Origin: a virus
DNA length: 64,000 nt
IMG/VR virus record: IMGVR_UViG_3300036760_000193
Coordinates: 129,204-193,203 of that record
Reading direction: 5' to 3' (one strand)
In this document: positions 1 through 64,000 of the stretch, one piece after another
How the letters are laid out: each line of letters opens with the position of its first letter
Numbering within the stretch: the stretch's first letter is position 1
Notes under the pieces: model-generated
The model's database searches: none
What the model was told of the DNA's origin: nothing
The model's input: the letters and a program-made list of their open reading frames with translations, nothing else
Translations under genes and position numbers: made by a program

Positions 1-10
1 GACATAGGTC

Positions 11-38
11 TATATAAACATTCGAAAATATTATACTT
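11..38 (-). promoter_or_regulatory. Putative phage promoter, copy 1
   Basis: On the minus strand this reads GTATAATATTTTCGAAT, a short spacer, then TATATA. It begins directly after the stop codon of the 193-residue gene at 40-621 and faces the left edge, so it would serve genes outside the window. The 17-base core is identical in five other copies (14966, 35398, 45000, 61376, 62947). A promoter role is inferred from the repeated intergenic placement and AT-rich -10-like content. Confidence 0.6.
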
Positions 39-39
39 T

Positions 40-621
40 TTACGGGATCAAAGACAAAGAGATAGGGATTTTAGCCAAGGTCGTTCCTGGCCCCGTATCA
101 TCATGCCATTCTGTGTAAATTTCGAGTGTCAAACCACCAGTTATAAACCACCTGTCCCCATTGAAAGACCTCTTGTCCTGGGATAGTGTGGTTCTCTTGA
201 CTTCTATCCCCCTATCCGCTAAATCATCGTTGATCGTCTTCAAATGGTCATAAATCCTGTCTACTATTTGGTCTTTGGTCTTAAGGTCATCAATTGTATG
301 TACAGCTATCGTTACGTTCATGTCAAAGCTGGTGAACATCTCATCGCTGATCTGAACTTTGTTGTTGTCCAGCCTCGTTCTGTGAGAATCAGGCCCCAAA
401 TACCGCTGTTCTTGACCTGGTACAGTCTCTACCGTAATCGCGGGGAAGAATACAGGCTCCTGAGATAGGACGGCGGCAATTACAATTCTCGTATTGTCAA
501 AATCGTATTCCCCATCAATCGTCTCAGCATAATTATAATCTGGGTCGCCTGTAAAGATACGTCGCAGGTTCAAAATAACGGCTTCCCGTACCTTCTTTGA
601 TAGTTGAAATTGGTTGCTCAT
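40..621 (-). CDS. Putative tail terminator / neck protein
   Basis: A 193-residue protein whose ATG shares its A with the TAA of the upstream gene (TAATG), suggesting translational coupling. It has an N-terminal helix-rich segment, a central strand-rich part, and a helix near residues 110-130 rich in D and K. The size and layout resemble small tail-terminator or head-tail completion proteins that sit near the neck genes, but no motif is decisive. It is the last gene in the window in the direction of transcription, and the promoter-like motif follows its stop. Neighbours are the neck-like gene at 929-1447 and an unknown 99-residue gene. The functional call is inference from position and size. 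Confidence 0.4.
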   Translation of the reverse strand: MSNQFQLSKKVREAVILNLRRIFTGDPDYNYAETIDGEYDFDNTRIVIAAVLSQEPVFFPAITVETVPGQEQRYLGPDSHRTRLDNNKVQISDEMFTSFDMNVTIAVHTIDDLKTKDQIVDRIYDHLKTINDDLADRGIEVKRTTLSQDKRSFNGDRWFITGGLTLEIYTEWHDDTGPGTTLAKIPISLSLIP

Positions 622-920
622 TAGTCGCCCTCTGTGTAAAAATAATGAATGTCTGTTTCTGGGTCATAAAACCAGGCCAATTGCCCTTTTGCGTCATTTA
701 TCCCAAATGCAATGCCAGGCTTATTGATTAGTACCCGATGTTCTGGGGGTAGTATCACCATCCCTACGAATTGCCCCAAAGTAAGAGGTCTCCCTTCATC
801 CACAATGCTCTGTAATTCTGAAGCGTCTGCGATATTGCAGTCCTCTTGATCTAAAATTGTTTGACAGGTATCCCAGAATCGCAAACGATCTGATGCCAAA
901 AGTTCCCGTAGCCAGTTCAT
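621..920 (-). CDS. Hypothetical phage protein
   Basis: A 99-residue acidic protein with no motif I recognise. It begins MNWLRELL and ends with an aromatic strand-like segment (WFYDPETDIHYFY). Its stop codon overlaps the ATG of the next gene by one base, and it starts 8 bases after the preceding gene, so it belongs to the same operon of neck or tail-completion candidates. A small virion or connector role is possible from context only. Confidence 0.6.
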   Translation of the reverse strand: MNWLRELLASDRLRFWDTCQTILDQEDCNIADASELQSIVDEGRPLTLGQFVGMVILPPEHRVLINKPGIAFGINDAKGQLAWFYDPETDIHYFYTEGD

Positions 921-928
921 GGGATGCC

Positions 929-1447
929 TTAAACCGGAATCTTATAAATTGGGGCGTTTCTCTCGACTTCAGTGGTCTCAAAATCTTGTCTTGTTACAAA
1001 ATGCTTCCAACGCCGTTGATAGGTGGTCGTGATCCAGAGTCTTTGTCCATTTCGACGGACAATGAAATCACCATTCGACAAAACTGGCTCCCAAAGCGTC
1101 CAGGAACGAGGTGTATACACTCTACGTCGTCCCCACTCTTCTATAACAGCAGCTTCTTGCCCACCACTGATTAAACTGACTACGATCTCGATAGGTTTGA
1201 AGTATCCACCAACATATCCTGTTCCGAAACAAATAGGTGGGTTTTCCTGTTCATGGTTTCCATCTTTCTTATAAACTTGGTCAAAATTTGGGCAGCGCGT
1301 ACCAGTATGTTTCTTCTTATATAGAAGAACACGCTCTCCACCCATGTCCAAAAGCCATTTGTAACGATTTCTGATTTCCAGAAAAAGTCTTTCTTTGGAA
1401 TGGGGACCTCTGTTAGAAGTTCCTGGCAATATTTGAAGATGTGACAT
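929..1447 (-). CDS. Putative neck/head-tail connector protein
   Basis: A 172-residue protein. The open frame extends upstream to a TTG at 1462, but an AGGAGA at 1453-1458 points to the ATG at 1447, giving MSHLQILPG. Around residues 50-75 there are two cysteines flanking an acidic loop, the second in ICFGTGYVGGYF. This C-x-GTG-x-GG arrangement is one I associate with structural proteins of large phages, where it resembles half of a zinc ribbon. The rest is basic and strand-rich. The gene's 5' end overlaps the 3' end of the GIY-YIG endonuclease by 35 bases, so its ribosome binding site lies inside that gene. The neck assignment is inference from position. Confidence 0.5.
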   Translation of the reverse strand: MSHLQILPGTSNRGPHSKERLFLEIRNRYKWLLDMGGERVLLYKKKHTGTRCPNFDQVYKKDGNHEQENPPICFGTGYVGGYFKPIEIVVSLISGGQEAAVIEEWGRRRVYTPRSWTLWEPVLSNGDFIVRRNGQRLWITTTYQRRWKHFVTRQDFETTEVERNAPIYKIPV

Positions 1448-2060
1448 TTTGTTCTCCTGCAATCTTAAATCTTAATTTTTGGGCTATACTTTGTTTGTTT
1501 CGACTTTCTTGTGACCACTTTGTCCCAATTCTAGCTTTTGAAGCATTTTTTATATGTTCGGAAGTTTGCTTATATCCTAAATGCGCCAACTTCATTTTTA
1601 ATTTCGTTTCTTCTGAATGTTTCTTACCACGCATTCTACTAGGATTACTTTTCCGAACACCATCACGTATTTTTCTGCGAATTTCATCTGTAAAAATCAT
1701 TTTTGATCCAGAAATCTTTGCTTTTGCTTTGAATTCTTCGGTTCGTTTTATTCCAAAACTGTTTCCTGCTGTTGGGCTGATATTATATCCATTTTCTCTA
1801 TTATAACTTCCATATAAATCCAACCAATATTGTTCTCGGTCTAAAAGTTTTTCAGCGTCATATACTAACTCTAAAATTATAAATTCAAAGGCAGCAGCTT
1901 CATATTTATTCCAAGCTGCTTGTAAATGCGCCGAATGATGTTTGTTCTTACGGAGTCTATGCAAATGTATATTCCATCTGCGATTCAAAGATATTGCCGA
2001 ACCCACATAAATCTTTCCAGATATTTTATGTCGTATTCCGTAAATTCCAGACTTTATCAT
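1413..2060 (-). CDS. GIY-YIG homing endonuclease
   Basis: A 215-residue free-standing homing endonuclease, counted from the ATG at 2060; the frame could extend to a TTG at 2081. The catalytic GIY-YIG motif opens the protein (GIYGIR, then KIYVGSA), followed by the usual arginine (NRRW) and the conserved glutamate in LLDREQYWLDLY. The C-terminal half carries about three NUMOD3-like DNA-binding motifs of the form GxKxSEExxxKxxxAxxG (for example GKKHSEETKLKM). Such enzymes cut a related phage genome to copy their own gene. The 3' end runs 35 bases into the downstream neck gene and supplies its ribosome binding site, as expected for an element inserted between structural genes. There is no sign of an intron. 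Confidence 0.93.
   Translation of the reverse strand: MIKSGIYGIRHKISGKIYVGSAISLNRRWNIHLHRLRKNKHHSAHLQAAWNKYEAAAFEFIILELVYDAEKLLDREQYWLDLYGSYNRENGYNISPTAGNSFGIKRTEEFKAKAKISGSKMIFTDEIRRKIRDGVRKSNPSRMRGKKHSEETKLKMKLAHLGYKQTSEHIKNASKARIGTKWSQESRNKQSIAQKLRFKIAGEQNVTSSNIARNF
1453..1458 (-). promoter_or_regulatory. Ribosome binding site fixing the neck gene start
   Basis: AGGAGA on the minus strand, 5 bases before the ATG at 1447. It lies within the last codons of the GIY-YIG gene. It favours 1447 over the upstream TTG at 1462 as the start. Confidence 0.7.
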
Positions 2061-2143
2061 AAAATCCAATAGAAAATACAAAGCGCGGCATCTACGGCAT
2101 AACCGTAGACACCGGCTTTGAGATTTTCAAACTTTCAAACTTC

Positions 2144-2404
2144 TTATTGTGCAGCGGGTGTTTCTGCGGGTGTACCTACGAGTTCAGAAAGAAGTCTCTC
2201 TTGCCCTTGTAGTTCTAGCCCTCTTGAGAGCAGCTTGTCTTTTGCAGCTTGCAACTGTTGCTGGTTCTTGACTTGTTGCTCTTCTACTTGACGGATTTGC
2301 GCCTTGATCTGCGCTAACTCTGCACTAACAGCTTTCAGACGATCCGCAAGGCTCACTTCTTTAGTTGCCTCTGCGCCATTTGCTACGACTTCTGTGTCAT
2401 TCAT
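2144..2404 (-). CDS. Small coiled-coil protein
   Basis: An 86-residue protein with a strong GGAGGAG ribosome binding site before its ATG. Residues 18-75 form a long uninterrupted helix rich in Q, K, L and A (AELAQIKAQIRQVEEQQ and onward), typical of a coiled coil. The ends are Pro/Ala/Thr-rich. It may be a chaperone or a small structural protein; it lies between a fibre-associated gene and the GIY-YIG endonuclease. The 97 bases upstream contain an AT-rich promoter-like stretch. Function unknown. Confidence 0.75.
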   Translation of the reverse strand: MNDTEVVANGAEATKEVSLADRLKAVSAELAQIKAQIRQVEEQQVKNQQQLQAAKDKLLSRGLELQGQERLLSELVGTPAETPAAQ

Positions 2405-2436
2405 TTTCTTTTCTCCTCCGGTGGATTTTACTTCTT

Positions 2437-2455
2437 GTATGGGTATACACCATAC
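2437..2455. other. Small inverted repeat in intergenic region
   Basis: GTATGG and CCATAC form a 6-base-pair stem with a 7-base loop between the genes at 2144-2404 and 2502-2816. There is no T run on either side, so I do not call it a terminator. It could lie in the leader of the coiled-coil gene. Confidence 0.3.
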
Positions 2456-2459
2456 GTTA

Positions 2460-2480
2460 CTTTATTGTACGAAAAAATTT
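2460..2480 (-). promoter_or_regulatory. Second-type AT-rich promoter-like site
   Basis: On the minus strand this reads TTTTCGTACAATA, about 56 bases before the coiled-coil gene. A close relative, TTTTCGTATAATA, lies at 55281-55300, also before a gene with a good ribosome binding site. The TTTTCG part is shared with the six-copy motif. A promoter role is tentative. Confidence 0.3.
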
Positions 2481-2501
2481 CAATTATAAAAAGAGTTATA
2501 A

Positions 2502-2816
2502 TTACTCTGGTTTAGGATATTTTAGCTTTACTGCGTTACAGGCGGCGACATATGCTTCCCAAACTGAAGGGTCGCCATTTTCCTTATGTACCAAAGCGTC
2601 TAAACCATCACCAATTGGTGGATATTCAGGTGCTCTCAATTCTCTATAGGATGTAGAATCCATTAAAGCTTCACCTGCTACAAATTCATCATTCGTTGGT
2701 AAAGTTTGAACTTCATCTATCCATTCTAAATCTTCAAGTCGATCTCCACGAAGAGTCCATTCCGCATTTGGGCGTATCAAACTCAAAATTTTTGTAATTT
2801 TTTCATGGTTATCCAT
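2502..2816 (-). CDS. XkdW-like fibre-associated protein
   Basis: A 104-residue protein. The start MDNHEKITKI at 2816 is chosen because AGAGGAAA lies just upstream; the longer frame would run into the fibre gene. The N-terminal half, with PNAEWTLRGD, then LEWID and PTNDEF, follows the pattern of XkdW-type and fibre-assembly proteins found beside tail-fibre genes. The C-terminal part has a helix with conserved W and KYPKP. It sits directly downstream of the 249-residue fibre gene, where fibre chaperones usually lie. The family call rests on a short pattern and is moderate. Confidence 0.45.
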   Translation of the reverse strand: MDNHEKITKILSLIRPNAEWTLRGDRLEDLEWIDEVQTLPTNDEFVAGEALMDSTSYRELRAPEYPPIGDGLDALVHKENGDPSVWEAYVAACNAVKLKYPKPE

Positions 2817-2826
2817 AATTTCCTCT

Positions 2827-3576
2827 TTACTGGCCGTATTCAATAGCGGTGATGACAGCGGCTGGTGTAAATGCACCGGCTGTTACTGGATATCTCGCAA
2901 ATCCACCACCACCATTAGTTCTAATTCTCACTCTGTAAGTTTGAGCAGCAACAGAACCTGGGGAATTGTATGTGTGCATACAAATATAGTAATTGTTATT
3001 CTGTCTTGTTCCGTGAAATCCACCGTTATCTGGCGCGAGATTAGTACCATTTCTAGCAATAGTAGCGAATGAAATATCACCAGCTTCTTGTGTCATATTT
3101 CCAGAAGCAATGACAAAAATTATACTTGTTGAAAATTTAGGAGTGATAGTTACAAAAGATGTTGTGTCAGTAAATGCTGTAGCTGTAGTACTGGTTTGAG
3201 TATTTGTAGTGCCTGTAACAACTTGAACAACGGGGCGTATAACATTTCCGCCAAGTTGCATTCCTGTTGGGGAATTAAAATTATGAGTTCCATTGGATGT
3301 AATTAAACCAGCGGAAGATATTGTTAATGGATTAGCATGGCCGCTTGTACGAAAAGTCAATGTTGGAGAAATATACTGCATTCCAGTATTTCCGTCAGCT
3401 AGAAATGAATAAAATTGCTGTACTTGTTCTCCACCATTAAAAAATCTAGCGACTTGAGTTCCACCAGAAGAAAGATTAATTATATTAGATACAGTAAAAT
3501 AAAAACCTGTATTGGTAGAGCTATTCCAATGAAGTGCGGGAGTTCCAACTGCACCATCTTCTAGTTTTACAGCCAT
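2827..3576 (-). CDS. Fibre tip / receptor-binding protein candidate
   Basis: A 249-residue fibre-type protein. Residues 1-110 contain two copies of the repeated fibre motif (short P-A-L-x-F/W stretch, then NTGFY or NTGMQ, then a small hydrophobic strand). Residues 115-249 form a separate strand-rich Thr/Asn/Gly domain ending in VITAIEYGQ, a type of C-terminal end seen in phage receptor-binding tips. Starts one base after the stop of the 433-residue fibre gene. The unique C-terminal domain among modular neighbours makes it a good candidate for host recognition, though whether it belongs to a tail or head fibre is unknown. Confidence 0.6.
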   Translation of the reverse strand: MAVKLEDGAVGTPALHWNSSTNTGFYFTVSNIINLSSGGTQVARFFNGGEQVQQFYSFLADGNTGMQYISPTLTFRTSGHANPLTISSAGLITSNGTHNFNSPTGMQLGGNVIRPVVQVVTGTTNTQTSTTATAFTDTTSFVTITPKFSTSIIFVIASGNMTQEAGDISFATIARNGTNLAPDNGGFHGTRQNNNYYICMHTYNSPGSVAAQTYRVRIRTNGGGGFARYPVTAGAFTPAAVITAIEYGQ

Positions 3577-3577
3577 G

Positions 3578-4879
3578 TTATTCTACCTCTTCTGTTAAAA
3601 ATCTGAACTTTTTACCTTCTGGTGAAATTAAGAGAACTTCATTTTTATCTCTCCCAACTTTATCACCTTCTGTGATTTTCCATCCATTATCTAATGCGAT
3701 ATCACCAGAATGGATCGTTTGTGCCCAAAGATTCAACCATCTATGTGTTGAATTACCATTATCATTTGTAATATCTGTAGTAGGTGAGTGATCTACACTA
3801 AATACAAGAGCCGTATTGGTTAGGTGCAATCTTTGAATGCCATTAGTTGCGAAACCTATATCATTAGAAGCAGCTAAGAAAAGTCCTGTCGTTGTGCTTG
3901 AATTGAAATATAATCCAGGAGCCGCTGCGGTTCCACTTTGAATACCAAAAACTGTTTCAATAAAACTATTCGTATTAGAAACAGTAAAAGTTCTAGTTCC
4001 ATTTGTTGCGAATGAAATTGCTTCTGGCCCATTCCAATACATACCAGTATTTGTATCACCAGAAAAAGATAACGATGGACTTCCTGCAAGACCATTTGCT
4101 AAAAATACTGTTCCACTGAATGTAGAATTATTACCAAAAGTAGTTGTGCCATTTATTGTACGTGATCCTTCAGTCAAAACAAAACTGGCTGAAGCACCAG
4201 CATCAGGTATGGTATAAGTTCTAGCACCTGCCTGAGACGCATTAGTTATTAAAGTTGTAGTATTACCCGCGTTATTAACAGATGAAATTCTTAATTTACC
4301 AAGATTTAATCCAGAAGGGTAAACATCAAATGTTGCTGCTTCACCATTAATGCCAGCTGAAAGAGAACTTCGTCCAGCTAAATTAAAAATATAACTGCTG
4401 GTATTGAAATTTGCATAAATCCCGCCAGTTACAATATACAAAAGACTGTCGCCAGATGAATATAACCCAGTATTAGATGACGCTCCCTGAAAATGTATAC
4501 CTGGGTTTGACCCCAATCCTTCATAAGAATGAAGTGTTGAACTAATTGTCAATTGCCCCGAAAGTCCTAAACTTCCAGACCCGATTCTATATAATCCCGT
4601 ACTTGGTTCAGACGAAAATGAATATGAAGGAAAACTTAATGTTCCATCAGGAGCTAAAAGAGGAAATGAAGTACCACCAGTCGCGCTTATTAATTTCCAA
4701 GTAGACCCAGTATAAACATAAAGTTCATCTGTATCTGATTTCCAATAAACTTGCCCCTCAATACCACTTCCTGGTAATGTGGCAGAATTTTCAAAAACCA
4801 GATTGGCAGTACCTTTCTGTTTGAAGTCTACTTTTCCTTCGCTTCCACCGCTTCCTGTTACTTCAAAATAATTTCCCAT
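3578..4879 (-). CDS. Modular fibre protein
   Basis: A 433-residue protein. Near residue 40 is a GQVYWKSDTDELYVYTGSTW segment, common in phage fibres, followed by about six repeats of the pattern P-S-x-S-F-x-x-x-x-x-TGLY-x-x-G-x-x-L. The C-terminal segment (about residues 385-433) differs: it has HRWLNLWA, then DNGWKITEGDKVGRD and a charged strand, KKFRF. That resembles fibre C termini of other phages, where it may be an assembly or attachment part. The gene lies between two other fibre genes. Poor in charged residues and cysteines, as usual for beta-helical or spiral fibres. Confidence 0.7.
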   Translation of the reverse strand: MGNYFEVTGSGGSEGKVDFKQKGTANLVFENSATLPGSGIEGQVYWKSDTDELYVYTGSTWKLISATGGTSFPLLAPDGTLSFPSYSFSSEPSTGLYRIGSGSLGLSGQLTISSTLHSYEGLGSNPGIHFQGASSNTGLYSSGDSLLYIVTGGIYANFNTSSYIFNLAGRSSLSAGINGEAATFDVYPSGLNLGKLRISSVNNAGNTTTLITNASQAGARTYTIPDAGASASFVLTEGSRTINGTTTFGNNSTFSGTVFLANGLAGSPSLSFSGDTNTGMYWNGPEAISFATNGTRTFTVSNTNSFIETVFGIQSGTAAAPGLYFNSSTTTGLFLAASNDIGFATNGIQRLHLTNTALVFSVDHSPTTDITNDNGNSTHRWLNLWAQTIHSGDIALDNGWKITEGDKVGRDKNEVLLISPEGKKFRFLTEEVE

Positions 4880-4901
4880 CTCATTTTACTCCGCTTTACT
4901 C

Positions 4902-6341
4902 TTAAATTATGAACCAATTTGATCCATCACAAACAATTGTAATAGATTCATCTTGTGTTGTTATAACTAATGTTGTGAATGTATCTATCATTTCACTACC
5001 ATCTGGGTCTACTGTTACTGTATTTACAGAACTGTCTATTTTTTTGATGACATATTGAAGGCCGCTATTTCCAGAAGCTGCTGGCAAGTTTACAGTAATG
5101 GCATTGCTTGTTGCATCTGCTAAAATTATTCCATCGGATGCCGCCGTATAAGACGCCGATGTGATAGTAACCACTGATGGTGCGCTACTAGAATTCGTGT
5201 CTACATAAGATTTTGTAGCGGCATCTTGTGGGTCTGTTGGATCAGTTAATCCTGTTATAAATCCACTATTCAATTCAATAGTTAAATTGCTTCCACGAAT
5301 TCTTGAACCAGTTCGTACTGATCCGTCAGCATCGTAACCAAGTTGCAAATAAATATCTGCCGCTGGATTGCCTTTTGAAATTCTTACGGCAGGATGAAAT
5401 CCACTAGATATTCCTTGTTCAAAACCAGTATCAAGCATACGATCAGCATCAGCACCAAAATTAACTGAGTAAAGTTGGATTCTTCCACTACCGTCTGTTC
5501 CAAGTCCAAAAAATGGTTCATATTCAGTAGAAGCATTTGCAGCTAAACCAAATCCCCCATTCGATACTAATTCTGCATTTGTTCCATCTAAAGAAACTAA
5601 AACAGAACCAATTGTGGAGTCATAACTAATCCAAGCATCGTCGCCATTTCCAAGAATGACTTTATGATTATTTGGAATTTTGAAAGCATTGGTGGTCATT
5701 CTTGCCATTTCTGTTTGAGCTAGATACCCACTTATAAAAATAAGTTCTGAATTGCTTTCTAAAGTGTTAATAATAGTTGCTGGGGTATTTGTTCCATCAG
5801 CATGATAACCAAAACGAAGTGTACCTGCATTTCCATTATTTCCAAAAGATTGTCGTCCAACGTGCATGACATAGTGATCGCCTATATCAACCCCATGATT
5901 CCAAGTAACTTCCAAAACATTGAAGACATCATCTATTGTACCTTGAAATACATTATCATTAGTAATTTGAACTTGTCCACTATCTTCCCGAAGATAAATA
6001 CCAGGATTGTATGTTCCACTGCCATCTGATTCAGTATTTGAATAAAGATACAAACCCTTTCTTGAAGCTAATGTGTTTTCTGTACCACTTGCATCTGATG
6101 ATAACTCAATACTTCCAATATCTGTATTATATTTCAAAAATGCCTGATTGCTTAATCCAAAAATCAGTTTATTGTTATTGGTTATTCTCAAATCTCTGTT
6201 TGTAGAGATATCCCGTGGGAAGGTAAAATCATCTGTTACCACAGCACTTATCTTGGAAGGTATAATAGACCCGTTAGCTAAGTCAGCTGATGTGAGGTTA
6301 GCATCTAAAATTTGATCTCCTGGTATTTGTGTTCGTCCCAT
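4902..6341 (-). CDS. Modular fibre protein with NWFII-type C-terminal knob
   Basis: A 479-residue protein. The N terminus shares a segment with the 2111-residue fibre (PSKIS, then TDDFTFPRDIS and NKLIFG), so both may use the same anchor. The middle has repeats of the form KLILGNxDxAWxxY. Near residue 385 is DPQDAATKSYVD, a common fibre linker. The last 75 residues form a domain ending SITIVCDGSNWFII that also closes the fibres at 24944-28972 and 28987-30441. Its ATG overlaps the upstream stop by one base. Confidence 0.7.
   Translation of the reverse strand: MGRTQIPGDQILDANLTSADLANGSIIPSKISAVVTDDFTFPRDISTNRDLRITNNNKLIFGLSNQAFLKYNTDIGSIELSSDASGTENTLASRKGLYLYSNTESDGSGTYNPGIYLREDSGQVQITNDNVFQGTIDDVFNVLEVTWNHGVDIGDHYVMHVGRQSFGNNGNAGTLRFGYHADGTNTPATIINTLESNSELIFISGYLAQTEMARMTTNAFKIPNNHKVILGNGDDAWISYDSTIGSVLVSLDGTNAELVSNGGFGLAANASTEYEPFFGLGTDGSGRIQLYSVNFGADADRMLDTGFEQGISSGFHPAVRISKGNPAADIYLQLGYDADGSVRTGSRIRGSNLTIELNSGFITGLTDPTDPQDAATKSYVDTNSSSAPSVVTITSASYTAASDGIILADATSNAITVNLPAASGNSGLQYVIKKIDSSVNTVTVDPDGSEMIDTFTTLVITTQDESITIVCDGSNWFII
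4905..5180 (-). repeat. Shared fibre C-terminal knob domain, copy 1 of 3
   Basis: Encodes the last ~75 residues of the 479-residue fibre (AITVNLPAASGNSGLQYVIK to CDGSNWFII). Related copies lie at 24947-25210 and 28990-29240. They are clearly similar but diverged in DNA, so this is an old duplication or domain sharing. Confidence 0.7.
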
Positions 6342-6592
6342 TATAGATTCTCCAATAAATTTTCTCTTGCTACAATTTCATCTGCCATTTTAGATACTTC
6401 TGGTGGTATAATACCATCAGAATCATCATGCCGGAATGTTCCATACAGTGGCGTTCGATTAAAATTCTTTATCTTACTTCCTTTAATCAAAACAATGTAA
6501 TACATCGTATCTTCCACTGCGAATGCTCTTAAAATTCGCATAGGTACAGAAATTTTCAACTCTAAGTCTTGACCAACCCTATAAATAGCCAC
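6341..6592 (-). CDS. Hypothetical protein between fibre genes
   Basis: An 83-residue protein of mixed charge, beginning MAIYRVGQDLELKI, with a strand-rich first half and an acidic helix at the end. It follows the 2111-residue fibre after 3 bases and overlaps the next ATG by one base. No family is recognised. Its position suggests a small fibre-associated part or chaperone. Confidence 0.55.
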   Translation of the reverse strand: MAIYRVGQDLELKISVPMRILRAFAVEDTMYYIVLIKGSKIKNFNRTPLYGTFRHDDSDGIIPPEVSKMADEIVARENLLENL

Positions 6593-6595
6593 GGG

Positions 6596-9500
6596 TTACG
6601 CTTTCCAATAAGAGACACGTACCTTTGATCCAGTGATAGGAGCCATATTAAATGTAATTATAGCTCCAGAGATTGTGTAGTCATTGCTACCACCTTCATC
6701 TTGCAAAATACCATTTAAGTATACATGTTCAGACCCTACAGCGGTAGAAAAGGCCAATATGAATGTAACATTTGAACTATCTACTGCACCCAATGGGGTT
6801 TCACGGGTTACAATGTTTGTCATTGCATAGGTGATGCCAGCGGTGTTAACTTTTACTCCAGCACCACTTTCAAAGAGAGACGTTCCATCTAATTTTACAC
6901 TAATGACACCAAATGAAATATCAATACCATCTCCCGCAACAAGCGCGGTAGATGCAGAGAATTGTGTCCAATTAACATTATCTGTGTCTAATACAATATT
7001 TCCATCCCAGACAACTACCCAACCAGTACCAGGTTGTGAACCAGATTCAACCAATGTGAAGTTTCCGCCAGATACTTCATTCGCTGGTGTTCCATCCATG
7101 TCAGTTGATCTAGTTAGAACTGCGTCAGTGACGCCTTGATCTCCTTCATTTACAACAGAATAAATACCATTTTGTTTAGCATCTGTTTGGTCTTTGACAA
7201 GAATTCTATCTCCAGCCACAACTGTTACGCCATCAATAGAGGCGGCTCCAGGGGCAGGAAAGTATGTAGCATCATTTTTATCAATTGTTATCGTACCAGT
7301 AACATAACCAGGAATATCTAACAAGGTAGCTGCACGAACTGATTGTTTAGGATCAAGTCCAGCTGATACACTATCTACATATCTCTTGTTTGCGGCATCG
7401 GTGTCGCTCGTTGGGTCTCCAAGAGAAGTAATCTTATTATTGTTAAGATCAATTGTTGAAGAACCTTGCATTTCGATACCACTATTGGTGAATCGAAGAC
7501 GCTCTGTACCACCAGTTGCTATACCGATTTTTTGTGTATCGACTCTAAAGAAACCAGTACCTTGTTGAGCACCAGTGATGTTAATAGAAGGATTTGTAGC
7601 ATCACCTTGATAAACTTGAATTTGTGCATTTTGTCCCATTACTAAGTCTATTTCATCACCCAATAGAAGGGCACCAACATTTCCGGGCTTAGCACTTGCA
7701 TTGGTATCTGTTGTAAGCCATTGAATTGTATTACCTTCAACAGAAAAGGCTAAGTATTGTGAACCGTCGCGGAACATACCCATCATGGGGTCACTTAAGA
7801 AGGCATAGCCTGGATAAGTAGAAGTTCCATCTAGAACTTGTAGTCCTTCTTGGGTGAATCGTCCCGATGCTGTACCATGAGCCGCGAATGAAACAGTAGA
7901 ATTGAAATATCCAGTAATTGCATCTTGTTCTGAATAGATACCATTTGATCCAACTCCAGTTCCACCCATTCTAATTGCTGGGAATCCCAATGATCCATAA
8001 TTATCTCCACCAAGACGATCTAGAACTATGAATGTTTCATCCCAATTTATATTTGCGGGGTCTCCATGCAAGAAAAGAGGATTATAAACACTGGTTTCCA
8101 TTGTGAAGAATCCACCACAATTAAAATCAAACCCAGGATCACTTGCATCAAAGAAAATATTTGTATTTACATCAGATGCTAAAGAAACATATGTGTTGTC
8201 CGCCATTCTGATATTAGAAGCAAATGATACTTCACCACTATCAGCAATAGAAACGGCACTAGCTGAACTGGCGGTTCCTAAAATAAGAGGGTGACTATTT
8301 CTAGATTGAATCAATGCAGCTGTAACCGCAGAACCGTCCGCTCTATAACCAATAGATAAATGCTTTTGTGCTGCATCATTAATTGGGGTATTTGTTCGAG
8401 AAATCCAAATTTGATCGTAGTCTCCAGCGGTCAAATCTTGCTCGAATATCAATTCTAAGTGATGATCTGCGGAAGTTGCGCCTTGCGCTGTATTGGCATT
8501 TCTAATTTTAACTGTTCCATTTGTTCCCATTTCAATACTAGGTTGATACGTTCCACCACCATCTGCATTTACATTAGAGAATAATTCCATACTACCTTCG
8601 GAAGCAAAATAGAAATCTCCTCCAGAACCAGTAGATGTTTGTCCTACAATCCCACCAACATCAGTGCTGTATTTGAACCACGCTTGGTCAGAGTTTCCTA
8701 GAATTAATTTATTTCCTTCTGCTAATTTAAGACTTGTATCATTAATTCTAGCTCTCTCTATTCCACCTGTAGCAAAACCAACAAATGTGTAACCTGATCC
8801 AAATACTCCAGTATCAACTGTAGCCGCATCAGGGCCACCGATAGCGATGTCATCAGTATAATAAGTGTTGGCACCTCCCGTGATGGTTAAATCTGTTGCG
8901 CTGAAAGTAGCAACTCCTAAACCATTAACCATGATGTTAACACCAGTATCTAATACATCACTGGTAATACCAGTTGTGGGATGAGATGAGAATCCATAAG
9001 CAGGAATGGTTTGATTTGAAGTATCACCCTGAGTTTGACCAGTAAATATATGTGTTGTAGCAACAAAGTTAAGAGGACTCAAAGATTCAACAGTTAGATT
9101 TTCTCCACGGATTCTTGAACCTGTACCAACTGATCCATCAGAATCATAACCAATCCAAACTTGTGAATTTCCTACATTCCAATCAAAATGAACAGCTGGA
9201 TTAAACCCAACCGTTGCAGTTCCACGGGCTATTTCTACAAGTAATTCCTCAGTACCAGAAGCAAGATTTGATTCTATATGTACAGAACCATTAGTATTAA
9301 GATGAAATGCAGGAAGAAAATCTCCGCCTGAAAAACCAGCCCCAGCATTACTATAAAGAACAAGATTATTTTGTGCTCCTAAATAGAAATGACCAGCAGC
9401 TACAGTTTGTCCACCAATAACAGTACCAGCGGCAGCATACTCTAACCAAGCATTATCAGAATTTCCAAAAATTACTTTTTTATCATTTGTTAAACGAACA

Positions 9501-12500
9501 TTCTGTGAAAAATCAACATCGCCGGAAGTTTGAACGATTATTGCCTCTGTTGAGAAAGGTTTAATATGTAGAGGAACATCCGTTACATTGTCTTGACCAC
9601 CACGAATCCAGGAATAAGAGATACCTGTTCCACCACCATTCATCATATAACCGATGTCTAGTAATTCGCCGGCAGATTCATTTGCTACATCAAGTACAAC
9701 ATGGCTAGAATTTGCTGCGTAGCCATTATTCATTGAAATAGAAACGTATCTATTATCTACTGATCCCTGAGAACCATCATTTTCAATTAATACAAGTCCA
9801 GATGATTGCATAGAAACAAGAGGAAATCCACTCGTAAATGAAAGAGTTAAATCTCCGGTACGTCCTATAACAGTATCCGTTTTTATTTGCCCATCTACGA
9901 TTAAATCATTTGTAACTGTAACATCAGTTCCATCGGTTGTTAAAGAAGTTGTATCATCTAAGACATTTCCAGTCGCTGGATAATATGCGAATCGTCCAAT
10001 TTGACCACCATTAACAGTACCTGTTCCTTGTGATGAGAATTGTGTCCAGTTAACATTGTCTGTTCCAAGAATAATAGTACCGTCCCAGACAACTACCCAA
10101 CCAGTTCCTGACTGTGAACCAGATTCAATAAATGTAAAGTTTCCACCAGATACTTCATTCGCTGGTGTTCCATCCATGTCAGTTGATCTCGTCCATGCTC
10201 CAGAATGTGCAATGTAAATACCGTTTTGTTTAGCATCGGTTTGGTCTTTGACAAGAATACGATTTCCGTCAACTAATACAATTGTATCTATTGTTAGAAG
10301 ACCACTGAGAGCAGTATTGGCTGTTGTTGCGGCACGAACGGATTCTTTGGGGTCTAAACCTGCGGCGACACCATCTACATAATATTTTGTGGCAGCATCT
10401 TGAGGGTTTGTTGGGTCTACGACATTTATAACCTTATGGGTATTCATGTCTAATTGACCAGTTGTTGTGTTAATAACGATTAAACTTGTTCCTGCTGCAT
10501 TGGCGAATTTAATACCACTTGAAGAATCTGCGAACGGATGAATTTGAATATCACCAGTACGGCCTTTCAATTCATTAGTAGAAATTTTTCCATTGACTGT
10601 AGCATCGCCTGTCAATGTAGAATTTCCAGAAGCGTCAATACTGTATCTTAAAGTACCTGCTGTAGAAAAACCAAGTTGATCTGCACCAATTCTATACATA
10701 CCCATTCCAGCACTATTAAAGAATGAATGTGTTGGGGCTGCTGCTGTACCATCTCTACCTTGCAATTGCCCGGCACTTACGATTCCAAGTTGTGTTGTTC
10801 CACCAGTAGAGAAGAATAAATTTCCACTGACTTTATACATACCCATCGTTGTATCAGTAGAGAATGTGAATCCAGGTGCTCCTGCTGAACCATCTTGGGC
10901 ATTTAAGTGATTAGCGTAGATATTTCCTTTTGCTGGTGAACCAGGACTTCCATCTGCTCCTGTACCAGTCAATACAATACTTCCACCATTAGCAGCGGTA
11001 TCGGATGTTAAAGTAATGTTTCCACCAAGATCATCACCAGATATAGGACAATCACCAGACGTTAATGTTATACTTCCACCACGGGTCTGATTTGCTGCAC
11101 CCGATCCGAAAGTCATCGTAACATCCCCGCTTGTTAATGTGATGCTACCACCAAAAGTTTCACCACTAGCTCCACCGACTCTAACATCAGCATTTCCAGA
11201 CGTTAATGTGATACCACCACCCGATGAATGCGAAGGAGAACCATTTTGAGAACCCCCCGTCGTTAAAGTTATACTTCCACCAGTTTGCGAAGCAGTTCCA
11301 TTTGAGCCTGGATAATCTCCAGATGATAATGTTAAATTTCCTCCTTGACCAGAAGCGGCATTACCAATTTTACTTGTAATAAATACGTTAGCATCAGATA
11401 CATTTGCTTGTTTAGCAACATAAAAATTTTCTGTAACTGTTTTGCTACCATTGATTATTTGAGGACTTTCTGTCATTACGAAAGTAGCATTTGCACCCGC
11501 ATCAGGAATTGTATAAGTACGAGAAGCTACAGGGGCAGGAGACGTAATAGTTGTGGTGTTTGTTGTACCCAAAACTATTTGATTGGTTGTTGAAGTAATT
11601 GTAACAGGAAGTTGTGCCGTTACATTGGCAGTGTCTACACGCAATTTCTCTGTGCTATTTGTTGTAACTGCCCAAATATTTGCGCCAGGAGAGAATGTAC
11701 CAGTATCTGGATCACCAGTAAAACCTTGAGAAGCTACGCCAGCTGTACCTGAAATGAATCGAACGGGACTAAAAGATTCCCATTGGACACCATTATGAGA
11801 CCATCTTTCAGAACTTCCTACAGTAATACGAAAATCAGACCCACCTGTACTATTAAAGATACCAGTTGTTGCTGATCCTATTTCTATATCAGGAGCAACT
11901 GCGCTACCCCCACTTTTTGTTCTTAAAGCATTGAATGCAGTCGTTCTTGCAGTTGCAACACGAAAATATTCTGTACCGCCAGCAGCAACACCAACAGAAT
12001 CTGGAGCTTGACTAAATATACCTGAATTTGAATTGCTAGTAAATGAATATGAAGGAAGTGCATTGGTGCCGTCTGCATTTAATATTTTATTACCAACATT
12101 CAAAGCACTTGTAACTGTAACATTTATATTATCAGTTGTTAAAGCAATTGTGTCATCAACAGTTGTTCCAGTTGATGGATAATAAGCAAAATTACCTGCA
12201 AGACCTGAATTTACAGTTCCACCGGCAGTATCAGCAGCATCTACATATGACTTAGTGGTAGCATCTTGAGCAGATGTTGGATCAGAAATATTAGTTATTT
12301 TATGGCTAGTCATATCTAATACATTATTATTTATTGCGACTATACCATTCGTTGCTATGCTTACGGCATTTGGAGTAGTTTCAGAACCCAAAGATAATGG
12401 ATAAGAAACGCTATGAACATAAGCTGCCGTAACAAGGGCACCATCAGCAACATATCCCATTCTTAAATAGGAATCAACGCCATTTTTTCCAATTTTTAAG

Positions 12501-12931
12501 GCCATATGTGACCCGATGTCTACTCCATTTTCCATTTGTATGTAGACAAAACGCGAATCATCTGATCCTTGGAATATATTTTGAAGAGTTATATTTCCTG
12601 AAGTTCCTAATTCAAAATAAGGTTCGTAATTTCCTGAACCATCAAAAGCTGAATTAGAACTGATTGCCACTCTACCACCCGCAGCAATATTAAAATCTGT
12701 TGATGCCTGATCTTGAGCATATAATGATCCATGATCTGTTGAATATTTTACAAACGCATTATCAAAATTTCCAAGAACCAATTTATTATCATCAGTAATA
12801 TGTAAATCTCTAGCAGCAGAGATATCTCTAGGGAATAAAAAGTCATCCGTAGGACTCGTACTAATCTTGCTAGGTATTAAAGTGGCGTCCATCGCCTGTG
12901 TATCTAATCTGATTTCTGTTATTGTTGACAT
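6596..12931 (-). CDS. Giant modular fibre protein (2111 aa)
   Basis: A 2111-residue protein preceded by TGGAGA. It is a chain of modules with almost no cysteine: an N-terminal segment shared with the 479-residue fibre (PTDDFLFPRDIS), several KLILGNSDxAWxKYSTD blocks, many P-x-Y-S-F-x-S-x-x-x-x-G-I/M-F/Y repeats, and a Gly/Ser/Thr-rich low-complexity stretch near residues 540-650 with repeated GGSITLTSG. Two copies of a longer module hold AGLDPKxSVRAAT, ILVKDQTDAKQNGIY and TGWVVVWDG. The last 70 residues (VYLNG, then DYTISG, then VRVSYW) match the ends of the next two upstream proteins. Such proteins form long trimeric fibres. Whether this is a head or tail fibre cannot be read from sequence. 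Confidence 0.75.
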   Translation of the reverse strand: MSTITEIRLDTQAMDATLIPSKISTSPTDDFLFPRDISAARDLHITDDNKLVLGNFDNAFVKYSTDHGSLYAQDQASTDFNIAAGGRVAISSNSAFDGSGNYEPYFELGTSGNITLQNIFQGSDDSRFVYIQMENGVDIGSHMALKIGKNGVDSYLRMGYVADGALVTAAYVHSVSYPLSLGSETTPNAVSIATNGIVAINNNVLDMTSHKITNISDPTSAQDATTKSYVDAADTAGGTVNSGLAGNFAYYPSTGTTVDDTIALTTDNINVTVTSALNVGNKILNADGTNALPSYSFTSNSNSGIFSQAPDSVGVAAGGTEYFRVATARTTAFNALRTKSGGSAVAPDIEIGSATTGIFNSTGGSDFRITVGSSERWSHNGVQWESFSPVRFISGTAGVASQGFTGDPDTGTFSPGANIWAVTTNSTEKLRVDTANVTAQLPVTITSTTNQIVLGTTNTTTITSPAPVASRTYTIPDAGANATFVMTESPQIINGSKTVTENFYVAKQANVSDANVFITSKIGNAASGQGGNLTLSSGDYPGSNGTASQTGGSITLTTGGSQNGSPSHSSGGGITLTSGNADVRVGGASGETFGGSITLTSGDVTMTFGSGAANQTRGGSITLTSGDCPISGDDLGGNITLTSDTAANGGSIVLTGTGADGSPGSPAKGNIYANHLNAQDGSAGAPGFTFSTDTTMGMYKVSGNLFFSTGGTTQLGIVSAGQLQGRDGTAAAPTHSFFNSAGMGMYRIGADQLGFSTAGTLRYSIDASGNSTLTGDATVNGKISTNELKGRTGDIQIHPFADSSSGIKFANAAGTSLIVINTTTGQLDMNTHKVINVVDPTNPQDAATKYYVDGVAAGLDPKESVRAATTANTALSGLLTIDTIVLVDGNRILVKDQTDAKQNGIYIAHSGAWTRSTDMDGTPANEVSGGNFTFIESGSQSGTGWVVVWDGTIILGTDNVNWTQFSSQGTGTVNGGQIGRFAYYPATGNVLDDTTSLTTDGTDVTVTNDLIVDGQIKTDTVIGRTGDLTLSFTSGFPLVSMQSSGLVLIENDGSQGSVDNRYVSISMNNGYAANSSHVVLDVANESAGELLDIGYMMNGGGTGISYSWIRGGQDNVTDVPLHIKPFSTEAIIVQTSGDVDFSQNVRLTNDKKVIFGNSDNAWLEYAAAGTVIGGQTVAAGHFYLGAQNNLVLYSNAGAGFSGGDFLPAFHLNTNGSVHIESNLASGTEELLVEIARGTATVGFNPAVHFDWNVGNSQVWIGYDSDGSVGTGSRIRGENLTVESLSPLNFVATTHIFTGQTQGDTSNQTIPAYGFSSHPTTGITSDVLDTGVNIMVNGLGVATFSATDLTITGGANTYYTDDIAIGGPDAATVDTGVFGSGYTFVGFATGGIERARINDTSLKLAEGNKLILGNSDQAWFKYSTDVGGIVGQTSTGSGGDFYFASEGSMELFSNVNADGGGTYQPSIEMGTNGTVKIRNANTAQGATSADHHLELIFEQDLTAGDYDQIWISRTNTPINDAAQKHLSIGYRADGSAVTAALIQSRNSHPLILGTASSASAVSIADSGEVSFASNIRMADNTYVSLASDVNTNIFFDASDPGFDFNCGGFFTMETSVYNPLFLHGDPANINWDETFIVLDRLGGDNYGSLGFPAIRMGGTGVGSNGIYSEQDAITGYFNSTVSFAAHGTASGRFTQEGLQVLDGTSTYPGYAFLSDPMMGMFRDGSQYLAFSVEGNTIQWLTTDTNASAKPGNVGALLLGDEIDLVMGQNAQIQVYQGDATNPSINITGAQQGTGFFRVDTQKIGIATGGTERLRFTNSGIEMQGSSTIDLNNNKITSLGDPTSDTDAANKRYVDSVSAGLDPKQSVRAATLLDIPGYVTGTITIDKNDATYFPAPGAASIDGVTVVAGDRILVKDQTDAKQNGIYSVVNEGDQGVTDAVLTRSTDMDGTPANEVSGGNFTLVESGSQPGTGWVVVWDGNIVLDTDNVNWTQFSASTALVAGDGIDISFGVISVKLDGTSLFESGAGVKVNTAGITYAMTNIVTRETPLGAVDSSNVTFILAFSTAVGSEHVYLNGILQDEGGSNDYTISGAIITFNMAPITGSKVRVSYWKA
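6599..6815 (-). repeat. Shared C-terminal YLNG module, copy 1 of 3
   Basis: Encodes the last ~70 residues of the 2111-residue fibre, with VYLNG, DYTISGAIITF and VRVSYW. Matching modules end the proteins at 12952-13767 and 13770-14936. Confidence 0.65.
6957..7400 (-). repeat. Fibre exchange module, copy 1 of 3
   Basis: Encodes the AGLDPKQSVRAAT to WTQFSAS module of the giant fibre. The DNA is very similar to 10032-10400, with identical runs longer than 30 bases around the DMDGTPANEVSGG codons, and similar to 27351-27722 in another gene. These are natural sites for recombination between fibre genes. Confidence 0.75.
10032..10400 (-). repeat. Fibre exchange module, copy 2 of 3
   Basis: Second copy of the module within the same 2111-residue gene (AGLDPKESVRAAT to NVNWTQFSS). 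See copy 1 at 6957-7400. Confidence 0.75.
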
Positions 12932-12951
12932 TTTATTGGTTCTCCATTAAA

Positions 12952-13767
12952 TTAAGATGGGTATACAATTTGCAATCCATCCCCTACTGTTAATATGATC
13001 CCTGGGTCTAGAGTGATAATATTTCCTGAAATTGTGTAATCAAAAGATGCTCCCAGTCTAAGAACTATTCCATTCCATGAAACTATTGTTGAATTTGGAA
13101 TTGGCGTTTGTGATAAAACTATTGTATGATCTGTAATTGTATTTGAAACTGTTACTTCGTCTACAAAATACGTACCTACACTGCTTGGAATATCAACTTG
13201 GGTCTTACCCCCGCTATCTGTTACCGTTACACCCGCTCCAATGAAATTGATTGTTGGTCTTTGTGTAAGTGATATACCTTCATCTTCAATAAGATGCCCA
13301 TTAAGTGATGATAATGGAATAAATGATACTCCATTATCTACAAGTATCTCATTTAAGTCAGTTCTCCAAATCAATCGTCCTGAATTACCAGGTGCTGGAT
13401 TGGAAACAAGATTTTCAAGTCTAAAATTTAGAGATTGATTATTGTGAAAGTCCAAATCTGCATCAATATCTAGATGAATAGTATGAACACCACCAGGTTT
13501 TATTTCTAGCATGTCTGCGGTGATTTCTAAATTAGCAAGATCAATATTTACGTCTATAGCATTGGTAAAAGAGTTATAAACAAGACCTTCTCCAAACACA
13601 GCTGAAGCAAACTTACTTGCCGTTATAGTTCCATCTAAAATAGAAATATTTGTAACAGCATCAGTTGCCAATTTTTCTGATGTAACTGCACCATCAGCCA
13701 AAATTTCTGTTGTGCAAGACCCTACTCTAGCTTGTTCTTCTAAATTTACTATTCTAGGTTGCGCCAT
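12952..13767 (-). CDS. Fibre / appendage protein
   Basis: A 271-residue protein. The N terminus has the pattern ADGAVTSEKLATDAVT, then ILDGTITASKFAS, a repeat family common near the attachment end of phage fibres. The middle has NSGRLIWRTDLNEILVDNG, and the end is the shared YLNG-type module (VSWNGIVLRLGASFDYTIS, then LQIVYPS). It lies between the giant fibre and the fibronectin III protein, which share the same C-terminal module, so the three probably assemble on the same appendage. Confidence 0.65.
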   Translation of the reverse strand: MAQPRIVNLEEQARVGSCTTEILADGAVTSEKLATDAVTNISILDGTITASKFASAVFGEGLVYNSFTNAIDVNIDLANLEITADMLEIKPGGVHTIHLDIDADLDFHNNQSLNFRLENLVSNPAPGNSGRLIWRTDLNEILVDNGVSFIPLSSLNGHLIEDEGISLTQRPTINFIGAGVTVTDSGGKTQVDIPSSVGTYFVDEVTVSNTITDHTIVLSQTPIPNSTIVSWNGIVLRLGASFDYTISGNIITLDPGIILTVGDGLQIVYPS

Positions 13768-13769
13768 AA

Positions 13770-14936
13770 TTAAATACCAAACTTTTTATAGTTCACTCTG
13801 ATAAAACCACCTAAGTCAGGTGGATCGGTGAACGTAATTTGTTGTGAAAGAGGGCCTTCATTAAAATGTACTCCTGGCAACATCTTTACACCGTTCAAAT
13901 ATACTTCAACTGATCCTTTTCTATACGGAGCTAGAGTAATAAACAATGTGTTCACCGTATCAATAACCCCAATCGGCGTCTCATCGGTTACAAAATCCAA
14001 TGGACTGATCGAATTAGGGAATGGCTGCTCTTCAAAGCTGTGATATGTATTCTCATGAACAGGTGTTGTCAGTAACAATGAACTTTCATTGCCTCCGTCA
14101 TCAACTGCTGTCACGGAATAATAAAAAACGATACCAAAAGTGAATGGAACCCGGTCAAGAACAGATAAAACTGGTGTCGCTGTCTCCCCAATCTTTTGAA
14201 AATTTACAATATCTGTTGGTGACTCACTACGATACACCCTATAGTTGGCGATGTTTGTCTCTTGGTTTGGTTGCCAGGTAATCAAATAACCTCTTTCTGC
14301 CAAAAGATTGAAAACTCTGATCGCTTTCACTGTATCAGGGCCTGTCGCTGTGTTAACTGACCCTAAAGATGTTAAACTTGTTACAGCCAAAACAGAATTT
14401 CTAGCTTTTACACGTCCGTAATAGGTTATGGATGGTATTAAATTTGTAAAAACATATCCAACTGTGGTTACGAATCCAGAAGTAACTACACCTGTGAGAA
14501 AACTTGGGTCTGTTGCAAGTTCCACTTCATATTCAGTACCAGTGGGATTTGCATTGGCAAGCCAATTCGCCATTACAGTCGTTGAAAAAACATTTGCAAA
14601 ACTTGCTGTTATAGGTTGTGCTGCTAAAGTAGTCGCGGTTATGACAGGCCCGTTGACTGATTCATTGGTTCCTATAGCATCGTCCGCTGCCGTCAAAGAA
14701 ATTGTATGCAATGTGTTGGGAACCGCATTTATAACGGTGATACTCAAAACGGGGAGAAATACTTTGGTCGCTTGCAATACACCCAAAGCATTGACGTAAA
14801 AAATTCCCAGACCTGTTATCACTCTAAAAGTGTAATAGGTTAAAGGTGGAGCGGGATTTCCGTCGGGGTTAACCGAAATTGTAAATCCATTGGCTGTAAG
14901 TGCTGAAATTGATGGAGCTACCGGTGTTAAGGCCAT
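13770..14936 (-). CDS. Fibronectin type III repeat structural protein
   Basis: A 388-residue protein with about three fibronectin type III-like domains (residues 6-100, 105-190 and 203-290). The third is clearest, with TWQPNQETNIANYRVYRS and a following FYYSVTAVDDGGNES. The last 70 residues are the shared YLNG module (EVYLNGVKMLPGVHF). Fn3 domains are common surface adhesion domains of phage tails and appendages. The ATG lies inside the last 10 bases of the upstream gene, and a promoter-like motif begins 29 bases upstream. Confidence 0.75.
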   Translation of the reverse strand: MALTPVAPSISALTANGFTISVNPDGNPAPPLTYYTFRVITGLGIFYVNALGVLQATKVFLPVLSITVINAVPNTLHTISLTAADDAIGTNESVNGPVITATTLAAQPITASFANVFSTTVMANWLANANPTGTEYEVELATDPSFLTGVVTSGFVTTVGYVFTNLIPSITYYGRVKARNSVLAVTSLTSLGSVNTATGPDTVKAIRVFNLLAERGYLITWQPNQETNIANYRVYRSESPTDIVNFQKIGETATPVLSVLDRVPFTFGIVFYYSVTAVDDGGNESSLLLTTPVHENTYHSFEEQPFPNSISPLDFVTDETPIGVIDTVNTLFITLAPYRKGSVEVYLNGVKMLPGVHFNEGPLSQQITFTDPPDLGGFIRVNYKKFGI

Positions 14937-15493
14937 AATTTATCGTCTTCCTCCGTAACAGGAGCTATATACTTATTCGAAAATATTATACTGTCGATAT
15001 TGACGGAAACGTCACTAATTTCGCTTGTTTCAGCATTTTGTAACGATGCAGACACAGTTCCCTCGAAATCAATCAGTTCTACGTTGTTTTCTTCAATCTT
15101 GTTGATCCGAGCCTTGGAACCCGCAGGAACGATCAAAATTCCGTCGCCAACTGCTTCTGTGACAAGGTTTTTTGCGCCTACAATGAGACGCCCGTTGTAG
15201 TCTTCGACTTTGGCGGTCACTTCTACGTCTTCAGTTACAATTACCATGTCACCGACTTTGAAGGCTCCCATCGTTGGAATGGCTTGCCCAGCTTTATCAG
15301 TTTTTTCAAGGTCAAGGCGGGAGATTTTGTTGAGGACTGGATCACCTTCGACACTGTATGCAATAGACTGGCGGAGGTCATCTATTGACATCTGATCGTC
15401 GTCAGAAATATCCACTAAGAAAGTCACCTTGTAGGTGCCTTTCAAATTCTTTTCGCCTGATAGTTCGTCCCACGGAATTTTGTAATCATTCAT
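14927..15493 (-). CDS. Hypothetical virion-region protein
   Basis: A 188-residue acidic protein. Residues 75-135 look like a small SH3/KOW-like barrel (FKVGDMVIVTEDVEV, then GILIVPAGSKARI). The C-terminal codons for SIIFSNKYI are formed by the conserved promoter-like motif, so regulatory and coding sequence overlap here. The gene lies between a fibronectin III protein and an unknown structural gene. No function is assigned. Confidence 0.55.
   Translation of the reverse strand: MNDYKIPWDELSGEKNLKGTYKVTFLVDISDDDQMSIDDLRQSIAYSVEGDPVLNKISRLDLEKTDKAGQAIPTMGAFKVGDMVIVTEDVEVTAKVEDYNGRLIVGAKNLVTEAVGDGILIVPAGSKARINKIEENNVELIDFEGTVSASLQNAETSEISDVSVNIDSIIFSNKYIAPVTEEDDKLWP
14966..14992 (-). promoter_or_regulatory. 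Putative phage promoter, copy 2 (inside a coding region)
   Basis: The same 17-base core as the other copies, here lying inside the 3' end of the 188-residue gene and 29 bases before the ATG of the fibronectin III gene. Conservation at DNA level despite the coding frame supports a regulatory role and an internal start of transcription for the fibre genes to its left. Confidence 0.6.
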
Positions 15494-15527
15494 AGTTTTG
15501 TCCTCTTCTCCTTAGAGTGTCTTCACG

Positions 15528-16010
15528 TTATGATACGGAATTCCAAGTAAACGAAGAACCCAAAGCAATTTTCAAGAACTGACCAATCTGGCTTTGGAAT
15601 CTTGGAGTACCTAGACCTTTTCCACCAATTCTGATGATTTCTGTCTTCTTAAAGTTCATGACCATATTCTTGTAGATGTTCAACATGTTCTGATAACTTG
15701 TATTGATCTTCTCTACTTGGTTTACACGAACACTGAGACCGTTGTCATTGTAATCAAAATCCTCTAAGGTCGCCCGGCATTGTAGGAATAACTCTGAGAA
15801 CAAGGTAATTCCAAAATAAAGAACGGGCAATAAATTTTCAGGTAATGTTTCTGTTGTGAATCCTCCCAATGGTGGGAAAAGATTAATGTCAGCCACAAGA
15901 ACTTCAGAGAATGCCAAAATCTTCTCATCTGTTGTATTAGATGAGAAGTTGTCAGGCATAAGTTGCCGTGATTTCGTTATAATCAATTGCTGTCTAGCTG
16001 TGAATGCCAT
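15528..16010 (-). CDS. Hypothetical structural protein
   Basis: A 160-residue protein. It is mostly helical in the first 90 residues, has a hydrophobic central part (LLPVLYFGITLFSELFLQC) and a basic C-terminal part with GGKGLGTPRF. Its ATG overlaps the stop of the upstream NlpC/P60-like gene by one base. No family is recognised; co-expression with a cell-wall hydrolase candidate and fibre proteins suggests a virion role. Confidence 0.55.
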   Translation of the reverse strand: MAFTARQQLIITKSRQLMPDNFSSNTTDEKILAFSEVLVADINLFPPLGGFTTETLPENLLPVLYFGITLFSELFLQCRATLEDFDYNDNGLSVRVNQVEKINTSYQNMLNIYKNMVMNFKKTEIIRIGGKGLGTPRFQSQIGQFLKIALGSSFTWNSVS

Positions 16011-16522
16011 TATACGATCCTTTTTATCAAATCGGTGTTGCCAGCTATTTCATCTGGCGTTATCAATGTTCCCACCCCTATCTTTTTGATCTGCTTAAAT
16101 TCGATTCCTGCATTTGCCCAAGCTTTTGACACAAATGTTGAACATACTTCTTCATGTTTCGTATCAATCCAGCCCCATATAAATAATCCAAGATCATACC
16201 ATTGACCAACATTTTCATGCGCCCATTCCAAAGCTTTGTCAATCTGATCTTGTGTTACTTTTTTCACTCTCCAAAGTTCTATTTTATATTCTTTATCTAA
16301 TTTCTTCCAATCTATAGGTATGCAATGTGACTTAGGCCATCTTGACTCCAACATGTTGTCGGTATTCTCATCCACTATTGCTACATGGCAATAAGTGACA
16401 TTATGCGGAGTTTTACCAGTCACATTTTGCGCCCATGCTATGAACCATGCAGACACATGAAAAACAGATTTTGGTCTGTACAGCAAAATGTCTCCAGGAC
16501 GTAAAATCTCTTTCTTAATCAT
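16010..16522 (-). CDS. Permuted NlpC/P60 (YiiX-like) hydrolase
   Basis: About 170 residues from the ATG at 16522, which overlaps the upstream TAA (TAATG); the frame allows a start three codons earlier. It has the circularly permuted papain-like layout: the opening RPGDILLYRP, then the catalytic His in TYCHVAIVDE (about residue 46), then the catalytic Cys near the end in EEVCSTFVSKAW (about residue 127). YiiX/NlpC-type enzymes cut peptide or amide bonds, often in peptidoglycan stem peptides. Set among appendage genes, it could be a virion-carried cell-wall enzyme used during entry, or a late lysis enzyme. No signal peptide is visible. Confidence 0.75.
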   Translation of the reverse strand: MIKKEILRPGDILLYRPKSVFHVSAWFIAWAQNVTGKTPHNVTYCHVAIVDENTDNMLESRWPKSHCIPIDWKKLDKEYKIELWRVKKVTQDQIDKALEWAHENVGQWYDLGLFIWGWIDTKHEEVCSTFVSKAWANAGIEFKQIKKIGVGTLITPDEIAGNTDLIKRIV

Positions 16523-17175
16523 TACTTCCATCCAACAATATTCAATGCTACTTGAGAATCTTGTGAACCAACATTAACAAATTTTGCTCTTATATAAATA
16601 TCAACTATTACACCGGGGGCTATTGTAATGCTTGATGGAATGACTTTAACAGTTGGCACATCAAAGAGTCTATTCCCACTTCCAAGAATTTTATATTTAT
16701 TTCCAAATTTATTTAATGAAGTAAATGTCGCTTCATTATTAACATCAGAATAAAATCCTACTTCAAAATCTACATAATCACCTGGATTGGCATTAGTCCA
16801 TTGAAGATCAACACCTGCAAGTGTAAATGGCACAGAATAATGGGTTCTTGCATAAACTGTTGAACCATCACCTATAGATACTGACCCATTTTCTCCATCA
16901 ACATACAAATTCAAAGCTTCAACAAATTTTGCAGAAGCTACTTTGGGGAGACCATCTGAACTACGATACTCCAATGGCATATTACAAGTTGCCTTTAGAT
17001 TTGCTTCAAAATCTGTACCTTCACTACTATTTTTTAGTATGCAAGTTTCCCAAGAAACATTAGCTTCCACTGCAAACAATTCATATTTGTCATCCAGTTC
17101 TTTATATTGACCAAGAAGAACTTTTGAACTTACAATAGATTTGAATTGTGCATAATCAAGATCAACTATTTTCAT
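16522..17175 (-). CDS. Hypothetical structural protein
   Basis: A 217-residue protein. The first 50 residues are charged and helical; the rest is strand-rich, with Asn/Gly/Val repeats and YVDFEVGFYSDVNNE, giving the look of a small beta-sandwich. It starts one base after the stop of the 404-residue appendage protein and couples to the hydrolase gene. No family is recognised; an appendage or baseplate part is likely from context. Confidence 0.55.
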   Translation of the reverse strand: MKIVDLDYAQFKSIVSSKVLLGQYKELDDKYELFAVEANVSWETCILKNSSEGTDFEANLKATCNMPLEYRSSDGLPKVASAKFVEALNLYVDGENGSVSIGDGSTVYARTHYSVPFTLAGVDLQWTNANPGDYVDFEVGFYSDVNNEATFTSLNKFGNKYKILGSGNRLFDVPTVKVIPSSITIAPGVIVDIYIRAKFVNVGSQDSQVALNIVGWK

Positions 17176-17176
17176 T

Positions 17177-18391
17177 TTATACCTCTACCCAAACAATAGT
17201 TAATGCTGCGTCTCTATTATTTGATCCTGGATTTCCTGTAATCAAAAGTGCGTGATTGGCTGCAACGTGAATTGAAAAATCTTCAACAAAACTTCCAGAA
17301 TTATTATTTGATCCTGCTTCATATGATTCTATTTCAGCCCCATTAGCAGTGATCGTAGGTGTAGATGTTGACAATACAGAAGCTGCTGGAGCACCACCCC
17401 CAATGTTCAAAGAAGTTGCTGCTTGCGATGTACCATTTGCAGTTACTGTTGGATCGGAAAATACCTTAAAAACTGCGGAAACGTTTGCTACAGTTGAACC
17501 AAATCCAAGTTTATAAACATAAAGTGTCTTTCCACTGCCCGTAGGATTTCTTACTAAAAGTAAAGGATTATCAGTACCTGATGTTGGCATGTTAACATTG
17601 AACGCCGTAACATATACCTTATTAGCGGAGGTGTATGCTGAAATCGTAGCGGCAGTAGGTGGAGTTGTTCCTGTGGTAGATGAAGTAACATTAACAAGTA
17701 AATTTCCCGATGAGTCCACTTGCAAAGATGCTTGTTGCGTATTTGTTAATGTTGGGGCTGTTGAGTTGTATTGTCCACCAACTAATTGAGACTTAGTTGC
17801 TGCTGTTCCTGGAGATACTGGGCCATCAGATGTATCAAGAACTCGTAATTCTCCAGAAGTCGTTAATGATAAAGGACTTGTTTGTGCTGTTGTATATGAT
17901 GGGGCGGCTGTTGTCACTGCGCCCAGAGTTAATGCTCCCTGTTGTCCAGAAGTTGTAGACCCTTGTGAAACTTGTAATCCAGTAACAGATGTATTCAATG
18001 CTAGACCGTTAGTCGTTCCAATATTAGCTGTGACCGTTCCTGATACTGGCTGAATGACACCCGAACCATCTACTAAAAGCCGGGTAGCTGCGAATGTCAA
18101 TTTATCTGTCTGAGTCTTTACTGACGCTAAAGTAGTTTCCGTTGAAGCACCAGTTGGCAAAGAAATCGTCCCACTGATATTATTTATATTCCAAGTACCA
18201 CTTTGTGTAACAGCTAAAGTGGCATTCGTAACATTAACATTCAAAGATGACCCAGTAACAGTTAATGCCGTTCCACTAGCTACCAGATTAGTACCGATTC
18301 GTCCAGATGAATCAATTACTAATTGGAAGCCAGAGGTCTCGTCAAATAATGATACAGGCTGTGAACCCTGTGCGCCAGATAGATCAGGCAT
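17177..18391 (-). CDS. Beta-rich appendage protein
   Basis: A 404-residue protein, low in charge and rich in Ser, Thr, Gly and Val. It has short strand repeats ending in V-x-V (LNVNVTNATLAVTQSGTWNI), the segment SVKTQTDKLTF common in phage structural proteins, and a C-terminal domain of about 150 residues ending AALTIVWVEV. It resembles the proteins at 18409-19335 and 19557-20420 in layout: N-terminal strand repeats, then a compact domain. These three probably form related appendage subunits. Confidence 0.6.
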   Translation of the reverse strand: MPDLSGAQGSQPVSLFDETSGFQLVIDSSGRIGTNLVASGTALTVTGSSLNVNVTNATLAVTQSGTWNINNISGTISLPTGASTETTLASVKTQTDKLTFAATRLLVDGSGVIQPVSGTVTANIGTTNGLALNTSVTGLQVSQGSTTSGQQGALTLGAVTTAAPSYTTAQTSPLSLTTSGELRVLDTSDGPVSPGTAATKSQLVGGQYNSTAPTLTNTQQASLQVDSSGNLLVNVTSSTTGTTPPTAATISAYTSANKVYVTAFNVNMPTSGTDNPLLLVRNPTGSGKTLYVYKLGFGSTVANVSAVFKVFSDPTVTANGTSQAATSLNIGGGAPAASVLSTSTPTITANGAEIESYEAGSNNNSGSFVEDFSIHVAANHALLITGNPGSNNRDAALTIVWVEV

Positions 18392-18408
18392 TGTAGTCTC
18401 CTACTTTA

Positions 18409-19335
18409 TTATACTTCGTAACCTTGAACTGTGCTATACAACGGCTGTGCCTGGTTATCCAGGTTTGTACGAATAATTTTTACACTATCAGTTGTTGCAA
18501 CTAATAGTGGTTCTGTCAAATGCCAAGGAGCTTGTCTTTCTGATTGTGTGAAAAGAACAACTCTTGTTACTTCACTGCCCGTTACACCTGTTTTAATTTC
18601 AACTTTGAATTTACCAGAAGCCGAAGTAATAACATCTGTTAAATAAAAGTCTGCTGCTGGTGTATATGTATGTGTTGAAGTGGCATTGGTTGCAATATCA
18701 CCAGAAGTGTTTTGATCGAATACATTAACCTTATCGCCTGTTCCGCTAACTGCTACATTGATACTACCGTCAGCGTTAATTGCTAAGAAGTCTGTCCCAT
18801 CTCCAATTTTAACTGAATCTGAAACATGTGTCAAATCACGAATATCAAGATTAAGTGCATCAACTGTTAATGACCCACCATTATCTGTAATATTTATGCT
18901 GCCATCGGCATTGATTGCTAAAAAGTCTGTGCCATCTCCGAGTTTAATTGAATCAGAAACGTGAGTAAGGTCACGAATGTCTAAATCTGTTGATTGAACT
19001 GCTAATGCCCCAGAAATAGAGGTTAAACGTTCCCAACTTGTGCCGTTGTGAGCATATGATAGATTGATATTTAATGGCAGTGTTTGGCTATCCGCAATAT
19101 CATCATCATCTACATCTGTAACCGATCCGGTTACATCTACATCAATAGCGGCTTGGTCAGAAGCCAGAGTGACTCTCTGTGTACCAGCATCCGCTGTTCC
19201 TGTGTTAACGGAAACGGTTGTACCGTTGACCCGCTTTAAGTCTGTACTTAAGTTAGTACCAACCTTCGTCTGAACTTGTAATTCTTCGACGGAAACGGTT
19301 CGTACTGGTAGTGAACTGTCAAAATCTCCAGCCAT
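18409..19335 (-). CDS. Appendage protein with tandem repeat
   Basis: A 308-residue protein with a nearly exact tandem repeat of about 40 residues (LDIRDLTHVSDSIKLGDGT and the following DFLAINADGSINI) near residues 115-195. Before it is a segment (YAHNGTSWERLTSISG) also seen, changed, in the 287-residue protein upstream. The C-terminal 100 residues form a compact strand-rich domain. The composition suggests a secreted-type or virion-surface structural protein without cysteine. Confidence 0.65.
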   Translation of the reverse strand: MAGDFDSSLPVRTVSVEELQVQTKVGTNLSTDLKRVNGTTVSVNTGTADAGTQRVTLASDQAAIDVDVTGSVTDVDDDDIADSQTLPLNINLSYAHNGTSWERLTSISGALAVQSTDLDIRDLTHVSDSIKLGDGTDFLAINADGSINITDNGGSLTVDALNLDIRDLTHVSDSVKIGDGTDFLAINADGSINVAVSGTGDKVNVFDQNTSGDIATNATSTHTYTPAADFYLTDVITSASGKFKVEIKTGVTGSEVTRVVLFTQSERQAPWHLTEPLLVATTDSVKIIRTNLDNQAQPLYSTVQGYEV

Positions 19336-19337
19336 GA

Positions 19338-19541
19338 TTATTTATCCCCTTGTTGTTTAAGTTGTGCATCAATTTCAGAAATCTCTTTCTGTGAAGCCTT
19401 CATATTATCATCTATCTTTCGTAACTCTTCTTCTATTTCCATTTTTCGTAGCTCTAGTCTTTGTACAGAAAGAAGCATTTCACTTTTATGTACTGTCAAC
19501 CGTTTCTTATTTAATTCTAAATTAGGTTTGATGTCTGCCAT
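19338..19541 (-). CDS. Small coiled-coil protein
   Basis: A 67-residue, highly charged, fully helical protein (LRKMEIEEELRKIDDNMKAS) likely to form a coiled coil. It sits between two appendage genes, 2 bases from the next, with a GGAGA ribosome binding site. It may trimerise or chaperone an appendage protein. Confidence 0.65.
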   Translation of the reverse strand: MADIKPNLELNKKRLTVHKSEMLLSVQRLELRKMEIEEELRKIDDNMKASQKEISEIDAQLKQQGDK

Positions 19542-19556
19542 ATCGTCTCTCCTATC

Positions 19557-20420
19557 TTAGGTCAAGTCGCCTATCAAATTTGTTTTGAACATCTCTGAAG
19601 AAGCTTTGAAATGTACCACAGAAATTGTAATTGCTGATCCAGAAGCAACTTCAATAGGTGTCTGATATGGCAAAATGATGGTTCTGTCTGCTTCGCTTGT
19701 TCTACCACCACCTACCTGAGTTCCATCCACCCTAATAAAAAATTCTCCAGCTACATCTCCCCAAGCAATGACTTGTGACACCAAAAGGGTACTGGCGGGT
19801 ATATAACTCAAAATTGTAGTTTCTACATTGTATGGAACTGAATCTTCATCAAACTGATTGACACCATTTAATGGTGTTTCTGAAACGACATTGACGTTAA
19901 GAGCCGACCCAGTAGAACTTAACGCGATTCCAGTTGAAGAAAAAAGCCGTGTATGAACTTGACCGCTTGTGGAATTTACCCGTTGCCAGTCAATTCCGTC
20001 ATATCCATACAATAAATTTGTTGTTGTGAGCCGCGACAATCCAGCAGGAACTGAATCGTCTTCGTCGTCCAAACTGTTTGTTAAATAGACATCAAGTCCT
20101 TGCTTCCCAGCTGTTAAAGTTGATGTCAGTGCGGTTCCTGCTGCGTCATAAAGTCTTGATTGAACCAAAAGCTCATGATCTGGAGAAATATATGCCCGAT
20201 CATCTGTATTGTAATTTTTTAACTCTACTGCGCCAATTTGAACATCATTCATGTCCAAAGTAATCGTGGAACCAATAATTAATGATCCATCATCCGTTAC
20301 TTTTACAGGAATCCACTTACTGTCTGGGGTGACACCATACAATACTGACGCTGGGTCTTGCGACGTTAGCGTTAATTCGTCTTTTTTCACTCCATATAAT
20401 GGTGGTCTAATGTTTGACAT
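19557..20420 (-). CDS. Beta-rich appendage protein
   Basis: A 287-residue protein with the same layout as the 308-residue protein downstream: N-terminal extended region, then YGYDGIDWQRVNSTSG (matching YAHNGTSWERLTSISG), then a compact C-terminal domain with FFIRVDGTQVGGGRT. Probably a paralogue acting in the same appendage. Confidence 0.6.
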   Translation of the reverse strand: MSNIRPPLYGVKKDELTLTSQDPASVLYGVTPDSKWIPVKVTDDGSLIIGSTITLDMNDVQIGAVELKNYNTDDRAYISPDHELLVQSRLYDAAGTALTSTLTAGKQGLDVYLTNSLDDEDDSVPAGLSRLTTTNLLYGYDGIDWQRVNSTSGQVHTRLFSSTGIALSSTGSALNVNVVSETPLNGVNQFDEDSVPYNVETTILSYIPASTLLVSQVIAWGDVAGEFFIRVDGTQVGGGRTSEADRTIILPYQTPIEVASGSAITISVVHFKASSEMFKTNLIGDLT

Positions 20421-20433
20421 GACTTACCTCGTC

Positions 20434-20700
20434 TTAAGCTATTGCTTTTGTAATTGCGTCATCTACTGAAACAACAAGTATTGCTGTTGGAATGACATTT
20501 GCCTTAAAATCTACTGCGTTTGTATCTTCTGGTGTACGTGCTAATTCTACCAAAAATACATCCACAATTCCAGAAACCTGTTTAACCAAAATTCCTATAT
20601 AATGAAAATCGTGTTTCACATAATAGGTAGTTCCAGCCAAAGCAGTTCTTTCTGTTTTCCAATTATCATAAGTAGGTTGGAATACGTTGTATGATGCCAT
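20434..20700 (-). CDS. Hypothetical small structural protein
   Basis: An 88-residue strand-rich protein (TTYYVKHDFHYIGILVKQVS) starting MASYNVFQPTY. No family is recognised; it belongs to the appendage gene cluster. Confidence 0.55.
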   Translation of the reverse strand: MASYNVFQPTYDNWKTERTALAGTTYYVKHDFHYIGILVKQVSGIVDVFLVELARTPEDTNAVDFKANVIPTAILVVSVDDAITKAIA

Positions 20701-20712
20701 GTGAATCCTCCG

Positions 20713-21240
20713 TTAAAGATTTTCTAAGCGGTATTGAATATTATTCTTGAGTTGTGGGGAGTCTATTTTTGAGAGAAGTTCGGATAAAACGCCCTTATCA
20801 GTGCAATTCTGAATAAATTTCAATCTATTGAAAAAGCTTAGTTTGAAAAAGTCATCTACTGCTTTAACGTCTTTCAAATCTGCTGGTGCATCTTGCACCT
20901 TCGGGGTCTCTTCCGGTTGTTGTTGAATGGGCTGAGCCACTTCAACGGAAGGTTGGGTCTGTTGTACTACTGGTACTTCTACTGGCCGTGGTTTACGTTT
21001 CTTATTATTTTTCTCTAGGTCGCTGAATTCTACTCGTACTGCTCCAGAACGAACATAGCTTCCTAGACTTCCTACGGCTAATGATTTCTTAATGTCTAAA
21101 GGATCAAAAATTTCAATGGGCACCATATCGCCCTGTTTAACTCTTAGCGCAAATTTAACACCAGAGGAATAAAGTACGACTAAATCCTCAAAAAGTAAAC
21201 CATCCATTCCGCCATAAACTGCGACTCTGTATTGTGGCAT
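20713..21240 (-). CDS. Hypothetical protein with Pro/Gln linker
   Basis: A 175-residue protein in two parts: a strand-rich N-terminal domain (residues 1-75) and a helical C-terminal domain (residues 130-175, FNRLKFIQNCTDKGVLSELL), joined by a Pro/Gln/Val linker at 85-120. A GAGGAG ribosome binding site precedes the ATG. The split suggests a connector between two partners. Function unknown. Confidence 0.55.
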   Translation of the reverse strand: MPQYRVAVYGGMDGLLFEDLVVLYSSGVKFALRVKQGDMVPIEIFDPLDIKKSLAVGSLGSYVRSGAVRVEFSDLEKNNKKRKPRPVEVPVVQQTQPSVEVAQPIQQQPEETPKVQDAPADLKDVKAVDDFFKLSFFNRLKFIQNCTDKGVLSELLSKIDSPQLKNNIQYRLENL

Positions 21241-21284
21241 TATATCTCCTCATTTCTTTTCTTTTGTGCAACTTCTTGTCTTAA

Positions 21285-23039
21285 TTAATTAGGTATTCTT
21301 AAAAGCTTAAATCCTGATCCACCAGAATTTGCACTACCAACTGTCACTCTTTGGAGTGCTCCACTATCTACATCCCAAAGAAAGAAACGAGTATTACCAG
21401 CAGTAGAATCTGAGTCTACTTTCATAGTAATCGCACTGCTTGTTGCAAATCTAATGTATGGATTACCACCTTCCACATTTCTGATATTACAAGTGGCACC
21501 AAATAGCTCGAAATTCCCGTCACTTATACCGCCGCTTACTATTAATCCAGAACCTTGAGTGGCATTACTATACAAAGCTGCCCCTTTAGTATCTGGCCCT
21601 TGTAGAATAGAGTTATCTCCATCAAATAATATACCGCCAGTTGGTTGGTTAAAAAATGAAAAACTTGGGGCTGTAACTGTTCCGTCAGGAAGTTTAATTC
21701 CACTTGGGTCAAGTTCCATAAGGCGTTGGGCACCACCTGAGTAGTAGTCAATTCCTAATGAATTATTTGTTGCTCTAATTTCAAGTCCCCCACTTGACCC
21801 CATATAAATTTGGTAAGTGTCATCGAAGGCTCCATCATAGTCAAATTCTAGATATGTTTCACCAGCAGCAGTGAATCTTATACCATCATTGGCAAATGTA
21901 TAAATGTGTGTACCACCAGCCGCATATCCAAATCCAGGGTTTGATCCACTGAAATAAAAGAATCCATCTGTTGGGGCAGAAGAAAATGTATAAGAAGGAT
22001 CAGATGGAGACCCATCAATAAGTTTTATACCTGTATCTGTTATTTTAGCAACGGTTGTTACGGCTGTTGTTCCAAATACAAGAGGAAATCCATTTCCATG
22101 AATAAATGCAGCTGTAACAGCTGAGCCGTTAGCTTGATAACCTAAAGTTAAATGTACTGAAGGTTGATTATGTTGACCAATCTTTATCTGGATATGATCT
22201 CCAGAATCTACCTCTTCTGCGCCATAACTTGTAGTAAGTTGTACAAAGTTATTTGTAAAGTCAGATAATTTACCTGTTTGAAATTCTATTTCTCCACCAT
22301 CTCTTAAATAAATAGAAGGTTCATATGGCCCAGAACCATCTATATTAGTATGTGATTCGATATTTAATCCTTTAATTGAATTAAGTGAATCTTCACCGGA
22401 AGATTGACTATTGAATACGAAACCGACAACATCTGAATTATATTGTATCCAAGCATCTCCGCTATTTCCAAAAATTACTTTTTTATTTTCTTGTATCGCC
22501 ACATCACCAGCATCGGCAATTGTAATAGCACTTGGGGTTCCAGCTGTTCCCAACACTAAAGGAACGGTATTAGTTGATTGAACTAATGCAGCAGAAACTC
22601 CATCTCTATATCCCAATATTAAATGCGTTTTCGATGGGTCATTTGTTATACCATCAGACCCGCGACCTACCCAGAATTGTTGATGATCTCCAGCATCTGT
22701 ACCTTGATCCATGAAAATTGCAAAATGACGATCTGCTTCTGATCCTTGAGGGCTACCGCAATTTCTTAGAACTGTTGTACCACTAGCGTCGAATTCTAAT
22801 CCAGGTTCATAATTTCCAGAACCAGTTGGGCCACAATTTGGGTATATCCACAATGTACCTGATGAATTAATAGAATAGGTTCCGCTAGGATCAGTTTGAC
22901 CTACAATACCACTGAAATCATTACTATATTTTAACCACGTATTCTCAGAATTTCCAAGAATTAGTTTTCTATCATCAGTTAAATTAATATCTGAATCAAT
23001 CAGTGATATAAAGCCATTTTCTCTGTCAATAGCACTCAT
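21285..23039 (-). CDS. Modular fibre protein
   Basis: A 584-residue fibre. Near the N terminus it has LTDDRKLILGNSENTWLKYS, then IVGQTDPSG, and a second NKKVIFGNSGDAWIQY copy; the middle holds P-S-Y-T-F-x-S-x-x-TDGFFYF repeats. The C-terminal 100 residues are different (YSNATQGSGLIVSGG to FKLLRIPN). It shares modules with the 2111- and 1342-residue fibres. Confidence 0.7.
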   Translation of the reverse strand: MSAIDRENGFISLIDSDINLTDDRKLILGNSENTWLKYSNDFSGIVGQTDPSGTYSINSSGTLWIYPNCGPTGSGNYEPGLEFDASGTTVLRNCGSPQGSEADRHFAIFMDQGTDAGDHQQFWVGRGSDGITNDPSKTHLILGYRDGVSAALVQSTNTVPLVLGTAGTPSAITIADAGDVAIQENKKVIFGNSGDAWIQYNSDVVGFVFNSQSSGEDSLNSIKGLNIESHTNIDGSGPYEPSIYLRDGGEIEFQTGKLSDFTNNFVQLTTSYGAEEVDSGDHIQIKIGQHNQPSVHLTLGYQANGSAVTAAFIHGNGFPLVFGTTAVTTVAKITDTGIKLIDGSPSDPSYTFSSAPTDGFFYFSGSNPGFGYAAGGTHIYTFANDGIRFTAAGETYLEFDYDGAFDDTYQIYMGSSGGLEIRATNNSLGIDYYSGGAQRLMELDPSGIKLPDGTVTAPSFSFFNQPTGGILFDGDNSILQGPDTKGAALYSNATQGSGLIVSGGISDGNFELFGATCNIRNVEGGNPYIRFATSSAITMKVDSDSTAGNTRFFLWDVDSGALQRVTVGSANSGGSGFKLLRIPN

Positions 23040-23051
23040 GTTTTTCTCCTA

Positions 23052-24929
23052 TTAAATATTCGTCCAAGGCAACCCATATTTGGTTGCTAAATAATTTCCG
23101 ACTTTATTCAAGTCAGTTGAAGACAATGGGGAATCATAAATAATTATCTCTGAAACTTTAGCGTTTGCTCCGTCTTGAACTCCGAATCTACGATCTGCAC
23201 CAATCGAAACTTGATTTGGGGAATAAACTCTTCCACCACCACCACCACGTCCACCAAAACTTCCAACAGAAACCCCACCTCTATAGAATGTTGCGGAGGT
23301 TGGGTCTGTCTCAACTGTAAAAATTTCAAAAGTATTTGCTACTAGATCAGCGGCAGATGATATAGCCCCACCATGACCTCCAGGAGCGTCATCACTTTCT
23401 CGATAAACATATTCTGGTGTATCAGATACTGTAAATTGTTCATGAACAGTATTACTTGTGTTCCGAGTAGCAGAAAGAATGGTATAATTAAAATTATCCA
23501 AATCAAGATCGGTAAGCGCACTGACAACAAAAAATGTGAAATTTGACGGCGACCCAGCAAAAGTGGGAGCTATTCCAGCTATTGTAAGATATTGATTATC
23601 TACAGATTTGTTAAACTCCACACAAGGTAATGAATTAGCTCCGCCTATTGCTCTAAAAACAGGTTGATTTACTGAAGTGACTTGGTTTGCGTCGTTCTCA
23701 TTGCCAGATTCATCAGACCATGTAGAAACGGAGGCTCCGTCTGATACACCAATATTGCTACCTCTGAACCATCCTGTCAATCCTGGTAAATCCGCAGGAG
23801 TAAACGGAACGATGGAAGGAGCTTTTGTGATTGTACCATTATTGGTTAAATTATTAGAACCAAAAGAATCCATTCTCGTTGTATTGTCGTCTTCATCTAA
23901 TGCCCACCATGAAACTAAACCAATAGTTGTTTTCTCACCAGAAGTGACATCCAAAAATCTCTTGCCCATTCCACCATTATAAATAGATGATTGAATTGTG
24001 CTAATAGCTGTCGCCATATCTGCTGGGTTCTTACAGAAGAACCACTCATCAAGAACTTCGTTTCCACCAATACCACCAGCACCATCGTCATTTGCAAACA
24101 TAACAAAATTTCCACCTGTCGGAGGATTTGTAGTTCTAATGTATGGATTACCACCTGTATTTACAGTTCCACCATTTATTTGAATATTTATAGTTTGTGC
24201 TCCAGCATCTGCCCACGCTAAAACAAATGCAGGAACATCCACAGAAAGTGGTTCTGAATCTACGGTTACAGAGGTACTAGGAGCCGCGAGATTCACATTA
24301 AATGTGATAACCCCACTTCCAGCACTGACATACATAGAATACTCATCATTTGTGGTATTGAAATCTTCTCCTTTCGTTAAAATGTATCCTTCATTGGTAT
24401 CTTTCAACATAACCCATCCAGCTAAAATAAATGAATCATTTTGTACGGTTTGAAGACTTGCCGCATCTCCACCGAACAACCAGTTTGAATTATTTCCACT
24501 GTTTCTAGCTGCAAATGCCATAGGTGGTGGTGGAGCTTCTTGACCAAATGCCAAAGAAAAGAATGATGCCTTAGCAGACCAGTCATAATCATTATTTGTA
24601 TCGCCAGTTACTTGGACATCTATTCTCGTTCCATCAATGACTAAATTAACATCACAATTAACATTATCTTTATCTACATATTTTTCAGGTGTTCCAAATG
24701 GAGTTACAACATCATTGACATTTTTATACTCAGATAAAAGTCTCGCAAAAATTATATCGTCAGGATTTCCTGCACTTCCGCCCTTTCTCGTACCAATTAC
24801 TTCCACCATAACCAATATCCCAGAATTTGTTGCGATTTCTACGGCAACAATGAAAGTTGGTGTATTATCAGTAGTAGAGACTGTGCCAGTTACCTGACTC
24901 AAAATTTTATTTGTAGGAATAAATGCCAT
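23052..24929 (-). CDS. LamG / concanavalin A-like adhesin protein
   Basis: A 625-residue protein in three parts: an N-terminal beta domain (residues 1-130), a first LamG-like lectin domain (about 135-370, with FILAGWVMLKDTNEGYILTKG) and a second one (about 383-622, starting GLTGWFRGSNIGVSDGASVS and ending SEIIIYDSPLSSTDL). Lectin-like jelly-roll domains in phage structural proteins usually bind cell-surface sugars. A poly-Gly loop lies in the second domain. It sits between modular fibre genes and is a candidate adhesin. Confidence 0.75.
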   Translation of the reverse strand: MAFIPTNKILSQVTGTVSTTDNTPTFIVAVEIATNSGILVMVEVIGTRKGGSAGNPDDIIFARLLSEYKNVNDVVTPFGTPEKYVDKDNVNCDVNLVIDGTRIDVQVTGDTNNDYDWSAKASFFSLAFGQEAPPPPMAFAARNSGNNSNWLFGGDAASLQTVQNDSFILAGWVMLKDTNEGYILTKGEDFNTTNDEYSMYVSAGSGVITFNVNLAAPSTSVTVDSEPLSVDVPAFVLAWADAGAQTINIQINGGTVNTGGNPYIRTTNPPTGGNFVMFANDDGAGGIGGNEVLDEWFFCKNPADMATAISTIQSSIYNGGMGKRFLDVTSGEKTTIGLVSWWALDEDDNTTRMDSFGSNNLTNNGTITKAPSIVPFTPADLPGLTGWFRGSNIGVSDGASVSTWSDESGNENDANQVTSVNQPVFRAIGGANSLPCVEFNKSVDNQYLTIAGIAPTFAGSPSNFTFFVVSALTDLDLDNFNYTILSATRNTSNTVHEQFTVSDTPEYVYRESDDAPGGHGGAISSAADLVANTFEIFTVETDPTSATFYRGGVSVGSFGGRGGGGGRVYSPNQVSIGADRRFGVQDGANAKVSEIIIYDSPLSSTDLNKVGNYLATKYGLPWTNI

Positions 24930-24943
24930 TTTTGATTACCTCT

Positions 24944-27900
24944 TTAGAATACAAACCAATTCGATCCATCACAAATAATTATGATTGATTCGTATTGTAC
25001 TGTTAAAATATATGTCGTTTGACCGTCAACTGTTTCGCTTGCATTTGGGTCTATGGTTACTGTGTTTGCAGAACTATCTGTCTTTTTGATAAAATATTGA
25101 AGACCACTATTTCCAGAAGCCATTGGTAAATTTACTGTAATGGCATTGCTTGTGGCATCAGCCAATATAACGCCGTCTCCGGCAGCTGTATATGATGCGG
25201 ATGTTACTGTAGCAACTGTTGGTGCTCCACCTGCATTAGCGTCTACATATGCTTTGGTTGCAGCATCTTGGTCACTTGTAGGATCGCCCATATTGGTGAT
25301 CTTATTCGTGCCCATGTCGATTGTTGATGTGCTAAGCATGTTGATGCCAGTGCTTGAGAATTTTAATGTTTCTGTTCCACTGATTGATACTCCGATTCCG
25401 CTGTCATAATAGAAGCCCATACCAGAAGAATCACCATTGAAATTAATGTCTGGGTAATTTGCTCCACCACCGCCACTTAATTCTGCATTGATCTGACCAT
25501 AAACAATAAGATCAACATTGTCGAACATGTAAACTTCACCGATAGTGCCAGGGCGTCCACCACCGTCACCTGTTCTATTAGTAATATCCATGAAATATTG
25601 ACCGTCAAGACTTGTCAATAAATGTGTATTAGCATTTGTTAAAGACGAGAATCCTCTATCTGGTGCGCTTACAAATGAATAGGAAGGATTCGTCTGTGTT
25701 CCATCAGTATTAAGAATGATAGATGAATTTTTCATCTCAATACCACTGTTGGTAAAGCGAAGACGTTCTATACTGGTTGTAGCTACAGAAAATGCTTGCG
25801 CTGCACTACCAAATAATCCGACACCTTCGTTTCCAAAAGCAATATCTGGGTAAGTAGGATTATTACTGTTGTTAGCAATAATTTGAAAATTACTATCCAT
25901 TTCTATATTTGAGTCAAATGCTGTGTGAGGACCACCATCTTTCAAATTTCCAGTATCTTCTGAGAAGAAAGTTCCTATTCCATTTACCGAGAATACAAGA
26001 GCACCACCACCTGCTCTTGACATTCCAGTTCCTGTACCACCTGTAAATGAATAAGATGGAACAGAGTCTGTGCCATCAGTATTATAAATTTTTGAAGTGC
26101 TTTGCATTTCAATACCAGATGTCGTAATTCTTGCTCTTTCTACTCCTGTAACTTTGAATAAAAAGGCAGACGCCCCACTATCAAGAATCAATCTCAACCC
26201 ACTATTTGAATAAAGAGTTGTATTACCACCATAAATTATCTCTAAAGCATTATCATCATTCGATGAACCAAAAAAGAAACCATGTGTATCTTGAAGAAAT
26301 TCTAAAGTTTTTCCATCTGCTCCCCATAATCTATTTGTAGAAGCATAATTATCTACAAGAACTTTTGCAGTTCCATCAATTGCTACAGCAACACCACCTG
26401 CTGATATACCAAACCCAGTTCCTGTCCAATATAAACCATCTCCTGTGTGACCTGTAAAAGAAATACTTGGTGCAGCGGCAGAACCAACTGGGTGAAAAGC
26501 TTCGTTTGAAAATGTTGCTTGCATATTAATATTTGTGTAATTATTTCCAGCAACAAAGTTAACACCAGCATTACCACCATTGGTTATAAATACATCACCA
26601 ACTTGAAAACCATTTCCACCATCCCCAAAGCCTATACCACCACCATTATTATAAATTGAAGGCGAACTTTGAGCGGTATTTGGTGTAACAATAACTATCG
26701 CGGCACCACCGGCACCAGCAAAAACAGTATTCGTAGCGGTAATGTTATTATTGGCTGTGAAATCGTTTGATGCTATAACAGTATCAGCGACCAAATTCAA
26801 TGGACTCAAAGATTCAATAGTTAAGTTTGCTCCACGGATTCTTGTGCCAGTAACTACGGAGCTTGCGGCGTCATATCCATAACTAATTTGCCCATCTCCA
26901 CCCAAAGTACGTGCTGTAGTATAAACAGCATGGAAGCCGTCTTCTACTCCATTCTGCATAACTACATGGAATGTTCTGTCTGTATCTGTTCCTTGAGATG
27001 AATTTGTTAAATAAGAAGAACCATCTTCTTCAAGTTCAAAAGAAGGTTCATAATTGACTGTCGCATTCGCGTTTATTGTGAAGTCTCCTGGAACATTGAA
27101 AACCGCTTGTCCAAAACTATTTGATTGAATATAAAATGCTCCACCACCATCGGTAGCTGCTTTTATCCAGCTATTATCAGAATTTCCAAGAATTAATTTA
27201 TTGTTTGTACTTATTTTGAAATTATTTGTAACTGAAACATCTGTTCCATCAGTCGTTAGTGTATCAGTGTCATCAACAGCATCACCTGTAGTTGGATAGT
27301 AAGTGAATCTTCCACCTACACCCCCGTTAACTGTTCCTGAACCACCGGCTGTTGAAAATTGTGTCCAATCAACATCATCAGTTCCTAAAACAATATCTCC
27401 GTCATGAACAACAACCCACCCCGTTCCTTCTTGAGAACCCGCTTCAACGTATGTGAAATTTCCACCAGATACTTCATTAGACGGTGTTCCGTCCATATCA
27501 GCGGAACGTGTCCATGATCCAGAATGTGCATTATAAATACCATTCTCTTTAGGATCAGACTGATCTTTTACAAGAACTCTGTCTCCATCTACTGTAAGAA
27601 TTGTATCAATTGTTAAGAAACCACCAGTTCCTAAATCTATATTGACTGTCGATGCTACACGAACTGATTGTTTTGGATCAAGACCGGCGGCAACACTATC
27701 AACATACATCTTTGTAGCTGCGTCTTGATCTGTGGTTGGATCGGCCATAGATGTAATCTTGTTACCACCCATGTCGATTGTTGAAGAACCTTGAAGAGCT
27801 ATGCCAGTAGAATTGATATGAACAATATCAGTTCCACCACTTGAAAAGTTTGTTGCACCATTTGCAAAGAAAATACCTGTGTTTGCCCCACCTGCATTAG

Positions 27901-28972
27901 AATTTAATACAGTTGCTCCAGCAGAACCTCCCGTATCAAATGTTAATGCTCCACCATTGTATATAGTAGCCCCACCAGTATAAAAGTCCATTACTAATGA
28001 ACCACTTACTGTGATCGCTAAGTCTCCAAGCGCACCAACAAGACCCGTGGTTGGATCACTTGTGAAAGTATAAGAAGGAAGAGAATTAGTACCGTCAGAA
28101 TTATAGATTCTGTGCGTACTTTGCAGTGTAAGTCCTGTAGAATCTACTCTTGAAATTTCTACGTCATGAACCCGCATACCAATCCAGTTACCAGCAGATG
28201 GATCACCTGAGAATCCCGTTGCAGAATCACCAAGAGTATATGAAGCATTATTCGGGCCTGTACCATCAGCAAAGATATAATGGGCTGGCTCTAGTTCAAT
28301 ACCTTGTGTAGGAATACTAAATACAGCAGCACCTGCTACAGCTACGCCAATTGTATTTCCACCAACTCGATAAATACCCATTGTTGGGTCACTTGAGAAT
28401 GAATACGAAGGTAGAAGGGCTGTACCATCTTGATTCAAAATTTTACTTGAAACATTTACTGAATCAGCAACAAGATACAAAGGGCTTAAAGACTCAACGG
28501 TAAGATTTGTACCACGTATTCTAGAACCAGTACGGGATGAACCGTCAGCATCGTAACCAAATTGTAACCAATTATCTCCAGAACCATCGAATCTTACAGT
28601 ACCGTGGTATCCAGCATCGAATCCATCATCGAATTTAACATTTATAAAACGATCTCCAGCAGTGCCTTGACCACTATCATTTCTAAGCCACATTTGTCCC
28701 GTTTTATACATTTCAATAGCGGGGCTAAATGAGCCAGTTCCTACAGGGTCTCCAACATTAGAATATAAATCAAACTCTCCACTAGATACTAATTGAAAGG
28801 TTGGATCAGTTTGATTAGAAAGGTATGTTTGTCCAACTGTTAATGTATTACTAGAATCAAACTTGAAGAAAGCTTGCCCATATCCAGGTGCAGCGTTTCC
28901 TAAAATAAGTTTTTTATCATTAGTTAAAGTAAGATCAGTTGTTATTGGTGTATTTGATGGAATGTAGGACAT
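24944..28972 (-). CDS. Large modular fibre protein (1342 aa)
   Basis: A 1342-residue fibre built from the same modules as the 2111-residue protein: LTNDKKLILGN at the N terminus, many P-S-Y-S-F-x-S-D-P-T-G repeats, one copy of the AGLDPKQSVRVAS to WTQFS module near the middle, and the NWF-type C-terminal knob. The close module sharing suggests the two genes exchange segments by recombination. Confidence 0.75.
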   Translation of the reverse strand: MSYIPSNTPITTDLTLTNDKKLILGNAAPGYGQAFFKFDSSNTLTVGQTYLSNQTDPTFQLVSSGEFDLYSNVGDPVGTGSFSPAIEMYKTGQMWLRNDSGQGTAGDRFINVKFDDGFDAGYHGTVRFDGSGDNWLQFGYDADGSSRTGSRIRGTNLTVESLSPLYLVADSVNVSSKILNQDGTALLPSYSFSSDPTMGIYRVGGNTIGVAVAGAAVFSIPTQGIELEPAHYIFADGTGPNNASYTLGDSATGFSGDPSAGNWIGMRVHDVEISRVDSTGLTLQSTHRIYNSDGTNSLPSYTFTSDPTTGLVGALGDLAITVSGSLVMDFYTGGATIYNGGALTFDTGGSAGATVLNSNAGGANTGIFFANGATNFSSGGTDIVHINSTGIALQGSSTIDMGGNKITSMADPTTDQDAATKMYVDSVAAGLDPKQSVRVASTVNIDLGTGGFLTIDTILTVDGDRVLVKDQSDPKENGIYNAHSGSWTRSADMDGTPSNEVSGGNFTYVEAGSQEGTGWVVVHDGDIVLGTDDVDWTQFSTAGGSGTVNGGVGGRFTYYPTTGDAVDDTDTLTTDGTDVSVTNNFKISTNNKLILGNSDNSWIKAATDGGGAFYIQSNSFGQAVFNVPGDFTINANATVNYEPSFELEEDGSSYLTNSSQGTDTDRTFHVVMQNGVEDGFHAVYTTARTLGGDGQISYGYDAASSVVTGTRIRGANLTIESLSPLNLVADTVIASNDFTANNNITATNTVFAGAGGAAIVIVTPNTAQSSPSIYNNGGGIGFGDGGNGFQVGDVFITNGGNAGVNFVAGNNYTNINMQATFSNEAFHPVGSAAAPSISFTGHTGDGLYWTGTGFGISAGGVAVAIDGTAKVLVDNYASTNRLWGADGKTLEFLQDTHGFFFGSSNDDNALEIIYGGNTTLYSNSGLRLILDSGASAFLFKVTGVERARITTSGIEMQSTSKIYNTDGTDSVPSYSFTGGTGTGMSRAGGGALVFSVNGIGTFFSEDTGNLKDGGPHTAFDSNIEMDSNFQIIANNSNNPTYPDIAFGNEGVGLFGSAAQAFSVATTSIERLRFTNSGIEMKNSSIILNTDGTQTNPSYSFVSAPDRGFSSLTNANTHLLTSLDGQYFMDITNRTGDGGGRPGTIGEVYMFDNVDLIVYGQINAELSGGGGANYPDINFNGDSSGMGFYYDSGIGVSISGTETLKFSSTGINMLSTSTIDMGTNKITNMGDPTSDQDAATKAYVDANAGGAPTVATVTSASYTAAGDGVILADATSNAITVNLPMASGNSGLQYFIKKTDSSANTVTIDPNASETVDGQTTYILTVQYESIIIICDGSNWFVF
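24947..25210 (-). repeat. Shared fibre C-terminal knob domain, copy 2 of 3
   Basis: Encodes the last ~75 residues of the 1342-residue fibre (AITVNLPMASGNSGLQYFIK to CDGSNWFVF). See the copy at 4905-5180. Confidence 0.7.
27351..27722 (-). repeat. Fibre exchange module, copy 3 of 3
   Basis: Encodes the AGLDPKQSVRVAS to DVDWTQFS module inside the 1342-residue fibre. See copies at 6957-7400 and 10032-10400. Confidence 0.75.
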
Positions 28973-28986
28973 TTTTAATTACCTCG

Positions 28987-30441
28987 TTAGATGATGAACC
29001 AATTTGATCCGTCACAAAGAATCATGAGAGCTTCATATTGTGTTGTCAAAATGTATGTTGGTTGACCGTCAATTGTTTCACTTGCATTTGGGTCAATTGT
29101 GACTGTGTTTGCAGAACCATCTGTCTTTTTGATAACATAAACACGCCCATTAACACTTGCAGCGGCTGGTAGAGTCACTGTAATCGCTGCATTTGAGGTG
29201 TCTGATAAAATTGCGAATCTATCTGCTAAAGAATAAGGTGAGTCTGCATCTGTAATTGAAGAAACTGCTGTTTCAATAGCACCTTCAAGATGTATTCTAG
29301 AAGATGTGAAGGATGCTACTTGGCTCCCTGATATAGAAATATCAAGTTCACTTCCACCAATTGCATATATTCCAGTTCCAGAATTACTACTAAATGAATA
29401 GCTTGGAACACCCGCATTGCCATCTGGGGCTAAAAGGGGAAAAGAGGCGGCTCCAACATTGTCGTCAACATATTGTTTTGTAGCGGCATCTTGTGGATTT
29501 GTTGGATCAGTTACATTATTAATAGAGTGGCTACTCATATTTAATGGAGTACCAACGTTTAAGGTGCCAAATCCATTGGGAAGAATATTTACATCGTTTC
29601 CTTCTGGATTAATTACTAATGGGGAATTTTGCCAAGATTGTATATAACCATTGGTAGCATCTGCACCAATAGTTATTAACTCCAAACCGCTATCATCCTC
29701 TATAGCTAACGCATAAGATGCTGTACTGGCTGGGGAAGCATTAATATTTTGTTTGATGATAACTCTACTACCATTGTAGGTAAAATTATCTGAACCTGTA
29801 AATCCACCCGATCCATCACTTATTTGGACATCATTGGTGGAACCGCTTGATGACCCACCACTAGCGGCAAAATACAGATTTCCTGATCCATCATCATGTA
29901 AAGAATCCCCAGGTGCTCCATTAACAGATGGTAATGTCAAAATGACATTATTCGATAATGCTGGAACAAATATAATTGCTGAATATGAATCTCCACCACT
30001 ATAAAGTCTTAATCCAGTTCCTTGACGCAGTTCCAAACATTGAGTGTCATCACGAAGCCTCATTAATGTATTGGTACTATCACCTTTGATAACAAAAGAC
30101 ATTAATCCAGTACCATCTTTATAAATACCAGTCCCAGGTTCACTTGAAAATGCAATAGATGGGTCGCTTGCTGAACCATCTGGAATTAAGAAAGGAAAAC
30201 TTACGCCGCCTCCACCTCCGCCACTGCTGGCATGTAATTCGGAATCTGGTGCTGATTGAATTATTAATATAGACCCTCTAGCAGCTAATCCGGTAAGTTC
30301 TTCTTGTAATTGTAGCAGTTCGTCGTCTGTAACAAGGTCATACAAATCTACAGTTACTGCTGGCAGTAAGTCGATTTGTGTGTGAGTTAATTTGAACGGC
30401 AAAGCTAAATTATTTTGAACTTTACGAATAATTGTTGCCAT
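28987..30441 (-). CDS. Modular fibre protein, first gene after the capsid terminator
   Basis: A 484-residue protein. The N-terminal 70 residues are unlike the other fibres (TVDLYDLVTDDELLQLQEEL), followed by a poly-Gly hinge, standard fibre repeats, a DPTNPQDAATKQYVDD linker and the NWFII knob. Because it is the first fibre gene after the major capsid gene and has its own N-terminal domain, it may attach the fibre complex to the particle. Preceded by AAGGAGA. Confidence 0.7.
   Translation of the reverse strand: MATIIRKVQNNLALPFKLTHTQIDLLPAVTVDLYDLVTDDELLQLQEELTGLAARGSILIIQSAPDSELHASSGGGGGGVSFPFLIPDGSASDPSIAFSSEPGTGIYKDGTGLMSFVIKGDSTNTLMRLRDDTQCLELRQGTGLRLYSGGDSYSAIIFVPALSNNVILTLPSVNGAPGDSLHDDGSGNLYFAASGGSSSGSTNDVQISDGSGGFTGSDNFTYNGSRVIIKQNINASPASTASYALAIEDDSGLELITIGADATNGYIQSWQNSPLVINPEGNDVNILPNGFGTLNVGTPLNMSSHSINNVTDPTNPQDAATKQYVDDNVGAASFPLLAPDGNAGVPSYSFSSNSGTGIYAIGGSELDISISGSQVASFTSSRIHLEGAIETAVSSITDADSPYSLADRFAILSDTSNAAITVTLPAAASVNGRVYVIKKTDGSANTVTIDPNASETIDGQPTYILTTQYEALMILCDGSNWFII
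28990..29240 (-). repeat. Shared fibre C-terminal knob domain, copy 3 of 3
   Basis: Encodes the last ~75 residues of the 484-residue fibre (AAITVTLPAAASVNGRVYVI to CDGSNWFII). See 4905-5180. Confidence 0.7.
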
Positions 30442-30454
30442 AGAGAGGTCTCCT

Positions 30455-30511
30455 TAAAAAAGAAAACTACTTAGGGAATGGTGTGAGAGATTTTGTCTCC
30501 CACACCACTCC
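30455..30511 (-). terminator. Intrinsic terminator after the major capsid gene
   Basis: On the minus strand a 16-base-pair stem (arms 30496-30511 and 30475-30490, two G-T pairs) with a 5-base loop, followed after about 7 bases by T-rich sequence. It begins about 20 bases after the capsid stop codon. A strong terminator here would let capsid mRNA be made in excess of the fibre genes; read-through or another promoter must serve the fibres. Confidence 0.8.
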
Positions 30512-30533
30512 AAAGTAGATTCAACCTAATGAA

Positions 30534-31502
30534 TTAGGTGATTGAGATTTTTACGATACCCTTAGCGTAACGGATAACGAATCCAACGTCTTCCCAGATG
30601 GCGAAAATGTCTGCCATTTGGTTAACATCTTTCATTGTCTCAACGCTAACGTCGGTACGTACTGCAAGCACACCAAGGTATGCAGCAGGAGCCAACACAT
30701 AAACGCTGGTGGAAGGAACAATTACGGACTCTAGAACATCAGTGCCCCAAATGTTTCCGACTTTACCGGCTTTCAGTGCTGCTTCTTGGAAGTTAGGTGC
30801 GAAAATACCTGCACCACCACCAGTTCCCGCAGGCCCTGTGTTAAACAGCATGAGGTCTTTTGTTCTAAGCGGATTCAAATAAATCTTTGAAGCCGTCAAG
30901 AGCTTAGACCGCAGTGTTACGATAGACTCTACCAAAACTTCTTGGCTCAAGCGGGTTGCGCTTGTCAATAAGGTAGGGTTATTGGTCGCAGCGGTTGTAC
31001 CAGCAAGTGATGCTACTGGTGTTTGCCCTGTTAGACCAGAGGCGAAGTCAATAAGACTAAAGCCTCTCGTATCCTCTTGAAGCATGATGGAAGCTTTAGC
31101 TCTTTCCTGGGTACGGTTAAGAATATCGTACTTGCGGAAGTTGCTTTCGTTCCAACGGATCAAGGGACGTGTTGCAATAGGTGAGGTTTCTACACGAATA
31201 CGGTCTGCTGTGACTACCAATTCCTGTGGAAGACCGTTGACAGCGATGCTGGCTGCTGGCACATCGACATCTGCGTCGAATACGGCTTCTTCACCCAATG
31301 CGAGTTTGTAAGTTTGGAACAGTTGACGAATTCTGCCTTCGTACAAAAGGTCACGTTTCAGAGGTGATAGCATCTGTTGCGCGATCTTCTGCATTCCGCC
31401 AGGGGATTGCATCAATCTGGTCAACTTTTGTTCTACCTGAGCCGCCGTGAGACCACGGGCGTAAATGTCGTCAGGTGAACCTGTTTTTAGTTGCTCATTC
31501 AT
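30534..31502 (-). CDS. Major capsid protein (HK97-like)
   Basis: A 322-residue protein at the usual place after protease-scaffold and decoration genes. The N-terminal 45 residues are helical and look like a propeptide; M37-Q38-K39-I40-A41 matches the putative protease pattern also found in the portal and protease. The C-terminal part (AAYLGVLAVRTDVSVETMKD, then IWEDVGFVIRYAKGIVKISI) has the strand pattern of the HK97 P-domain end. A strong hairpin terminator follows the gene. The family call rests on layout, size and this C-terminal pattern. Confidence 0.8.
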   Translation of the reverse strand: MNEQLKTGSPDDIYARGLTAAQVEQKLTRLMQSPGGMQKIAQQMLSPLKRDLLYEGRIRQLFQTYKLALGEEAVFDADVDVPAASIAVNGLPQELVVTADRIRVETSPIATRPLIRWNESNFRKYDILNRTQERAKASIMLQEDTRGFSLIDFASGLTGQTPVASLAGTTAATNNPTLLTSATRLSQEVLVESIVTLRSKLLTASKIYLNPLRTKDLMLFNTGPAGTGGGAGIFAPNFQEAALKAGKVGNIWGTDVLESVIVPSTSVYVLAPAAYLGVLAVRTDVSVETMKDVNQMADIFAIWEDVGFVIRYAKGIVKISIT

Positions 31503-31572
31503 TGAAGATAATTCTCCTTAATTAAATTCTAGTCACAAAAATTTTGCGATCTAGTGTACTGCTAATTCAATC

Positions 31573-32046
31573 TTATAGATCGAATTTTACTCGAAGACGA
31601 GTAACTGGGGAGCCTTCAAAATCGAGAACTACTCCGATTTTTTGGCGAGGTCCAGTACCGACAGAGGTGACTTTTCCGTTTTCTTTCGCATAAACTGGGC
31701 GATTTAGAACGTATGTGTCAGCCGCTTCATAAGGTGCTCCACGTCCGTCATCAAACAGTTCCAAGATGGAACCGGTTGTGAAGGCACTTACGAGACCACC
31801 ACGGGCGAAGTTCGTGTAATCGAATCCTTCTCCTGCGGTTTGTCCTGACATAGGTGCAATCGGAGGCTGCGCTGTTGATTCTGCCGCAATTCCGAAAGGC
31901 AAGTCTAGCCAAGAACCGTCATCATAAGGTTTAACTGTGGTGGCTGTTGCCAAGACCAAAGGCTGTCCTGCGATAATCGCAGTTACGCCCGTGGCTGGTT
32001 TCAAACCCTCAGTACGGTTGTTTTCACGTATAACTCTTACTGCCAT
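31573..32046 (-). CDS. Putative capsid decoration protein
   Basis: A 157-residue strand-rich protein between protease-scaffold and capsid genes, the usual place for head decoration proteins. It contains ATGVTAIIAGQPLVLATATT, GLVSAFTTGSILELF and a C-terminal VTRLRVKFDL, a repetitive barrel-like pattern. It has no hydrophobic-x-K-x-A site, unlike the capsid and portal, consistent with joining after maturation. Preceded by AAGGAG. Confidence 0.6.
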   Translation of the reverse strand: MAVRVIRENNRTEGLKPATGVTAIIAGQPLVLATATTVKPYDDGSWLDLPFGIAAESTAQPPIAPMSGQTAGEGFDYTNFARGGLVSAFTTGSILELFDDGRGAPYEAADTYVLNRPVYAKENGKVTSVGTGPRQKIGVVLDFEGSPVTRLRVKFDL

Positions 32047-32229
32047 AGTATTAATCTCCTTACTAATAATTAGTAGAGTTTTTGCTACTTCTCGTCTCTT
32101 CGTCTTCGTACACTAGGGAACTTGGCACTACTGTTGACAAGCCCCATAAATTTCTTCGCTTTTAACTTTTATCTTAAATCATTTACTGCCTTCTGCAATT
32201 TCTTGTTGCAGAATTTTTTTGATAAAATC
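32047..32229. other. 183-base intergenic region
   Basis: The longest gene-free stretch in the window. It contains the decoration gene's ribosome binding site, AT-rich sequence and a perfect hairpin followed by seven Ts on the plus strand (32191-32220). I see no gene or promoter motif of the six-copy type. Confidence 0.7.
32191..32220 (+). terminator. Plus-strand (antisense) intrinsic terminator
   Basis: TTCTGCAA and TTGCAGAA form a perfect 8-base-pair stem with a 7-base loop, followed at once by seven Ts on the plus strand. All genes here are on the minus strand, so it would stop antisense transcripts. On the minus strand the hairpin lacks a T tail and would lie in the mRNA between scaffold and decoration genes. 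Confidence 0.6.
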
Positions 32230-33858
32230 TTACTTAAGTCCGCCGCCATTACCCATAGAATTGAAGATGTCATCTACTTCATGGTCTTCACTAGCTGTGT
32301 AATTAAGATGAAGAGGATTTGCAAGTCTGCTGCTTGCCTCTTTTCTAATTTTTACATTCTTAACACCATCTTCAAATGACTTGAGAGAAATGTCATCCAT
32401 AGCTAGAAGCGTCTTCACTTGCTTATTTACAGCTTTCTTCAAGGCTGCTTCTCTTGCATCAAGCAAGGTAGAACCACCCTTTATAAATACTTCAATTTCT
32501 GATTGCTCTATGTTAACCATATCTTTTTGTAACATCAAAGCAACTACTGTCTTGCAATGCTCTGTTCGTGCTTGCAACAGAGAACTAAATTTTTTGGCGT
32601 TGATTTCAGCTTCTTGAGCTTTCAATGCGGCTTCTTTCTTGTCAAGCTCTTCGGCTTTCTTCGTGATGGCAGCTTTTTCATGAGAAGCATAGGCTTCTTC
32701 TTTGCTAACTTCAGCTGGTTTTTCTTCAACTGGTGTTGGGCCTTCCATCTTAGGCTCTTCTGCTGCTGGAGCTTCTGGAGTTGCAGGAGCCATTTCATCT
32801 TTCTTCTCAGATACACCAAGAATAGATTGAAGTAGTTTCATAACAGAAGGTACGTCGAGGCCAAAACCGTCTGGCATACGCTTCGCTTCCGTTCCTGCTG
32901 CGTCTGTGACAACGATTTCTTGAGTCTTAGGGTCTTTCTTCGCCGTCATACCTTCAGCAATTACAATTCCATCGTCCAATTTGTCAAATGCACTCTTAGG
33001 AGCTTCCATTGGAGCTTCACCTGGTTTAGCAGGTGGGATTGGAGCATCTTCTGGCTTTTGATCTACTGGAACTTCCTCTACCTTCATACCTGGCTCTTCA
33101 ACTGCTGGTTCTGCGCCGGGGAAATCTGCTTTTTTCTCAACAGCTGCTTCTTTCTTCTCAGATTCTGGCTTAGATGACTCTAAATGTGCGCCGACTTCTG
33201 TTTCATCAGCCTTGTGAAGGGCGTCCTGAGTTTTATCAGCTGCTTTGTCTTCTTTTGTCTCTTTACCAGGTTTCACGAAAGAACCTTCTGGCTTAGAAAC
33301 GGTTGTTTCTGTTTTAAGGTGTTTCTCTTTCTCAGCGACTTTGAATCCAAGGCCGAGAATTTCTGCTGTTTTTGCAAAACCGACTTTCTTAAATGTTTCT
33401 ACGAGTTTATCACCATAGGAAGCACTTGCTGTCCAGGAACGATACTTTTCATCCGCCAACTGGTCTTCATCCCACAAGTTTTCAACAGAAGCTTTAAGAA
33501 TTTGTTTGTCACCTTGATACAATGCCCAAGATGATTTCTTAAAATCTTCATTTTTGGTGAATTCTGCACGGACATCTGTAGAAGCTGCTTTTTCTACTCC
33601 GCCCTTAGAGACTTTTTCGATCTCTTTCTTCACAGCGGTACTAAATACTTTGCCCAAAGGAGAGTTTTTTACTGCTGCGATAGCTTTGTCCAAAATTGTT
33701 TCATCAGTTTTCACTGGTTCTACTTTAACAGGAACTTCTGCTGTTTTTTCTAACTTTTTTTCCATCCATTTTGCAAATTCAATATACTCTAGAGCATTAA
33801 GCTTAGAAAGAGCCGATGGATTGGAATTTTCCGCTGTTGGCGTTACTTTGTCAGACAT
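32230..33858 (-). CDS. Nested in-frame scaffold protein (alternative start)
   Basis: A second product of the protease-scaffold gene. ATG at 33858 is codon 284 of the full protein and starts MSDKVTPTAEN. It lies just past the protease domain and 8 bases after a perfect AGGAGG. The predicted 542-residue product is a highly charged helical protein with an acidic Pro/Ala-rich middle. The same arrangement is known in lambda (C/Nu3), where it supplies excess scaffold over protease. Confidence 0.7.
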   Translation of the reverse strand: MSDKVTPTAENSNPSALSKLNALEYIEFAKWMEKKLEKTAEVPVKVEPVKTDETILDKAIAAVKNSPLGKVFSTAVKKEIEKVSKGGVEKAASTDVRAEFTKNEDFKKSSWALYQGDKQILKASVENLWDEDQLADEKYRSWTASASYGDKLVETFKKVGFAKTAEILGLGFKVAEKEKHLKTETTVSKPEGSFVKPGKETKEDKAADKTQDALHKADETEVGAHLESSKPESEKKEAAVEKKADFPGAEPAVEEPGMKVEEVPVDQKPEDAPIPPAKPGEAPMEAPKSAFDKLDDGIVIAEGMTAKKDPKTQEIVVTDAAGTEAKRMPDGFGLDVPSVMKLLQSILGVSEKKDEMAPATPEAPAAEEPKMEGPTPVEEKPAEVSKEEAYASHEKAAITKKAEELDKKEAALKAQEAEINAKKFSSLLQARTEHCKTVVALMLQKDMVNIEQSEIEVFIKGGSTLLDAREAALKKAVNKQVKTLLAMDDISLKSFEDGVKNVKIRKEASSRLANPLHLNYTASEDHEVDDIFNSMGNGGGLK

Positions 33859-34707
33859 TTTACTTTCCTCCTTGGGAACAGTGCAGCCACAAAAATCTGC
33901 TTGTATTTTTTTCTTTGTTTCATCGTCCAAGCTTGCCAAGATCGTTTTCAGGTGTGACTGTTCTGTAGCGTCTAGAGAAGCATTTTTGCTGATTTTGTTT
34001 TTCAAATTTGAGGCTATGATACCTTTAATGAACGCACTAGCATCTGCGGGTACATTAACAATTGAAAGTTCATTAAATACTAAGCCACTATTAATAGAAA
34101 ACGCCAAAGTGTCTGCACCCTTTTGAATTCCATACTCTGGAATGTCCACCTCTGCAATGTGTTTCTTCAAAATGCCAGATGGCTCAAGGTGAGCGCACTT
34201 TTGGTCATCATCTGTATGAATGACTGTACCACAAACCGAACACATAGAGGACTCGCAAGAGCATCCCATCGAAACAGTATTAAGTTCGCCCGTCTCAACC
34301 TTCCGGGAGATTTCTGGGTGGAGCTTTCTGTCTATCTTTGCTAAGCACTCTATGTAATATTCACCTGTCTCTGGGTCTTCAACAGGATAAGCGTCTAAAA
34401 TTTTTCCAATACTCTTAACTGGATGATCTGATTCATGGTTCAAAAATAAATTACGGCCAGCAAACGTCGAATAAGAAGCTTCAAGTTCTCTACGTGGAAA
34501 GTAATCTCCGTTCCCATTGGGATTCGGGACACCTTTCTCTGCACCCTGATCTCCTGCTGAAATAGCTCTAGCTCTAAAATACAAAAATTCTGCATTGCGC
34601 GGTTCAATGACTTTTTGTTCTGCCTGTGGTTTCTCGACAACGATATCTTCGAGTGTTACACCCGCAGCCGCGATCTTCACCAATGATCCAATTTTATGTA
34701 GTGCCAT
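32230..34707 (-). CDS. Prohead protease-scaffold fusion
   Basis: An 825-residue protein; the ATG at 34707 follows the upstream gene's TAA and an AGAGG. Residues 40-235 match prohead proteases of the herpesvirus-assemblin fold: NPNGNGDYFPRREL, the catalytic His in FLNHESDHP (H91), the catalytic Ser in NTVSMG (S146), and ELSIVNVPADASA (213-225). Directly after the Ser is a Cys cluster (C149, C151, C156, C159, then C171-x-H173) that may bind zinc. From about residue 240 the protein is Glu/Lys/Pro/Ala-rich and helical, as scaffolds are. Sites of the pattern hydrophobic-x-K-x-A occur at residues 9-13, 239-243 and several times in the scaffold part. An internal ribosome binding site allows the scaffold to be made alone. 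Confidence 0.88.
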   Translation of the reverse strand: MALHKIGSLVKIAAAGVTLEDIVVEKPQAEQKVIEPRNAEFLYFRARAISAGDQGAEKGVPNPNGNGDYFPRRELEASYSTFAGRNLFLNHESDHPVKSIGKILDAYPVEDPETGEYYIECLAKIDRKLHPEISRKVETGELNTVSMGCSCESSMCSVCGTVIHTDDDQKCAHLEPSGILKKHIAEVDIPEYGIQKGADTLAFSINSGLVFNELSIVNVPADASAFIKGIIASNLKNKISKNASLDATEQSHLKTILASLDDETKKKIQADFCGCTVPKEESKMSDKVTPTAENSNPSALSKLNALEYIEFAKWMEKKLEKTAEVPVKVEPVKTDETILDKAIAAVKNSPLGKVFSTAVKKEIEKVSKGGVEKAASTDVRAEFTKNEDFKKSSWALYQGDKQILKASVENLWDEDQLADEKYRSWTASASYGDKLVETFKKVGFAKTAEILGLGFKVAEKEKHLKTETTVSKPEGSFVKPGKETKEDKAADKTQDALHKADETEVGAHLESSKPESEKKEAAVEKKADFPGAEPAVEEPGMKVEEVPVDQKPEDAPIPPAKPGEAPMEAPKSAFDKLDDGIVIAEGMTAKKDPKTQEIVVTDAAGTEAKRMPDGFGLDVPSVMKLLQSILGVSEKKDEMAPATPEAPAAEEPKMEGPTPVEEKPAEVSKEEAYASHEKAAITKKAEELDKKEAALKAQEAEINAKKFSSLLQARTEHCKTVVALMLQKDMVNIEQSEIEVFIKGGSTLLDAREAALKKAVNKQVKTLLAMDDISLKSFEDGVKNVKIRKEASSRLANPLHLNYTASEDHEVDDIFNSMGNGGGLK
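33867..33872 (-). promoter_or_regulatory. Internal ribosome binding site for scaffold
   Basis: AGGAGG on the minus strand, 8 bases from the in-frame ATG at 33858, inside the protease-scaffold gene. It is as strong as any gene-start site in the window, supporting separate scaffold translation. Confidence 0.7.
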
Positions 34708-34708
34708 T

Positions 34709-35098
34709 TTATACCTCTTGTACGTTTCCAAAACTATCAACTTGAAGATTTGGAAGGCCGTCTCCCATAACAACTACACTACAATTGTTATCTCCTGGGT
34801 GTGATCTCTCAAATATCGGTGCGTCATGTACTAACCCAGATAAAAAATCTTCCAAAGTCCATTGTTGGTTATTCAACTCTACGCATACACTATGATTCGA
34901 CATTCCAGAATTCCATTGAACTGTCTGATACCCGTCATGTAGCAAATTTTCAAGTGTGGGTCTAGACAAGTCCTGTCGGTTATTACCGATAGCTTCTTTT
35001 TTAATGTCAAACCGAGCTTCTTTCTCTGAGGTGATCTTGTTCTTTACTACCTCATCAACCCAGGTTGCAAAATTATTCGTGTTTTTCTCCAAGCTCAT
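34709..35098 (-). CDS. Putative minor head protein
   Basis: About 129 residues from MSLEKNTNNF at 35098; a start ten codons earlier at 35128 is possible. Both overlap the end of the upstream gene. The C-terminal part (APIFERSHPGDNNCSVVVMG, then DSFGNV) resembles the SHPGCxC-like end of MuF-type minor head proteins, here with Asp-Asn-Asn before the Cys. Residues 43-47 of the longer form include IKKEA, one of the putative protease patterns. The location between portal and protease genes fits a minor head protein. Confidence 0.45.
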   Translation of the reverse strand: MSLEKNTNNFATWVDEVVKNKITSEKEARFDIKKEAIGNNRQDLSRPTLENLLHDGYQTVQWNSGMSNHSVCVELNNQQWTLEDFLSGLVHDAPIFERSHPGDNNCSVVVMGDGLPNLQVDSFGNVQEV

Positions 35099-35342
35099 AT
35101 CCGTAGGACTCCAATATTTTTGACCCATATTCTGCGGTCTTATAAAATTCGTCCTTTATGGTACGAGAAAACTGAGTCAACTGACGATCTGTCATCGGAG
35201 AAATTCTAGCTTCATCTAAAGCCTTCCCAATGCACCGTTGAATCAAAAATTTGATAAATAAGTCCATGTAAATCTTTTTCTCACCATTTGCTTCGTAAGC
35301 ATAGGACTGTTCTTCTTCTTTATGTACTGGTTTGTCGTTCAT
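35073..35342 (-). CDS. Hypothetical helical protein
   Basis: An 89-residue charged helical protein (YMDLFIKFLIQRCIGKALDE) preceded by AAGGAG. First gene after promoter copy 3, whose TATATA ends 56 bases upstream. A portal- or scaffold-associated role is possible from context. No family is recognised. Confidence 0.6.
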   Translation of the reverse strand: MNDKPVHKEEEQSYAYEANGEKKIYMDLFIKFLIQRCIGKALDEARISPMTDRQLTQFSRTIKDEFYKTAEYGSKILESYGYELGEKHE

Positions 35343-35397
35343 TTTCTGCTCCTTGTCTTTTCTTTTGTACAGGCGTAATTGTAAGGCAACATGCCTG

Positions 35398-35426
35398 TAT
35401 ATAACTATTCGAAAATATTATACTTT
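35398..35426 (-). promoter_or_regulatory. Putative phage promoter, copy 3
   Basis: Invariant 17-base core followed by AGTTATATA on the minus strand. The stop codon TAA of the 82-residue gene lies within the motif. The leader between it and the next ATG at 35342 contains a short hairpin (AGGCA-TGT-TGCCT). It would drive the head assembly genes: protease-scaffold, decoration and capsid. Confidence 0.65.
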
Positions 35427-35666
35427 TAGGCTGTTTTGGACTGTGACGCCGCTGCTATTCAAAAGATTTATAACTTGTGCGATATCTTCAGGATTATAAT
35501 TAACAATCCCGATGGATTTTACCGCTTCGTGAAGTTGATCTTTTGTGATTGAGGGCTGCTTCCACGTTTCTTTGATCTTTTGTACAATCAAGTTTGGGTC
35601 AAATGACAGAGCACCCATCTTAACCAACTTAATTTTCTCTGGGGAACCTACTTTATTTAAGGCCAT
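35418..35666 (-). CDS. Small head-region protein
   Basis: 82 residues from ATG 35666, which follows CCAGGAGAATAA; the longer frame overlapping the portal is rejected. The N terminus MALNKVGSPEKI resembles that of the protease-scaffold protein (MALHKIGSLVKI), suggesting a shared sorting or attachment signal. The rest is helical with two similar charged helices. Its stop codon lies in the promoter motif. Function unknown. Confidence 0.6.
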   Translation of the reverse strand: MALNKVGSPEKIKLVKMGALSFDPNLIVQKIKETWKQPSITKDQLHEAVKSIGIVNYNPEDIAQVINLLNSSGVTVQNSLKV

Positions 35667-35670
35667 ATAA

Positions 35671-37317
35671 TTATTCTCCTGGTACTGCTGGTGCTGTAGG
35701 GGCTTCCCCTCCTGGGGCACCGCCTGGTGTTGCTTCTCCTGCTCCAGGTTGTCCTGGTTCGCCTGGTTCTTGTGGCATAGGCGGTAAATCACCCACACTC
35801 ATTTCACCACCACCTGGAAGCTTACCACCACCTCCACCGCCTCCACCACCGCCACGGCTAGGTTTGCTGATGCTCTTAGGGAGTCTACCGTCTTTTGATC
35901 CTTTATCGAATATCGTACCACGTTCATCTTCAAGATTCTTAAGTTCCTCATCATAATTGATATTAGGGAACTTAGAAAGAAGCGTTTTTGTAGAAAGCAA
36001 GCCCTTCTCCCAAAAAGCAATGAATCTCTCTTTCTCATCATGCTCTTCTTCGATGTCCAAAGACTTGTTCCAAGAGATGGTAGGAAGGATCAACTTCTTT
36101 TTACCATTATCTGTGGTGTAAAAATTATTCTTTTTGGCAATAGGTCTGAAATACTTATTTATCATCCAGTTCTCGAACCTGTCACGAATGACTTTGTATA
36201 CCATCATTAATTTGTGCAAGGCCATTGTCTTCACATTACTAAATGAAGGCCCTTCACCCAATATGATGTTCTTGTTAACACCCAAACCTACCAATAGTTG
36301 GTCATGGATGTATTCATACTCATTGTTGATTGGAAACTGCTTACCAAGAGTGCTCAGAGCTTCGTACTTAACAATATCTGGGTACACAATTGTAAATGGA
36401 GGCTGCTGCAATGCCTGGTTAACCATTGATCGAAACTCTTCCAAATCCGCATCTGTCGGATTAATGTTATTGGCAGGGTCTCCGATTTTCCACAATTCTA
36501 CTGGAAATACATAACGCTGAGCAAATGCAGACTGCGCCAAACGAATCCAGTCCTGATAAATTAAAACTTTGAAAAGACATTGAATAGGACTTGTGCCTCT
36601 TGTAGCTGACGGATCAGTCGTGTTGGCGATAATAGAAGCGTGTTCTTCGCTGATAGGAATGTTCTTTCCATTCACTACGGCATCATACGCCTGGGGAGCT
36701 TCTTTCTTCAAACGCTCAATACGAGTTTGATCTTCGTCTTTGGTACTTTTGACAAGCTGTTTAAGCTCTTCATTGGGGACAAGTTCCATAGTCATCTTAC
36801 CCTCGAACATGTCATACTGGATTTCTACATATTCTGGTTCAAGAAGAACGAATTTCTCCCAACGATATAGACCGTCTTCGCCTTTTGTCATGTTACCAAA
36901 GGGAATGGCCTCTCCGAACTTCTGATAGCTTAAGCTGGCCTTTAATAGGAAGTCAAACAAGTCAAAATTCTCATTGAAAGACATTTCTTTGTAAAACTCT
37001 GTGATAGATTCATCATCTGTGCTGATTTCAAACTTAGAAAATGGATACAGGGAGTGCATTATAATAATTTGCTGGACATATGGCTCCAGGTTGAAGAATA
37101 TACGCGCCCACTTCAAAATTTCTTGTCTAGATTTTGGAAGTAGCCATGATTCTGTCGTTAATTCTGGTGAATAGAAAAATGAAGACGTAGTTTGGACGTT
37201 TGTTGTCGCCGTCTTTTGCATTCCTCCACTATATGACCCGAATGAAAACGTTGACCCCGTTGTGGTCTTACCGCTTTTCTTTACAAGTCCACCTGATTTT
37301 GCTTTACCTTTTGCCAT
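35671..37317 (-). CDS. Portal protein
   Basis: A 548-residue protein directly after terminase in the standard order. The core (residues 60-460) has the helical and strand pattern of large portal proteins, with LPKSRQEILKWARIFF, a conserved ATRGTSPIQCLFKVLIYQDW segment, and LGVNKNIILGEGPSF near the clip/stem region. Residues 470-548 are a poly-Gly then Pro/Gly/Glu-rich tail. M33-Q34-K35-T36-A37 matches the putative protease pattern, nearly the same as in the capsid protein (MQKIA), so the first ~37 residues may be removed at maturation. Forms the dodecameric DNA gate at one capsid vertex. Confidence 0.85.
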   Translation of the reverse strand: MAKGKAKSGGLVKKSGKTTTGSTFSFGSYSGGMQKTATTNVQTTSSFFYSPELTTESWLLPKSRQEILKWARIFFNLEPYVQQIIIMHSLYPFSKFEISTDDESITEFYKEMSFNENFDLFDFLLKASLSYQKFGEAIPFGNMTKGEDGLYRWEKFVLLEPEYVEIQYDMFEGKMTMELVPNEELKQLVKSTKDEDQTRIERLKKEAPQAYDAVVNGKNIPISEEHASIIANTTDPSATRGTSPIQCLFKVLIYQDWIRLAQSAFAQRYVFPVELWKIGDPANNINPTDADLEEFRSMVNQALQQPPFTIVYPDIVKYEALSTLGKQFPINNEYEYIHDQLLVGLGVNKNIILGEGPSFSNVKTMALHKLMMVYKVIRDRFENWMINKYFRPIAKKNNFYTTDNGKKKLILPTISWNKSLDIEEEHDEKERFIAFWEKGLLSTKTLLSKFPNINYDEELKNLEDERGTIFDKGSKDGRLPKSISKPSRGGGGGGGGGGKLPGGGEMSVGDLPPMPQEPGEPGQPGAGEATPGGAPGGEAPTAPAVPGE

Positions 37318-37319
37318 TG

Positions 37320-37607
37320 TTATTCTCCTCTATTCTCTTTCTGTTCTTTTTCTTCTAATACTTTCGCCTCTTCTAATTCATCTGCTTCTTGCTGTTCAGT
37401 TTGCTGTTGTACCTCTATCTGTATGCCTTTATCAACACTATTAATGCCTTTCTTTAGGCAATTAATTGAGGCAACAAGATATTCCTGCGCCTGTAATAAA
37501 TCATTTTTATTGTACTTCGAAAATTTACCACGTACAGATTCAAACACATCGCTGACTGCGATGAGATTGTGAACAACTTCTTTTAATGTTCTGTATTCGC
37601 GGCTCAT
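37320..37607 (-). CDS. Hypothetical helical protein between terminase and portal
   Basis: A 95-residue helical protein with a very acidic, Gln/Glu-rich C-terminal coil (EEAKVLEEKEQKE). Its ATG overlaps the terminase stop (ATGA). Its place between terminase and portal suggests a packaging accessory, but no motif supports this. Confidence 0.6.
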   Translation of the reverse strand: MSREYRTLKEVVHNLIAVSDVFESVRGKFSKYNKNDLLQAQEYLVASINCLKKGINSVDKGIQIEVQQQTEQQEADELEEAKVLEEKEQKENRGE

Positions 37608-39220
37608 TTCAAGTACCTATTGTCTTCTTTTTTGTTGCTCATGATACGACTTTGAGCACTGATCCCACTACTAATCTTAGGAGTTGGGATTTTGTATGTA
37701 GATGCCATTGCTGCTGGGAATGAATTACTTTTATCCATAGCCCATACTGCCAAAACATCAGCAGAACAATGGTCATCATGTAAATCTGATGGGGCTTTAA
37801 TCTTATCGTTAATACCCCCACCGCCAGCTATATGACGTTCGATGTTACACCACTCATTGTATGACTTCTTAAAAACTTTATTTTTGTCTATCGTGTCCAA
37901 AGATGGGAATAAAACGCGACCCTCATCCAATTCATGCTTGAACTCGTCAAACATGGCATTTTTATAATTCTTCTTAGATTCGCTCTCTTGTCTACCAAAC
38001 ATGATTCCCTCAATTGGGATTCTTTCTGCTTTGAAAAACGGAATAATAGCTTGAGCCACGTTACTGTGGTCAGCGATACCAAATACACAAGGAAAATCTC
38101 CAGTTATAGGATGAATGATCTTTTTAATTTCTTCCCACTGTGTAACTATATCCCCTTGCCACTCAAAACAAGCTACTTTCTCTTTAACATTATCACCACG
38201 CTTACGCCAAATAGATAATGCTGTAAAGTCTAAATCTTTCTTCTTAGGCTGCAATGATCCTGGGGCGGTATCCAGACCAAAAAAGTAATGTTCTTTTAAT
38301 TCAGGACGCGCATGTTTCAAAATACTATGTGTCCCACTTATTAACATCGCTTGCTGACGTTCGTTCAAGTCCAAGTCGATATCAGACACCCACTCCATTG
38401 CGAACTGTGTCTTGTATTCAAAATCTGAGTATTCTCCTTCATAATGAAGGTCTGGACGATCTGGAAACAATACTTGCTTCGTATTCAATGACAATTTACG
38501 AACGATATGATCGGGATAGTCAATTCCATTGTAACGGAACGAACCACTTGTCTTCAGAATATCGCACTCAAGCCAATTACGCTTCAGAACAGTGTAGTCT
38601 CTGCTGGCTACACAGCTTTTCCAAAAATTGTTTTTAGCAGCAGGTATACCGATTTTAATAGTTTTTGCCATCGCAAAACTACCTAACATTGGGTTGATGT
38701 GCTGATTAACTACAGCGTCTTCAATTCTATGACACTCGTCTAAGACGATGACATGAAAATGCCAACCTTCTTTCTTGGTGGTTGGAGCCGCTGACATCGC
38801 TAAAATTTCTGATCCATTATTAAAAATTAACCGAGACTTCACAGAGTCTTTCCAATTGATCTTTGAGTGCATTACTGTACCAGGCTTAATAATGTTCTTT
38901 CTGATTTCCTCAATAATACGTATGGCCTGGTCTGCTCTGGGGGCGAATACTCCAATCTTGATTCCGCGCTGTCTAACACACAACTTTGAAAGGGCAATAC
39001 CTACTGCAAAGGTTTTACCTGCACCACGGGCTTGCATTACAGCTAAATTTTTTATTTGGGGGTTTAGGACGGCGTTTACAATTTCAATCTGATTATCATA
39101 TAAATCTATGCTCAGATTTTCGTAAATCCAACGAGCAGAATTGCTTGCTGATCTTAGAAGTTTTGTGGCCTTCGTACTTAATGTTTCTACACTATCAAGT
39201 GTTTTTTTCCGAAATATCAT
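37604..39220 (-). CDS. terL: Terminase large subunit
   Basis: A 538-residue packaging motor with both expected domains. ATPase: Walker A at 64-70 (ARGAGKT) and Walker B at 157-162 (VIVLDE). C-terminal RNase H-like nuclease: first acidic residue in FFGLDTAP (D317), second in FGIADHSN (D384), third in SDLHDDHCSADVLA (about D482-D488). It pumps DNA into the prohead through the portal and cuts genome units. It overlaps the zinc-ribbon gene upstream by 26 bases and couples to the next by ATGA. No intein or intron was seen. Confidence 0.95.
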   Translation of the reverse strand: MIFRKKTLDSVETLSTKATKLLRSASNSARWIYENLSIDLYDNQIEIVNAVLNPQIKNLAVMQARGAGKTFAVGIALSKLCVRQRGIKIGVFAPRADQAIRIIEEIRKNIIKPGTVMHSKINWKDSVKSRLIFNNGSEILAMSAAPTTKKEGWHFHVIVLDECHRIEDAVVNQHINPMLGSFAMAKTIKIGIPAAKNNFWKSCVASRDYTVLKRNWLECDILKTSGSFRYNGIDYPDHIVRKLSLNTKQVLFPDRPDLHYEGEYSDFEYKTQFAMEWVSDIDLDLNERQQAMLISGTHSILKHARPELKEHYFFGLDTAPGSLQPKKKDLDFTALSIWRKRGDNVKEKVACFEWQGDIVTQWEEIKKIIHPITGDFPCVFGIADHSNVAQAIIPFFKAERIPIEGIMFGRQESESKKNYKNAMFDEFKHELDEGRVLFPSLDTIDKNKVFKKSYNEWCNIERHIAGGGGINDKIKAPSDLHDDHCSADVLAVWAMDKSNSFPAAMASTYKIPTPKISSGISAQSRIMSNKKEDNRYLK

Positions 39221-39383
39221 GTTGTCCTTCGCTCGTCTCTTCTCTTACTAATTTGTAAAAGCCACAAGACTTGCACTCAAATATCTTCCACGATTTAGTT
39301 ACACCCGCTACGCCAGCTACTGGCCCAGAAGTGACACCCGTTAAAAGGTTGAAGTCCTGTTCTTCACATTTCTCGCAATACAT
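39195..39383 (-). CDS. Small zinc-ribbon protein
   Basis: 62 residues from ATG 39383; the longer frame uses a TTG and overlaps the preceding gene. It starts MYCEKCEEQDF and later has ECKSCGFYK, a typical four-Cys zinc ribbon (C3, C6 and C35, C38). One of many zinc-ribbon proteins in this genome. Just upstream of the terminase; a DNA-binding small-terminase-like role is possible but unsupported. Confidence 0.7.
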   Translation of the reverse strand: MYCEKCEEQDFNLLTGVTSGPVAGVAGVTKSWKIFECKSCGFYKLVREETSEGQHDISEKNT

Positions 39384-39388
39384 GAAAC

Positions 39389-39562
39389 TTATACTTGTTT
39401 TGTTTGGCCGTTTTCTGGTTGTTCTGGCAAACAAAGTTCACCATTAGATAGACATTCACGAACTTTACGAGACTTCTTTTTGATTTCTTCCTTATGTTCC
39501 TCAATAGTCTTGTAATCATCATGAAATGTATCTTTTGGCAGCATCCCATTCTTCTTAAACAT
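39389..39562 (-). CDS. Hypothetical small protein
   Basis: 57 residues from ATG 39562, 8 bases after GGAGG; the longer frame from 39595 overlaps the membrane protein gene further. Charged and helical with a central KEEIKKKSRKVREC. It could be a small packaging factor. No family is recognised. Confidence 0.55.
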   Translation of the reverse strand: MFKKNGMLPKDTFHDDYKTIEEHKEEIKKKSRKVRECLSNGELCLPEQPENGQTKQV

Positions 39563-39836
39563 TTTTGCTTCCTCCGTCACTTCCCCCGTTCCCATTCTTG
39601 CGACCGAGAGTCGCTAACAATATTTCTAGCGTTTTATCCACATCGTTTGCTAGTTCGTAATAAACTTTTTGCATGTTCTGATTTTCTTGAATACGTTTCT
39701 CTTGTACTTCTTTATAATCTTTAAGTACCTGAGAATAGTTTCTGTATAACAGCCAGCATCCAACCAAGAGAATTATTCCAGCTGGGCCTAAAATTGCTAT
39801 TAACTGTGGATTCAGTAAGAGATTTACAATATCCAT
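39555..39836 (-). CDS. Small membrane protein, holin candidate
   Basis: 93 residues with one clear N-terminal membrane helix (about residues 10-31, LIAILGPAGIILLVGCWLLY), followed by a helical, charged coiled-coil region (35-80) and a Gly/Ser/Asn tail. This matches one-helix holin-like proteins such as the BhlA type, or an inner-membrane spanin-like anchor. Its ATG directly follows the stop of the 1036-residue gene. The lysis role is inference. Confidence 0.55.
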   Translation of the reverse strand: MDIVNLLLNPQLIAILGPAGIILLVGCWLLYRNYSQVLKDYKEVQEKRIQENQNMQKVYYELANDVDKTLEILLATLGRKNGNGGSDGGSKNV

Positions 39837-42800
39837 TTACTGCGCCAGTTGTGGAGATTGTTCGGAACCTGTGGCTCCTGTAAGTGCTTGATAAGCGGCA
39901 TTTACATTCTCCAACATATAATTGATTATGTCCATCATGTCAGCCCGTTTGTCAAAACGTGACAGTTGTTGACTTTGTGCTTTAGGGAAAGGAATGATCT
40001 GACGCTTCTCAACTGGTTTTGCATGGGCTTGTGCGCCATTCAAAGCATTTTCTAAATACTTAGTGATCTCAGGGAATTTCTCAATTGCAGCCTTCAGCTT
40101 CTCTGTTGCCGTCCATTTAATCTCTTCCTTACCTTGTTCTTTAACATAGGCAAGGAGTGTGCTATCGACTTCAACGACTTTGGCATTCAAGGTCTCAAGA
40201 GCAGAATATAATTTTTGTATGCCCACTTGATATTGCTCTGTTAATGCTTGTTCACCACCTTGTTCTTTGACTTTACGAGCATCATCTACGGCCTTTTTCA
40301 TAATCTCATCAGCAGCAGTTTTGAGCATTTGAATCTTTATCTCAGTATCTTTAACTTGATTGTATAAATTATTTACAATGTCAGGAGCCAAAACAGGAGT
40401 TTCTTCTCTCAAACCTTCGGGGGCTTTCTTCCAAGGTTTGGTCATCTCTGGGCCTTTAATTTCTGGCTCTACGGCAGGTTTAGGATCAGCTGGAGATACA
40501 GTTTGTTTAGGAACCTTATCACCAGGAGCAGCTTCCTTTTCCTTACCATATTTAGAACAATTGGGGCATTTGTTATCGGGATGCAATGGAAGGTCTTTAC
40601 GACCACATTGGGTGCAAGGAACATTTTCATCTTTTGGATCAAAGCCATAAGGATTCTTAGAAGCTGCTTCTTTATCTTCTACACTTTCGTTATCAAACGC
40701 CCAATGGCAAGAGTCACATTTATTTAATTTATGGCCGAAAGCGGGAGTGACATTTGTACTACCACAATGTGGGCATTTAAGTTTAGCAGGAGCCGCTTCT
40801 TTCAAAGACGATGCCATATTCTCTTTTTCTTCATTTGCTCTTTCTTGTGCATTAGAAAGAATACTATAAAGTTGTTTATAGTCTACATCTATGCTCACGC
40901 CACTTACATTTTGAATTTGATAATCACTGTACCCCTTCTCTTCCAACATTTCAGTGACACGTTTAGCAAGTGCACCTGTAATGTTCTTCTCATCCAAGCT
41001 GGGGTTTTCTAAAATTTTACGTATTACTGGATCAGATTCTAATTCATCAGTATTAAGCCATGCTCGAACCCACGCATTTGCATCAGCTTTGGATTCTGCT
41101 TCTTTTGTAAGTTCCGCATCAACACCTTTAATCTCAGCCATGATAGATCGCAACTCTGCTTGGGCACTTCTAGCTTTTTCTTGTTCGCGTTTTCTTTTAC
41201 GGTCAGCAGCAAACTTTACAAGGCGTCTAAATTCCGAAGCACGTTTAATATCACGCATAGGAACATCTTTGATGTCCCCATTAACATCTACAAAACCAAA
41301 TTCATCTCCACCAGACGAGAATTTTCCAACTAAAGTACCTTCATACCCACCTTCTCCACTCTGATAGTCTTTCATGACATAAACTTTAGCATCTGGGCCA
41401 GGAACAATTTCATCTTCCTGTACCTGCATAATATCACCTGGGTCTGGCGAAGCAGCTGGGTCGTCCTTCATGTCATCTGACATGTTCGTTTCGTCAGGTA
41501 GAAAATCAAAATCTTTTCCCATCTCAGGACGAGATTTGGGGATAGTTTCAAGAGGTTCTTCTGCCACTTTCTGTATTTCTACACTTTGGGTAGCAATCTC
41601 ACCTAATGCCATATCATGTTTTTCTATTTCATGTTCCAATGGTGGTTCAACAGCCGGGGGTTTTGTTTGATCGTCTACTTCTTTGACCAATTTATCATGG
41701 GTCTCAGGAGAAACTAAATCTGCTGGGGGTTTTGGTGCTGAGGGGGCAGCTGGAGCCGCTGGGTCTTTAACTGGAGGTTGCCCAGGAGTTTGACCAGGTA
41801 CTCCACCGTGTTCTGCTTCACGAAGAGCATCAATGTATGCAGCAACACTATCTTTATCATATTGTAATTCTTTGGTAAAATAGTTCTTAATTTCTTCCCA
41901 GGTACGCCCCTTCGTTCTAAAAGCATCAATAAGTTCATCATCAGTTTCGTCAAATGTGGATGCTACTTTACGTTCAAGAGCACTTTTAACTTGGTCTTTA
42001 ACTTCTCTCTCTATACGTTTTGTTAAACTCTTTGATTCTTTGGCCTTATTTTTCTCGTAATCCTCATATGACAAAGATGATGGAGCCAAACCATCTTCTG
42101 GTTGATCTTCACCAAGTCCTTCTCCAAGACCTTCCCCTGGCATTTTGTTCTTATCCATTGGAGGAAGATCGTCTTTGAAATCACCAAGTTGCTTACCACC
42201 AGGTTGATTTTTCTTGTTCATTTCCTGGTATTTCTGTAGCTCTTCTGGCGTTTCAAAAAATAAATTTTGCATAACTACTTTGGCAACTTTACCCAAAGAA
42301 GACTTCTTCTGTTGCGCCTTCCACGAAGCCCATTCTTTGATCCACTGATTCAGTGTTTTTTCGTCAATATTAAATCCCATACCTTCTTCATTAGCAACGT
42401 ACATGAGATGATTCATAATATCGTCTTGGTCAGCAATATATCCCATACGAGAATTTTCTTCTTCGTATTGGCTAAGAACTTGGTCAATCCATTCAGGGCT
42501 ACCAACATCTTTAGATGTGTCGTCGATATCATCCAATTCATCTGCTTTGACTTTCTTAGAGGCATTTGTATTTGTAATTGGAGCGGGGCTACCGTCAACA
42601 AGTTCATCGGTATAAATAGAATAACGTTTTAGGAGAGAACGAACAAGAGAAGCAGCGGATTCCATTTTCTCTGTTCTGGTAAGGTCAGCAGCCTCTTGTA
42701 GGTCGGACTTCATTGACCCATACAAGTTTTGGGCTTGCATTTCATCTTGAAATTGTTTTTCGTAAACTTTGTTCTTAGAATCAGTCCAAAATAAAGAAAC

Positions 42801-42947
42801 CACAGATGTAGACGACTGATCTGTGGATGGGGTGTAAGCAAGACTGATTGAACGTACATTACTTCCTACTGCTGTAGGGTCAACGACGTTAAATCTTTCC
42901 ATCACTGGCTGTTCAGAAGCAAATAAATTACGTAAAAATTCGTACAT
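39837..42947 (-). CDS. Large zinc-ribbon protein, probable packaged/internal protein
   Basis: A 1036-residue modular protein with long acidic Pro/Gly linkers (250-300, 385-440). It has two zinc ribbons: C725/C728 with C744/C747, and C778/C781 with C794/C797. A possible KOW/SH3-like segment (about 519-570) and helical regions at both ends are visible. The pattern hydrophobic-x-K-x-A occurs at 218-222, 458-462, 576-580, 613-617, 874-878 and 882-886, mostly in linkers. It has no recognisable enzyme domain. Its position before terminase, its linkers and the shared pattern suggest a head-internal protein cut by the prohead protease. Confidence 0.55.
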   Translation of the reverse strand: MYEFLRNLFASEQPVMERFNVVDPTAVGSNVRSISLAYTPSTDQSSTSVVSLFWTDSKNKVYEKQFQDEMQAQNLYGSMKSDLQEAADLTRTEKMESAASLVRSLLKRYSIYTDELVDGSPAPITNTNASKKVKADELDDIDDTSKDVGSPEWIDQVLSQYEEENSRMGYIADQDDIMNHLMYVANEEGMGFNIDEKTLNQWIKEWASWKAQQKKSSLGKVAKVVMQNLFFETPEELQKYQEMNKKNQPGGKQLGDFKDDLPPMDKNKMPGEGLGEGLGEDQPEDGLAPSSLSYEDYEKNKAKESKSLTKRIEREVKDQVKSALERKVASTFDETDDELIDAFRTKGRTWEEIKNYFTKELQYDKDSVAAYIDALREAEHGGVPGQTPGQPPVKDPAAPAAPSAPKPPADLVSPETHDKLVKEVDDQTKPPAVEPPLEHEIEKHDMALGEIATQSVEIQKVAEEPLETIPKSRPEMGKDFDFLPDETNMSDDMKDDPAASPDPGDIMQVQEDEIVPGPDAKVYVMKDYQSGEGGYEGTLVGKFSSGGDEFGFVDVNGDIKDVPMRDIKRASEFRRLVKFAADRKRKREQEKARSAQAELRSIMAEIKGVDAELTKEAESKADANAWVRAWLNTDELESDPVIRKILENPSLDEKNITGALAKRVTEMLEEKGYSDYQIQNVSGVSIDVDYKQLYSILSNAQERANEEKENMASSLKEAAPAKLKCPHCGSTNVTPAFGHKLNKCDSCHWAFDNESVEDKEAASKNPYGFDPKDENVPCTQCGRKDLPLHPDNKCPNCSKYGKEKEAAPGDKVPKQTVSPADPKPAVEPEIKGPEMTKPWKKAPEGLREETPVLAPDIVNNLYNQVKDTEIKIQMLKTAADEIMKKAVDDARKVKEQGGEQALTEQYQVGIQKLYSALETLNAKVVEVDSTLLAYVKEQGKEEIKWTATEKLKAAIEKFPEITKYLENALNGAQAHAKPVEKRQIIPFPKAQSQQLSRFDKRADMMDIINYMLENVNAAYQALTGATGSEQSPQLAQ

Positions 42948-42950
42948 TGG

Positions 42951-43157
42951 TTAATCCTCTCCTATAGTCTTTAGGCGGTCATCGTGGCAACGAGTGCAAG
43001 TGGAATGATTTTTTAATTGGTATCTTCGTTTACCGTTTACTTTCCCAATAAAATCCCAAATTTGTCCATGTTCCTTAAAAGTATGATTGCACATTGGGTG
43101 AACATTTAGATGGAGAGCATTTTTCACTCTATCCATCAAACCGGACAAAGAAATCAT
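42951..43157 (-). CDS. Small zinc-binding protein
   Basis: 68 residues. It has MCNHTF near residue 22 and STCTRCHDD near residue 52, giving a Cys/His set typical of a small treble-clef or zinc finger. Basic overall. Lies between two large linker-rich proteins with short gaps. Confidence 0.6.
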   Translation of the reverse strand: MISLSGLMDRVKNALHLNVHPMCNHTFKEHGQIWDFIGKVNGKRRYQLKNHSTCTRCHDDRLKTIGED

Positions 43158-43162
43158 GGCTG

Positions 43163-44587
43163 TTACGCCTTTACTTCATGCTCTGGTTGTTTCTCTGTTG
43201 GGGCGACTTTTGTAAAAGTCCAAACGCTTCCACTGTTAGCTTCCTTGCTAAGATTATTTTGATCTTTAGAAGTTAGCTGCCAATGAAATCCATCAGCATA
43301 TACTTTTTCGCCAATTTCCATATCTTCGGGAATGCCATAGGAGGCTAGAGTGTGTTTATCAATGTTTAGAACATCAACAGGGCCGATGAATTGAACGCCG
43401 CCGACTTCTCCAGCAGTTTTTGTAATTTTTTCTTCTTCAAATGCTGCTGTAGTTTCATTCTCTTTCCAAAGTTCAGCTTCATCAATATCTTGAATACGAT
43501 CCAAGGTTTCTTGTGTGATTGATTCTGCAATTTTGCTTTGTAGGTCAGCTGTTTCGGAAACCAATTTAGCGATGACTTCTTTCTTTGGAAGTGAATAAGA
43601 GAAATCACGAACTGGAACTGAGAAAGTTACAACCTTCTCACCAACTTCGTCGATAAGAGAGGCAGTCACTTTGAAAGAAGCTGCATCAGAATTGTCAACG
43701 GAAAGGACTTTGACATCATTGTATCTTAGATTGCGAAGATGCGCGACAACTTCATTGGCAAGTTTTGTTGACAATCTGTCGATCTCTGCTTGAGTTTTTT
43801 GGCTCTCAAACTCTTCGGCTTGGCGGTAGGAATCTGCTTGATGACCTAAAAAGAGATTACCCTCTTCTACGGCCTCAACTGGCTCTTCAAGAGCAGCGGT
43901 CTTCGTCACTGTTTCTTTATTGAAATCAGCAGCAGTGATGATGCTCTCTACTTGAATGGATTGAATAGATGGTTCCGAAAATGACCCAGCGTAGCTAAGT
44001 TCATAGTGGTTTTCTAGAATGGAATTCTTAATTTGATTCTCAAGGGTTTCTTTGAAGAAAGCTTCTTTGTCTTTCAAAGATTCGTATTCTGCCTTGCTGA
44101 TAACACCAAGCTCTCTTCCAGAATCTAATGCAGGATGGTAGACCTTCAAATAGTCAGAACCGTCATCATGAAGAAGGAACTGGCTTAGGTCGGCTTGAAC
44201 TGGAAATGCTTGTACAAGGTCAATAGTCTCATCGGCTGTAGTTTTAATTTCAGCTGAATCAACTAAACTCTTTAATTCTGTGTCATCAATCAATTCTACA
44301 GTGTTTGCTTTGACAGGAAGAGAAATCGAAATAGTCTTATTCCCTACATTTGCGTTAACTGTGATTGATCCATCGAAAACAATGTCAGAAGTGGAAGCAC
44401 CTGCTACCTGCGTCAGAGTTGTCTCTGTGGCAGAGGCGATCTTACCATTCCCATACAATGTGAAAAATCGTGTAAGTAATTTGTTTTCGCTATCCCGAAC
44501 AAGTTTTTCTTTGGCCTCATCAATTCGAGCCGCTTCTAGTTCAGTGGATTGGCGATATGTGTCCGGAATCCTGTAAATTTCATTCAT
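43163..44587 (-). CDS. Internally duplicated head-region protein
   Basis: A 474-residue protein with two related halves. Residues 9-110 and 252-355 share a pattern: D-T/S-Y-R-Q, a charged helix, then a strand-rich part with KTISISLPV matching KVVTFSVPV. The halves are separated by V227-T-K-T-A231. The same pattern follows the second half (I388-T-K-T-A392) and recurs near the end (L446-S-K-E-A450), so the duplicated units could be released by cutting. The ribosome binding site AGGAGA overlaps the upstream endonuclease stop codon. Function unknown. Confidence 0.6.
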   Translation of the reverse strand: MNEIYRIPDTYRQSTELEAARIDEAKEKLVRDSENKLLTRFFTLYGNGKIASATETTLTQVAGASTSDIVFDGSITVNANVGNKTISISLPVKANTVELIDDTELKSLVDSAEIKTTADETIDLVQAFPVQADLSQFLLHDDGSDYLKVYHPALDSGRELGVISKAEYESLKDKEAFFKETLENQIKNSILENHYELSYAGSFSEPSIQSIQVESIITAADFNKETVTKTAALEEPVEAVEEGNLFLGHQADSYRQAEEFESQKTQAEIDRLSTKLANEVVAHLRNLRYNDVKVLSVDNSDAASFKVTASLIDEVGEKVVTFSVPVRDFSYSLPKKEVIAKLVSETADLQSKIAESITQETLDRIQDIDEAELWKENETTAAFEEEKITKTAGEVGGVQFIGPVDVLNIDKHTLASYGIPEDMEIGEKVYADGFHWQLTSKDQNNLSKEANSGSVWTFTKVAPTEKQPEHEVKA

Positions 44588-44598
44588 TTTGTGTTCTC

Positions 44599-44994
44599 CT
44601 ATATAGCCTGATGGCCTTTTAAGTATTCTTGTGCTTTCAATTTGAAACGCTCAAAAATCCCAAGATGTGTGTTGCAAGTACCACACAGTAAACTCCTAAC
44701 AACTCCTGTTTCATGATTGTGGTCTACTGATAGCCTTCGCACAGTATCTTTCTGATTTATTCCGCAAATTGCACAACACCCATTTTGTTTATCAAACAAA
44801 TAAAGGTACTCTTCAAAAGAAATTTGGTATCGCGCTTTAATATTGCGCTTGTAGTGCGCCAACTGTCCCTTAAGAGTGGTATTATATTCCCTCTGACAAC
44901 GTTTTATGTTTTGTCTTCCAGTGTCAGACTTCCTATATTCTTTCATGTAAACTGCTCTTTCTTCTTTTGTCATCATAATTGTATGTCTAGACAT
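44599..44994 (-). CDS. Endonuclease VII-type HNH homing endonuclease
   Basis: 131 residues from ATG 44994; starts at codons 7 or 8 (MMTKEER) are also possible and would give a usual N terminus. It has C74-C77, the catalytic D91-H92-N93-H94 and C104-C107, the zinc-bound beta-beta-metal layout of the endonuclease VII family. Free-standing phage copies usually act as homing endonucleases. The gene lies between promoter copy 4 and the 474-residue gene, and its TAG overlaps that gene's ribosome binding site, as if inserted between promoter and gene. Confidence 0.85.
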   Translation of the reverse strand: MSRHTIMMTKEERAVYMKEYRKSDTGRQNIKRCQREYNTTLKGQLAHYKRNIKARYQISFEEYLYLFDKQNGCCAICGINQKDTVRRLSVDHNHETGVVRSLLCGTCNTHLGIFERFKLKAQEYLKGHQAI

Positions 44995-44999
44995 AACCG

Positions 45000-45029
45000 T
45001 ATATAAACATTCGAAAATATTATACTTTT
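45000..45029 (-). promoter_or_regulatory. Putative phage promoter, copy 4
   Basis: Invariant core, then GTTTATATA on the minus strand, just after the giant gene and 5 bases before the first possible ATG of the HNH gene. If transcription starts downstream of the TATATA, the HNH gene would need a later start codon; if TATAAT is the -10 box, a leader of about 20 bases results. Confidence 0.6.
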
Positions 45030-45058
45030 AACGCATTCTGAATGCTTATTTATAATTT

Positions 45059-48000
45059 TCAGTCAGACCTTGGTTGCCCAAAGAACCACGTCACTTCGTA
45101 ACTTCCGATTGGCGGGGTCTGTGTAGGCTCCAGAAGGTCTAAGTTAATCTTCTGCTTTCTCTCTGTATCTTCAGGCTTAGGGTAATCCGTTGTTGACCTA
45201 TTCCAGTCATGGTAAACGTTTCCACCGCTACCATCACCACCAGGCAGGTCTTCTGCGTGTTGCTCGTCGTAAATTTGCTCCATTTCGTCGTCAGTATAGG
45301 TATTTGACAGGTTTCCAGCGTATTTATAAGTATTTATAATTTTATCTTGACTAGCTGACATCCTCTGTAATGCCAATTCAAGTAGGTCTCGAACTTTTTG
45401 GTAGTCTTTCAACTCCCCACCAATTGGGTCTGCAATGTCCAAATCCCCCATTAAAAACGTTTTTCCTTGAGCTTGTGGGAATAAATCCATTAAGTCCTCT
45501 ACTTGCCAGGTCTCCATTACAAAAATTATATCTGCCTGGGCTACATCCGCTTCTGTCACCTGTGTAGATGTGTGAAGCTGATAAGGTATATTTTTCTCTT
45601 TCAAAACCTGTTCTACAAATGGAGCCGTCTTACCCCCACTTGGAACGTATAGCCCACGCGAAACCACATTCAAATCAGGACGAATGCTACGTAAAATGTT
45701 TTCTGCCATAGGGCTACGGCAAGTGTTGCCAGAACATACAATAAGAACGTTCTTCACTGTCCCCACCGCAACTTTAGTTACATCTCGTTTAGATAGGCCA
45801 GCTGCCATAGCAGGTTCTTCATCCCGCCAATGTTGCTTGTGAACCCTGATGTAGTCCATAACTAATTTTCGGACAGGAGTAGACGCCCTTTGAAGTAGAT
45901 AATTCAGAGAATTTTTCTGGGCTTTCATATCCAATAGTTTTTTGAACCACTGATGCCATTCCTCAAATTTATCCAAAAGCTTTCCTGTATTGTGTCCTAA
46001 ATCATGGAAATGGTCTATCAATACAACAAGTTTCTGCAAATCTGTTGTATTTTGCATTTCATGGATTGTTCTGGCAACCTCCGCCCATAATGGTCCACCA
46101 TACTGATGCTTCCACGGAGCGAACTTAAAAATTTTATAAAAATCAAAAGCAGAATATTCACTAAAATTATCTGGAGCTTCATACCACGCCCCACCAGCAC
46201 CACCGACATATCTACCTTCACCAGCATGTTTCTGTAATCTAATCTTGCGACGAGATTCAAACTGAAATTGTAATTGCTTCTTCTGATTCTCTTGAAAATC
46301 TTTGTCTATGTCTAGCCCCTGTTCATAAGAAACTAGATTGTGACCATTATGTTCTCCGTCTTCAAGCGTATCAGCTGCATCCAAAGACCCAAGCGCGTCA
46401 TCTTGGATTATCTTTGGAACAACAAATTTATGGTCGTCTGTACAATAAAATGCTTCTTCTTTTAGAGCCTTAGCCAAAACATCATCGTAACATGAGTCAC
46501 AATATGTACTTTCATTAAAAGAATACGCACTGTCATCATCCAATCCTTCACTACAATTCTCACAAGAATAAGGGTATTCATATTCATCTTCTCTATCAGG
46601 ATCGCCAGAATAATTTCCCGAATATCCAGAATCATGATATTCGTAATATGGCTTTAATTCCTCTGGAAAGTCATCTTCTGGTATTCCCTTAACCCATTGT
46701 GTAGTTTCTGCTTCATCTTTTAATTCAAACATCCCACGACGAATATATTCTTCACGCAAAGATAGAACGATATTTTGAAAAATCCTAAATCCATCATAAT
46801 GTTCTGGGTCAACATTTTTTCCAGAAATTTCTTCTGGTGGTAGTAGGGACATCAAATAAAAATCAACTACATCTTGTTGCTCTACAGCTTCTTTTTGTAA
46901 ACTACCACGTCGATTAAAAGTCCTGCGTACTTCTTGTTGTAAGGATTTGAACGGCCACATTACTTCAGCATAGTTATCACTTAAGTCCGCAACTATAATA
47001 GGTTGACCATCTTCCATGAAAGTTGCTAAAGTATTGTCTATATAGGAAGGAAGATTCTTAATACTGGCAACTTCTACGCCCACCATGCCTCTTGCGCGAG
47101 AAGTGTCACCAATTCTAGCCCAGCCCTTTTCTAACATTTCACGGGCTACATCAAAATAATCTCTCTTTTTGGCATCAACAATTCCATATTGTTTTTGCAA
47201 TAAGGGGGCGTTTCTCAAAACCCACTCACCATGAGTTCTAGCTCCACCTTCTCTGGCATTATATGCTTTTCCATCAGGGGCTACCCAGAATCCAAATTGA
47301 GAAAATGCACGTTTAGAAAGAGGCATTTCAGCCTTGCCTTCTTCCATTAACATCTCATTTACTTCGTCTTCATTGCTGTAGTTCGGGCCGGTAGGCTTCT
47401 TCATGAACTTCCAAGGATATCTCGAATTCAAATTCTCATCATTGGTTCCCCATTCAAATGTGGTTGGCAAAGGCTTGAAAGGTTCCAAATCTTGGCTTTT
47501 GGATGATAAAGGCAACCCAACTGACTCTGGTTTTTGGTCTACTGGTTGTGGCGGTTCTGAAATAGGAATATCATTCTGTGGTTTATTCTTTTGTTCTAGG
47601 TCTTGCATAAATCTATTAACTTCGCGCTGCAAAGACTTGAATGGGTATTTTACAGTAGCCCAATCATTCTGATATACGTCTTCCACATGAATCATTGATC
47701 CATCTGTAGCAAATGACGCAAGAACATCTTCCACAATCGACGGAATGTTATGAATATCTAATGTTCTAATACCTACCTGAGAACCATGATAATCACCAAT
47801 ACGAGTCCAACCTCGTTCTATTAAAATAGAATTGATGTCGAATGATTCCTCACTAGATAAATCTTTTGGGAGACTAATTTTATACTTCTGCCGTAACATG
47901 GTTCTATTGTTCTCAATCCATTCAGCATGAGTAATATCTTTGCCTGTTTCTTTACCACGAACTTCATAAACTTGTTTATCTGGGGCAATCCACCAGGCAT

Positions 48001-51000
48001 GAGCACTGAAAGCAGTTGTTTCAAAATTAGCATGTTTAGAAAGACCTAGAGTCGCTACTTGTTTCTGTCGTAATGGGTGCAGAAATTCATTAACAGCCTG
48101 TTGTAAAGAAGGAAATGGATCGGTGACAACTATAAATACAGAAGTTAAATCTTCAACTCCAATCTGATGTGGGTCTTCATTTGGATCAAAAAATTTGTCA
48201 ATTATATTGTCAGCAACTGAGGGTAAATTATGTAGGTCTTTTACCTCAATACAAAATTGAAATCCACCCATATCATTAGTGACTCTGACCCACCCAGCTT
48301 CTAACATACCAGGAATTATATTCCAAGCATCTTGCAGTAATAAATGACTGTCATATATATCAACAAATTTTGCAAGACGTGGGTCTTTGGAGTGTGTCTG
48401 AATCCAACCTGGATGTGTCTCACCCTTTAATGGTATAAACTCACCATCTGGGGCTACCCAGTATTTTTGATCTAACATAGCTTGTTTAGACTGAACTTCC
48501 CCAGTTCCACCTGTGGGAATCTCTTGAAAATTCTTCAAATCAAAAATAGAAATCTGATTGTGCTTTTTACCAAGTTCTATAGCTTTCTCACGATCTGAGA
48601 TCGTTAAAGAGATGTCCAAATAGTATTTGCCGCCATTATTCCAAATTCCAAGACTATTATCTGGACTTTGTAATAAATCAGCTTTACTCTGAATATAATT
48701 ATTCAAATCTTGAATGGTTGGTTCGTGATCTAAAACAACTGAATGCTCTGGGTATATAGAAACAGCATAGTTTTCAGTCCCAGATAAATTGCCCTTTGAA
48801 AAATTCCATGTGGCACCGCCAGTTTCTCTAACCAACTTAATAATATCTGGTAATACGTCAGCATGTTTCAATAACACTGCAACACGCTGTTCCCGCTGTT
48901 TAGGCTTATTATCTAAACGATGGCGCAACTCATACACTATCTTCTCTTGGATATTTCCAATTGGATCGTCAACCAAGGCATTATTTCCGCTGTAATCATT
49001 AAACCATACACCTTTCTGAATGTTAGGATCAAAGAACTGTTCAACAAAAGGTTCCACAGAAGCTGGCATTTTATTAATATCCCAAACTGTTACCATAAAT
49101 TGTACACTACTATCACCAATTGTAACTCTTGCCCAGCCCTGCTCTTCAATCATATAATCATAAGCTTGATCTAGTAGATACTCACCATCTGGTGTACCTT
49201 CTGTTTCGTATAGTTTATCAAAACCCAGATCATGCCAATTATTTCTTATCCAATCAATATGAATACCATGTACTTTGAAATATTCTCCCTGGGGAGAAAT
49301 CCAATACTTAAAATCAAGAGCTTCTTTATTAAGAGACGCAGCCATAGGCGTTTGGCGTTGTATCATTTTCTTTCTTTGTAATTCCTTATTAACCGCTCTC
49401 TGTAATCCAGAATGCCAATTTGTAACTTCAACCCATGTTCCGTCAGCATCTTCCAAAGTTACAGGAGTATCCGCCCCCATTGTTGATAAAAGATGCGATT
49501 CGATAAAATCTGGTATGTCTTTAAGACTTAAAAGATGAACTCCAAGTTTACGATGATCGTCAGAAATACGTATCCATCCATGTTCAATTAATTGAGAAGT
49601 CGGATTTTCGTCTTCATACAAGTCGATATTGTATTGATCGTGTAGCATAGTTTCATTGGTCTTTGCCCAATCATCATGAGTTACACCTTCCCAATTAGAG
49701 TAACTGAAATTACCAAAATTATAAAATTTCCCATTTGGGTCGAGCCAACCACGGGCAGCACTGGCCGTCTTTTCTGTTGATGCAGTTTTATCTTCTTTGA
49801 AGAAATCTAAAATCTTCTGCCATATACCCTTGCGTGGTTTGTCAGCATGTTCTCCGCCTTCCCAAGTCTCTTCATCAGATACTGTGTCTGGGTCCAATGG
49901 TATTTCTACATCACTATCACCTTGCCAAGGATTATCAGGAGCTTGAACAATAGACGGCATGAAAGCAGCAGCTTTTTCTTCTGGTGCGTAAAGGTCTCTC
50001 AGTATTTGTCGTTTAATGTCTTTGGTTGGTATATGAACAGGACGTTCTCGTCCGCCTCTATCCATTATTGTAACATAACCATAACCTACTTTATCATTCA
50101 AATATTGGTTTAACCAATCAGGTATCATTTCTACATCCCACACCAATACTTTTGGTGGTGAAGATTGATCGTCTATAGCTATGTAACCTTTATTCAAATA
50201 TTCTTCATAGGCTTCTTGAGTTAATTCAAATTGGCCTGGATCAACAACATGTGGGGCGTCTCCTGGAGTAAACCAATGAAGTTTAGCTTTCTTTTCCATG
50301 AAATAAGCTACTATATTGACAGAAGAGGTCTTGTTTTTCATCTCTTCTCTGTCTCTCTTCATCCAATATTCATGTTCTGCGGCTCTATTCCAATAGTCTT
50401 CTGTGAGATTAATTACCTGATCTAGCTTCGTAAAAATACCCGTATTATCAGAGTATGAATAATCATGACCCATAGATCGAACTATTTCAGCGTGTTCAGC
50501 GGCAAAGGCATCCCATAAATAAATGTTCCCATTAACATCCATATAATAACGCACAGAAGGCTCTTCGCTTTCATTAAAACAAAGTTCTGCTTCATCCAAT
50601 GTCGGATTTTTGTAAACTTTTACAATTTTACCATGTCGTGGTACTTCAATAAGTGTAGCGGCCTTTCGTCTCTTATCAGTCTTGGAGTATCTGGCGTCTT
50701 CAAATTTATTTGCCATATCTCTTGCTACTTCAACAGTTTCTAAAAATCCAGAATTTGAATTTGCACGTCCAAAATTCAGCCCCAAATATGAAGCAGCAGC
50801 ATGATGTGTAAAGGAACTGGCGTTCCATATATATAAATCTCCATTATCTGTAGCTCCCCAACGAAGTTCCATATACGATGAATGAGTTAATAGTTCTTCG
50901 GCATCATCCGCAGTGGGATTCTTTGTAATAGCTCCCCAGTTATTTATCGGTATGACTTGATCTGACGCCTCTTTCTTATTTCCACCACCAAGAGTGATAA

Positions 51001-53140
51001 AAACAGGATCGCCGTCTTTGGGAGAGAATTTAACGGTGTCAAGTTCAAGTTCCAGACCGTCTAATATGTCCACACCAGCGTACTCTTTTCCAAGTCCGCT
51101 TTCCACGTATGCAACTGTGCAATGGGGATGATAGTCTGGTTGTTGATCTTCGTTATCTAATTCCGAAAGTTTCTTGTGAAGCCTATCAATATCTTCACTG
51201 TCTACCTCAATAAAAATGGCGTCCATATCGTTCTCAAAAACCTTAGTCTTCTTGAACTTTACTCTTACAGGCTTTTCATCTTTTAGAATCTTCTCTACAT
51301 CTTTTGAATCATTAGTAAGGAGGCCGAATAGAACGGTGATGTGTGATTCCAACTCTCTACCATATCTCTTTGTGTCATCATCATACAAATTCTCATTTGG
51401 TATGTTCTCTACGCTCCATTCCACGATCTTTTGGGCTATGTCTTTTGGTAAAACAAAGTGGGTAGAGGAATAATCGTACTCAACGTTGTGCTGCGCTGTT
51501 TTGGCTACCATACGTTGACGAACAATAGCTTGATTAACGGCGTTCTGCAAATTTGGAAAGGGGGAAGAAATTTCTACAGTTCCTACATTGTCTTCGACTT
51601 CAATATTTCCTCCCTTATAATTACTTGCTATAAAATCGTCTATATATTCTGGAATTTGTTTCTTATTAGAAAGTTCTATGTTGAATGAACTTGCATCTTC
51701 GTAGGAATCTCCAATACGTACCCAACCAGCGGCTATTAACTCGTAAAGTGACTTCTCTACATTTCTACGTGCCCAACCATCGTGTGTTTCTCCGTCATCT
51801 AATGGAATTACTTTACCTCTGGTGTCTATCCAAACACGAACATCACCGATAGAGGCTTTCTTTTTGGTTTTAGAATGTCCTATTGTGTCAACAACATCTT
51901 TCCAATCCGTAAATACAATGTTACGGTCGTCAATGTAATATTCTGCGATAGGTTTGCCAATAAAAATTTCATCATACGGAATGTCATGTTTCTTCATGAA
52001 TTCTCGTATTTCGTCTGCACCTTCTGGAGTATTTGCTCTGCCACTGTAAATTATAATATTCCAGCCTTCAGATTTCAGTTTATCAAAAGCCTCTTTGACT
52101 CCAGGCATTGGGTCTGATATTTCTCGATCTGGCGTATTCTCAGCAATGGTCTTATCAAAGTCGATCATCAACTTATTGTGATGATTGTCTTCCAAACCAG
52201 CTTTCTTAACAGGCTCTGTTACAATTTCTTTGATCTCAGGAATGACATCTTCTGTTACTTCAATGGTTTCCTCTGTCACTTCCAATAAATCTTTAAGCTG
52301 TGTAATGATGTAGAAATACCCAAACCGTTGAAGATACTTAAATTTAATCTCATCTTCAGACGTGGCATCGAACTCCTTTGTGTGCCGGATCTGAACCATC
52401 TTTGTTTTTATATCAATGAGTTCTTGGATTTCAGTCTCTATGTGTTCAAGTTTGGCATCTAACTTTTCTTTGAACAATTTCTTCGCTTTTGAATCCCAAG
52501 CCTTGATTGTCTCTTGAAGTTCTTCCACTTTAGAAATTTGACGTTTGATGTCTCCAAGGCTGATATCCAATTCTCCAGCCAACTTAGCGGCATCTTCAAC
52601 AAATTTAGGTTTGGACTCCTCGATGTCAAAATCCATACTAATTTTAACAGGGTCTTTTATCCACTTGTCCTCCTGTACGTCGTATATGCCAACGCGAGTA
52701 GTATCATCGGATGATTTGGGAGTTACAAAATAGAATTCAGCGGGGTGTTTGGTTCCTGGTAAAACAAAAGATGGGTCACTGAAGAATTCCTTTCTTAGAC
52801 CGTCTAAGAAATCTTCAGCTTCTTTGGCAGATGCTCCAGCTTTTTCTGATTCTATGAACTTAGGAAAGTCCACATATATATGAATATCACAATCCGAGGC
52901 GGATGTATATTGGTAGGTTGTTAAACTTCCAACGATATGAATGGATTTATACCAATCTTCAAAATGCTTAAGACCAGCGTTTTCGAGGTTTTGATTTAGG
53001 CGGGATAGGATAGCTTCTTTGTGTTTGGGCAGAAGCTGTCCATCACTGTCCCAGACATTAGGGTCAAGGCCAGGGTGTGGATAATCGAGTATTGATGAAA
53101 ATTTATGAAACACATTGTTGGTTCTTGTTGAAATATTCAT
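45059..53140 (-). CDS. Giant polyvalent polyprotein: NTase, HAD, 2H, zinc ribbon, LMW phosphatase
   Basis: A 2693-residue multi-enzyme protein. Domains in order: polymerase-beta-type nucleotidyltransferase (about 60-175; GS at 71-72, D83-x-D85); HAD phosphatase (323-422; D327-F-D329-K-T331, YSGR at 365-368, DD at 404-405); 2H phosphoesterase (556-720; H600-I-T602 and H673-C-T675); a duplicated NPT-x-x-E-A-E/WDA module (738-915); a module ending EIPTGGTG (1417-1547); zinc ribbon (C2193, C2196, C2214, C2217); a module with YGGPLW and IDHFHDLGHNTG (2305-2445); LMW tyrosine phosphatase (2463-2597; C2469-x5-R2475, D2571). Six copies of another module are interspersed. Linkers carry hydrophobic-x-K-x-A sites. 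This matches polyvalent proteins, which phages package and inject. Its ATG lies 38 bases inside the upstream HNH gene. Confidence 0.88.
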   Translation of the reverse strand: MNISTRTNNVFHKFSSILDYPHPGLDPNVWDSDGQLLPKHKEAILSRLNQNLENAGLKHFEDWYKSIHIVGSLTTYQYTSASDCDIHIYVDFPKFIESEKAGASAKEAEDFLDGLRKEFFSDPSFVLPGTKHPAEFYFVTPKSSDDTTRVGIYDVQEDKWIKDPVKISMDFDIEESKPKFVEDAAKLAGELDISLGDIKRQISKVEELQETIKAWDSKAKKLFKEKLDAKLEHIETEIQELIDIKTKMVQIRHTKEFDATSEDEIKFKYLQRFGYFYIITQLKDLLEVTEETIEVTEDVIPEIKEIVTEPVKKAGLEDNHHNKLMIDFDKTIAENTPDREISDPMPGVKEAFDKLKSEGWNIIIYSGRANTPEGADEIREFMKKHDIPYDEIFIGKPIAEYYIDDRNIVFTDWKDVVDTIGHSKTKKKASIGDVRVWIDTRGKVIPLDDGETHDGWARRNVEKSLYELIAAGWVRIGDSYEDASSFNIELSNKKQIPEYIDDFIASNYKGGNIEVEDNVGTVEISSPFPNLQNAVNQAIVRQRMVAKTAQHNVEYDYSSTHFVLPKDIAQKIVEWSVENIPNENLYDDDTKRYGRELESHITVLFGLLTNDSKDVEKILKDEKPVRVKFKKTKVFENDMDAIFIEVDSEDIDRLHKKLSELDNEDQQPDYHPHCTVAYVESGLGKEYAGVDILDGLELELDTVKFSPKDGDPVFITLGGGNKKEASDQVIPINNWGAITKNPTADDAEELLTHSSYMELRWGATDNGDLYIWNASSFTHHAAASYLGLNFGRANSNSGFLETVEVARDMANKFEDARYSKTDKRRKAATLIEVPRHGKIVKVYKNPTLDEAELCFNESEEPSVRYYMDVNGNIYLWDAFAAEHAEIVRSMGHDYSYSDNTGIFTKLDQVINLTEDYWNRAAEHEYWMKRDREEMKNKTSSVNIVAYFMEKKAKLHWFTPGDAPHVVDPGQFELTQEAYEEYLNKGYIAIDDQSSPPKVLVWDVEMIPDWLNQYLNDKVGYGYVTIMDRGGRERPVHIPTKDIKRQILRDLYAPEEKAAAFMPSIVQAPDNPWQGDSDVEIPLDPDTVSDEETWEGGEHADKPRKGIWQKILDFFKEDKTASTEKTASAARGWLDPNGKFYNFGNFSYSNWEGVTHDDWAKTNETMLHDQYNIDLYEDENPTSQLIEHGWIRISDDHRKLGVHLLSLKDIPDFIESHLLSTMGADTPVTLEDADGTWVEVTNWHSGLQRAVNKELQRKKMIQRQTPMAASLNKEALDFKYWISPQGEYFKVHGIHIDWIRNNWHDLGFDKLYETEGTPDGEYLLDQAYDYMIEEQGWARVTIGDSSVQFMVTVWDINKMPASVEPFVEQFFDPNIQKGVWFNDYSGNNALVDDPIGNIQEKIVYELRHRLDNKPKQREQRVAVLLKHADVLPDIIKLVRETGGATWNFSKGNLSGTENYAVSIYPEHSVVLDHEPTIQDLNNYIQSKADLLQSPDNSLGIWNNGGKYYLDISLTISDREKAIELGKKHNQISIFDLKNFQEIPTGGTGEVQSKQAMLDQKYWVAPDGEFIPLKGETHPGWIQTHSKDPRLAKFVDIYDSHLLLQDAWNIIPGMLEAGWVRVTNDMGGFQFCIEVKDLHNLPSVADNIIDKFFDPNEDPHQIGVEDLTSVFIVVTDPFPSLQQAVNEFLHPLRQKQVATLGLSKHANFETTAFSAHAWWIAPDKQVYEVRGKETGKDITHAEWIENNRTMLRQKYKISLPKDLSSEESFDINSILIERGWTRIGDYHGSQVGIRTLDIHNIPSIVEDVLASFATDGSMIHVEDVYQNDWATVKYPFKSLQREVNRFMQDLEQKNKPQNDIPISEPPQPVDQKPESVGLPLSSKSQDLEPFKPLPTTFEWGTNDENLNSRYPWKFMKKPTGPNYSNEDEVNEMLMEEGKAEMPLSKRAFSQFGFWVAPDGKAYNAREGGARTHGEWVLRNAPLLQKQYGIVDAKKRDYFDVAREMLEKGWARIGDTSRARGMVGVEVASIKNLPSYIDNTLATFMEDGQPIIVADLSDNYAEVMWPFKSLQQEVRRTFNRRGSLQKEAVEQQDVVDFYLMSLLPPEEISGKNVDPEHYDGFRIFQNIVLSLREEYIRRGMFELKDEAETTQWVKGIPEDDFPEELKPYYEYHDSGYSGNYSGDPDREDEYEYPYSCENCSEGLDDDSAYSFNESTYCDSCYDDVLAKALKEEAFYCTDDHKFVVPKIIQDDALGSLDAADTLEDGEHNGHNLVSYEQGLDIDKDFQENQKKQLQFQFESRRKIRLQKHAGEGRYVGGAGGAWYEAPDNFSEYSAFDFYKIFKFAPWKHQYGGPLWAEVARTIHEMQNTTDLQKLVVLIDHFHDLGHNTGKLLDKFEEWHQWFKKLLDMKAQKNSLNYLLQRASTPVRKLVMDYIRVHKQHWRDEEPAMAAGLSKRDVTKVAVGTVKNVLIVCSGNTCRSPMAENILRSIRPDLNVVSRGLYVPSGGKTAPFVEQVLKEKNIPYQLHTSTQVTEADVAQADIIFVMETWQVEDLMDLFPQAQGKTFLMGDLDIADPIGGELKDYQKVRDLLELALQRMSASQDKIINTYKYAGNLSNTYTDDEMEQIYDEQHAEDLPGGDGSGGNVYHDWNRSTTDYPKPEDTERKQKINLDLLEPTQTPPIGSYEVTWFFGQPRSD
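46913..47296 (-). repeat. Polyprotein THxxW module, copy 6
   Basis: Encodes residues 1949-2076, with FWVAPDGKAYN, RTHGEW, KGWARIGD and WPFKSLQQEV. The clearest copy of the repeated module. Confidence 0.8.
47597..48001 (-). repeat. Polyprotein THxxW module, copy 5
   Basis: Encodes residues 1714-1848, with AWWIAPDKQVYEV, ITHAEW, RGWTRIGD and YPFKSLQREV. Confidence 0.8.
48065..48472 (-). repeat. Polyprotein THxxW module, copy 4
   Basis: Encodes residues 1557-1692, with YWVAPDGEFIPLKG, ETHPGW, AGWVRV and DPFPSLQQAV. Confidence 0.8.
48911..49318 (-). repeat. Polyprotein THxxW module, copy 3 (divergent)
   Basis: Encodes residues 1275-1410, with YWISPQGEYFKVHG, HIDW and QGWARV. The histidine of the TH pair is kept as HIDW, and the SLQ end is degenerate. 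Confidence 0.65.
49355..49759 (-). repeat. Polyprotein THxxW module, copy 2
   Basis: Encodes residues 1128-1262, with GWLDPNGKFYNFG, VTHDDW, HGWIRISD and SGLQRAVN. Confidence 0.75.
50396..50614 (-). repeat. NPTxxEAE/WDA module, copy 2
   Basis: Encodes residues 843-915 (YKNPTLDEAELCF, then DVNGNIYLWDAFAAEH). Related to 50711-50929. This module resembles one I recall from other phage and prophage polyvalent proteins. Confidence 0.65.
50711..50929 (-). repeat. NPTxxEAE/WDA module, copy 1
   Basis: Encodes residues 738-810 (TKNPTADDAEELL, then TDNGDLYIWNASSFTHH). Related to 50396-50614. Confidence 0.65.
51506..51856 (-). repeat. Polyprotein THxxW module, copy 1
   Basis: Encodes residues 429-545, with VWIDTRGKVIPLDDG, ETHDGW, AGWVRIGD and SPFPNLQNAVN. 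It sits between the HAD and 2H enzyme domains. Confidence 0.75.
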
Positions 53141-53570
53141 GCGCCTTTTGATTGAACCCCTTATCTTCTAAAATTCCCAGGCGGACATTACAACGATAAC
53201 ATAACAATCCACGTACTGCCCCTGTTTGGTGGTTGTGATCCACGGCTAAAGAACTTTTAAGTTTTGATTGGGGCGTTCTACAAATAGAACATTTTCCCTG
53301 CTGACTCTTATAAAAACGCTTGTAATCTTCTATTGTAAATACAGACCCGTCTAAATTTCTAATGCCTTGAATTTTCCACGCCGCTTTACGTGCGGTTTCT
53401 CTATGTTTTTTAAGATTCTTCTTTTTGCATTTGTAAACAGATTCCTGAAGTTTTTCAGGATTTTCTTTACCCCATTTATGGCTGTGTTCTCGTCTGCATT
53501 CTTTACAAACTTTGTAAGAATCTCTACCTACTACAAATGTGTCATGTTTACGTTTACAGAATTGTTTCAT
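53103..53570 (-). CDS. Endonuclease VII-type HNH homing endonuclease
   Basis: 155 residues. N-terminal Cys set (C5, C22, C25), a basic helical middle, then C94-C97, catalytic D111-H112-N113-H114 and C124-C127. Its catalytic half is similar to the HNH protein at 44599-44994, so the two are paralogues. The stop codon lies 38 bases inside the giant polyprotein gene, whose start is embedded in this gene. Free-standing, with its ATG one base after the stop of the serine protease gene. Confidence 0.85.
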   Translation of the reverse strand: MKQFCKRKHDTFVVGRDSYKVCKECRREHSHKWGKENPEKLQESVYKCKKKNLKKHRETARKAAWKIQGIRNLDGSVFTIEDYKRFYKSQQGKCSICRTPQSKLKSSLAVDHNHQTGAVRGLLCYRCNVRLGILEDKGFNQKAHEYFNKNQQCVS

Positions 53571-53571
53571 T

Positions 53572-54282
53572 TTACTTCAAGTCTTTCAAGAAGAACCTAA
53601 CGGCGTCTAAACTCTGCGCGATATTCAAATGCGTCACACCGAATCCTACAATGAATCCGGCAGTAGCAATACCAACTAGCTTACCATCATCATCAAATAC
53701 CGTGCTTCCTGAATTGCCTGGAAGAACACCACAATCCAACAAAATATGATCTCCGTCTATTTTCGCAATGACTCCCTCTGAATAGGTGTCTTCAATGCCC
53801 AATGGACTTCCAATAATATGAATCTTTTGCCCTCTTTTAATCTCCTTAGCCAGGACAAAGTGCTGTGTATTAGAACGGTCGATATGAATGACAGCCATAT
53901 CATGTGCAACAGATACACTACTTACAATAGCAGCATAGTGCTGTTTATCAAAGGTTTCTACTTCAATAGAGTCTATGTCTCTAGTGCAGTGCTTAGCGGT
54001 CAAAATGTCTCCATGATCGTTGATAAAGGCACCAGAACAAACGTAATGGACTTCCCTCGATCCGTTAAAAATAGCTTTCTTCTTTTTAGAAGCTTCTGGA
54101 TAATCTGGGATTTCTACTAATCGCGTGATATGAAGTTCTACGATTTTTTGTTCTACTGGAATAATCACGGGGGCTACTACAACAACAGGTGCTGGTTTTG
54201 CAACTTTCTTAGCTGCAAAAACCGTCGGTATCGAATTCATAATCAAGGCAGTGCAAAATAAAAGGGTCAAAAGTCTCTTCAT
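53572..54282 (-). CDS. Secreted trypsin-like serine protease
   Basis: 236 residues. Residues 1-24 are a signal peptide (MKRLL, hydrophobic core, PTVFA cleavage site), followed by a Pro/Val linker at 29-45. The catalytic triad of the chymotrypsin fold is intact: H98 in LTAKHC, D128 in AHDMAVIHID and S191 in LPGNSGST. C83 and C99 could form a disulfide. The protein should be exported to the periplasm or outside the cell. A DegP-like fold without a PDZ domain. Secreted serine proteases are unusual in phage genomes; it could act on host envelope proteins, on superinfecting phage receptors, or on phage fibres. It precedes the polyprotein in the same operon. Confidence 0.88.
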   Translation of the reverse strand: MKRLLTLLFCTALIMNSIPTVFAAKKVAKPAPVVVVAPVIIPVEQKIVELHITRLVEIPDYPEASKKKKAIFNGSREVHYVCSGAFINDHGDILTAKHCTRDIDSIEVETFDKQHYAAIVSSVSVAHDMAVIHIDRSNTQHFVLAKEIKRGQKIHIIGSPLGIEDTYSEGVIAKIDGDHILLDCGVLPGNSGSTVFDDDGKLVGIATAGFIVGFGVTHLNIAQSLDAVRFFLKDLK

Positions 54283-54301
54283 TGTATTAATCTCCAGTCA
54301 G

Positions 54302-54514
54302 TTAAATTGATCTATCGTATATTTTTAATTCACTCTCTGCAACCTTACGAACTTCATCATAAGATTTACACTTGGGGCATTGCGTTAAGTAATAGGACTG
54401 ACCATCTTTCGCTACAATGGTTACTACAAAGTAATTGGTCTTGGAACATCTCTGACATTCAACTAACCGTGCGGTATGTTTCTCCATTGTAAGTGTACTC
54501 CCGATATTTGTCAT
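54302..54514 (-). CDS. Small zinc-ribbon protein
   Basis: 70 residues from ATG 54514, which overlaps the upstream stop (ATGA); a start three codons earlier is possible. VECQRCSKT and TQCPKCKSY give a four-Cys zinc ribbon. Probably binds nucleic acid or protein; partner unknown. Confidence 0.7.
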   Translation of the reverse strand: MTNIGSTLTMEKHTARLVECQRCSKTNYFVVTIVAKDGQSYYLTQCPKCKSYDEVRKVAESELKIYDRSI

Positions 54515-54852
54515 TTTGCCCATTTACCTTTCGCCAAAATCTGCGTGATTATGGCGATATTGGCGATATCTTCACACTCCTTTTCTACACTTCCAAACTT
54601 CGGGTCTTTTACATTCTTTGTGAACGTTCCCGTCCACGGATTCCAGCCGAGTAGGTTCAAAATACGAATGACCTTTTCAAACATTCTAAGACTGAGACCT
54701 AAAGGCCCCATTGCTCTGACGTTATTTACTCCATACTCACGTCCTTTGTCCAAGAAAAGCTTGTAAAGGCCATCTAAAATTGTTCTGAACTCTTTACACT
54801 GCTGGGGGTATTCTATTTCATAGACATGCTTCTTCTTTACCTGTCTCTTCAT
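54511..54852 (-). CDS. DUF1599 (Nmad1-like) protein
   Basis: 113 residues. The sequence follows the DUF1599 pattern: a helical start, LFLDKGREYGVNNVRAMG, then LGLSLRMFEKVIRILNLLG, and an end with VEKECEDIANIAIITQIL. This all-helical family was named nucleotide modification associated domain 1 because it neighbours base-modification genes in phages. It resembles MazG/dUTPase-like helical folds, and its biochemical role is not settled. No other modification gene is seen in this window. Confidence 0.7.
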   Translation of the reverse strand: MKRQVKKKHVYEIEYPQQCKEFRTILDGLYKLFLDKGREYGVNNVRAMGPLGLSLRMFEKVIRILNLLGWNPWTGTFTKNVKDPKFGSVEKECEDIANIAIITQILAKGKWAK

Positions 54853-54860
54853 AAACCACC

Positions 54861-55250
54861 TTATTGTGATGCGTTTCGTTTTCTTAACATCTCGCTTAAT
54901 TCGTGTTGTGCAACTGGATCATAGATTCCCAAAAATTTCTGACATGTTCCGCAGAAAATAGAAAATCTTGCGCCTGTAAATGAAACTGAGCCGTCTTGAT
55001 TATGTTTATATTCAATAGGCTGCTTCATCAATTGCTCATCTTTTTTCACTTCTCTACAAGTCGCGCATCTAATCCCATCGAATCTGGGGGAAACTGATGT
55101 ATCTATAACTACGTCAGTAACAGGTACAGCGACAGGGGCTGGTGGAGCTTCTCTTTTTTCTGTATTTGATTCCCCTGCTTTGTCGATTGCTTCTCCATCT
55201 TTCCGCGATTCTGCAATAGAATCTCCGGCTCTCAATGTTTCATCAGACAT
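54861..55250 (-). CDS. Zinc-ribbon protein with disordered N terminus
   Basis: 129 residues from ATG 55250, chosen because GAGGAG lies 7 bases upstream; the longer frame begins with GTG. The first 55 residues are Glu/Ala/Pro-rich and probably disordered. The C-terminal part has GIRCATCREV and IFCGTCQKFL, a zinc ribbon. Preceded by an AT-rich promoter-like site. Function unknown. Confidence 0.65.
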   Translation of the reverse strand: MSDETLRAGDSIAESRKDGEAIDKAGESNTEKREAPPAPVAVPVTDVVIDTSVSPRFDGIRCATCREVKKDEQLMKQPIEYKHNQDGSVSFTGARFSIFCGTCQKFLGIYDPVAQHELSEMLRKRNASQ

Positions 55251-55280
55251 ACATATCTCCTCGTTTCTTAATGACACTCT

Positions 55281-55300
55281 CTATATTATACGAAAATGCC
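55281..55300 (-). promoter_or_regulatory. Second-type AT-rich promoter-like site
   Basis: On the minus strand TTTTCGTATAATATAG, 31 bases before the ATG at 55250. TATAAT is a good -10 box. Resembles the site at 2460-2480 and shares TTTTCG with the six-copy motif. Confidence 0.35.
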
Positions 55301-55312
55301 AATGCTAAATAA

Positions 55313-55708
55313 TTATATTTTTTGAATATACTTGGCGACTAATCCAGTCAAAAAATCCTGAACATAATCAACAATCAAAGTAGCCTTCGCGTCTGGATCA
55401 ACTTTACGTCTCAAGAAAGTAGCAATATCATCTTCGTAGTTGTCAAGCTTTGAAACTTCTGCCAATAGTTTGTCTTTGACAGAACTTAGAATCCAGCTAC
55501 TTCCCCATTTTGCGGAAAACGCCTTATTAACGATCTCAGTCAATTTCTCCTGAACAAAGTCAACAACCTGTTTCGATCTTGCATCTGGGTCTAATTCTTT
55601 GCGAATCAAATCCGCCAAAACGGGTTCATATTGATCCATCTTTTGAATTTCTACAGCAGCGGCGATTTGAACTTTGCCAAGCAACCAGGCTTTTATTTTA
55701 TTCCACAT
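55313..55708 (-). CDS. Helical protein with tandem duplication
   Basis: 131 residues, all helical. Two tandem units of about 42 residues share YExxxAxxxRxxxDPDA, then VDxVQxxLTxxV (residues 25-65 and 88-130). The N terminus is amphipathic (MWNKIKAWLLGKVQIAAA). Duplicated helical units suggest an oligomer-forming structural or packaged protein. No family is recognised. Confidence 0.6.
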   Translation of the reverse strand: MWNKIKAWLLGKVQIAAAVEIQKMDQYEPVLADLIRKELDPDARSKQVVDFVQEKLTEIVNKAFSAKWGSSWILSSVKDKLLAEVSKLDNYEDDIATFLRRKVDPDAKATLIVDYVQDFLTGLVAKYIQKI

Positions 55709-55722
55709 GACTTATCTCCTTC

Positions 55723-56382
55723 CTACCTTAAGTAGGTATTTGTAACTTCTAATAAAATTGTAGGGGAAATTGTAACTCCCACTTTTTTCATTTCAGCCAC
55801 GGCGTAATCTAATGCCCGATTCTGAGGATGCCCATTCGTTATAGCTTCATAGTAATGTGCCACAGCAGAATTGTATTCTGCACCATACTGTGCAGCAACT
55901 TGATTCATTTGCTCTTGACTCAATGGGTTGTCGTAAGCTCTTTTATCAAGTCGTGACAAGCCAAACTCAGATGTCACAAGGTCTTCATCTGATGGATCAT
56001 CTTCGCGGCCTTTTGGAAGCCATTGGACAGAAGGGAAATCCCCCTTTGGGTCTTTACCTAAATCTACTGGACTATCAAAAAATCCAAAATCTGAGGTTTT
56101 CTCATTGCTAACAACCTTTCCATATTCCTGAACGATATCATCAAAAGAAATGGCTGAGCCATTATCTAATTCTATCATTTTCAAGCGCATATCTATGTGA
56201 GCGGGTTTTCCTAAAACGGTTGGATTTTCAAGAAAGTATTTTACAGCATCATTTAAGGAGATGCCCTTAGACTTACTTTCTTTAGCGGCAGGATCGTACC
56301 ACATACCTTTTGGGGGTGCCCCGATTGGTTGTGCTTTTTCTTGACCAGGCCACTTATCGTCAAACCTAGAAAGCCTATCCAC
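55723..56382 (-). CDS. Hypothetical protein of the packaged-protein cluster
   Basis: 219 residues. Starts MDRLSRFDDKWPGQ. The first part has a small helical module (DAVKYFLENPTVLGKPAHID), the middle is acidic and likely disordered, and the C-terminal 65 residues form a helical domain. L-D-K-R-A near residue 149 matches the putative protease pattern and separates the middle from the C-terminal domain. The pattern suggests that it too is processed in the head. Confidence 0.5.
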   Translation of the reverse strand: MDRLSRFDDKWPGQEKAQPIGAPPKGMWYDPAAKESKSKGISLNDAVKYFLENPTVLGKPAHIDMRLKMIELDNGSAISFDDIVQEYGKVVSNEKTSDFGFFDSPVDLGKDPKGDFPSVQWLPKGREDDPSDEDLVTSEFGLSRLDKRAYDNPLSQEQMNQVAAQYGAEYNSAVAHYYEAITNGHPQNRALDYAVAEMKKVGVTISPTILLEVTNTYLR

Positions 56383-56387
56383 AGGAG

Positions 56388-59171
56388 TTAGTAGGTAAAC
56401 TGAGTGTCAGCTACCATGTCCCATGTATTTGAATCTATATTGAACATCCACTTCATGCCTTGTGGCAGAGTAACGCTAGGTTTCGGAGGCAGCGCAGCTT
56501 CGGTTTCCACAGTCTCAGGAGCCACATCAGCAGCTTGAGTTTGTGTCTGCAATACCTCTTTAGTTTGAGTCATTTTCGTTCTCATCTGTTCTACATGATC
56601 TGTAAGATCATCGGCTTGGATGCGAAGTCCTTTCTCTTTTGCGAACTTCAAAAACTTTTTATAGCAATCTGGGCAGTCTTTAGCTAAATCATTCAAAACT
56701 TTAACACTTTTAATGCGAACAATTTTATCCGTTTTGGACAAAGGCATAAGAGATGCTTCATGATCCTTTTTTTCTTTCTTACGCTTGCAATCACGGCAAA
56801 GAACCTCTTCACTATATGTCATTGGAACTACGGCCCCACATTCTTTGCATTTTTGATCTAAATGAGGTTTACGGTCTGCGACGATCTCGAAATCGAACCT
56901 GTCGAAGGATGTCCAACCAGTAACGCTCTTCATTTCCAAAGAAGCAAATTTAGCTTCTTTGCGTTTAACATCAATACTTACAATTTTAACTTTGTGTCCC
57001 TTCTTCAGAACAGAAAGATTTGTTTTCAGCGTTGCTCTTACAAGATCACGGTTTCCAAGCTCATTAAATACAATTTGTTCAATCTCAGGTTGAGATAGTT
57101 CATGATCTTTCATTGTAATTGCCATAATCTGTTGCCCTTGGTCATCAAAAATAACCCAAGCATCAGGAACACCAGGTTTACCGCTAGTTCTTTTAGCTGT
57201 CCACTTACGATTGGCAATATTCAGTTCCATTGTTCCTGTTGGCTCAGCTGCATTCAGAGAAACATCTTCGTCACGCTTTGGAGCTACTGCCATACCAGGA
57301 CGGTCTCCACCATATCCCATTCCGTCACCTTCTGCTCTTTTCTCTTTTTGTGATATTTTAGGACGGTATGGTTCAGTCCAAGTTGATTTGTTTTTTTCTT
57401 GGTCAATTAATTCGTGCATAAGTTCTGGGTCAACAACTGGTGGAGCTTCCTTAAGTGATTTGTTATAAGATTTCTCCCATTGCTTAAAAGGGACACCTAC
57501 TGGAGCAAATTTTGTGCCTTCCTCCCCTGTGAGACCATATTGATAGGCTCTTCCATCATAAGTGAATTGTAAGTCTGTTTTTGGATCACCGTATTTATCA
57601 ATGTATTGTTCAAGTAAATAATGCGTATATGTATCAAATAAATCTGCGTTTTTATCTAAAGAACTTTTATGGTGCTTAAAATATTCAACTTGTCGAAGTC
57701 TTTTGACAGCTTTTTCTTTGCTATCATAAGGCCCTCCAAGATTTTTTCCCTCTTCTGAAAGTACATGCCATCCGTCCTTTTCATGGACTACACGGCCTTC
57801 AACTTTCAAGGAAGCTTCTTTTTCTTCTACAATAGACCAACCACTTTTCATGGCACGATCCCAAGATAAATCTTGAATACGATGAAGTTTCATAAGCATC
57901 TCATTATAGGATGCTCCTTCACCACGGACTTCTCCATTGTATTTAAGAACAAACTTGCCACGCTTCAAAAAAGCTCTCTTCACGAAATTTGTGCATTTGC
58001 ATTCGTCACATTTTGTTTTACCATCATCTGTTTCATGGTCGAATTTCATGTGTCCACAAGAGCACTTCTCGTAAGAAATTTCCCTTGAAGCTTCGGCTTC
58101 TTTATCATTGTGCATAAAGGGCTGCATTAAATATTTGTCAGTTTTACATTTAGGACATTCTGTGATATCTTCGTCATAAACCCCGTAGCAATTATTGCAA
58201 CGAACTTTATCAGTGACTTCCTTGGCAGCACGTTTTCTTAGATCAGAACCTTTATAGGCTCCAAATCCATGATCTGCTGCCAGCTTTCCAGTATCCCAAT
58301 GAACATAGGCCATATCTTTATCTGCGTCATAACGCATGACACGACCATATGATCCAGCAGTACCATAAACAGGTTCTACAAGATCATCAAGAGCAAACTT
58401 ACTCACATCTGCATGTTTGTCCGTTGTTGCTTCTGGTTTTATTTCAGTTTCTTTAGGAGTTGCTTTTTGGCCTTCCGCATAGTAGTCCCAAGGTGTTTGC
58501 TGATTAACCGCAAACTCTTTGTTAAAACACGCTTTAAGTTTTTCACGATCTTCTTCATTTTGTACCCTCTCTATTGCTCTCTTGAATTTAACAATGGTGT
58601 CATACTGTGGGTCGTCGGCCATAATCAAATAATCGAGCATTTTCATGTATAAGGCTGATGCAATCATTGAATCAAATTCTGGGTCTTTTGTTAAATCCAT
58701 TTTATCCAGTTTTTCTTCTGGTTTAGGCACTTCAACTTTTTTCTCAGGTTCTGGTGTAGGGGCTGGGGTTACTTCTGGTGCTGCTTCAGCGGTAACTGCT
58801 GGAGCTTCAACAGATGCGTCAACTGGAGTAGCTGCAACGGCAGCAGGATCAATAACTTGTTGGTCAACTGGCAAAGGAATAGCAGAAAGCATACCACCAG
58901 GGGCGGCTTCTACTGGAACAGTTTCTGGTTTTGCTTCTTCAGAAACAACAGTCTGTGTGGCAAGTTCTTTTTCTCTATTTTGTTTCTCAATAGAACGTTG
59001 TTTCTTTTTCTCCTGCATATCAGCATAACGAACTTCTAAATCTTTAAGACTATCAATAGCTGATTTTAACTCAGATGGATTAACTTTGCTCATGTCGAGA
59101 CTATCAATACGCTTACGAAGTGTATGAATTTGAGTGTAGAGACCCGCCTCTTTTTGAATGGTTGCGTTCAT
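56388..59171 (-). CDS. Large zinc-ribbon protein, probable packaged/internal protein
   Basis: 927 residues. I5-Q6-K7-E8-A9 at the N terminus and further hydrophobic-x-K-x-A sites at 256-260, 311-315 and 505-509 fit the putative protease pattern. Modules: N-terminal coiled coil (15-75), a Pro/Ala/Glu linker (80-150), a KOW/SH3-like segment (262-310), zinc ribbons at C325/C328-C339/C342, C370/C372-C388/C391 and C775/C778-C792/C795, plus C833/C836. A segment at 465-500 (GWHVLSEEGKNLGGPYDS) resembles a small domain I have seen in other phage proteins. No enzyme motif. Probably a DNA- or protein-binding head-internal protein. Confidence 0.55.
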   Translation of the reverse strand: MNATIQKEAGLYTQIHTLRKRIDSLDMSKVNPSELKSAIDSLKDLEVRYADMQEKKKQRSIEKQNREKELATQTVVSEEAKPETVPVEAAPGGMLSAIPLPVDQQVIDPAAVAATPVDASVEAPAVTAEAAPEVTPAPTPEPEKKVEVPKPEEKLDKMDLTKDPEFDSMIASALYMKMLDYLIMADDPQYDTIVKFKRAIERVQNEEDREKLKACFNKEFAVNQQTPWDYYAEGQKATPKETEIKPEATTDKHADVSKFALDDLVEPVYGTAGSYGRVMRYDADKDMAYVHWDTGKLAADHGFGAYKGSDLRKRAAKEVTDKVRCNNCYGVYDEDITECPKCKTDKYLMQPFMHNDKEAEASREISYEKCSCGHMKFDHETDDGKTKCDECKCTNFVKRAFLKRGKFVLKYNGEVRGEGASYNEMLMKLHRIQDLSWDRAMKSGWSIVEEKEASLKVEGRVVHEKDGWHVLSEEGKNLGGPYDSKEKAVKRLRQVEYFKHHKSSLDKNADLFDTYTHYLLEQYIDKYGDPKTDLQFTYDGRAYQYGLTGEEGTKFAPVGVPFKQWEKSYNKSLKEAPPVVDPELMHELIDQEKNKSTWTEPYRPKISQKEKRAEGDGMGYGGDRPGMAVAPKRDEDVSLNAAEPTGTMELNIANRKWTAKRTSGKPGVPDAWVIFDDQGQQIMAITMKDHELSQPEIEQIVFNELGNRDLVRATLKTNLSVLKKGHKVKIVSIDVKRKEAKFASLEMKSVTGWTSFDRFDFEIVADRKPHLDQKCKECGAVVPMTYSEEVLCRDCKRKKEKKDHEASLMPLSKTDKIVRIKSVKVLNDLAKDCPDCYKKFLKFAKEKGLRIQADDLTDHVEQMRTKMTQTKEVLQTQTQAADVAPETVETEAALPPKPSVTLPQGMKWMFNIDSNTWDMVADTQFTY

Positions 59172-59183
59172 GTGGGCTGCTCC

Positions 59184-61163
59184 TTATTTCGCGTCTTGAG
59201 AATTGATGCCGAGTTCTTTTTCTTTCTCTTTGGAAATTTTCTCAGTAGCAACAGGTGCTACTCTAGCGATGATTTCTTCCCCACGGTCATTTTTAACGAC
59301 TTTCCACGGAGATTCTATTTCTGCAACTTTTTTCAAAACTTCTTTCTTGGAAGCATGTGGTTGGATTTCCCCCATCGAAGCTTCTGGTTCAGCTGGAGCT
59401 TCTTCTACTTCTGATGTTTCAGCTGGAATATCTTCTTCAAAATGTCCACCTACTTCATACCAATCAACACTACGCATAGAATTGGAAATGAGATCAGCAT
59501 ACATTGATGCTCCAAGATCAGGTTGAGATTCCTCTACTAATTGTTTGATTTTCTCACCAAGGTCTCCAGCACCTTTAGAAGACTTTGCCAATTCAATAAC
59601 AGTGCGATACATACCCTCATCATTATCTAACCACAAAGCTACGATCCACGTTTCATAATTTTTCCATCCCTGATAACCATGTTCTTCTTGTGGAAGGGTA
59701 ACAGGTGCTGGGGTTGCTGGCGGTGCAGCTTCTTTTTCTTCTACTTGTGGGGGTTTAGGAGCAGGTTTGCCGTGTAATGGATCGTTCTCTCTGACATCAT
59801 CCATCAATTCATCAGCAGTTTTCAAAGAGGCTTCTTTTGGTTCCTCTTTTTTGTCTTCTTTCTTAAGGTCTTTTACTTCTTCCTTCTCATGCTCAGGAGT
59901 TTCACCAGGTTCAGAATGAGGTACATCAAGTTTGTCTAAGAGTTTATCTTCTGGAGAATCTTCTACAACTGTTGGGACACCAGGCATTGGAGCGGCCATA
60001 GGATCAACGACGGGAACGGTTGGAGCCATCTCTTCAAATTTCTTATCAATAGTGTCTTTGATAAGCTTATCAACTTTTTTCTCAATAATTTCAACGGGAG
60101 ATGCAGCTTTTACTTTCAAAGAAGCTTCTTTATCTTTCTTACCATGACCGCATGTAACGCATGTAATGCTACCGTCTTCATGTTTACGAGCAGTTTTACT
60201 ATCACAAGTTGGGCACTTAACAAATTCTGTTTTAGATGCTTCTTTACCCACTTGGCCTTTTTCTTCCTCTTTACCTACGCCTTCCATCTGTTCAAGTTTT
60301 TCTTTATCCGTTGTGGCATCAAATTTGGTCTTAGATTCCCAAGCCATTTTGCCTTCTTTCCACTCACTATAAAGGTCTTTCTCAGCAGCATGTTTTACTT
60401 CTGAATCTTCTAATTCTTTGAATGATTTCTTCCAATCTACAAGTGTATGATTCCCAAGAAACTTAACAAGCTTTTTCTCAGCAGCATCACGACCAGAGGC
60501 AACGGATTTCATTGCATCTTCTTTGTATTCATTGTGGCTAAGTGTGGCTACACCTTTTTCAATGCACTCATACTCAGCAATCATTTCAGCTAGGTTGTAA
60601 TCGGAAAGACCTTTCACTTTAATTTCATAGTCTTTCTCAATTGTTTCTTCGCGTGTATCGCCCTTCTCATAAGCAGCGATTTTTTTGACACCTGGTTGTT
60701 TCTTAGAAGCATCCCAATCTGGACGATCTGTTCCACGTTGTTCAGGTACTTCTTCAGGAGCTTCATTTTCAATATCTTTCAAAATTGTTCCTTGTTCGTC
60801 AAGATAACCTTGGTCGATAAGAGATTTTGCTGCACGACCATAACTACCTTGCAGTGACCACGCATGTCCGTTTTTAATAAGTTCACTAAAAAGTTTTAGA
60901 ATTTCTTCATTTCCAAGATCACCTTGTTCAAAAGCCATGATTGCACCGACTTCATCAAATGGTTCTGCAACTCCACTCATTTGCTCTTCCGCAGCTTGTT
61001 TTGCAGCAGCTTCTTTAGCGAGAGCAACTTCATCAATCTCCATCACGTCTTTAACCCAATCGTTGGACTGAACCTTACGTTCCCACTCTTTTTCCTGGTT
61101 TGTTAATTCGGCTTCTTTCGAAATGCCGTCTTTATCTGAAAACATGTCATGTATCCAATTCAT
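59184..61163 (-). CDS. Large linker-rich zinc-ribbon protein
   Basis: 659 residues. I14-S15-K16-E17-A18 near the N terminus, with further sites at 159-163, 305-309 and 610-614. A zinc ribbon lies at C317/C320 and C335/C338. Helical charged regions (20-60, 165-280) alternate with acidic Pro-rich linkers (380-500). Residues 497-572 contain GWKNYETWIVALWLDNDEG, a small helical domain I recall from many phage proteins, with unknown function. Preceded by AAGGAG. With the 927- and 1036-residue proteins it forms a set of apparently related modular proteins. Confidence 0.55.
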   Translation of the reverse strand: MNWIHDMFSDKDGISKEAELTNQEKEWERKVQSNDWVKDVMEIDEVALAKEAAAKQAAEEQMSGVAEPFDEVGAIMAFEQGDLGNEEILKLFSELIKNGHAWSLQGSYGRAAKSLIDQGYLDEQGTILKDIENEAPEEVPEQRGTDRPDWDASKKQPGVKKIAAYEKGDTREETIEKDYEIKVKGLSDYNLAEMIAEYECIEKGVATLSHNEYKEDAMKSVASGRDAAEKKLVKFLGNHTLVDWKKSFKELEDSEVKHAAEKDLYSEWKEGKMAWESKTKFDATTDKEKLEQMEGVGKEEEKGQVGKEASKTEFVKCPTCDSKTARKHEDGSITCVTCGHGKKDKEASLKVKAASPVEIIEKKVDKLIKDTIDKKFEEMAPTVPVVDPMAAPMPGVPTVVEDSPEDKLLDKLDVPHSEPGETPEHEKEEVKDLKKEDKKEEPKEASLKTADELMDDVRENDPLHGKPAPKPPQVEEKEAAPPATPAPVTLPQEEHGYQGWKNYETWIVALWLDNDEGMYRTVIELAKSSKGAGDLGEKIKQLVEESQPDLGASMYADLISNSMRSVDWYEVGGHFEEDIPAETSEVEEAPAEPEASMGEIQPHASKKEVLKKVAEIESPWKVVKNDRGEEIIARVAPVATEKISKEKEKELGINSQDAK

Positions 61164-61174
61164 TGTTGTTCTCC

Positions 61175-61351
61175 TTAGTAAGATTCATCATCCGGTGTTT
61201 CATCGGTTAAATTGTTTTCAAGCTCAGACTTCAATTGTTTCTTAGCCTGTGCTCGATTATATTTACTTTGATCTTTGTGAACTTTTGTAGCGGGGTCTAA
61301 ATCCCCCCATGACTTACGGATTTTCACTTTATCTTTATCGTGTTTACTCAT
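61175..61351 (-). CDS. Small charged protein
   Basis: 58 residues from ATG 61351 to TAA at 61175, starting MSKHDKDKVKIRKSWGDLDP and ending DETPDDESY: a basic first half and acidic end. First gene after promoter copy 5, whose TATATA ends 24 bases upstream, and followed 11 bases later by the 659-residue gene, so the spacing supports it as real. No family is recognised. Confidence 0.6.
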   Translation of the reverse strand: MSKHDKDKVKIRKSWGDLDPATKVHKDQSKYNRAQAKKQLKSELENNLTDETPDDESY

Positions 61352-61375
61352 AATAGTACCGTCTTGACATAGGTG

Positions 61376-61405
61376 TATATAAACATTCGAAAATATTATA
61401 CTTTT
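61376..61405 (-). promoter_or_regulatory. Putative phage promoter, copy 5
   Basis: Invariant core, then GTTTATATA and CACCTATGTC on the minus strand. The ten bases following the TATATA box also match those after copy 1 (ACCTATGTC), so conservation extends into the probable leader. It would drive the packaged-protein cluster from 61351 leftwards. Confidence 0.65.
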
Positions 61406-61425
61406 GAAGGGTTATTGTAACTGTG

Positions 61426-61782
61426 TTACGGAGTTGGTTTGGGTGGGTTTTCTTCTTTGGGGGCACTTGATTCAAATGAGTTAGCCTCTAACTGATCTGC
61501 AATATCTTTGTCTTCAACGGCATGGTTCATTCCACAGCCTTGACATGTTTTTATAATTTCTTCTCTGGTTATCTCACGACCAAGCTTTTCCGAAAATTTC
61601 TTCTCAATTCCGGGCTTCAGCGCGTCGATCAAACAGCACTCTGCACAAATGGGATTGTTCTCAAAAATGGGGCACTTCCAATAAGAGACATGGGTATGGG
61701 GGTTTGGGCACTCACATAAACAACAAGTGTGCCCAATGCTGTTTTTGTCAATATCGTAGAATTGATCGGATGTATCTGCCAT
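61426..61782 (-). CDS. Cysteine-rich zinc-binding protein
   Basis: 118 residues from ATG 61782, 6 bases after AAGGA; a start one codon earlier is possible. It has three cysteine groups: TCCLCECPNPH, ICAECC and TCQGCGMNH, suggesting two or three zinc sites. The C-terminal tail is Glu/Pro-rich. It may bind nucleic acid or protein. Promoter copy 5 follows its stop. Confidence 0.65.
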   Translation of the reverse strand: MADTSDQFYDIDKNSIGHTCCLCECPNPHTHVSYWKCPIFENNPICAECCLIDALKPGIEKKFSEKLGREITREEIIKTCQGCGMNHAVEDKDIADQLEANSFESSAPKEENPPKPTP

Positions 61783-61883
61783 CATTCCTTCTCGAAATAC
61801 TTACAATTAAGACAGTACCATACGCCATCGGCGTAGATCATGTCTGCGTTATCGCATGGGCAAATACGCACAGGATCAAGCAT
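61782..61883 (-). CDS. Tiny zinc-ribbon protein
   Basis: 33 residues from ATG 61883 (36 from ATG 61892). It reads MLDPVRICPCDNADM, then GVWYCLNCKYFEKE, a minimal four-Cys zinc ribbon. The start overlaps the upstream stop codon and its own stop overlaps the next start (ATGA), a coupled arrangement that argues for a real gene. Confidence 0.6.
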   Translation of the reverse strand: MLDPVRICPCDNADMIYADGVWYCLNCKYFEKE

Positions 61884-62298
61884 TTTTGCCATTTTTCTTA
61901 ATATAATTGGGAAGAGGAGCATATTTGTTCAATCCGTTTTCACCAGTCAGTGACCTGTCAAAGTATTTATAATAGGAAGGGTCGCCATCACGGGCGATTT
62001 GTTCTTCTCGAAGACAGGAATCTCCAAGCGGAGTTATAATATAATCGTACTGTGTCCAATCTGGCCCAACCCAAATGCCATCTTTGCGTTGTTCACCTTG
62101 CGCTAACATCGCCTTGACATTTTTATTCTCGACACGACGAACAAGACCTGCTTCTAAAGATTTCTTAAAAACATCCCGTTCAAAAACTGTTTGGTGCAGC
62201 TTTAGGAACTGGACACCCAAAAAAATAACCTCGAACCAGTTGTGAGGTCTTCCGTCTCCGAATACTTGTAGAAACTTAAACCTTTGGATTCGATTCAT
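61876..62298 (-). CDS. Hypothetical winged-helix-like protein
   Basis: 140 residues. The first half (FLQVFGDGRPHNWFEVIFLG, then SLEAGLVRRVENKNVKAM) has the layout of a small winged-helix DNA-binding domain, and the following YDYIITPLGDSCL fits its wing. It could be a regulator, but the call rests on pattern only. Overlaps the upstream gene by 23 bases. Confidence 0.45.
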   Translation of the reverse strand: MNRIQRFKFLQVFGDGRPHNWFEVIFLGVQFLKLHQTVFERDVFKKSLEAGLVRRVENKNVKAMLAQGEQRKDGIWVGPDWTQYDYIITPLGDSCLREEQIARDGDPSYYKYFDRSLTGENGLNKYAPLPNYIKKNGKNA

Positions 62299-62605
62299 CG
62301 TAAACTCTTTCTAAATAAGCTTCCTCGAAAAAGTTCTGTGCATTAGTTACCTCAACGCCTTTGTCTACTTTTCCTGTTGCAGCGTTTTTACGTGCGAAAC
62401 GGACTTCTACCTTCTCAAAAAATACTTGATAGGAATATACAGCCTTGTTGTTCAAACCAAAACCAACACGTTGAGCAGCCGTAACTCGCCCTACCAAGCC
62501 ATTAAAGTCGAATGATTGTGACGACTGCATGACTGGTACAGGGTAATTTGTGACCCTCACTTTGGTTCCAATTGGAAAAGCTGATCCGCCAACTAAGTTG
62601 TTCAT
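62276..62605 (-). CDS. Hypothetical SH3-like protein
   Basis: 109 residues, strand-rich, with FPIGTKVRVTNYPV and FNGLVGRVTAAQRV at the start, a pattern seen in small SH3/KOW-like barrels. A GGAGAGATGAT ribosome binding site precedes the ATG. The C-terminal part is charged. Function unknown. Confidence 0.5.
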   Translation of the reverse strand: MNNLVGGSAFPIGTKVRVTNYPVPVMQSSQSFDFNGLVGRVTAAQRVGFGLNNKAVYSYQVFFEKVEVRFARKNAATGKVDKGVEVTNAQNFFEEAYLERVYDESNPKV

Positions 62606-62672
62606 ATCATCTCTCCTTCTCTTTTCTCTATGACCACACGAACACCAATGGTGTAGGCATGGGGTGCAACTA

Positions 62673-62948
62673 TTATTCTATCCCTATACTGCCGGGTAAT
62701 GGAAGACAGGCTTGTACCTTATCAGGTGCCTTTCGATCTTCTGGTTTTTGTGGCTGCGGCTTTTGTTTATCCTTTCTGGGGATAAGCCGGAGCCAAATTC
62801 TTGCTTCATCAGCTATCTGAAATGTCGTCATTTTTCCTAGACACTTGTCGCAGGGGAACTTGGTATCTTTCTGGTTTTTACGCTTAAAGAACCCACCTGG
62901 GTCTAAAACCAGCCAATGACATTTATAACAAACTGACGTTGCGCTCAT
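62673..62948 (-). CDS. Small zinc-finger protein
   Basis: 91 residues with VCYKCHW near the N terminus and FPCDKCLGK at about residue 33, a four-Cys zinc finger; the C-terminal half is Lys/Pro/Gln-rich. The ATG is embedded in promoter copy 6 with no ribosome binding site, so it is either a leaderless start or is translated from upstream transcripts. Confidence 0.6.
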   Translation of the reverse strand: MSATSVCYKCHWLVLDPGGFFKRKNQKDTKFPCDKCLGKMTTFQIADEARIWLRLIPRKDKQKPQPQKPEDRKAPDKVQACLPLPGSIGIE

Positions 62949-62970
62949 ATAAATATTCGAAAATATTATA
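62947..62970 (-). promoter_or_regulatory. Putative phage promoter, copy 6
   Basis: The invariant core fills the whole 23-base gap between the stop at 62972 and the ATG at 62948; the TATATA box becomes TTATATG, containing the start codon. This copy is hard to reconcile with a start site downstream of the TATATA box, and favours the first TATAAT as the -10 box. Confidence 0.6.
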
Positions 62971-62971
62971 C

Positions 62972-63262
62972 CTATTCGGCTTTGGTCTCTTCAACCTTGG
63001 CAACTTCAGCGGGGGTGGGAGTCGCCAGCTTCTCTGCTTCTGCTTTGGCGGTTTCTGCATCCTTCGCGTTCACTTCACGGATTTTTTCGCTCAAAGCTTC
63101 TTTGAACTCCGTTTCAGTGATAATGCCCTTTTTGAAGAGAAGGCTTTTCAACGTTTCATCGAATAATGCTTCACCAGAGAATCCCAGCTGCATGTGATAT
63201 GCAATGGCGTTGATTGCCCTTTTGTATTCATCCAACTGTGCTATGATTGTTGCGTCTCTCAT
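62972..63262 (-). CDS. Hypothetical helical protein
   Basis: 96 residues. The first part (DEYKRAINAIAYHMQLGFSG) is helical, and the second is a charged Ala/Glu/Lys-rich helix ending in a Thr/Pro/Glu tail. Ends in TAG right before promoter copy 6. Lies just after the deformylase gene. No family is recognised. Confidence 0.6.
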   Translation of the reverse strand: MRDATIIAQLDEYKRAINAIAYHMQLGFSGEALFDETLKSLLFKKGIITETEFKEALSEKIREVNAKDAETAKAEAEKLATPTPAEVAKVEETKAE

Positions 63263-63272
63263 GTCGAACTCC

Positions 63273-63785
63273 TTACTTTGATTTAATACTTCTGTACGAA
63301 TCTATGACCATCTTTCCAGCCAGGTGATCCAATTCATGCTGTATGATCCTGGCATCCAGGTCTGTCATCTCAAATACGCTTTTGTCACCTTTCAAATTCT
63401 GAAACTGTACCACCACTTTCTGATATCTCTTGGTAGGCGGATACACACCTGGCGCACTCAAACACCCTTCATATAATTTGATCCGTTCTTTGGACTTGTG
63501 AATTATAATTGGATTTATAAGTGCCATCTGGCGGGTGCCTTTTTCCAGGCTCACCACGCAGAACTGTTTATTTATACCTACCTGGTTGGCCGAGAGGCCA
63601 ACACCCCGATTTATACGCATTGTAGCGATCATTTTCCCTGCAAGCTCCATAAGGGAGTCATCTATAACCGTTACTGGTTCACAGGTGGTCTGTAAGACTT
63701 TATCGGTGTACAGGCGTATGTACAGCTTGTCTGATGGGGCGATTATTTGAGACGTTTGGGCGTCTTGGCTGGTCTGGTCTTCCAT
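63273..63785 (-). CDS. def: Peptide deformylase
   Basis: 170 residues from ATG 63785; an ATG at 63824 in the same frame is possible. All three family motifs are present: G61-V-G-L-S-A-N-Q68 (Ser for the usual Ala), E107-G-C108-L-S and H150-E151-L-D-H154, giving the metal ligands C108, H150, H154 and the catalytic Glu. It removes the formyl group from new proteins. Phage deformylases are known, often in aquatic phages. The 5' end overlaps the bS21-like gene by 86 bases in another frame. Confidence 0.92.
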   Translation of the reverse strand: MEDQTSQDAQTSQIIAPSDKLYIRLYTDKVLQTTCEPVTVIDDSLMELAGKMIATMRINRGVGLSANQVGINKQFCVVSLEKGTRQMALINPIIIHKSKERIKLYEGCLSAPGVYPPTKRYQKVVVQFQNLKGDKSVFEMTDLDARIIQHELDHLAGKMVIDSYRSIKSK

Positions 63786-64000
63786 AATTTGTTTTCCCGT
63801 TATTATAATGCTGTTTTTTATCATCCCACACACCCTTTTTCTTGTATGTATGGGCATCCTTCTCTTTCTTCTGGTTGAGGCGGTAGTAAAATTTCTGGCG
63901 TTGAAGGTAACGCTTACGGCCAGGAGATTGAAAGGACTGGCGTTCCTTAAGCTCATTCATGAGACCTTCCTTCATGATGATTTTCTTGAATTGCGATAGT
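63700..64000 (-). CDS. rpsU: bS21-like ribosomal protein homologue (5' end cut by window)
   Basis: A partial gene running off the right edge. The visible frame reads LSQFKKIIMKEGLMNELKER and then QSFQSPGRKRYLQR, which matches the core of small ribosomal subunit protein bS21 (helix, K-x-G-x-L/M-x-E-L-x-x-R, then F-x-x-P-x-x-x-R-K/R). Downstream comes a basic tail of about 55 residues, longer than in most bS21 proteins and overlapping the deformylase start. Phage bS21 homologues are known and thought to join host ribosomes and favour phage mRNAs. The N-terminal ~20 residues lie outside the window. The long tail might also come from a frameshift. Confidence 0.7.
   Translation of the reverse strand, partial: LSQFKKIIMKEGLMNELKERQSFQSPGRKRYLQRQKFYYRLNQKKEKDAHTYKKKGVWDDKKQHYNNGKTNYGRPDQPRRPNVSNNRPIRQAVHTPVHR

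Follow-up and report, generated by a model that had tools for sequence, protein, structure and literature searches.

The head-gene block of this virus raises the question of whether a short motif, a hydrophobic residue (Φ) followed by xKxA, marks the sites at which a prohead protease cuts both head proteins and a very large polyprotein encoded nearby. The window analyzed here is a 64,000-nt stretch (positions 129,204 to 193,203 of IMG/VR record IMGVR_UViG_3300036760_000193), and all features described below lie on its minus strand. PHROG matches place the protease gene among head genes, neighboring those for a 322-aa major capsid protein homologous to phage G gp27 (30534..31502; PHROG 2522, E 7.5e-35; PDB 6wkk, gp27, E 3e-30), a 548-aa portal protein (35671..37317; PHROG 16240, E 8e-39), and the terminase large subunit TerL (37604..39220; PHROG 2, E 7e-21). 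The polyprotein (2693 aa; 45059..53140) matches Pfam LMWPc (E 4e-23) and 2_5_RNA_ligase2 (E 3e-11) and has rearranged homologs in relatives. It comprises nucleotidyltransferase-like, HAD-like, 2H phosphoesterase, and LMW phosphatase domains, six copies of a WIxPxG domain, and others, so that several biochemically unrelated domains share one chain, as in polyvalent proteins. Relatives gave matches to NTP_transf_2, HAD, and, in G003, ART-PolyVal, each under Pfam's cut-off.

Matches to the strict form, [LIVM]xKxA, were counted against shuffles that preserve amino-acid composition. The initial annotation had estimated about three chance matches in the polyprotein, close to the 2.5 expected by shuffling, and had listed nine strict sites. 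All nine are present, and a tenth match at residue 2337 had been omitted, giving 10 observed, a count reached in 0 of 1000 shuffles. Nine head and inner-head proteins together contained 42 matches (11.4 expected; 0 of 300 shuffles), but this set was picked with the motif known, and the count was hence repeated on the 24 ORFs of the head-gene block, picked solely by position. These contained 45 matches, compared to 14.9 expected (sd 3.8; 0 of 500 shuffles), while the remaining 258 ORFs of the 193-kb record were at chance (53 vs 50.4), bearing out the predicted excess over shuffles and over the same genome's non-head proteins. The reversed motif was at chance in both sets (12 vs 14.6 in the 24 ORFs; 10 vs 11.9 in the nine proteins). 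In the nine proteins ΦxRxA, ΦxExA, ΦxKxS, and ΦxKxG were also at chance, and the Glu-based ΦxExA was not enriched in head proteins (12 vs 12.1). Among all 400 [LIVM]-x-X-x-Y pairs, K/A ranked first, here and in relatives. The enrichment of KxA is therefore far above chance, confined to the head block, and specific for Lys followed by Ala.

The same signal was found in related viruses. Searching the polyprotein as a single 2693-aa query for related loci returned no match, and relatives' polyproteins were instead located by searching records reached through capsid loci. With the motif fixed in advance, nine of these contained 42 sites compared to 13.5 expected (0 of 1000 shuffles), and 157 head-block ORFs from seven relatives contained 213 compared to 85.6, with the reversed motif at 81 vs 85.4. 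KxA was retained at 67 of 108 aligned sites (62%) but at only 74 of 892 control lysines (8%); the conserved positions include the protease/scaffold junction, the portal N terminus, a site in a 139-aa protein, and several others. KxA was also the top gap-2 pair in the head-region proteins of phage G (46 vs 23) and Tunturi_5 (55 vs 33.7), and phage G gp19, the protease homolog, has 7 strict sites compared to 0.5 expected. Mycobacteriophage HyRo showed no KxA enrichment, with RxA weakly raised (51 vs 34.3).

Within the reshuffled polyproteins, 66 of 123 domain borders lay within 15 aa of a KxA, compared to 29.4 expected and a maximum of 45 in 1000 shifts, while AxK, ExA, KxG, and KxL coincided with borders at chance. 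This agrees with the earlier claim that the polyprotein sites fall mostly at domain boundaries. In an AlphaFold model of residues 1-735, each of the four joint sites falls within a linker of low confidence: KKA 312 between the nucleotidyltransferase-like and HAD-like domains (52199..52207; low pLDDT 310-321; LKLAY and KEAA in relatives), KKA 427 between the HAD-like domain and the first repeat (51854..51862; low pLDDT 418-432; EKSAS, EKKAS, and DKTAS in relatives), VAKTA 545 before the 2H domain (51494..51508; homology breaks at 544/545/546; low pLDDT 509-555), and KEA 723 after it (50966..50974; low pLDDT 720-735; KKEAA and KKNAS in relatives). Further along the chain, homology borders accompany MEKKA 948 (50285..50299; border at 950), LNKEA 1270 before a WIxPxG repeat (49319..49333; 1268), LLKHA 1423 (48860..48874; 1428 and 1429), LSKHA 1700 (48029..48043; 1699 and 1706) and LSKRA 1941 (47306..47320; 1941), both before repeats, LQKEA 2081 (46886..46900; 2077 and 2080), and VTKVA 2454 before the LMW phosphatase domain (45767..45781; 2449), where G001 has LKQAFGTVKNVL. 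At LQKHA 2302 (46223..46237), G001 has LKQAGEGG in the same place. The tenth strict match, IFKFA 2337 (46118..46132), is probably not a site, being inside a domain and not conserved (IFALA in G001). The strict pattern is too narrow and misses real joints, because those at 312, 427, 723, 1118/1124, and 1552 have KxA without a hydrophobic residue at -2.

The motif had also been reported in proteins of 474, 659, 927, and 1036 residues, where it is indeed present, with some sites conserved in relatives. The 1036-aa inner-head candidate (39837..42947) has six strict sites, of which 218, 458, and 613 are kept in most relatives, and the position of its C-terminal FDKRA is conserved too. The 474-aa inner-head candidate (43163..44587) has three, with site 388 the best conserved. 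In the 927-aa multidomain protein (56388..59171), site 256 is kept in G001 and G009, and in the 659-aa multidomain protein (59184..61163), sites 14, 48, 159, and 610 are kept in G001 and/or G011. Parts of a 219-aa protein (55723..56382) correspond to domains of relatives' polyproteins.

The candidate enzyme for these sites is an 825-aa protein with a protease fused to a scaffold-like region (32230..34707; PHROG 18299, head maturation protease), numbered here from M23 of ORF 32230-34773. Its folded core (residues 32-233; 34009..34614) has pLDDT mostly above 90, and H91 and S146, invariant across the 28 sequences of alignment A1, are candidate catalytic residues. Plain Foldseek returned nothing for the model at E<0.001. 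A second structural aligner matched it to varicella-zoster virus (VZV) protease (1vzv; Z 11.8, rmsd 2.4 over 114 aa) and T4 gp21 (5jbl; Z 10.2), above unrelated rows (Z 6.6) and at approximately 11% sequence identity to the closest solved folds. The protease is thus modeled as an assemblin/T4 gp21 fold. KxA sites occupy the low-confidence, disordered tails on both sides of the core. The N-terminal self-cleavage candidate LVKIA (9-13; 34669..34683) has the counterparts ILKTA, INKTA, and ITKRA in relatives, and the protease/scaffold junction ISKNA (239-243; 33979..33993; low pLDDT at 234-245) corresponds to ISKQASL, LTKKASL, FTKTASL, and LSKTAAL. Both had been proposed from the sequence and are supported by disorder and conservation. 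Near the scaffold C terminus, IRKEA (32335..32349) has KxA in 5 of 5 aligned relatives.

Every position named by the initial annotation carries the motif (capsid 37, portal 33, protease 9 and 239, and polyprotein 545, 948, 1270, 1423, 1700, 1941, 2081, 2302, and 2454), but the sites differ in quality and several fall inside folds. The portal site MQKTA (33-37; 37207..37221) was upheld, as ΦxKxA is retained in most relatives within a divergent N-terminal region. Portal 67 and 203 and protease 194 fall within folded or conserved parts of their proteins and are not supported as sites. The proposed capsid site, MQKIA (37-41; 31380..31394), did not hold up as a firm cut site: it sits in a long conserved stretch of the N arm, with flanks conserved on both sides, and its Lys is lost in L039, L040, and L056, with some relatives reading RQTIA and phage G reading VALAQ. 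In the alignment, the phage G capsid chain deposited as 6wkk has numbering close to that of the full-length protein. The weakness of the capsid site and the location of some strict sites inside folds count against assigning the motif to a prohead protease.

Smaller head-block proteins also carry related sequences. A 139-aa protein (34709..35128) has DIKKEA at 34991-35005, conserved in 5 of 5 relatives (RLNKQA, RLNKEA, SISKIA, and SIHKIA), where it follows a short N-terminal leader. An 83-aa protein (35418..35669, from M44 of its ORF) has a protease-like N terminus, MALNKVGS...LVKMG, with MALNKIGS, MALNKRGS, and MPLHKKGS in relatives. TerL has no N-terminal site here. In four relatives TerL, which is not expected inside the head, has LSKAA or LNKAA near its N terminus, an observation that also weighs against a prohead-protease site.

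We put the probability at roughly three in four that KxA, usually with a hydrophobic residue at -2, is a prohead-protease site used to trim head proteins and to split polyvalent proteins into single enzymes. The recognition site would be K-x-A, mostly with L, I, V, or M two residues before Lys and often with Ser or Ala following Ala, and the enzyme would be the assemblin-type protease encoded at 32230-34707. The scissile bond may follow Lys or Ala, with the latter slightly preferred because Ser or Ala follows the Ala. In the prohead, the protease would release itself at both disordered tails, chop the scaffold, trim inner proteins, the portal included, close to their N termini, and cut the 2693-, 1036-, 927-, 659-, and 474-aa proteins at linkers. 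Polyvalent proteins would be packaged as single chains and split into single-domain enzymes ahead of injection. Virion packaging of the polyprotein is putative, with gene position, domain type, and the shared motif as the only pointers to it, a limit that counts against this reading. The motif's presence at joints and beside a head protease suggests that one long protein is cut into many small enzymes during head building. What we infer is that cleavage takes place, by this protease and inside the head, and that the fragments are injected.

KxA might instead be cut by another protease, either a host enzyme after injection or an exported trypsin/DegP-like peptidase adjoining the polyprotein (53572..54282; Pfam Trypsin_2, E 2e-20; found in the records of 7 of 9 relatives). 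In this phage, as in G001, G009, and G004, its gene sits immediately upstream of the polyprotein, and G002, G003, and G011 have it within the head block; the lysine in the motif would fit a trypsin-like enzyme. However, its signal peptide or lipobox predicts that it should exit the cytoplasm, where heads form. Lys specificity in chymotrypsin-fold proteases is expected with an Asp six residues before the catalytic Ser; here that residue is not Asp (DATVLPGNSGG), and Lys specificity is therefore not expected. Head protease, scaffold, and portal, on which prohead proteases usually act, carry the motif too, and we consider cleavage by another enzyme unlikely. It is likewise improbable that ΦxKxA is an uncut docking motif tethering cargo domains to scaffold or portal during head assembly. 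Its sites do occur in flexible linkers and head proteins, some so close to an N terminus (4-9 residues) that a cut would take off very little, but sites on both flanks of the protease core and at the scaffold junction form a self-processing pattern, and nearly all polyprotein joints carry one, exceeding the needs of a tether.

Another reading is release by an embedded zincin metallopeptidase, with KxA a by-product of linkers. Iyer et al. 2017 (PMC5512222) propose release by such a peptidase for many polyvalent proteins, and in G003 a 1129-aa protein includes an HExxH-bearing DUF6782 domain, a putative metallopeptidase. A search of the 2693-aa protein for HExxH or HExxxH found neither, and such an enzyme within it was rejected on that basis; zincins of this kind are common in polyvalent proteins (about 36%) and not required. 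HExxH is also absent from 8 of 9 relatives' polyproteins, and the occurrence of KxA in the head protease, the scaffold, and the portal would be left unexplained, making this account very improbable. The chance is similarly slight that Lys/Ala-rich linkers and coiled coils produced the motif through composition: K, A, and E are abundant in these proteins, but the shuffles hold composition constant, the reversed motif and single-residue variants are at chance, and sites are conserved and coincide with domain borders.

With cleavage by the prohead protease as the preferred reading, we also lean, somewhat less firmly, towards a broader proposal: polyproteins packaged in the capsid would be taken apart there into at least a dozen free enzymes by a prohead protease that is encoded separately and has a new lysine-alanine specificity, making KxA-flanked domain cassettes swappable between phages. 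Large tailed phages, cultured phage G among them, would thereby use a polyprotein strategy like that of RNA viruses. If true, this would provide a mechanism for large polyvalent proteins fitting into and leaving a phage head, add a new specificity to a protease family whose mapped T4 and giant-phage members cut after Glu, and allow domain borders and packaged cargo to be read straight from sequence in many uncultured phages. Bacillus phage G, which has been cultured, shares the motif and so offers a virus in which the idea can be tested. Both polyvalent proteins and assemblin-type proteases were already known; the lysine motif and the arrangement of one protease with many joints appear new. 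A search of openly accessible papers found none on the KxA motif or phage G cleavage sites, which is not proof of absence.

Herpesvirus assemblin is among the closest solved folds (VZV, Z 11.8), and its protease and scaffold are made as a single chain, divided by a release site, a fusion also seen in this phage. Assemblin cuts Ala-Ser bonds, with an upstream pattern different from KxA, and we know of no multi-enzyme substrate for it. The prohead proteases of T4 (gp21; Z 10.2), phiKZ, and SPN3US share with this one the assemblin-type fold and a short degenerate motif that the protease has in common with scaffold, portal, and inner proteins, as well as self-cleavage and extra propeptide sites, both predicted here. 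As the initial annotation noted, the T4 and phiKZ motifs have another form: in these relatives with mapped sites, SPN3US included, cuts follow Glu ([LI]xE, [SA]xE, AxE) and are not near Lys, whereas here Lys and Ala are conserved, a difference that counts against the main reading. In its favor, the motifs are similarly short, and gp21 of T4 cleaves both scaffold and core proteins at several places, leaving multiple fragments (PMC9026906). In SPN3US every identified cleavage except self-cleavage yields N-terminal propeptides (PMC10052503), whereas most sites here are internal interdomain joints. The short N-terminal leaders seen here, several followed by KxA (139- and 659-aa families), resemble the T4 capsid targeting sequence and the P1 DarB packaging signal in being short and N-terminal; those are packaging signals, a role that would be putative for the leaders. 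Polyvalent proteins (Iyer et al. 2017, PMC5512222) likewise combine unrelated domains in one head-region chain, as with the nucleotidyltransferase, 2H phosphoesterase, and G003 ART-PolyVal match here. According to that paper, some carry a C-terminal assemblin-like domain, and release is proposed via this domain or embedded metallopeptidases; its available part describes no cut motif that recurs there and is also found in separate head proteins. In this phage the protease is encoded by a separate gene.

We counted the motif [LIVM]xKxA (PhixKxA; KxA where no hydrophobic residue is required at -2) over the ORFs of the entire 193-kb virus record, of which the window is the final third. All sites listed in the initial annotation were present, and the 2693-aa polyvalent protein (polyprotein; 45059..53140, minus strand) had ten strict sites, the nine already listed and 2337. 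Nine head or inner proteins held 42 PhixKxA sites compared to 11.4 expected, a count reached in none of 300 composition-preserving shuffles; in the same proteins the reversed motif (10 vs 11.9 expected) and variants with R, E, S, or G were at chance, as was PhixKxA in the remaining 273 ORFs (56 vs 53.3). Because these nine were selected with the motif already known, we retested enrichment on a head block chosen solely by position, comprising all 24 ORFs from the capsid gene (30534..31502) through the gene for a 659-aa protein (59184..61163). This block contained 45 sites (14.9 expected) vs 53 (50.4 expected) elsewhere in the genome, supporting the earlier impression that the sites exceed chance. 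K,A ranked first there among all 400 X,Y pairs in [LIVM]-x-X-x-Y (z 7.8). Of two long proteins on the tail side, the one of 2111 aa had a single PhixKxA site and the one of 1342 aa had none.

A capsid search of the viral collection yielded 57 loci, and polyprotein homologs, differing in domain order and number, were found in 5 of 14 related records searched. With the motif fixed in advance, nine polyproteins of relatives contained 42 PhixKxA sites vs 13.5 expected (0/1000), with 18 vs 13.1 for the reversed motif. Head blocks of seven relatives had 213 vs 85.6, with K,A again first of 400 pairs (z 14.1). Within the Bacillus phage G head region, no gap-2 pair was more over-represented than KxA (46 vs 23.0), and PhixKxA occurred 16 times (5.2 expected); across 300 residues of the protease homolog of this phage, gp19, there are seven strict sites where 0.5 would be expected, and the two tails of gp19 hold four of these. 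KxA also ranked first in Tunturi_5 (55 vs 33.7), where no preference for a hydrophobic residue was seen, and the KxA enrichment was not found in HyRo.

We defined domain borders as the ends of BLAST matches among rearranged polyproteins, a definition in which the motif plays no part. KxA lay within 15 residues of 66 of 123 left borders (29.4 expected; highest of 1000 circular shifts, 45) and the strict motif near 35 (13.4 expected; maximum 25), consistent with the proposed location of sites at domain boundaries. Right borders agreed, and AxK, ExA, KxG, KxL, and the reversed motif were at chance level at the same borders. By direct reading of the window's polyprotein, all six copies of its WIxPxG repeat domain place the Trp 8-15 residues past the Lys of a KxA. 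A stand-alone 157-aa ORF outside the head block (G000:C1:54081-54554) starts like this repeat domain (MRGFLDPRGKFY). In an AlphaFold model of polyprotein residues 1-735, joint sites 312, 427, 547, and 723 fall within the four low-confidence stretches (310-321, 418-432, 509-555, and 720-735), and the other four KxA (41, 106, 186, and 349) lie outside these linkers and lack a hydrophobic residue at -2. The moderate quality of this model (mean pLDDT 69; 22% of residues below 50) makes the placement supporting rather than decisive. The polyprotein's 2H domain (about 600-679; window 51104-51343) has a weak, below-cut-off match to the anti-CBASS protein Acb1 (E 9e-4), a hint of possible anti-defence cargo. 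The polyprotein gene has a small HNH-endonuclease-like ORF on either side (44599-44994 and 53103-53570), and relatives carry similar ORFs among their head genes.

When head-block proteins were each aligned to two to five relatives, KxA was kept at 67 of 108 positions vs 74 of 892 for lysines distant from any KxA. Among the best-conserved sites were one in a 139-aa protein and two from the initial annotation: the protease/scaffold junction (variants ISKNASL, LTKKASL, and FTKTASL) and the portal N terminus, kept although the surrounding region is divergent. Site-level comparison marked several strict sites as poor: protease 194; portal 67 and 203; polyprotein 2337; 576, 874, and 882 of the 1036-aa protein; and 311 of the 927-aa protein. 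We did not count capsid MQKIA (37-41), also listed originally, as evidence, since it lies within a long conserved stretch and its Lys is not retained by all relatives, nor by phage G, for which the deposited capsid chain aligns with numbering close to full length. Many relatives' capsids instead carry a site among residues 1-10 (INKEASLE, VTKTASPDD), which the window's capsid lacks. The terminase large subunit (TerL), not expected in the head, has LSKAA or LNKAA near residue 20 in G001, G003, G009, and G011 but not in the window. TerL of G003 (L100; G003:C1:44661-48034) spans two overlapping ORFs, the second of which opens with what looks like the C-terminal part of an intein (DTHCYFANDILVHNC); another intein-like ORF lies in G003 at 49160-51874. 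In the portal proteins of L046 (G007) and L042 (G005), SRQEILKW is followed by an insertion that has intein features and whose end reads VAPVLVHN-C.

We favor the reading that KxA is the cut site of an assemblin-type prohead protease that would trim head proteins and split polyproteins. The ORF at 32230-34773 shows a match to a family of head maturation proteases. A model of its N-terminal domain, built from 28 relatives, has a confident fold at 32-233, with both sites flanking this core in disordered segments (1-31 and 234-245). Its best solved structural matches were herpesvirus proteases (VZV, Z 11.8) and T4 gp21 (Z 10.2), well above unrelated entries at Z 6.6; plain Foldseek alone would miss this likeness. 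The protease and an 83-aa protein begin with a common leader, M[AS]LxKxGS...K (34650-34707 and 35600-35669), which may be a capsid-targeting sequence; the 139- and 659-aa families have a recurring leader of a different, MxxW type.

Cleavage at KxA by another enzyme, either a host protease after injection or an exported trypsin/DegP-like (Trypsin_2) peptidase, seems improbable. The Trypsin_2 gene is conserved among the head-block genes and commonly neighbours the polyprotein gene (window 53572-54282; loci in G001, G002, G003, G004, G009, and G011); it was found in 7 of 9 records and adjoins the polyprotein gene in the window and three relatives. However, the export signal of the peptidase, a signal peptide or lipobox, and its pocket sequence both argue against a role in cutting at KxA. 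We consider it similarly doubtful that PhixKxA serves purely for docking, with no cut.

Site shape was drawn from 243 distinct sites. Q, E, T, and K are favoured and G, D, P, and L avoided between Lys and Ala; S and A occur about twice as often as expected after Ala; and the position before the hydrophobic residue has S, G, and N. The step from Ala to Ser/Ala resembles the preference for Ser reported at P1' in SPN3US (PMC10052503) and the N-terminal Ser of the mature P1 capsid, so we lean slightly towards a predicted cut that follows Ala rather than Lys.

Mapped prohead cleavage sites in T4, phiKZ, and SPN3US come after Glu (PMC10052503, PMC9026906), whereas the window phage has a Lys motif, with PhixExA at chance. 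Polyvalent proteins are a known class, for which PMC5512222 proposes that release depends on either an embedded metallopeptidase or an assemblin domain at the C terminus; here, the assemblin-type protease is separate. To judge from the literature searched, the pairing of such a separate protease with a single lysine motif that recurs where the domains of several polyproteins join is new.

Follow-up and report, generated by a model that had tools for sequence, protein, structure and literature searches.

A 2693-residue head-cluster polyprotein with a K-x-A motif at every module junction, a putative enzyme-cargo chain in a phage lineage related to phage G

The window, the whole stretch of DNA that was analysed, is the final 64 kb (64,000 nucleotides) of a 193,203-base viral record and carries a 2693-aa open reading frame (ORF) that begins at an ATG and runs as a single uninterrupted frame on the minus strand. 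The existence of homologous ORFs in other phage contigs indicates that this frame is coding. The sequence-only reading had proposed one 2693-residue frame within a structural operon, and both parts of that proposal are borne out. On the 3′ side of the polyprotein, and in the same direction, come a gene resembling endonuclease VII, two ORFs (474 and 1036 aa) and the genes for terminase, portal, head maturation protease and capsid, before the tail genes begin. The features needed below are listed in window coordinates, with an arrow marking a predicted cut.

30534–31502, minus strand: major capsid protein (MCP), assigned by gene order relative to phage G and without a family match
32230–34773, minus strand, likely ATG at 34707: head maturation protease with a C-terminal extension (phrog_18299), own sites SLVKIA↓AA and ISKNA↓SL at the protease/extension junction
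34709–35128, minus strand: 139-aa head-cluster protein, KKEA/QKEA kept in three homologs following a divergent N-terminus, candidate propeptide
35671–37317, minus strand: portal
37604–39220, minus strand: terminase large subunit
39837–42947, minus strand: 1036-aa head-cluster ORF with 15 K-x-A sites
43163–44587, minus strand: 474-aa head-cluster ORF with 8 K-x-A sites (3.1 expected)
45059–53140, minus strand: 2693-aa polyprotein ORF
53572–54282, minus strand: Trypsin_2/HtrA-like protease with an apparent signal peptide, a rival candidate for the cutting enzyme
56388–59171, minus strand: 927-aa composite ORF with 17 K-x-A sites (8.5 expected)
59184–61163, minus strand: 659-aa composite ORF (DUF7417, zinc ribbon, DUF7249) with 15 K-x-A sites (7.4 expected)

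Several other genes of the window were recorded in passing. Endonuclease VII-like genes lie at both ends of the polyprotein gene (44599–44994 and 53103–53570), the upstream one overlapping the polyprotein start by 38 bases, and are possibly homing insertions. An ORF at 1413–2081 that opens with GIY...YVGS resembles, as read from its sequence only, a GIY-YIG homing endonuclease, and a peptide deformylase gene is found at 63273–63956 (phrog_2890, E 5e-40). In the 659-aa ORF, K-x-A lies between the zinc ribbon and DUF7417 and DUF7249, which are small phage families, and this ORF is possibly a second polyprotein. A PADLOC search gave no match.

The one chain combines no fewer than four enzymes with nine copies of repeat modules. 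Profile matches from PHROG, Pfam and TIGR, together with the key residues, confirm the domain order first read by eye, namely a nucleotidyltransferase (NTase), a HAD phosphatase, a 2H phosphoesterase, a zinc ribbon and a low-molecular-weight (LMW) phosphatase, and the catalytic residues that had been described as intact are in place. The NTase (aa ~18–219) matches phrog_36119 with E 8e-12 but the Pfam MTPAP-like palm with E 0.11 only, and its homolog in G017 matches PF01909 with E 0.0016, under the cut-off; the G-S...D-x-D signature of pol-beta nucleotidyltransferases is present as G71-S72...D83-C-D85 and is kept in six homologs. The HAD domain (aa 321–424; phrog_1238, E 4e-18; TIGR01689, E 1e-8) keeps the motif D327-x-D-x-T (DFDKT at 327), and the 2H domain (aa ~560–717; PF13563, E 3e-11) has both of its H-x-T motifs, H600-I-T and H673-C-T, present and kept. 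Assignment of this 2H domain as an Acb1 anti-CBASS nuclease was rejected, with PF23474 scoring 19.4 bits (E 9e-4) against a cut-off of 27. The zinc ribbon (C2193-x2-C/C2214-x2-C), for which a family search gave no significant match, had been listed among the enzymes and is not one.

The LMW phosphatase (aa 2463–2594; PF01451, E 4e-23) has CSGNTCRS at 2469, which supplies the C(X)4CR(S/T) loop (C2469...R2475-S), and the catalytic Asp at D2571. Its best matches are YwlE-type arginine phosphatases (best PDB matches 4pic and 4kk3), and P-loop position PX5 is Thr (T2473) in both the window protein and its G007 homolog. At this position Thr confers phospho-arginine specificity and Ile phospho-tyrosine specificity (PMC8001253). 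For this reason the earlier label of tyrosine phosphatase is probably wrong, and the domain is probably specific for phospho-arginine. The C-x4-C-R-S loop and the Thr at the specificity position are shared with YwlE and S. aureus PtpB (PMC8001253); unlike those enzymes, the predicted phosphatase described here is embedded in a phage head-cluster chain.

The repeated modules said to separate the enzymes are indeed found, as seven copies of a module A and two of a module B. The module A copies are highly diverse in alignment, with W, G, P and D invariant across all seven, and the one copy that was modelled forms a compact alpha/beta domain (pLDDT 88). A structure search with module A in BFVD and PDB gave no convincing match, and a search with one copy gave no phage match. 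The conserved modules M (aa 1428–1554), ZnX (aa 2086–2306) and X (aa 2307–2458) had been left unnamed, and the sequence-only reading had overlooked the main feature, K-x-A at all module boundaries. Cutting at these boundaries would give the following pieces, all on the minus strand.

52199–53140, minus strand: piece 1 (aa 1–314), pol-beta-type nucleotidyltransferase, GS71-72, D83, D85; site PVKKA↓GL
51854–52198, minus strand: piece 2 (aa 315–429), HAD phosphatase, D327/D329; site TKKKA↓SI
51494–51853, minus strand: piece 3 (aa 430–549), module A copy 1; site VAKTA↓QH
50966–51493, minus strand: piece 4 (aa 550–725), 2H phosphoesterase, H600xT, H673xT; site NKKEA↓SD
50657–50965, minus strand: piece 5 (aa 726–828), module B copy 1; site RRKAA↓TL
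50285–50656, minus strand: piece 6 (aa 829–952), module B copy 2; site MEKKA↓KL
49967–50284, minus strand: piece 7 (aa 953–1058), shortened module A; site EEKAA↓AF
49763–49966, minus strand: piece 8 (aa 1059–1126), short acidic conserved module (F(M/L)PS...); sites EDKTA↓ST, TEKTA↓SA
49319–49762, minus strand: piece 9 (aa 1127–1274), module A; site LNKEA↓LD
48860–49318, minus strand: piece 10 (aa 1275–1427), module A; site LLKHA↓DV
48479–48859, minus strand: piece 11 (aa 1428–1554), module M (phrog_17808); site QSKQA↓ML
48029–48478, minus strand: piece 12 (aa 1555–1704), module A, the modelled copy (pLDDT 88); site LSKHA↓NF
47306–48028, minus strand: piece 13 (aa 1705–1945), module A and a Pro-rich linker; site LSKRA↓FS
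46886–47305, minus strand: piece 14 (aa 1946–2085), module A; site LQKEA↓VE
46223–46885, minus strand: piece 15 (aa 2086–2306), ZnX module, CxxC...CxxC; site LQKHA↓GE
45767–46222, minus strand: piece 16 (aa 2307–2458), conserved module X; site VTKVA↓VG
45062–45766, minus strand: piece 17 (aa 2459–2693), YwlE-type LMW phosphatase (C2469, T2473, R2475, D2571) and C-terminal tail

The consensus in the gaps of the polyprotein is (S)-L-x-K-(E/Q/T)-A↓S. K-x-A is found in 14 of the 14 inter-domain gaps, compared with a mean of 4.2 under random placement, and none of 100,000 random trials reached this value; the figure of 14 of 14 is partly dependent because some module limits (those of A and B) were drawn after the sequence had been viewed, and the relatives provide an independent check. 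The runner-up a-x-b motif reaches 8 of the 14 gaps. When residues are shuffled within each linker, 5.0 occurrences of K-x-A are expected in the linkers and 18 are seen, and the reversed A-x-K occurs only twice; the excess is therefore not a matter of composition. Six of 24 sites lie within domains, so that some matches cannot be cuts. Across the head cluster K-x-A ranks first of 2340 gapped residue pairs (115 vs 66), with L or I two residues before the K, E, T, H or R between K and A, and S or A after. The motif is confined to head-gene products in that it is neutral in the 159 early ORFs (149 vs 160) and depleted in the tail ORFs (16 vs 25, with KEA at 0). Processing of the MCP at QK(I/V)A↓QQML was considered and dropped, as K-x-A is not kept in the L021 homolog.

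Relatives were reached only through the portal, which found five contigs, and the MCP, which found 60 IMG/VR contigs; IMG/VR scans with exact peptide patterns (whole protein and NTase) gave no match, an MCP search of genome contigs gave no relative, and tblastn with the polyprotein gave no phage G record at E 1e-5. A polyprotein match is present in 11 of the 31 relatives searched, many of the remaining records being fragments. These homologs, all from uncultured phages, share about 35–60% identity over shared domains (G007/G008, G024, G032, G017, G013 and G011, with weaker domain matches in G018, G027, G028 and G029). Module order differs between them: in G007 the modules are split over ORFs of 1479 and 1611 aa, the first holding ZnX, X and the phosphatase and the second NTase, HAD, A, 2H, B and M, and in G017 a probable ADP-ribosyltransferase (ART) domain lies between NTase and HAD. 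No ART-PolyVal, LPD or MPTase-type domain was found in the window protein, and the G017 homolog (L109) matches ART-PolyVal PF18760 just under the cut-off (E 2e-6, 29.0 bits vs 31.2). Modules also stand alone, with M being a 137-aa gene (gp108) in Rhodococcus phage Madraxi and the 2H domain a separate gene in uncultured huge phages. The combination of four enzymes had been called unusual, and within the lineage this holds, with NTase, HAD and 2H together in five relatives and the G007 phosphatase in a separate ORF.

The junction motif persists through this shuffling. K-x-A lies no more than 30 aa upstream of 49 of 58 domain copies in the relatives, compared with 0.11 per 30 aa inside domains, and their own logo, (S)-L-x-K-(Q/E/T)-A↓S-L, closely parallels that of the window (K-x-A 289 vs 171; A-x-K 144 vs 171). 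No enrichment is seen on their tail side (36 vs 43), and little in head genes within 10 kb upstream of the MCP (177 vs 156). Two further observations concern the relatives. In a close one (L010/L011), terminase and portal are 828 and 903 aa (L017 2425–4911 and 5168–7879), much longer than in the window, and the terminase stretch CCFSGNTKIRLLDG suggests inteins on inspection of the sequence. A gene with an IDHTLLxP-like start near the polyprotein in four contigs (L106 7833–8546, L107 4701–5444, L109 5365–6054 and L110 4984–5673) resembles deoxyribose-phosphate aldolase by eye and was not seen in the window.

The sequence-only reading had placed the protein among the polyvalent proteins. At least two unrelated enzymatic domains in one chain (NTase, HAD, 2H and LMW phosphatase), coding upstream of terminase, portal, head protease and MCP, shuffled homologs and the below-cut-off ART-PolyVal match in G017 all agree with that assignment. 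However, K-x-A at every module boundary argues for a probable cleaved polyprotein rather than a single multidomain effector. We infer that K-x-A is a cleavage site, and the question is then which enzyme would cut it. The head maturation protease itself carries K-x-A, both close to its N-terminus and where the protease part meets the K/A-rich C-terminal extension. At this junction the site follows (I/L)SK-x-A↓(S/N)L in the window, L010, L013, L029, L031 and L069; L057 and L012 have a looser K-x-A, and more distant relatives (50–67% MCP) have lost it. The protease model is poor (pLDDT 64, no fold match), so its identity rests on PHROG profiles and on homology to the phage G gene. Known head proteases offer precedents: SPN3US gp245 cuts after A-x-E with Ser preferred at P1′ and cuts long propeptides several times (PMC10052503), and in phage T4, gp21 fragments the core proteins and also trims internal proteins that are packaged (PMC5694885).

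We hypothesize that the ORF encodes a head-targeted cargo polyprotein, and we consider it probable that the chain is co-packaged and that the head maturation protease cuts it in trans, within the prohead, into about 17 pieces. The uncut chain would become part of the prohead core, in which the A and B modules would likely serve as scaffold or targeting parts by analogy with the phage T4 core and capsid-targeting sequences. The head maturation protease would then cut after K-x-A at each module junction to give about 17 single-domain pieces, and the enzyme pieces would remain with the DNA and be ejected into the next host.

An alternative hypothesis, which is in part compatible with the cargo polyprotein, is that the chain is mainly a scaffold or core protein in which modules A and B are structural, cutting at K-x-A serves only to break them down so that they can leave, as T4 gp21 does to gp22, gp67 and gp68, and the enzymes are passengers acting in assembly. 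Repeat modules do account for 9 of the 17 predicted pieces, and fragments of T4 core proteins leave the head (PMC5694885). However, catalytic residues are kept in the enzyme domains across divergent phages, and the confident model of module A shows a compact fold that does not resemble a typical coiled-coil scaffold; we consider this account unlikely. It is a weaker proposition that the protein is packaged and injected whole, with the K-x-A linkers forming flexible hinges or motifs to which a scaffold partner docks. Full-length travel is known for several polyvalent proteins, including N4 virion RNAP, ArdC and TraC1 (PMC5512222), and K-x-A could be a repeated binding peptide; yet the motif stands at every junction, is directional (K-x-A, not A-x-K), favours a Ser following the Ala and is found again at junctions of the head protease itself, all of which argue against an uncut chain and render it rather improbable.

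A different cutter might also be proposed, namely the HtrA/trypsin-like protease coded near the polyprotein. The gene for this protease adjoins the polyprotein in G007 and G024, is nearby in the window and is present in 9 of 13 lineage records (among them G007, G024, G018, G012, G023, G032, G017 and G013), and HtrA-type enzymes can take Ala at P1. However, its apparent signal peptide indicates that it likely acts outside the cytoplasm, its gene and the polyprotein are far apart in G017, G013 and G032, and it is the head protease that bears K-x-A at its own junctions, so we hold this candidate to have little chance of being correct. Finally, modules are indeed shuffled between phages, but that K-x-A is merely short DNA copied between cassettes by recombination, with no meaning at the protein level, can be nearly dismissed, since the codons (AAA/AAG; GCT/C/A/G) and flanking residues differ between sites, which points to selection on protein, and since other head ORFs and phage G are enriched in K-x-A as well.

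Both polyvalent proteins and prohead proteolysis have been described before. The former, as described by Iyer et al. in 2017 (PMC5512222), similarly place several unrelated enzymes per chain among virion genes, include pol-beta NTase, 2H and ART domains and show reshuffled domain orders in orthologs. For these, the proposal was that metallopeptidase domains process the chain in cis or that assemblin-like domains at the C-terminus do so, whereas no peptidase domain was found in the polyprotein described here, which is predicted to be cut in trans at many uniform sites, one or more at every junction; phosphatases are unmentioned in the main text of that work (PMC5512222). T4 gp21, phiKZ and SPN3US gp245 share with the present system a short tripeptide motif and a head protease that trims core and packaged proteins with several cuts each. 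The cuts in those phages remove targeting propeptides or shred scaffold, whereas here they are predicted to separate folded domains of one ORF, and the motif is K-x-A rather than the A-x-E of SPN3US. The herpesvirus assemblin (UL26-type protease-scaffold) likewise has a C-terminal extension with its own junction cleavage site, ending Ala↓Ser; a relation to the present protease is suggested by the kinship of phage and herpesvirus proteases, and we know of no enzyme-cargo polyprotein cut by it.

The closest named phage is Bacillus phage G (Donellivirus gee), with 32% identity in the portal and 33% in the head protease, and its head genes are likewise enriched in K-x-A (61 vs 36, rank 3 among pairs). 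In the phage G head region (L020, 1–45000) K-x-A is often followed by A, S or N. No description of the phage G protease site was found in the accessible literature. A literature search judged by title and abstract, with subscription journals thinly covered, found no account of trans cleavage of a phage chain at one uniform site in every module junction, and only Iyer et al. on the subject.

What might the cargo do? The NTase, HAD phosphatase and 2H phosphoesterase probably act in RNA 3′-end repair or in the destruction of nucleotide alarm signals. In jumbo phages, 2H and HAD enzymes are described as RNA 3′-end processors that work with RNA ligases (PMC7824862), and two RNA ligase genes lie outside the window at genome positions 9343–10464 and 85527–86498 (PF09511 T4 Rnl1-like and PF09414-type), whose products may cooperate with the putatively packaged 2H and HAD enzymes. 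For the 2H domain, destroying nucleotide alarm signals is the alternative role (PMC5512222, section 20). The YwlE-type phosphatase probably removes phospho-arginine marks from proteins; such marks are described as targeting proteins to ClpCP in Gram-positive bacteria (PMC8370763), and we infer that this marking is the phosphatase's target. A search on phages and arginine phosphorylation found no phage counter-case by title or abstract.

For this tailed lineage related to phage G as a whole, the balance tips slightly toward a model in which cassettes of injected enzymes sit between interchangeable K-x-A sites in one co-packaged chain and would be released in the head by the trans-acting head protease. 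With such uniform sites, cassettes could be reordered, gained (an ADP-ribosyltransferase, for example) or lost in evolution, and the cargo would include a phospho-arginine phosphatase that undoes host protein marking of the McsB/ClpCP type. To our knowledge, how several enzymes are loaded into a head in set proportions is open for most large phages. If the model is true, carrying the cargo as one chain, with a site for the protease at every junction, would fix the stoichiometry and let targeting modules be shared. Because sequence is enough to recognise the site, one can predict the mature cargo throughout an uncultured lineage (60 IMG/VR contigs), and the uncertain assignment as a polyvalent protein becomes testable. 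Should phospho-arginine prove to be the substrate of the phosphatase, the enzyme would be a candidate means for phages to counter this protein marking.
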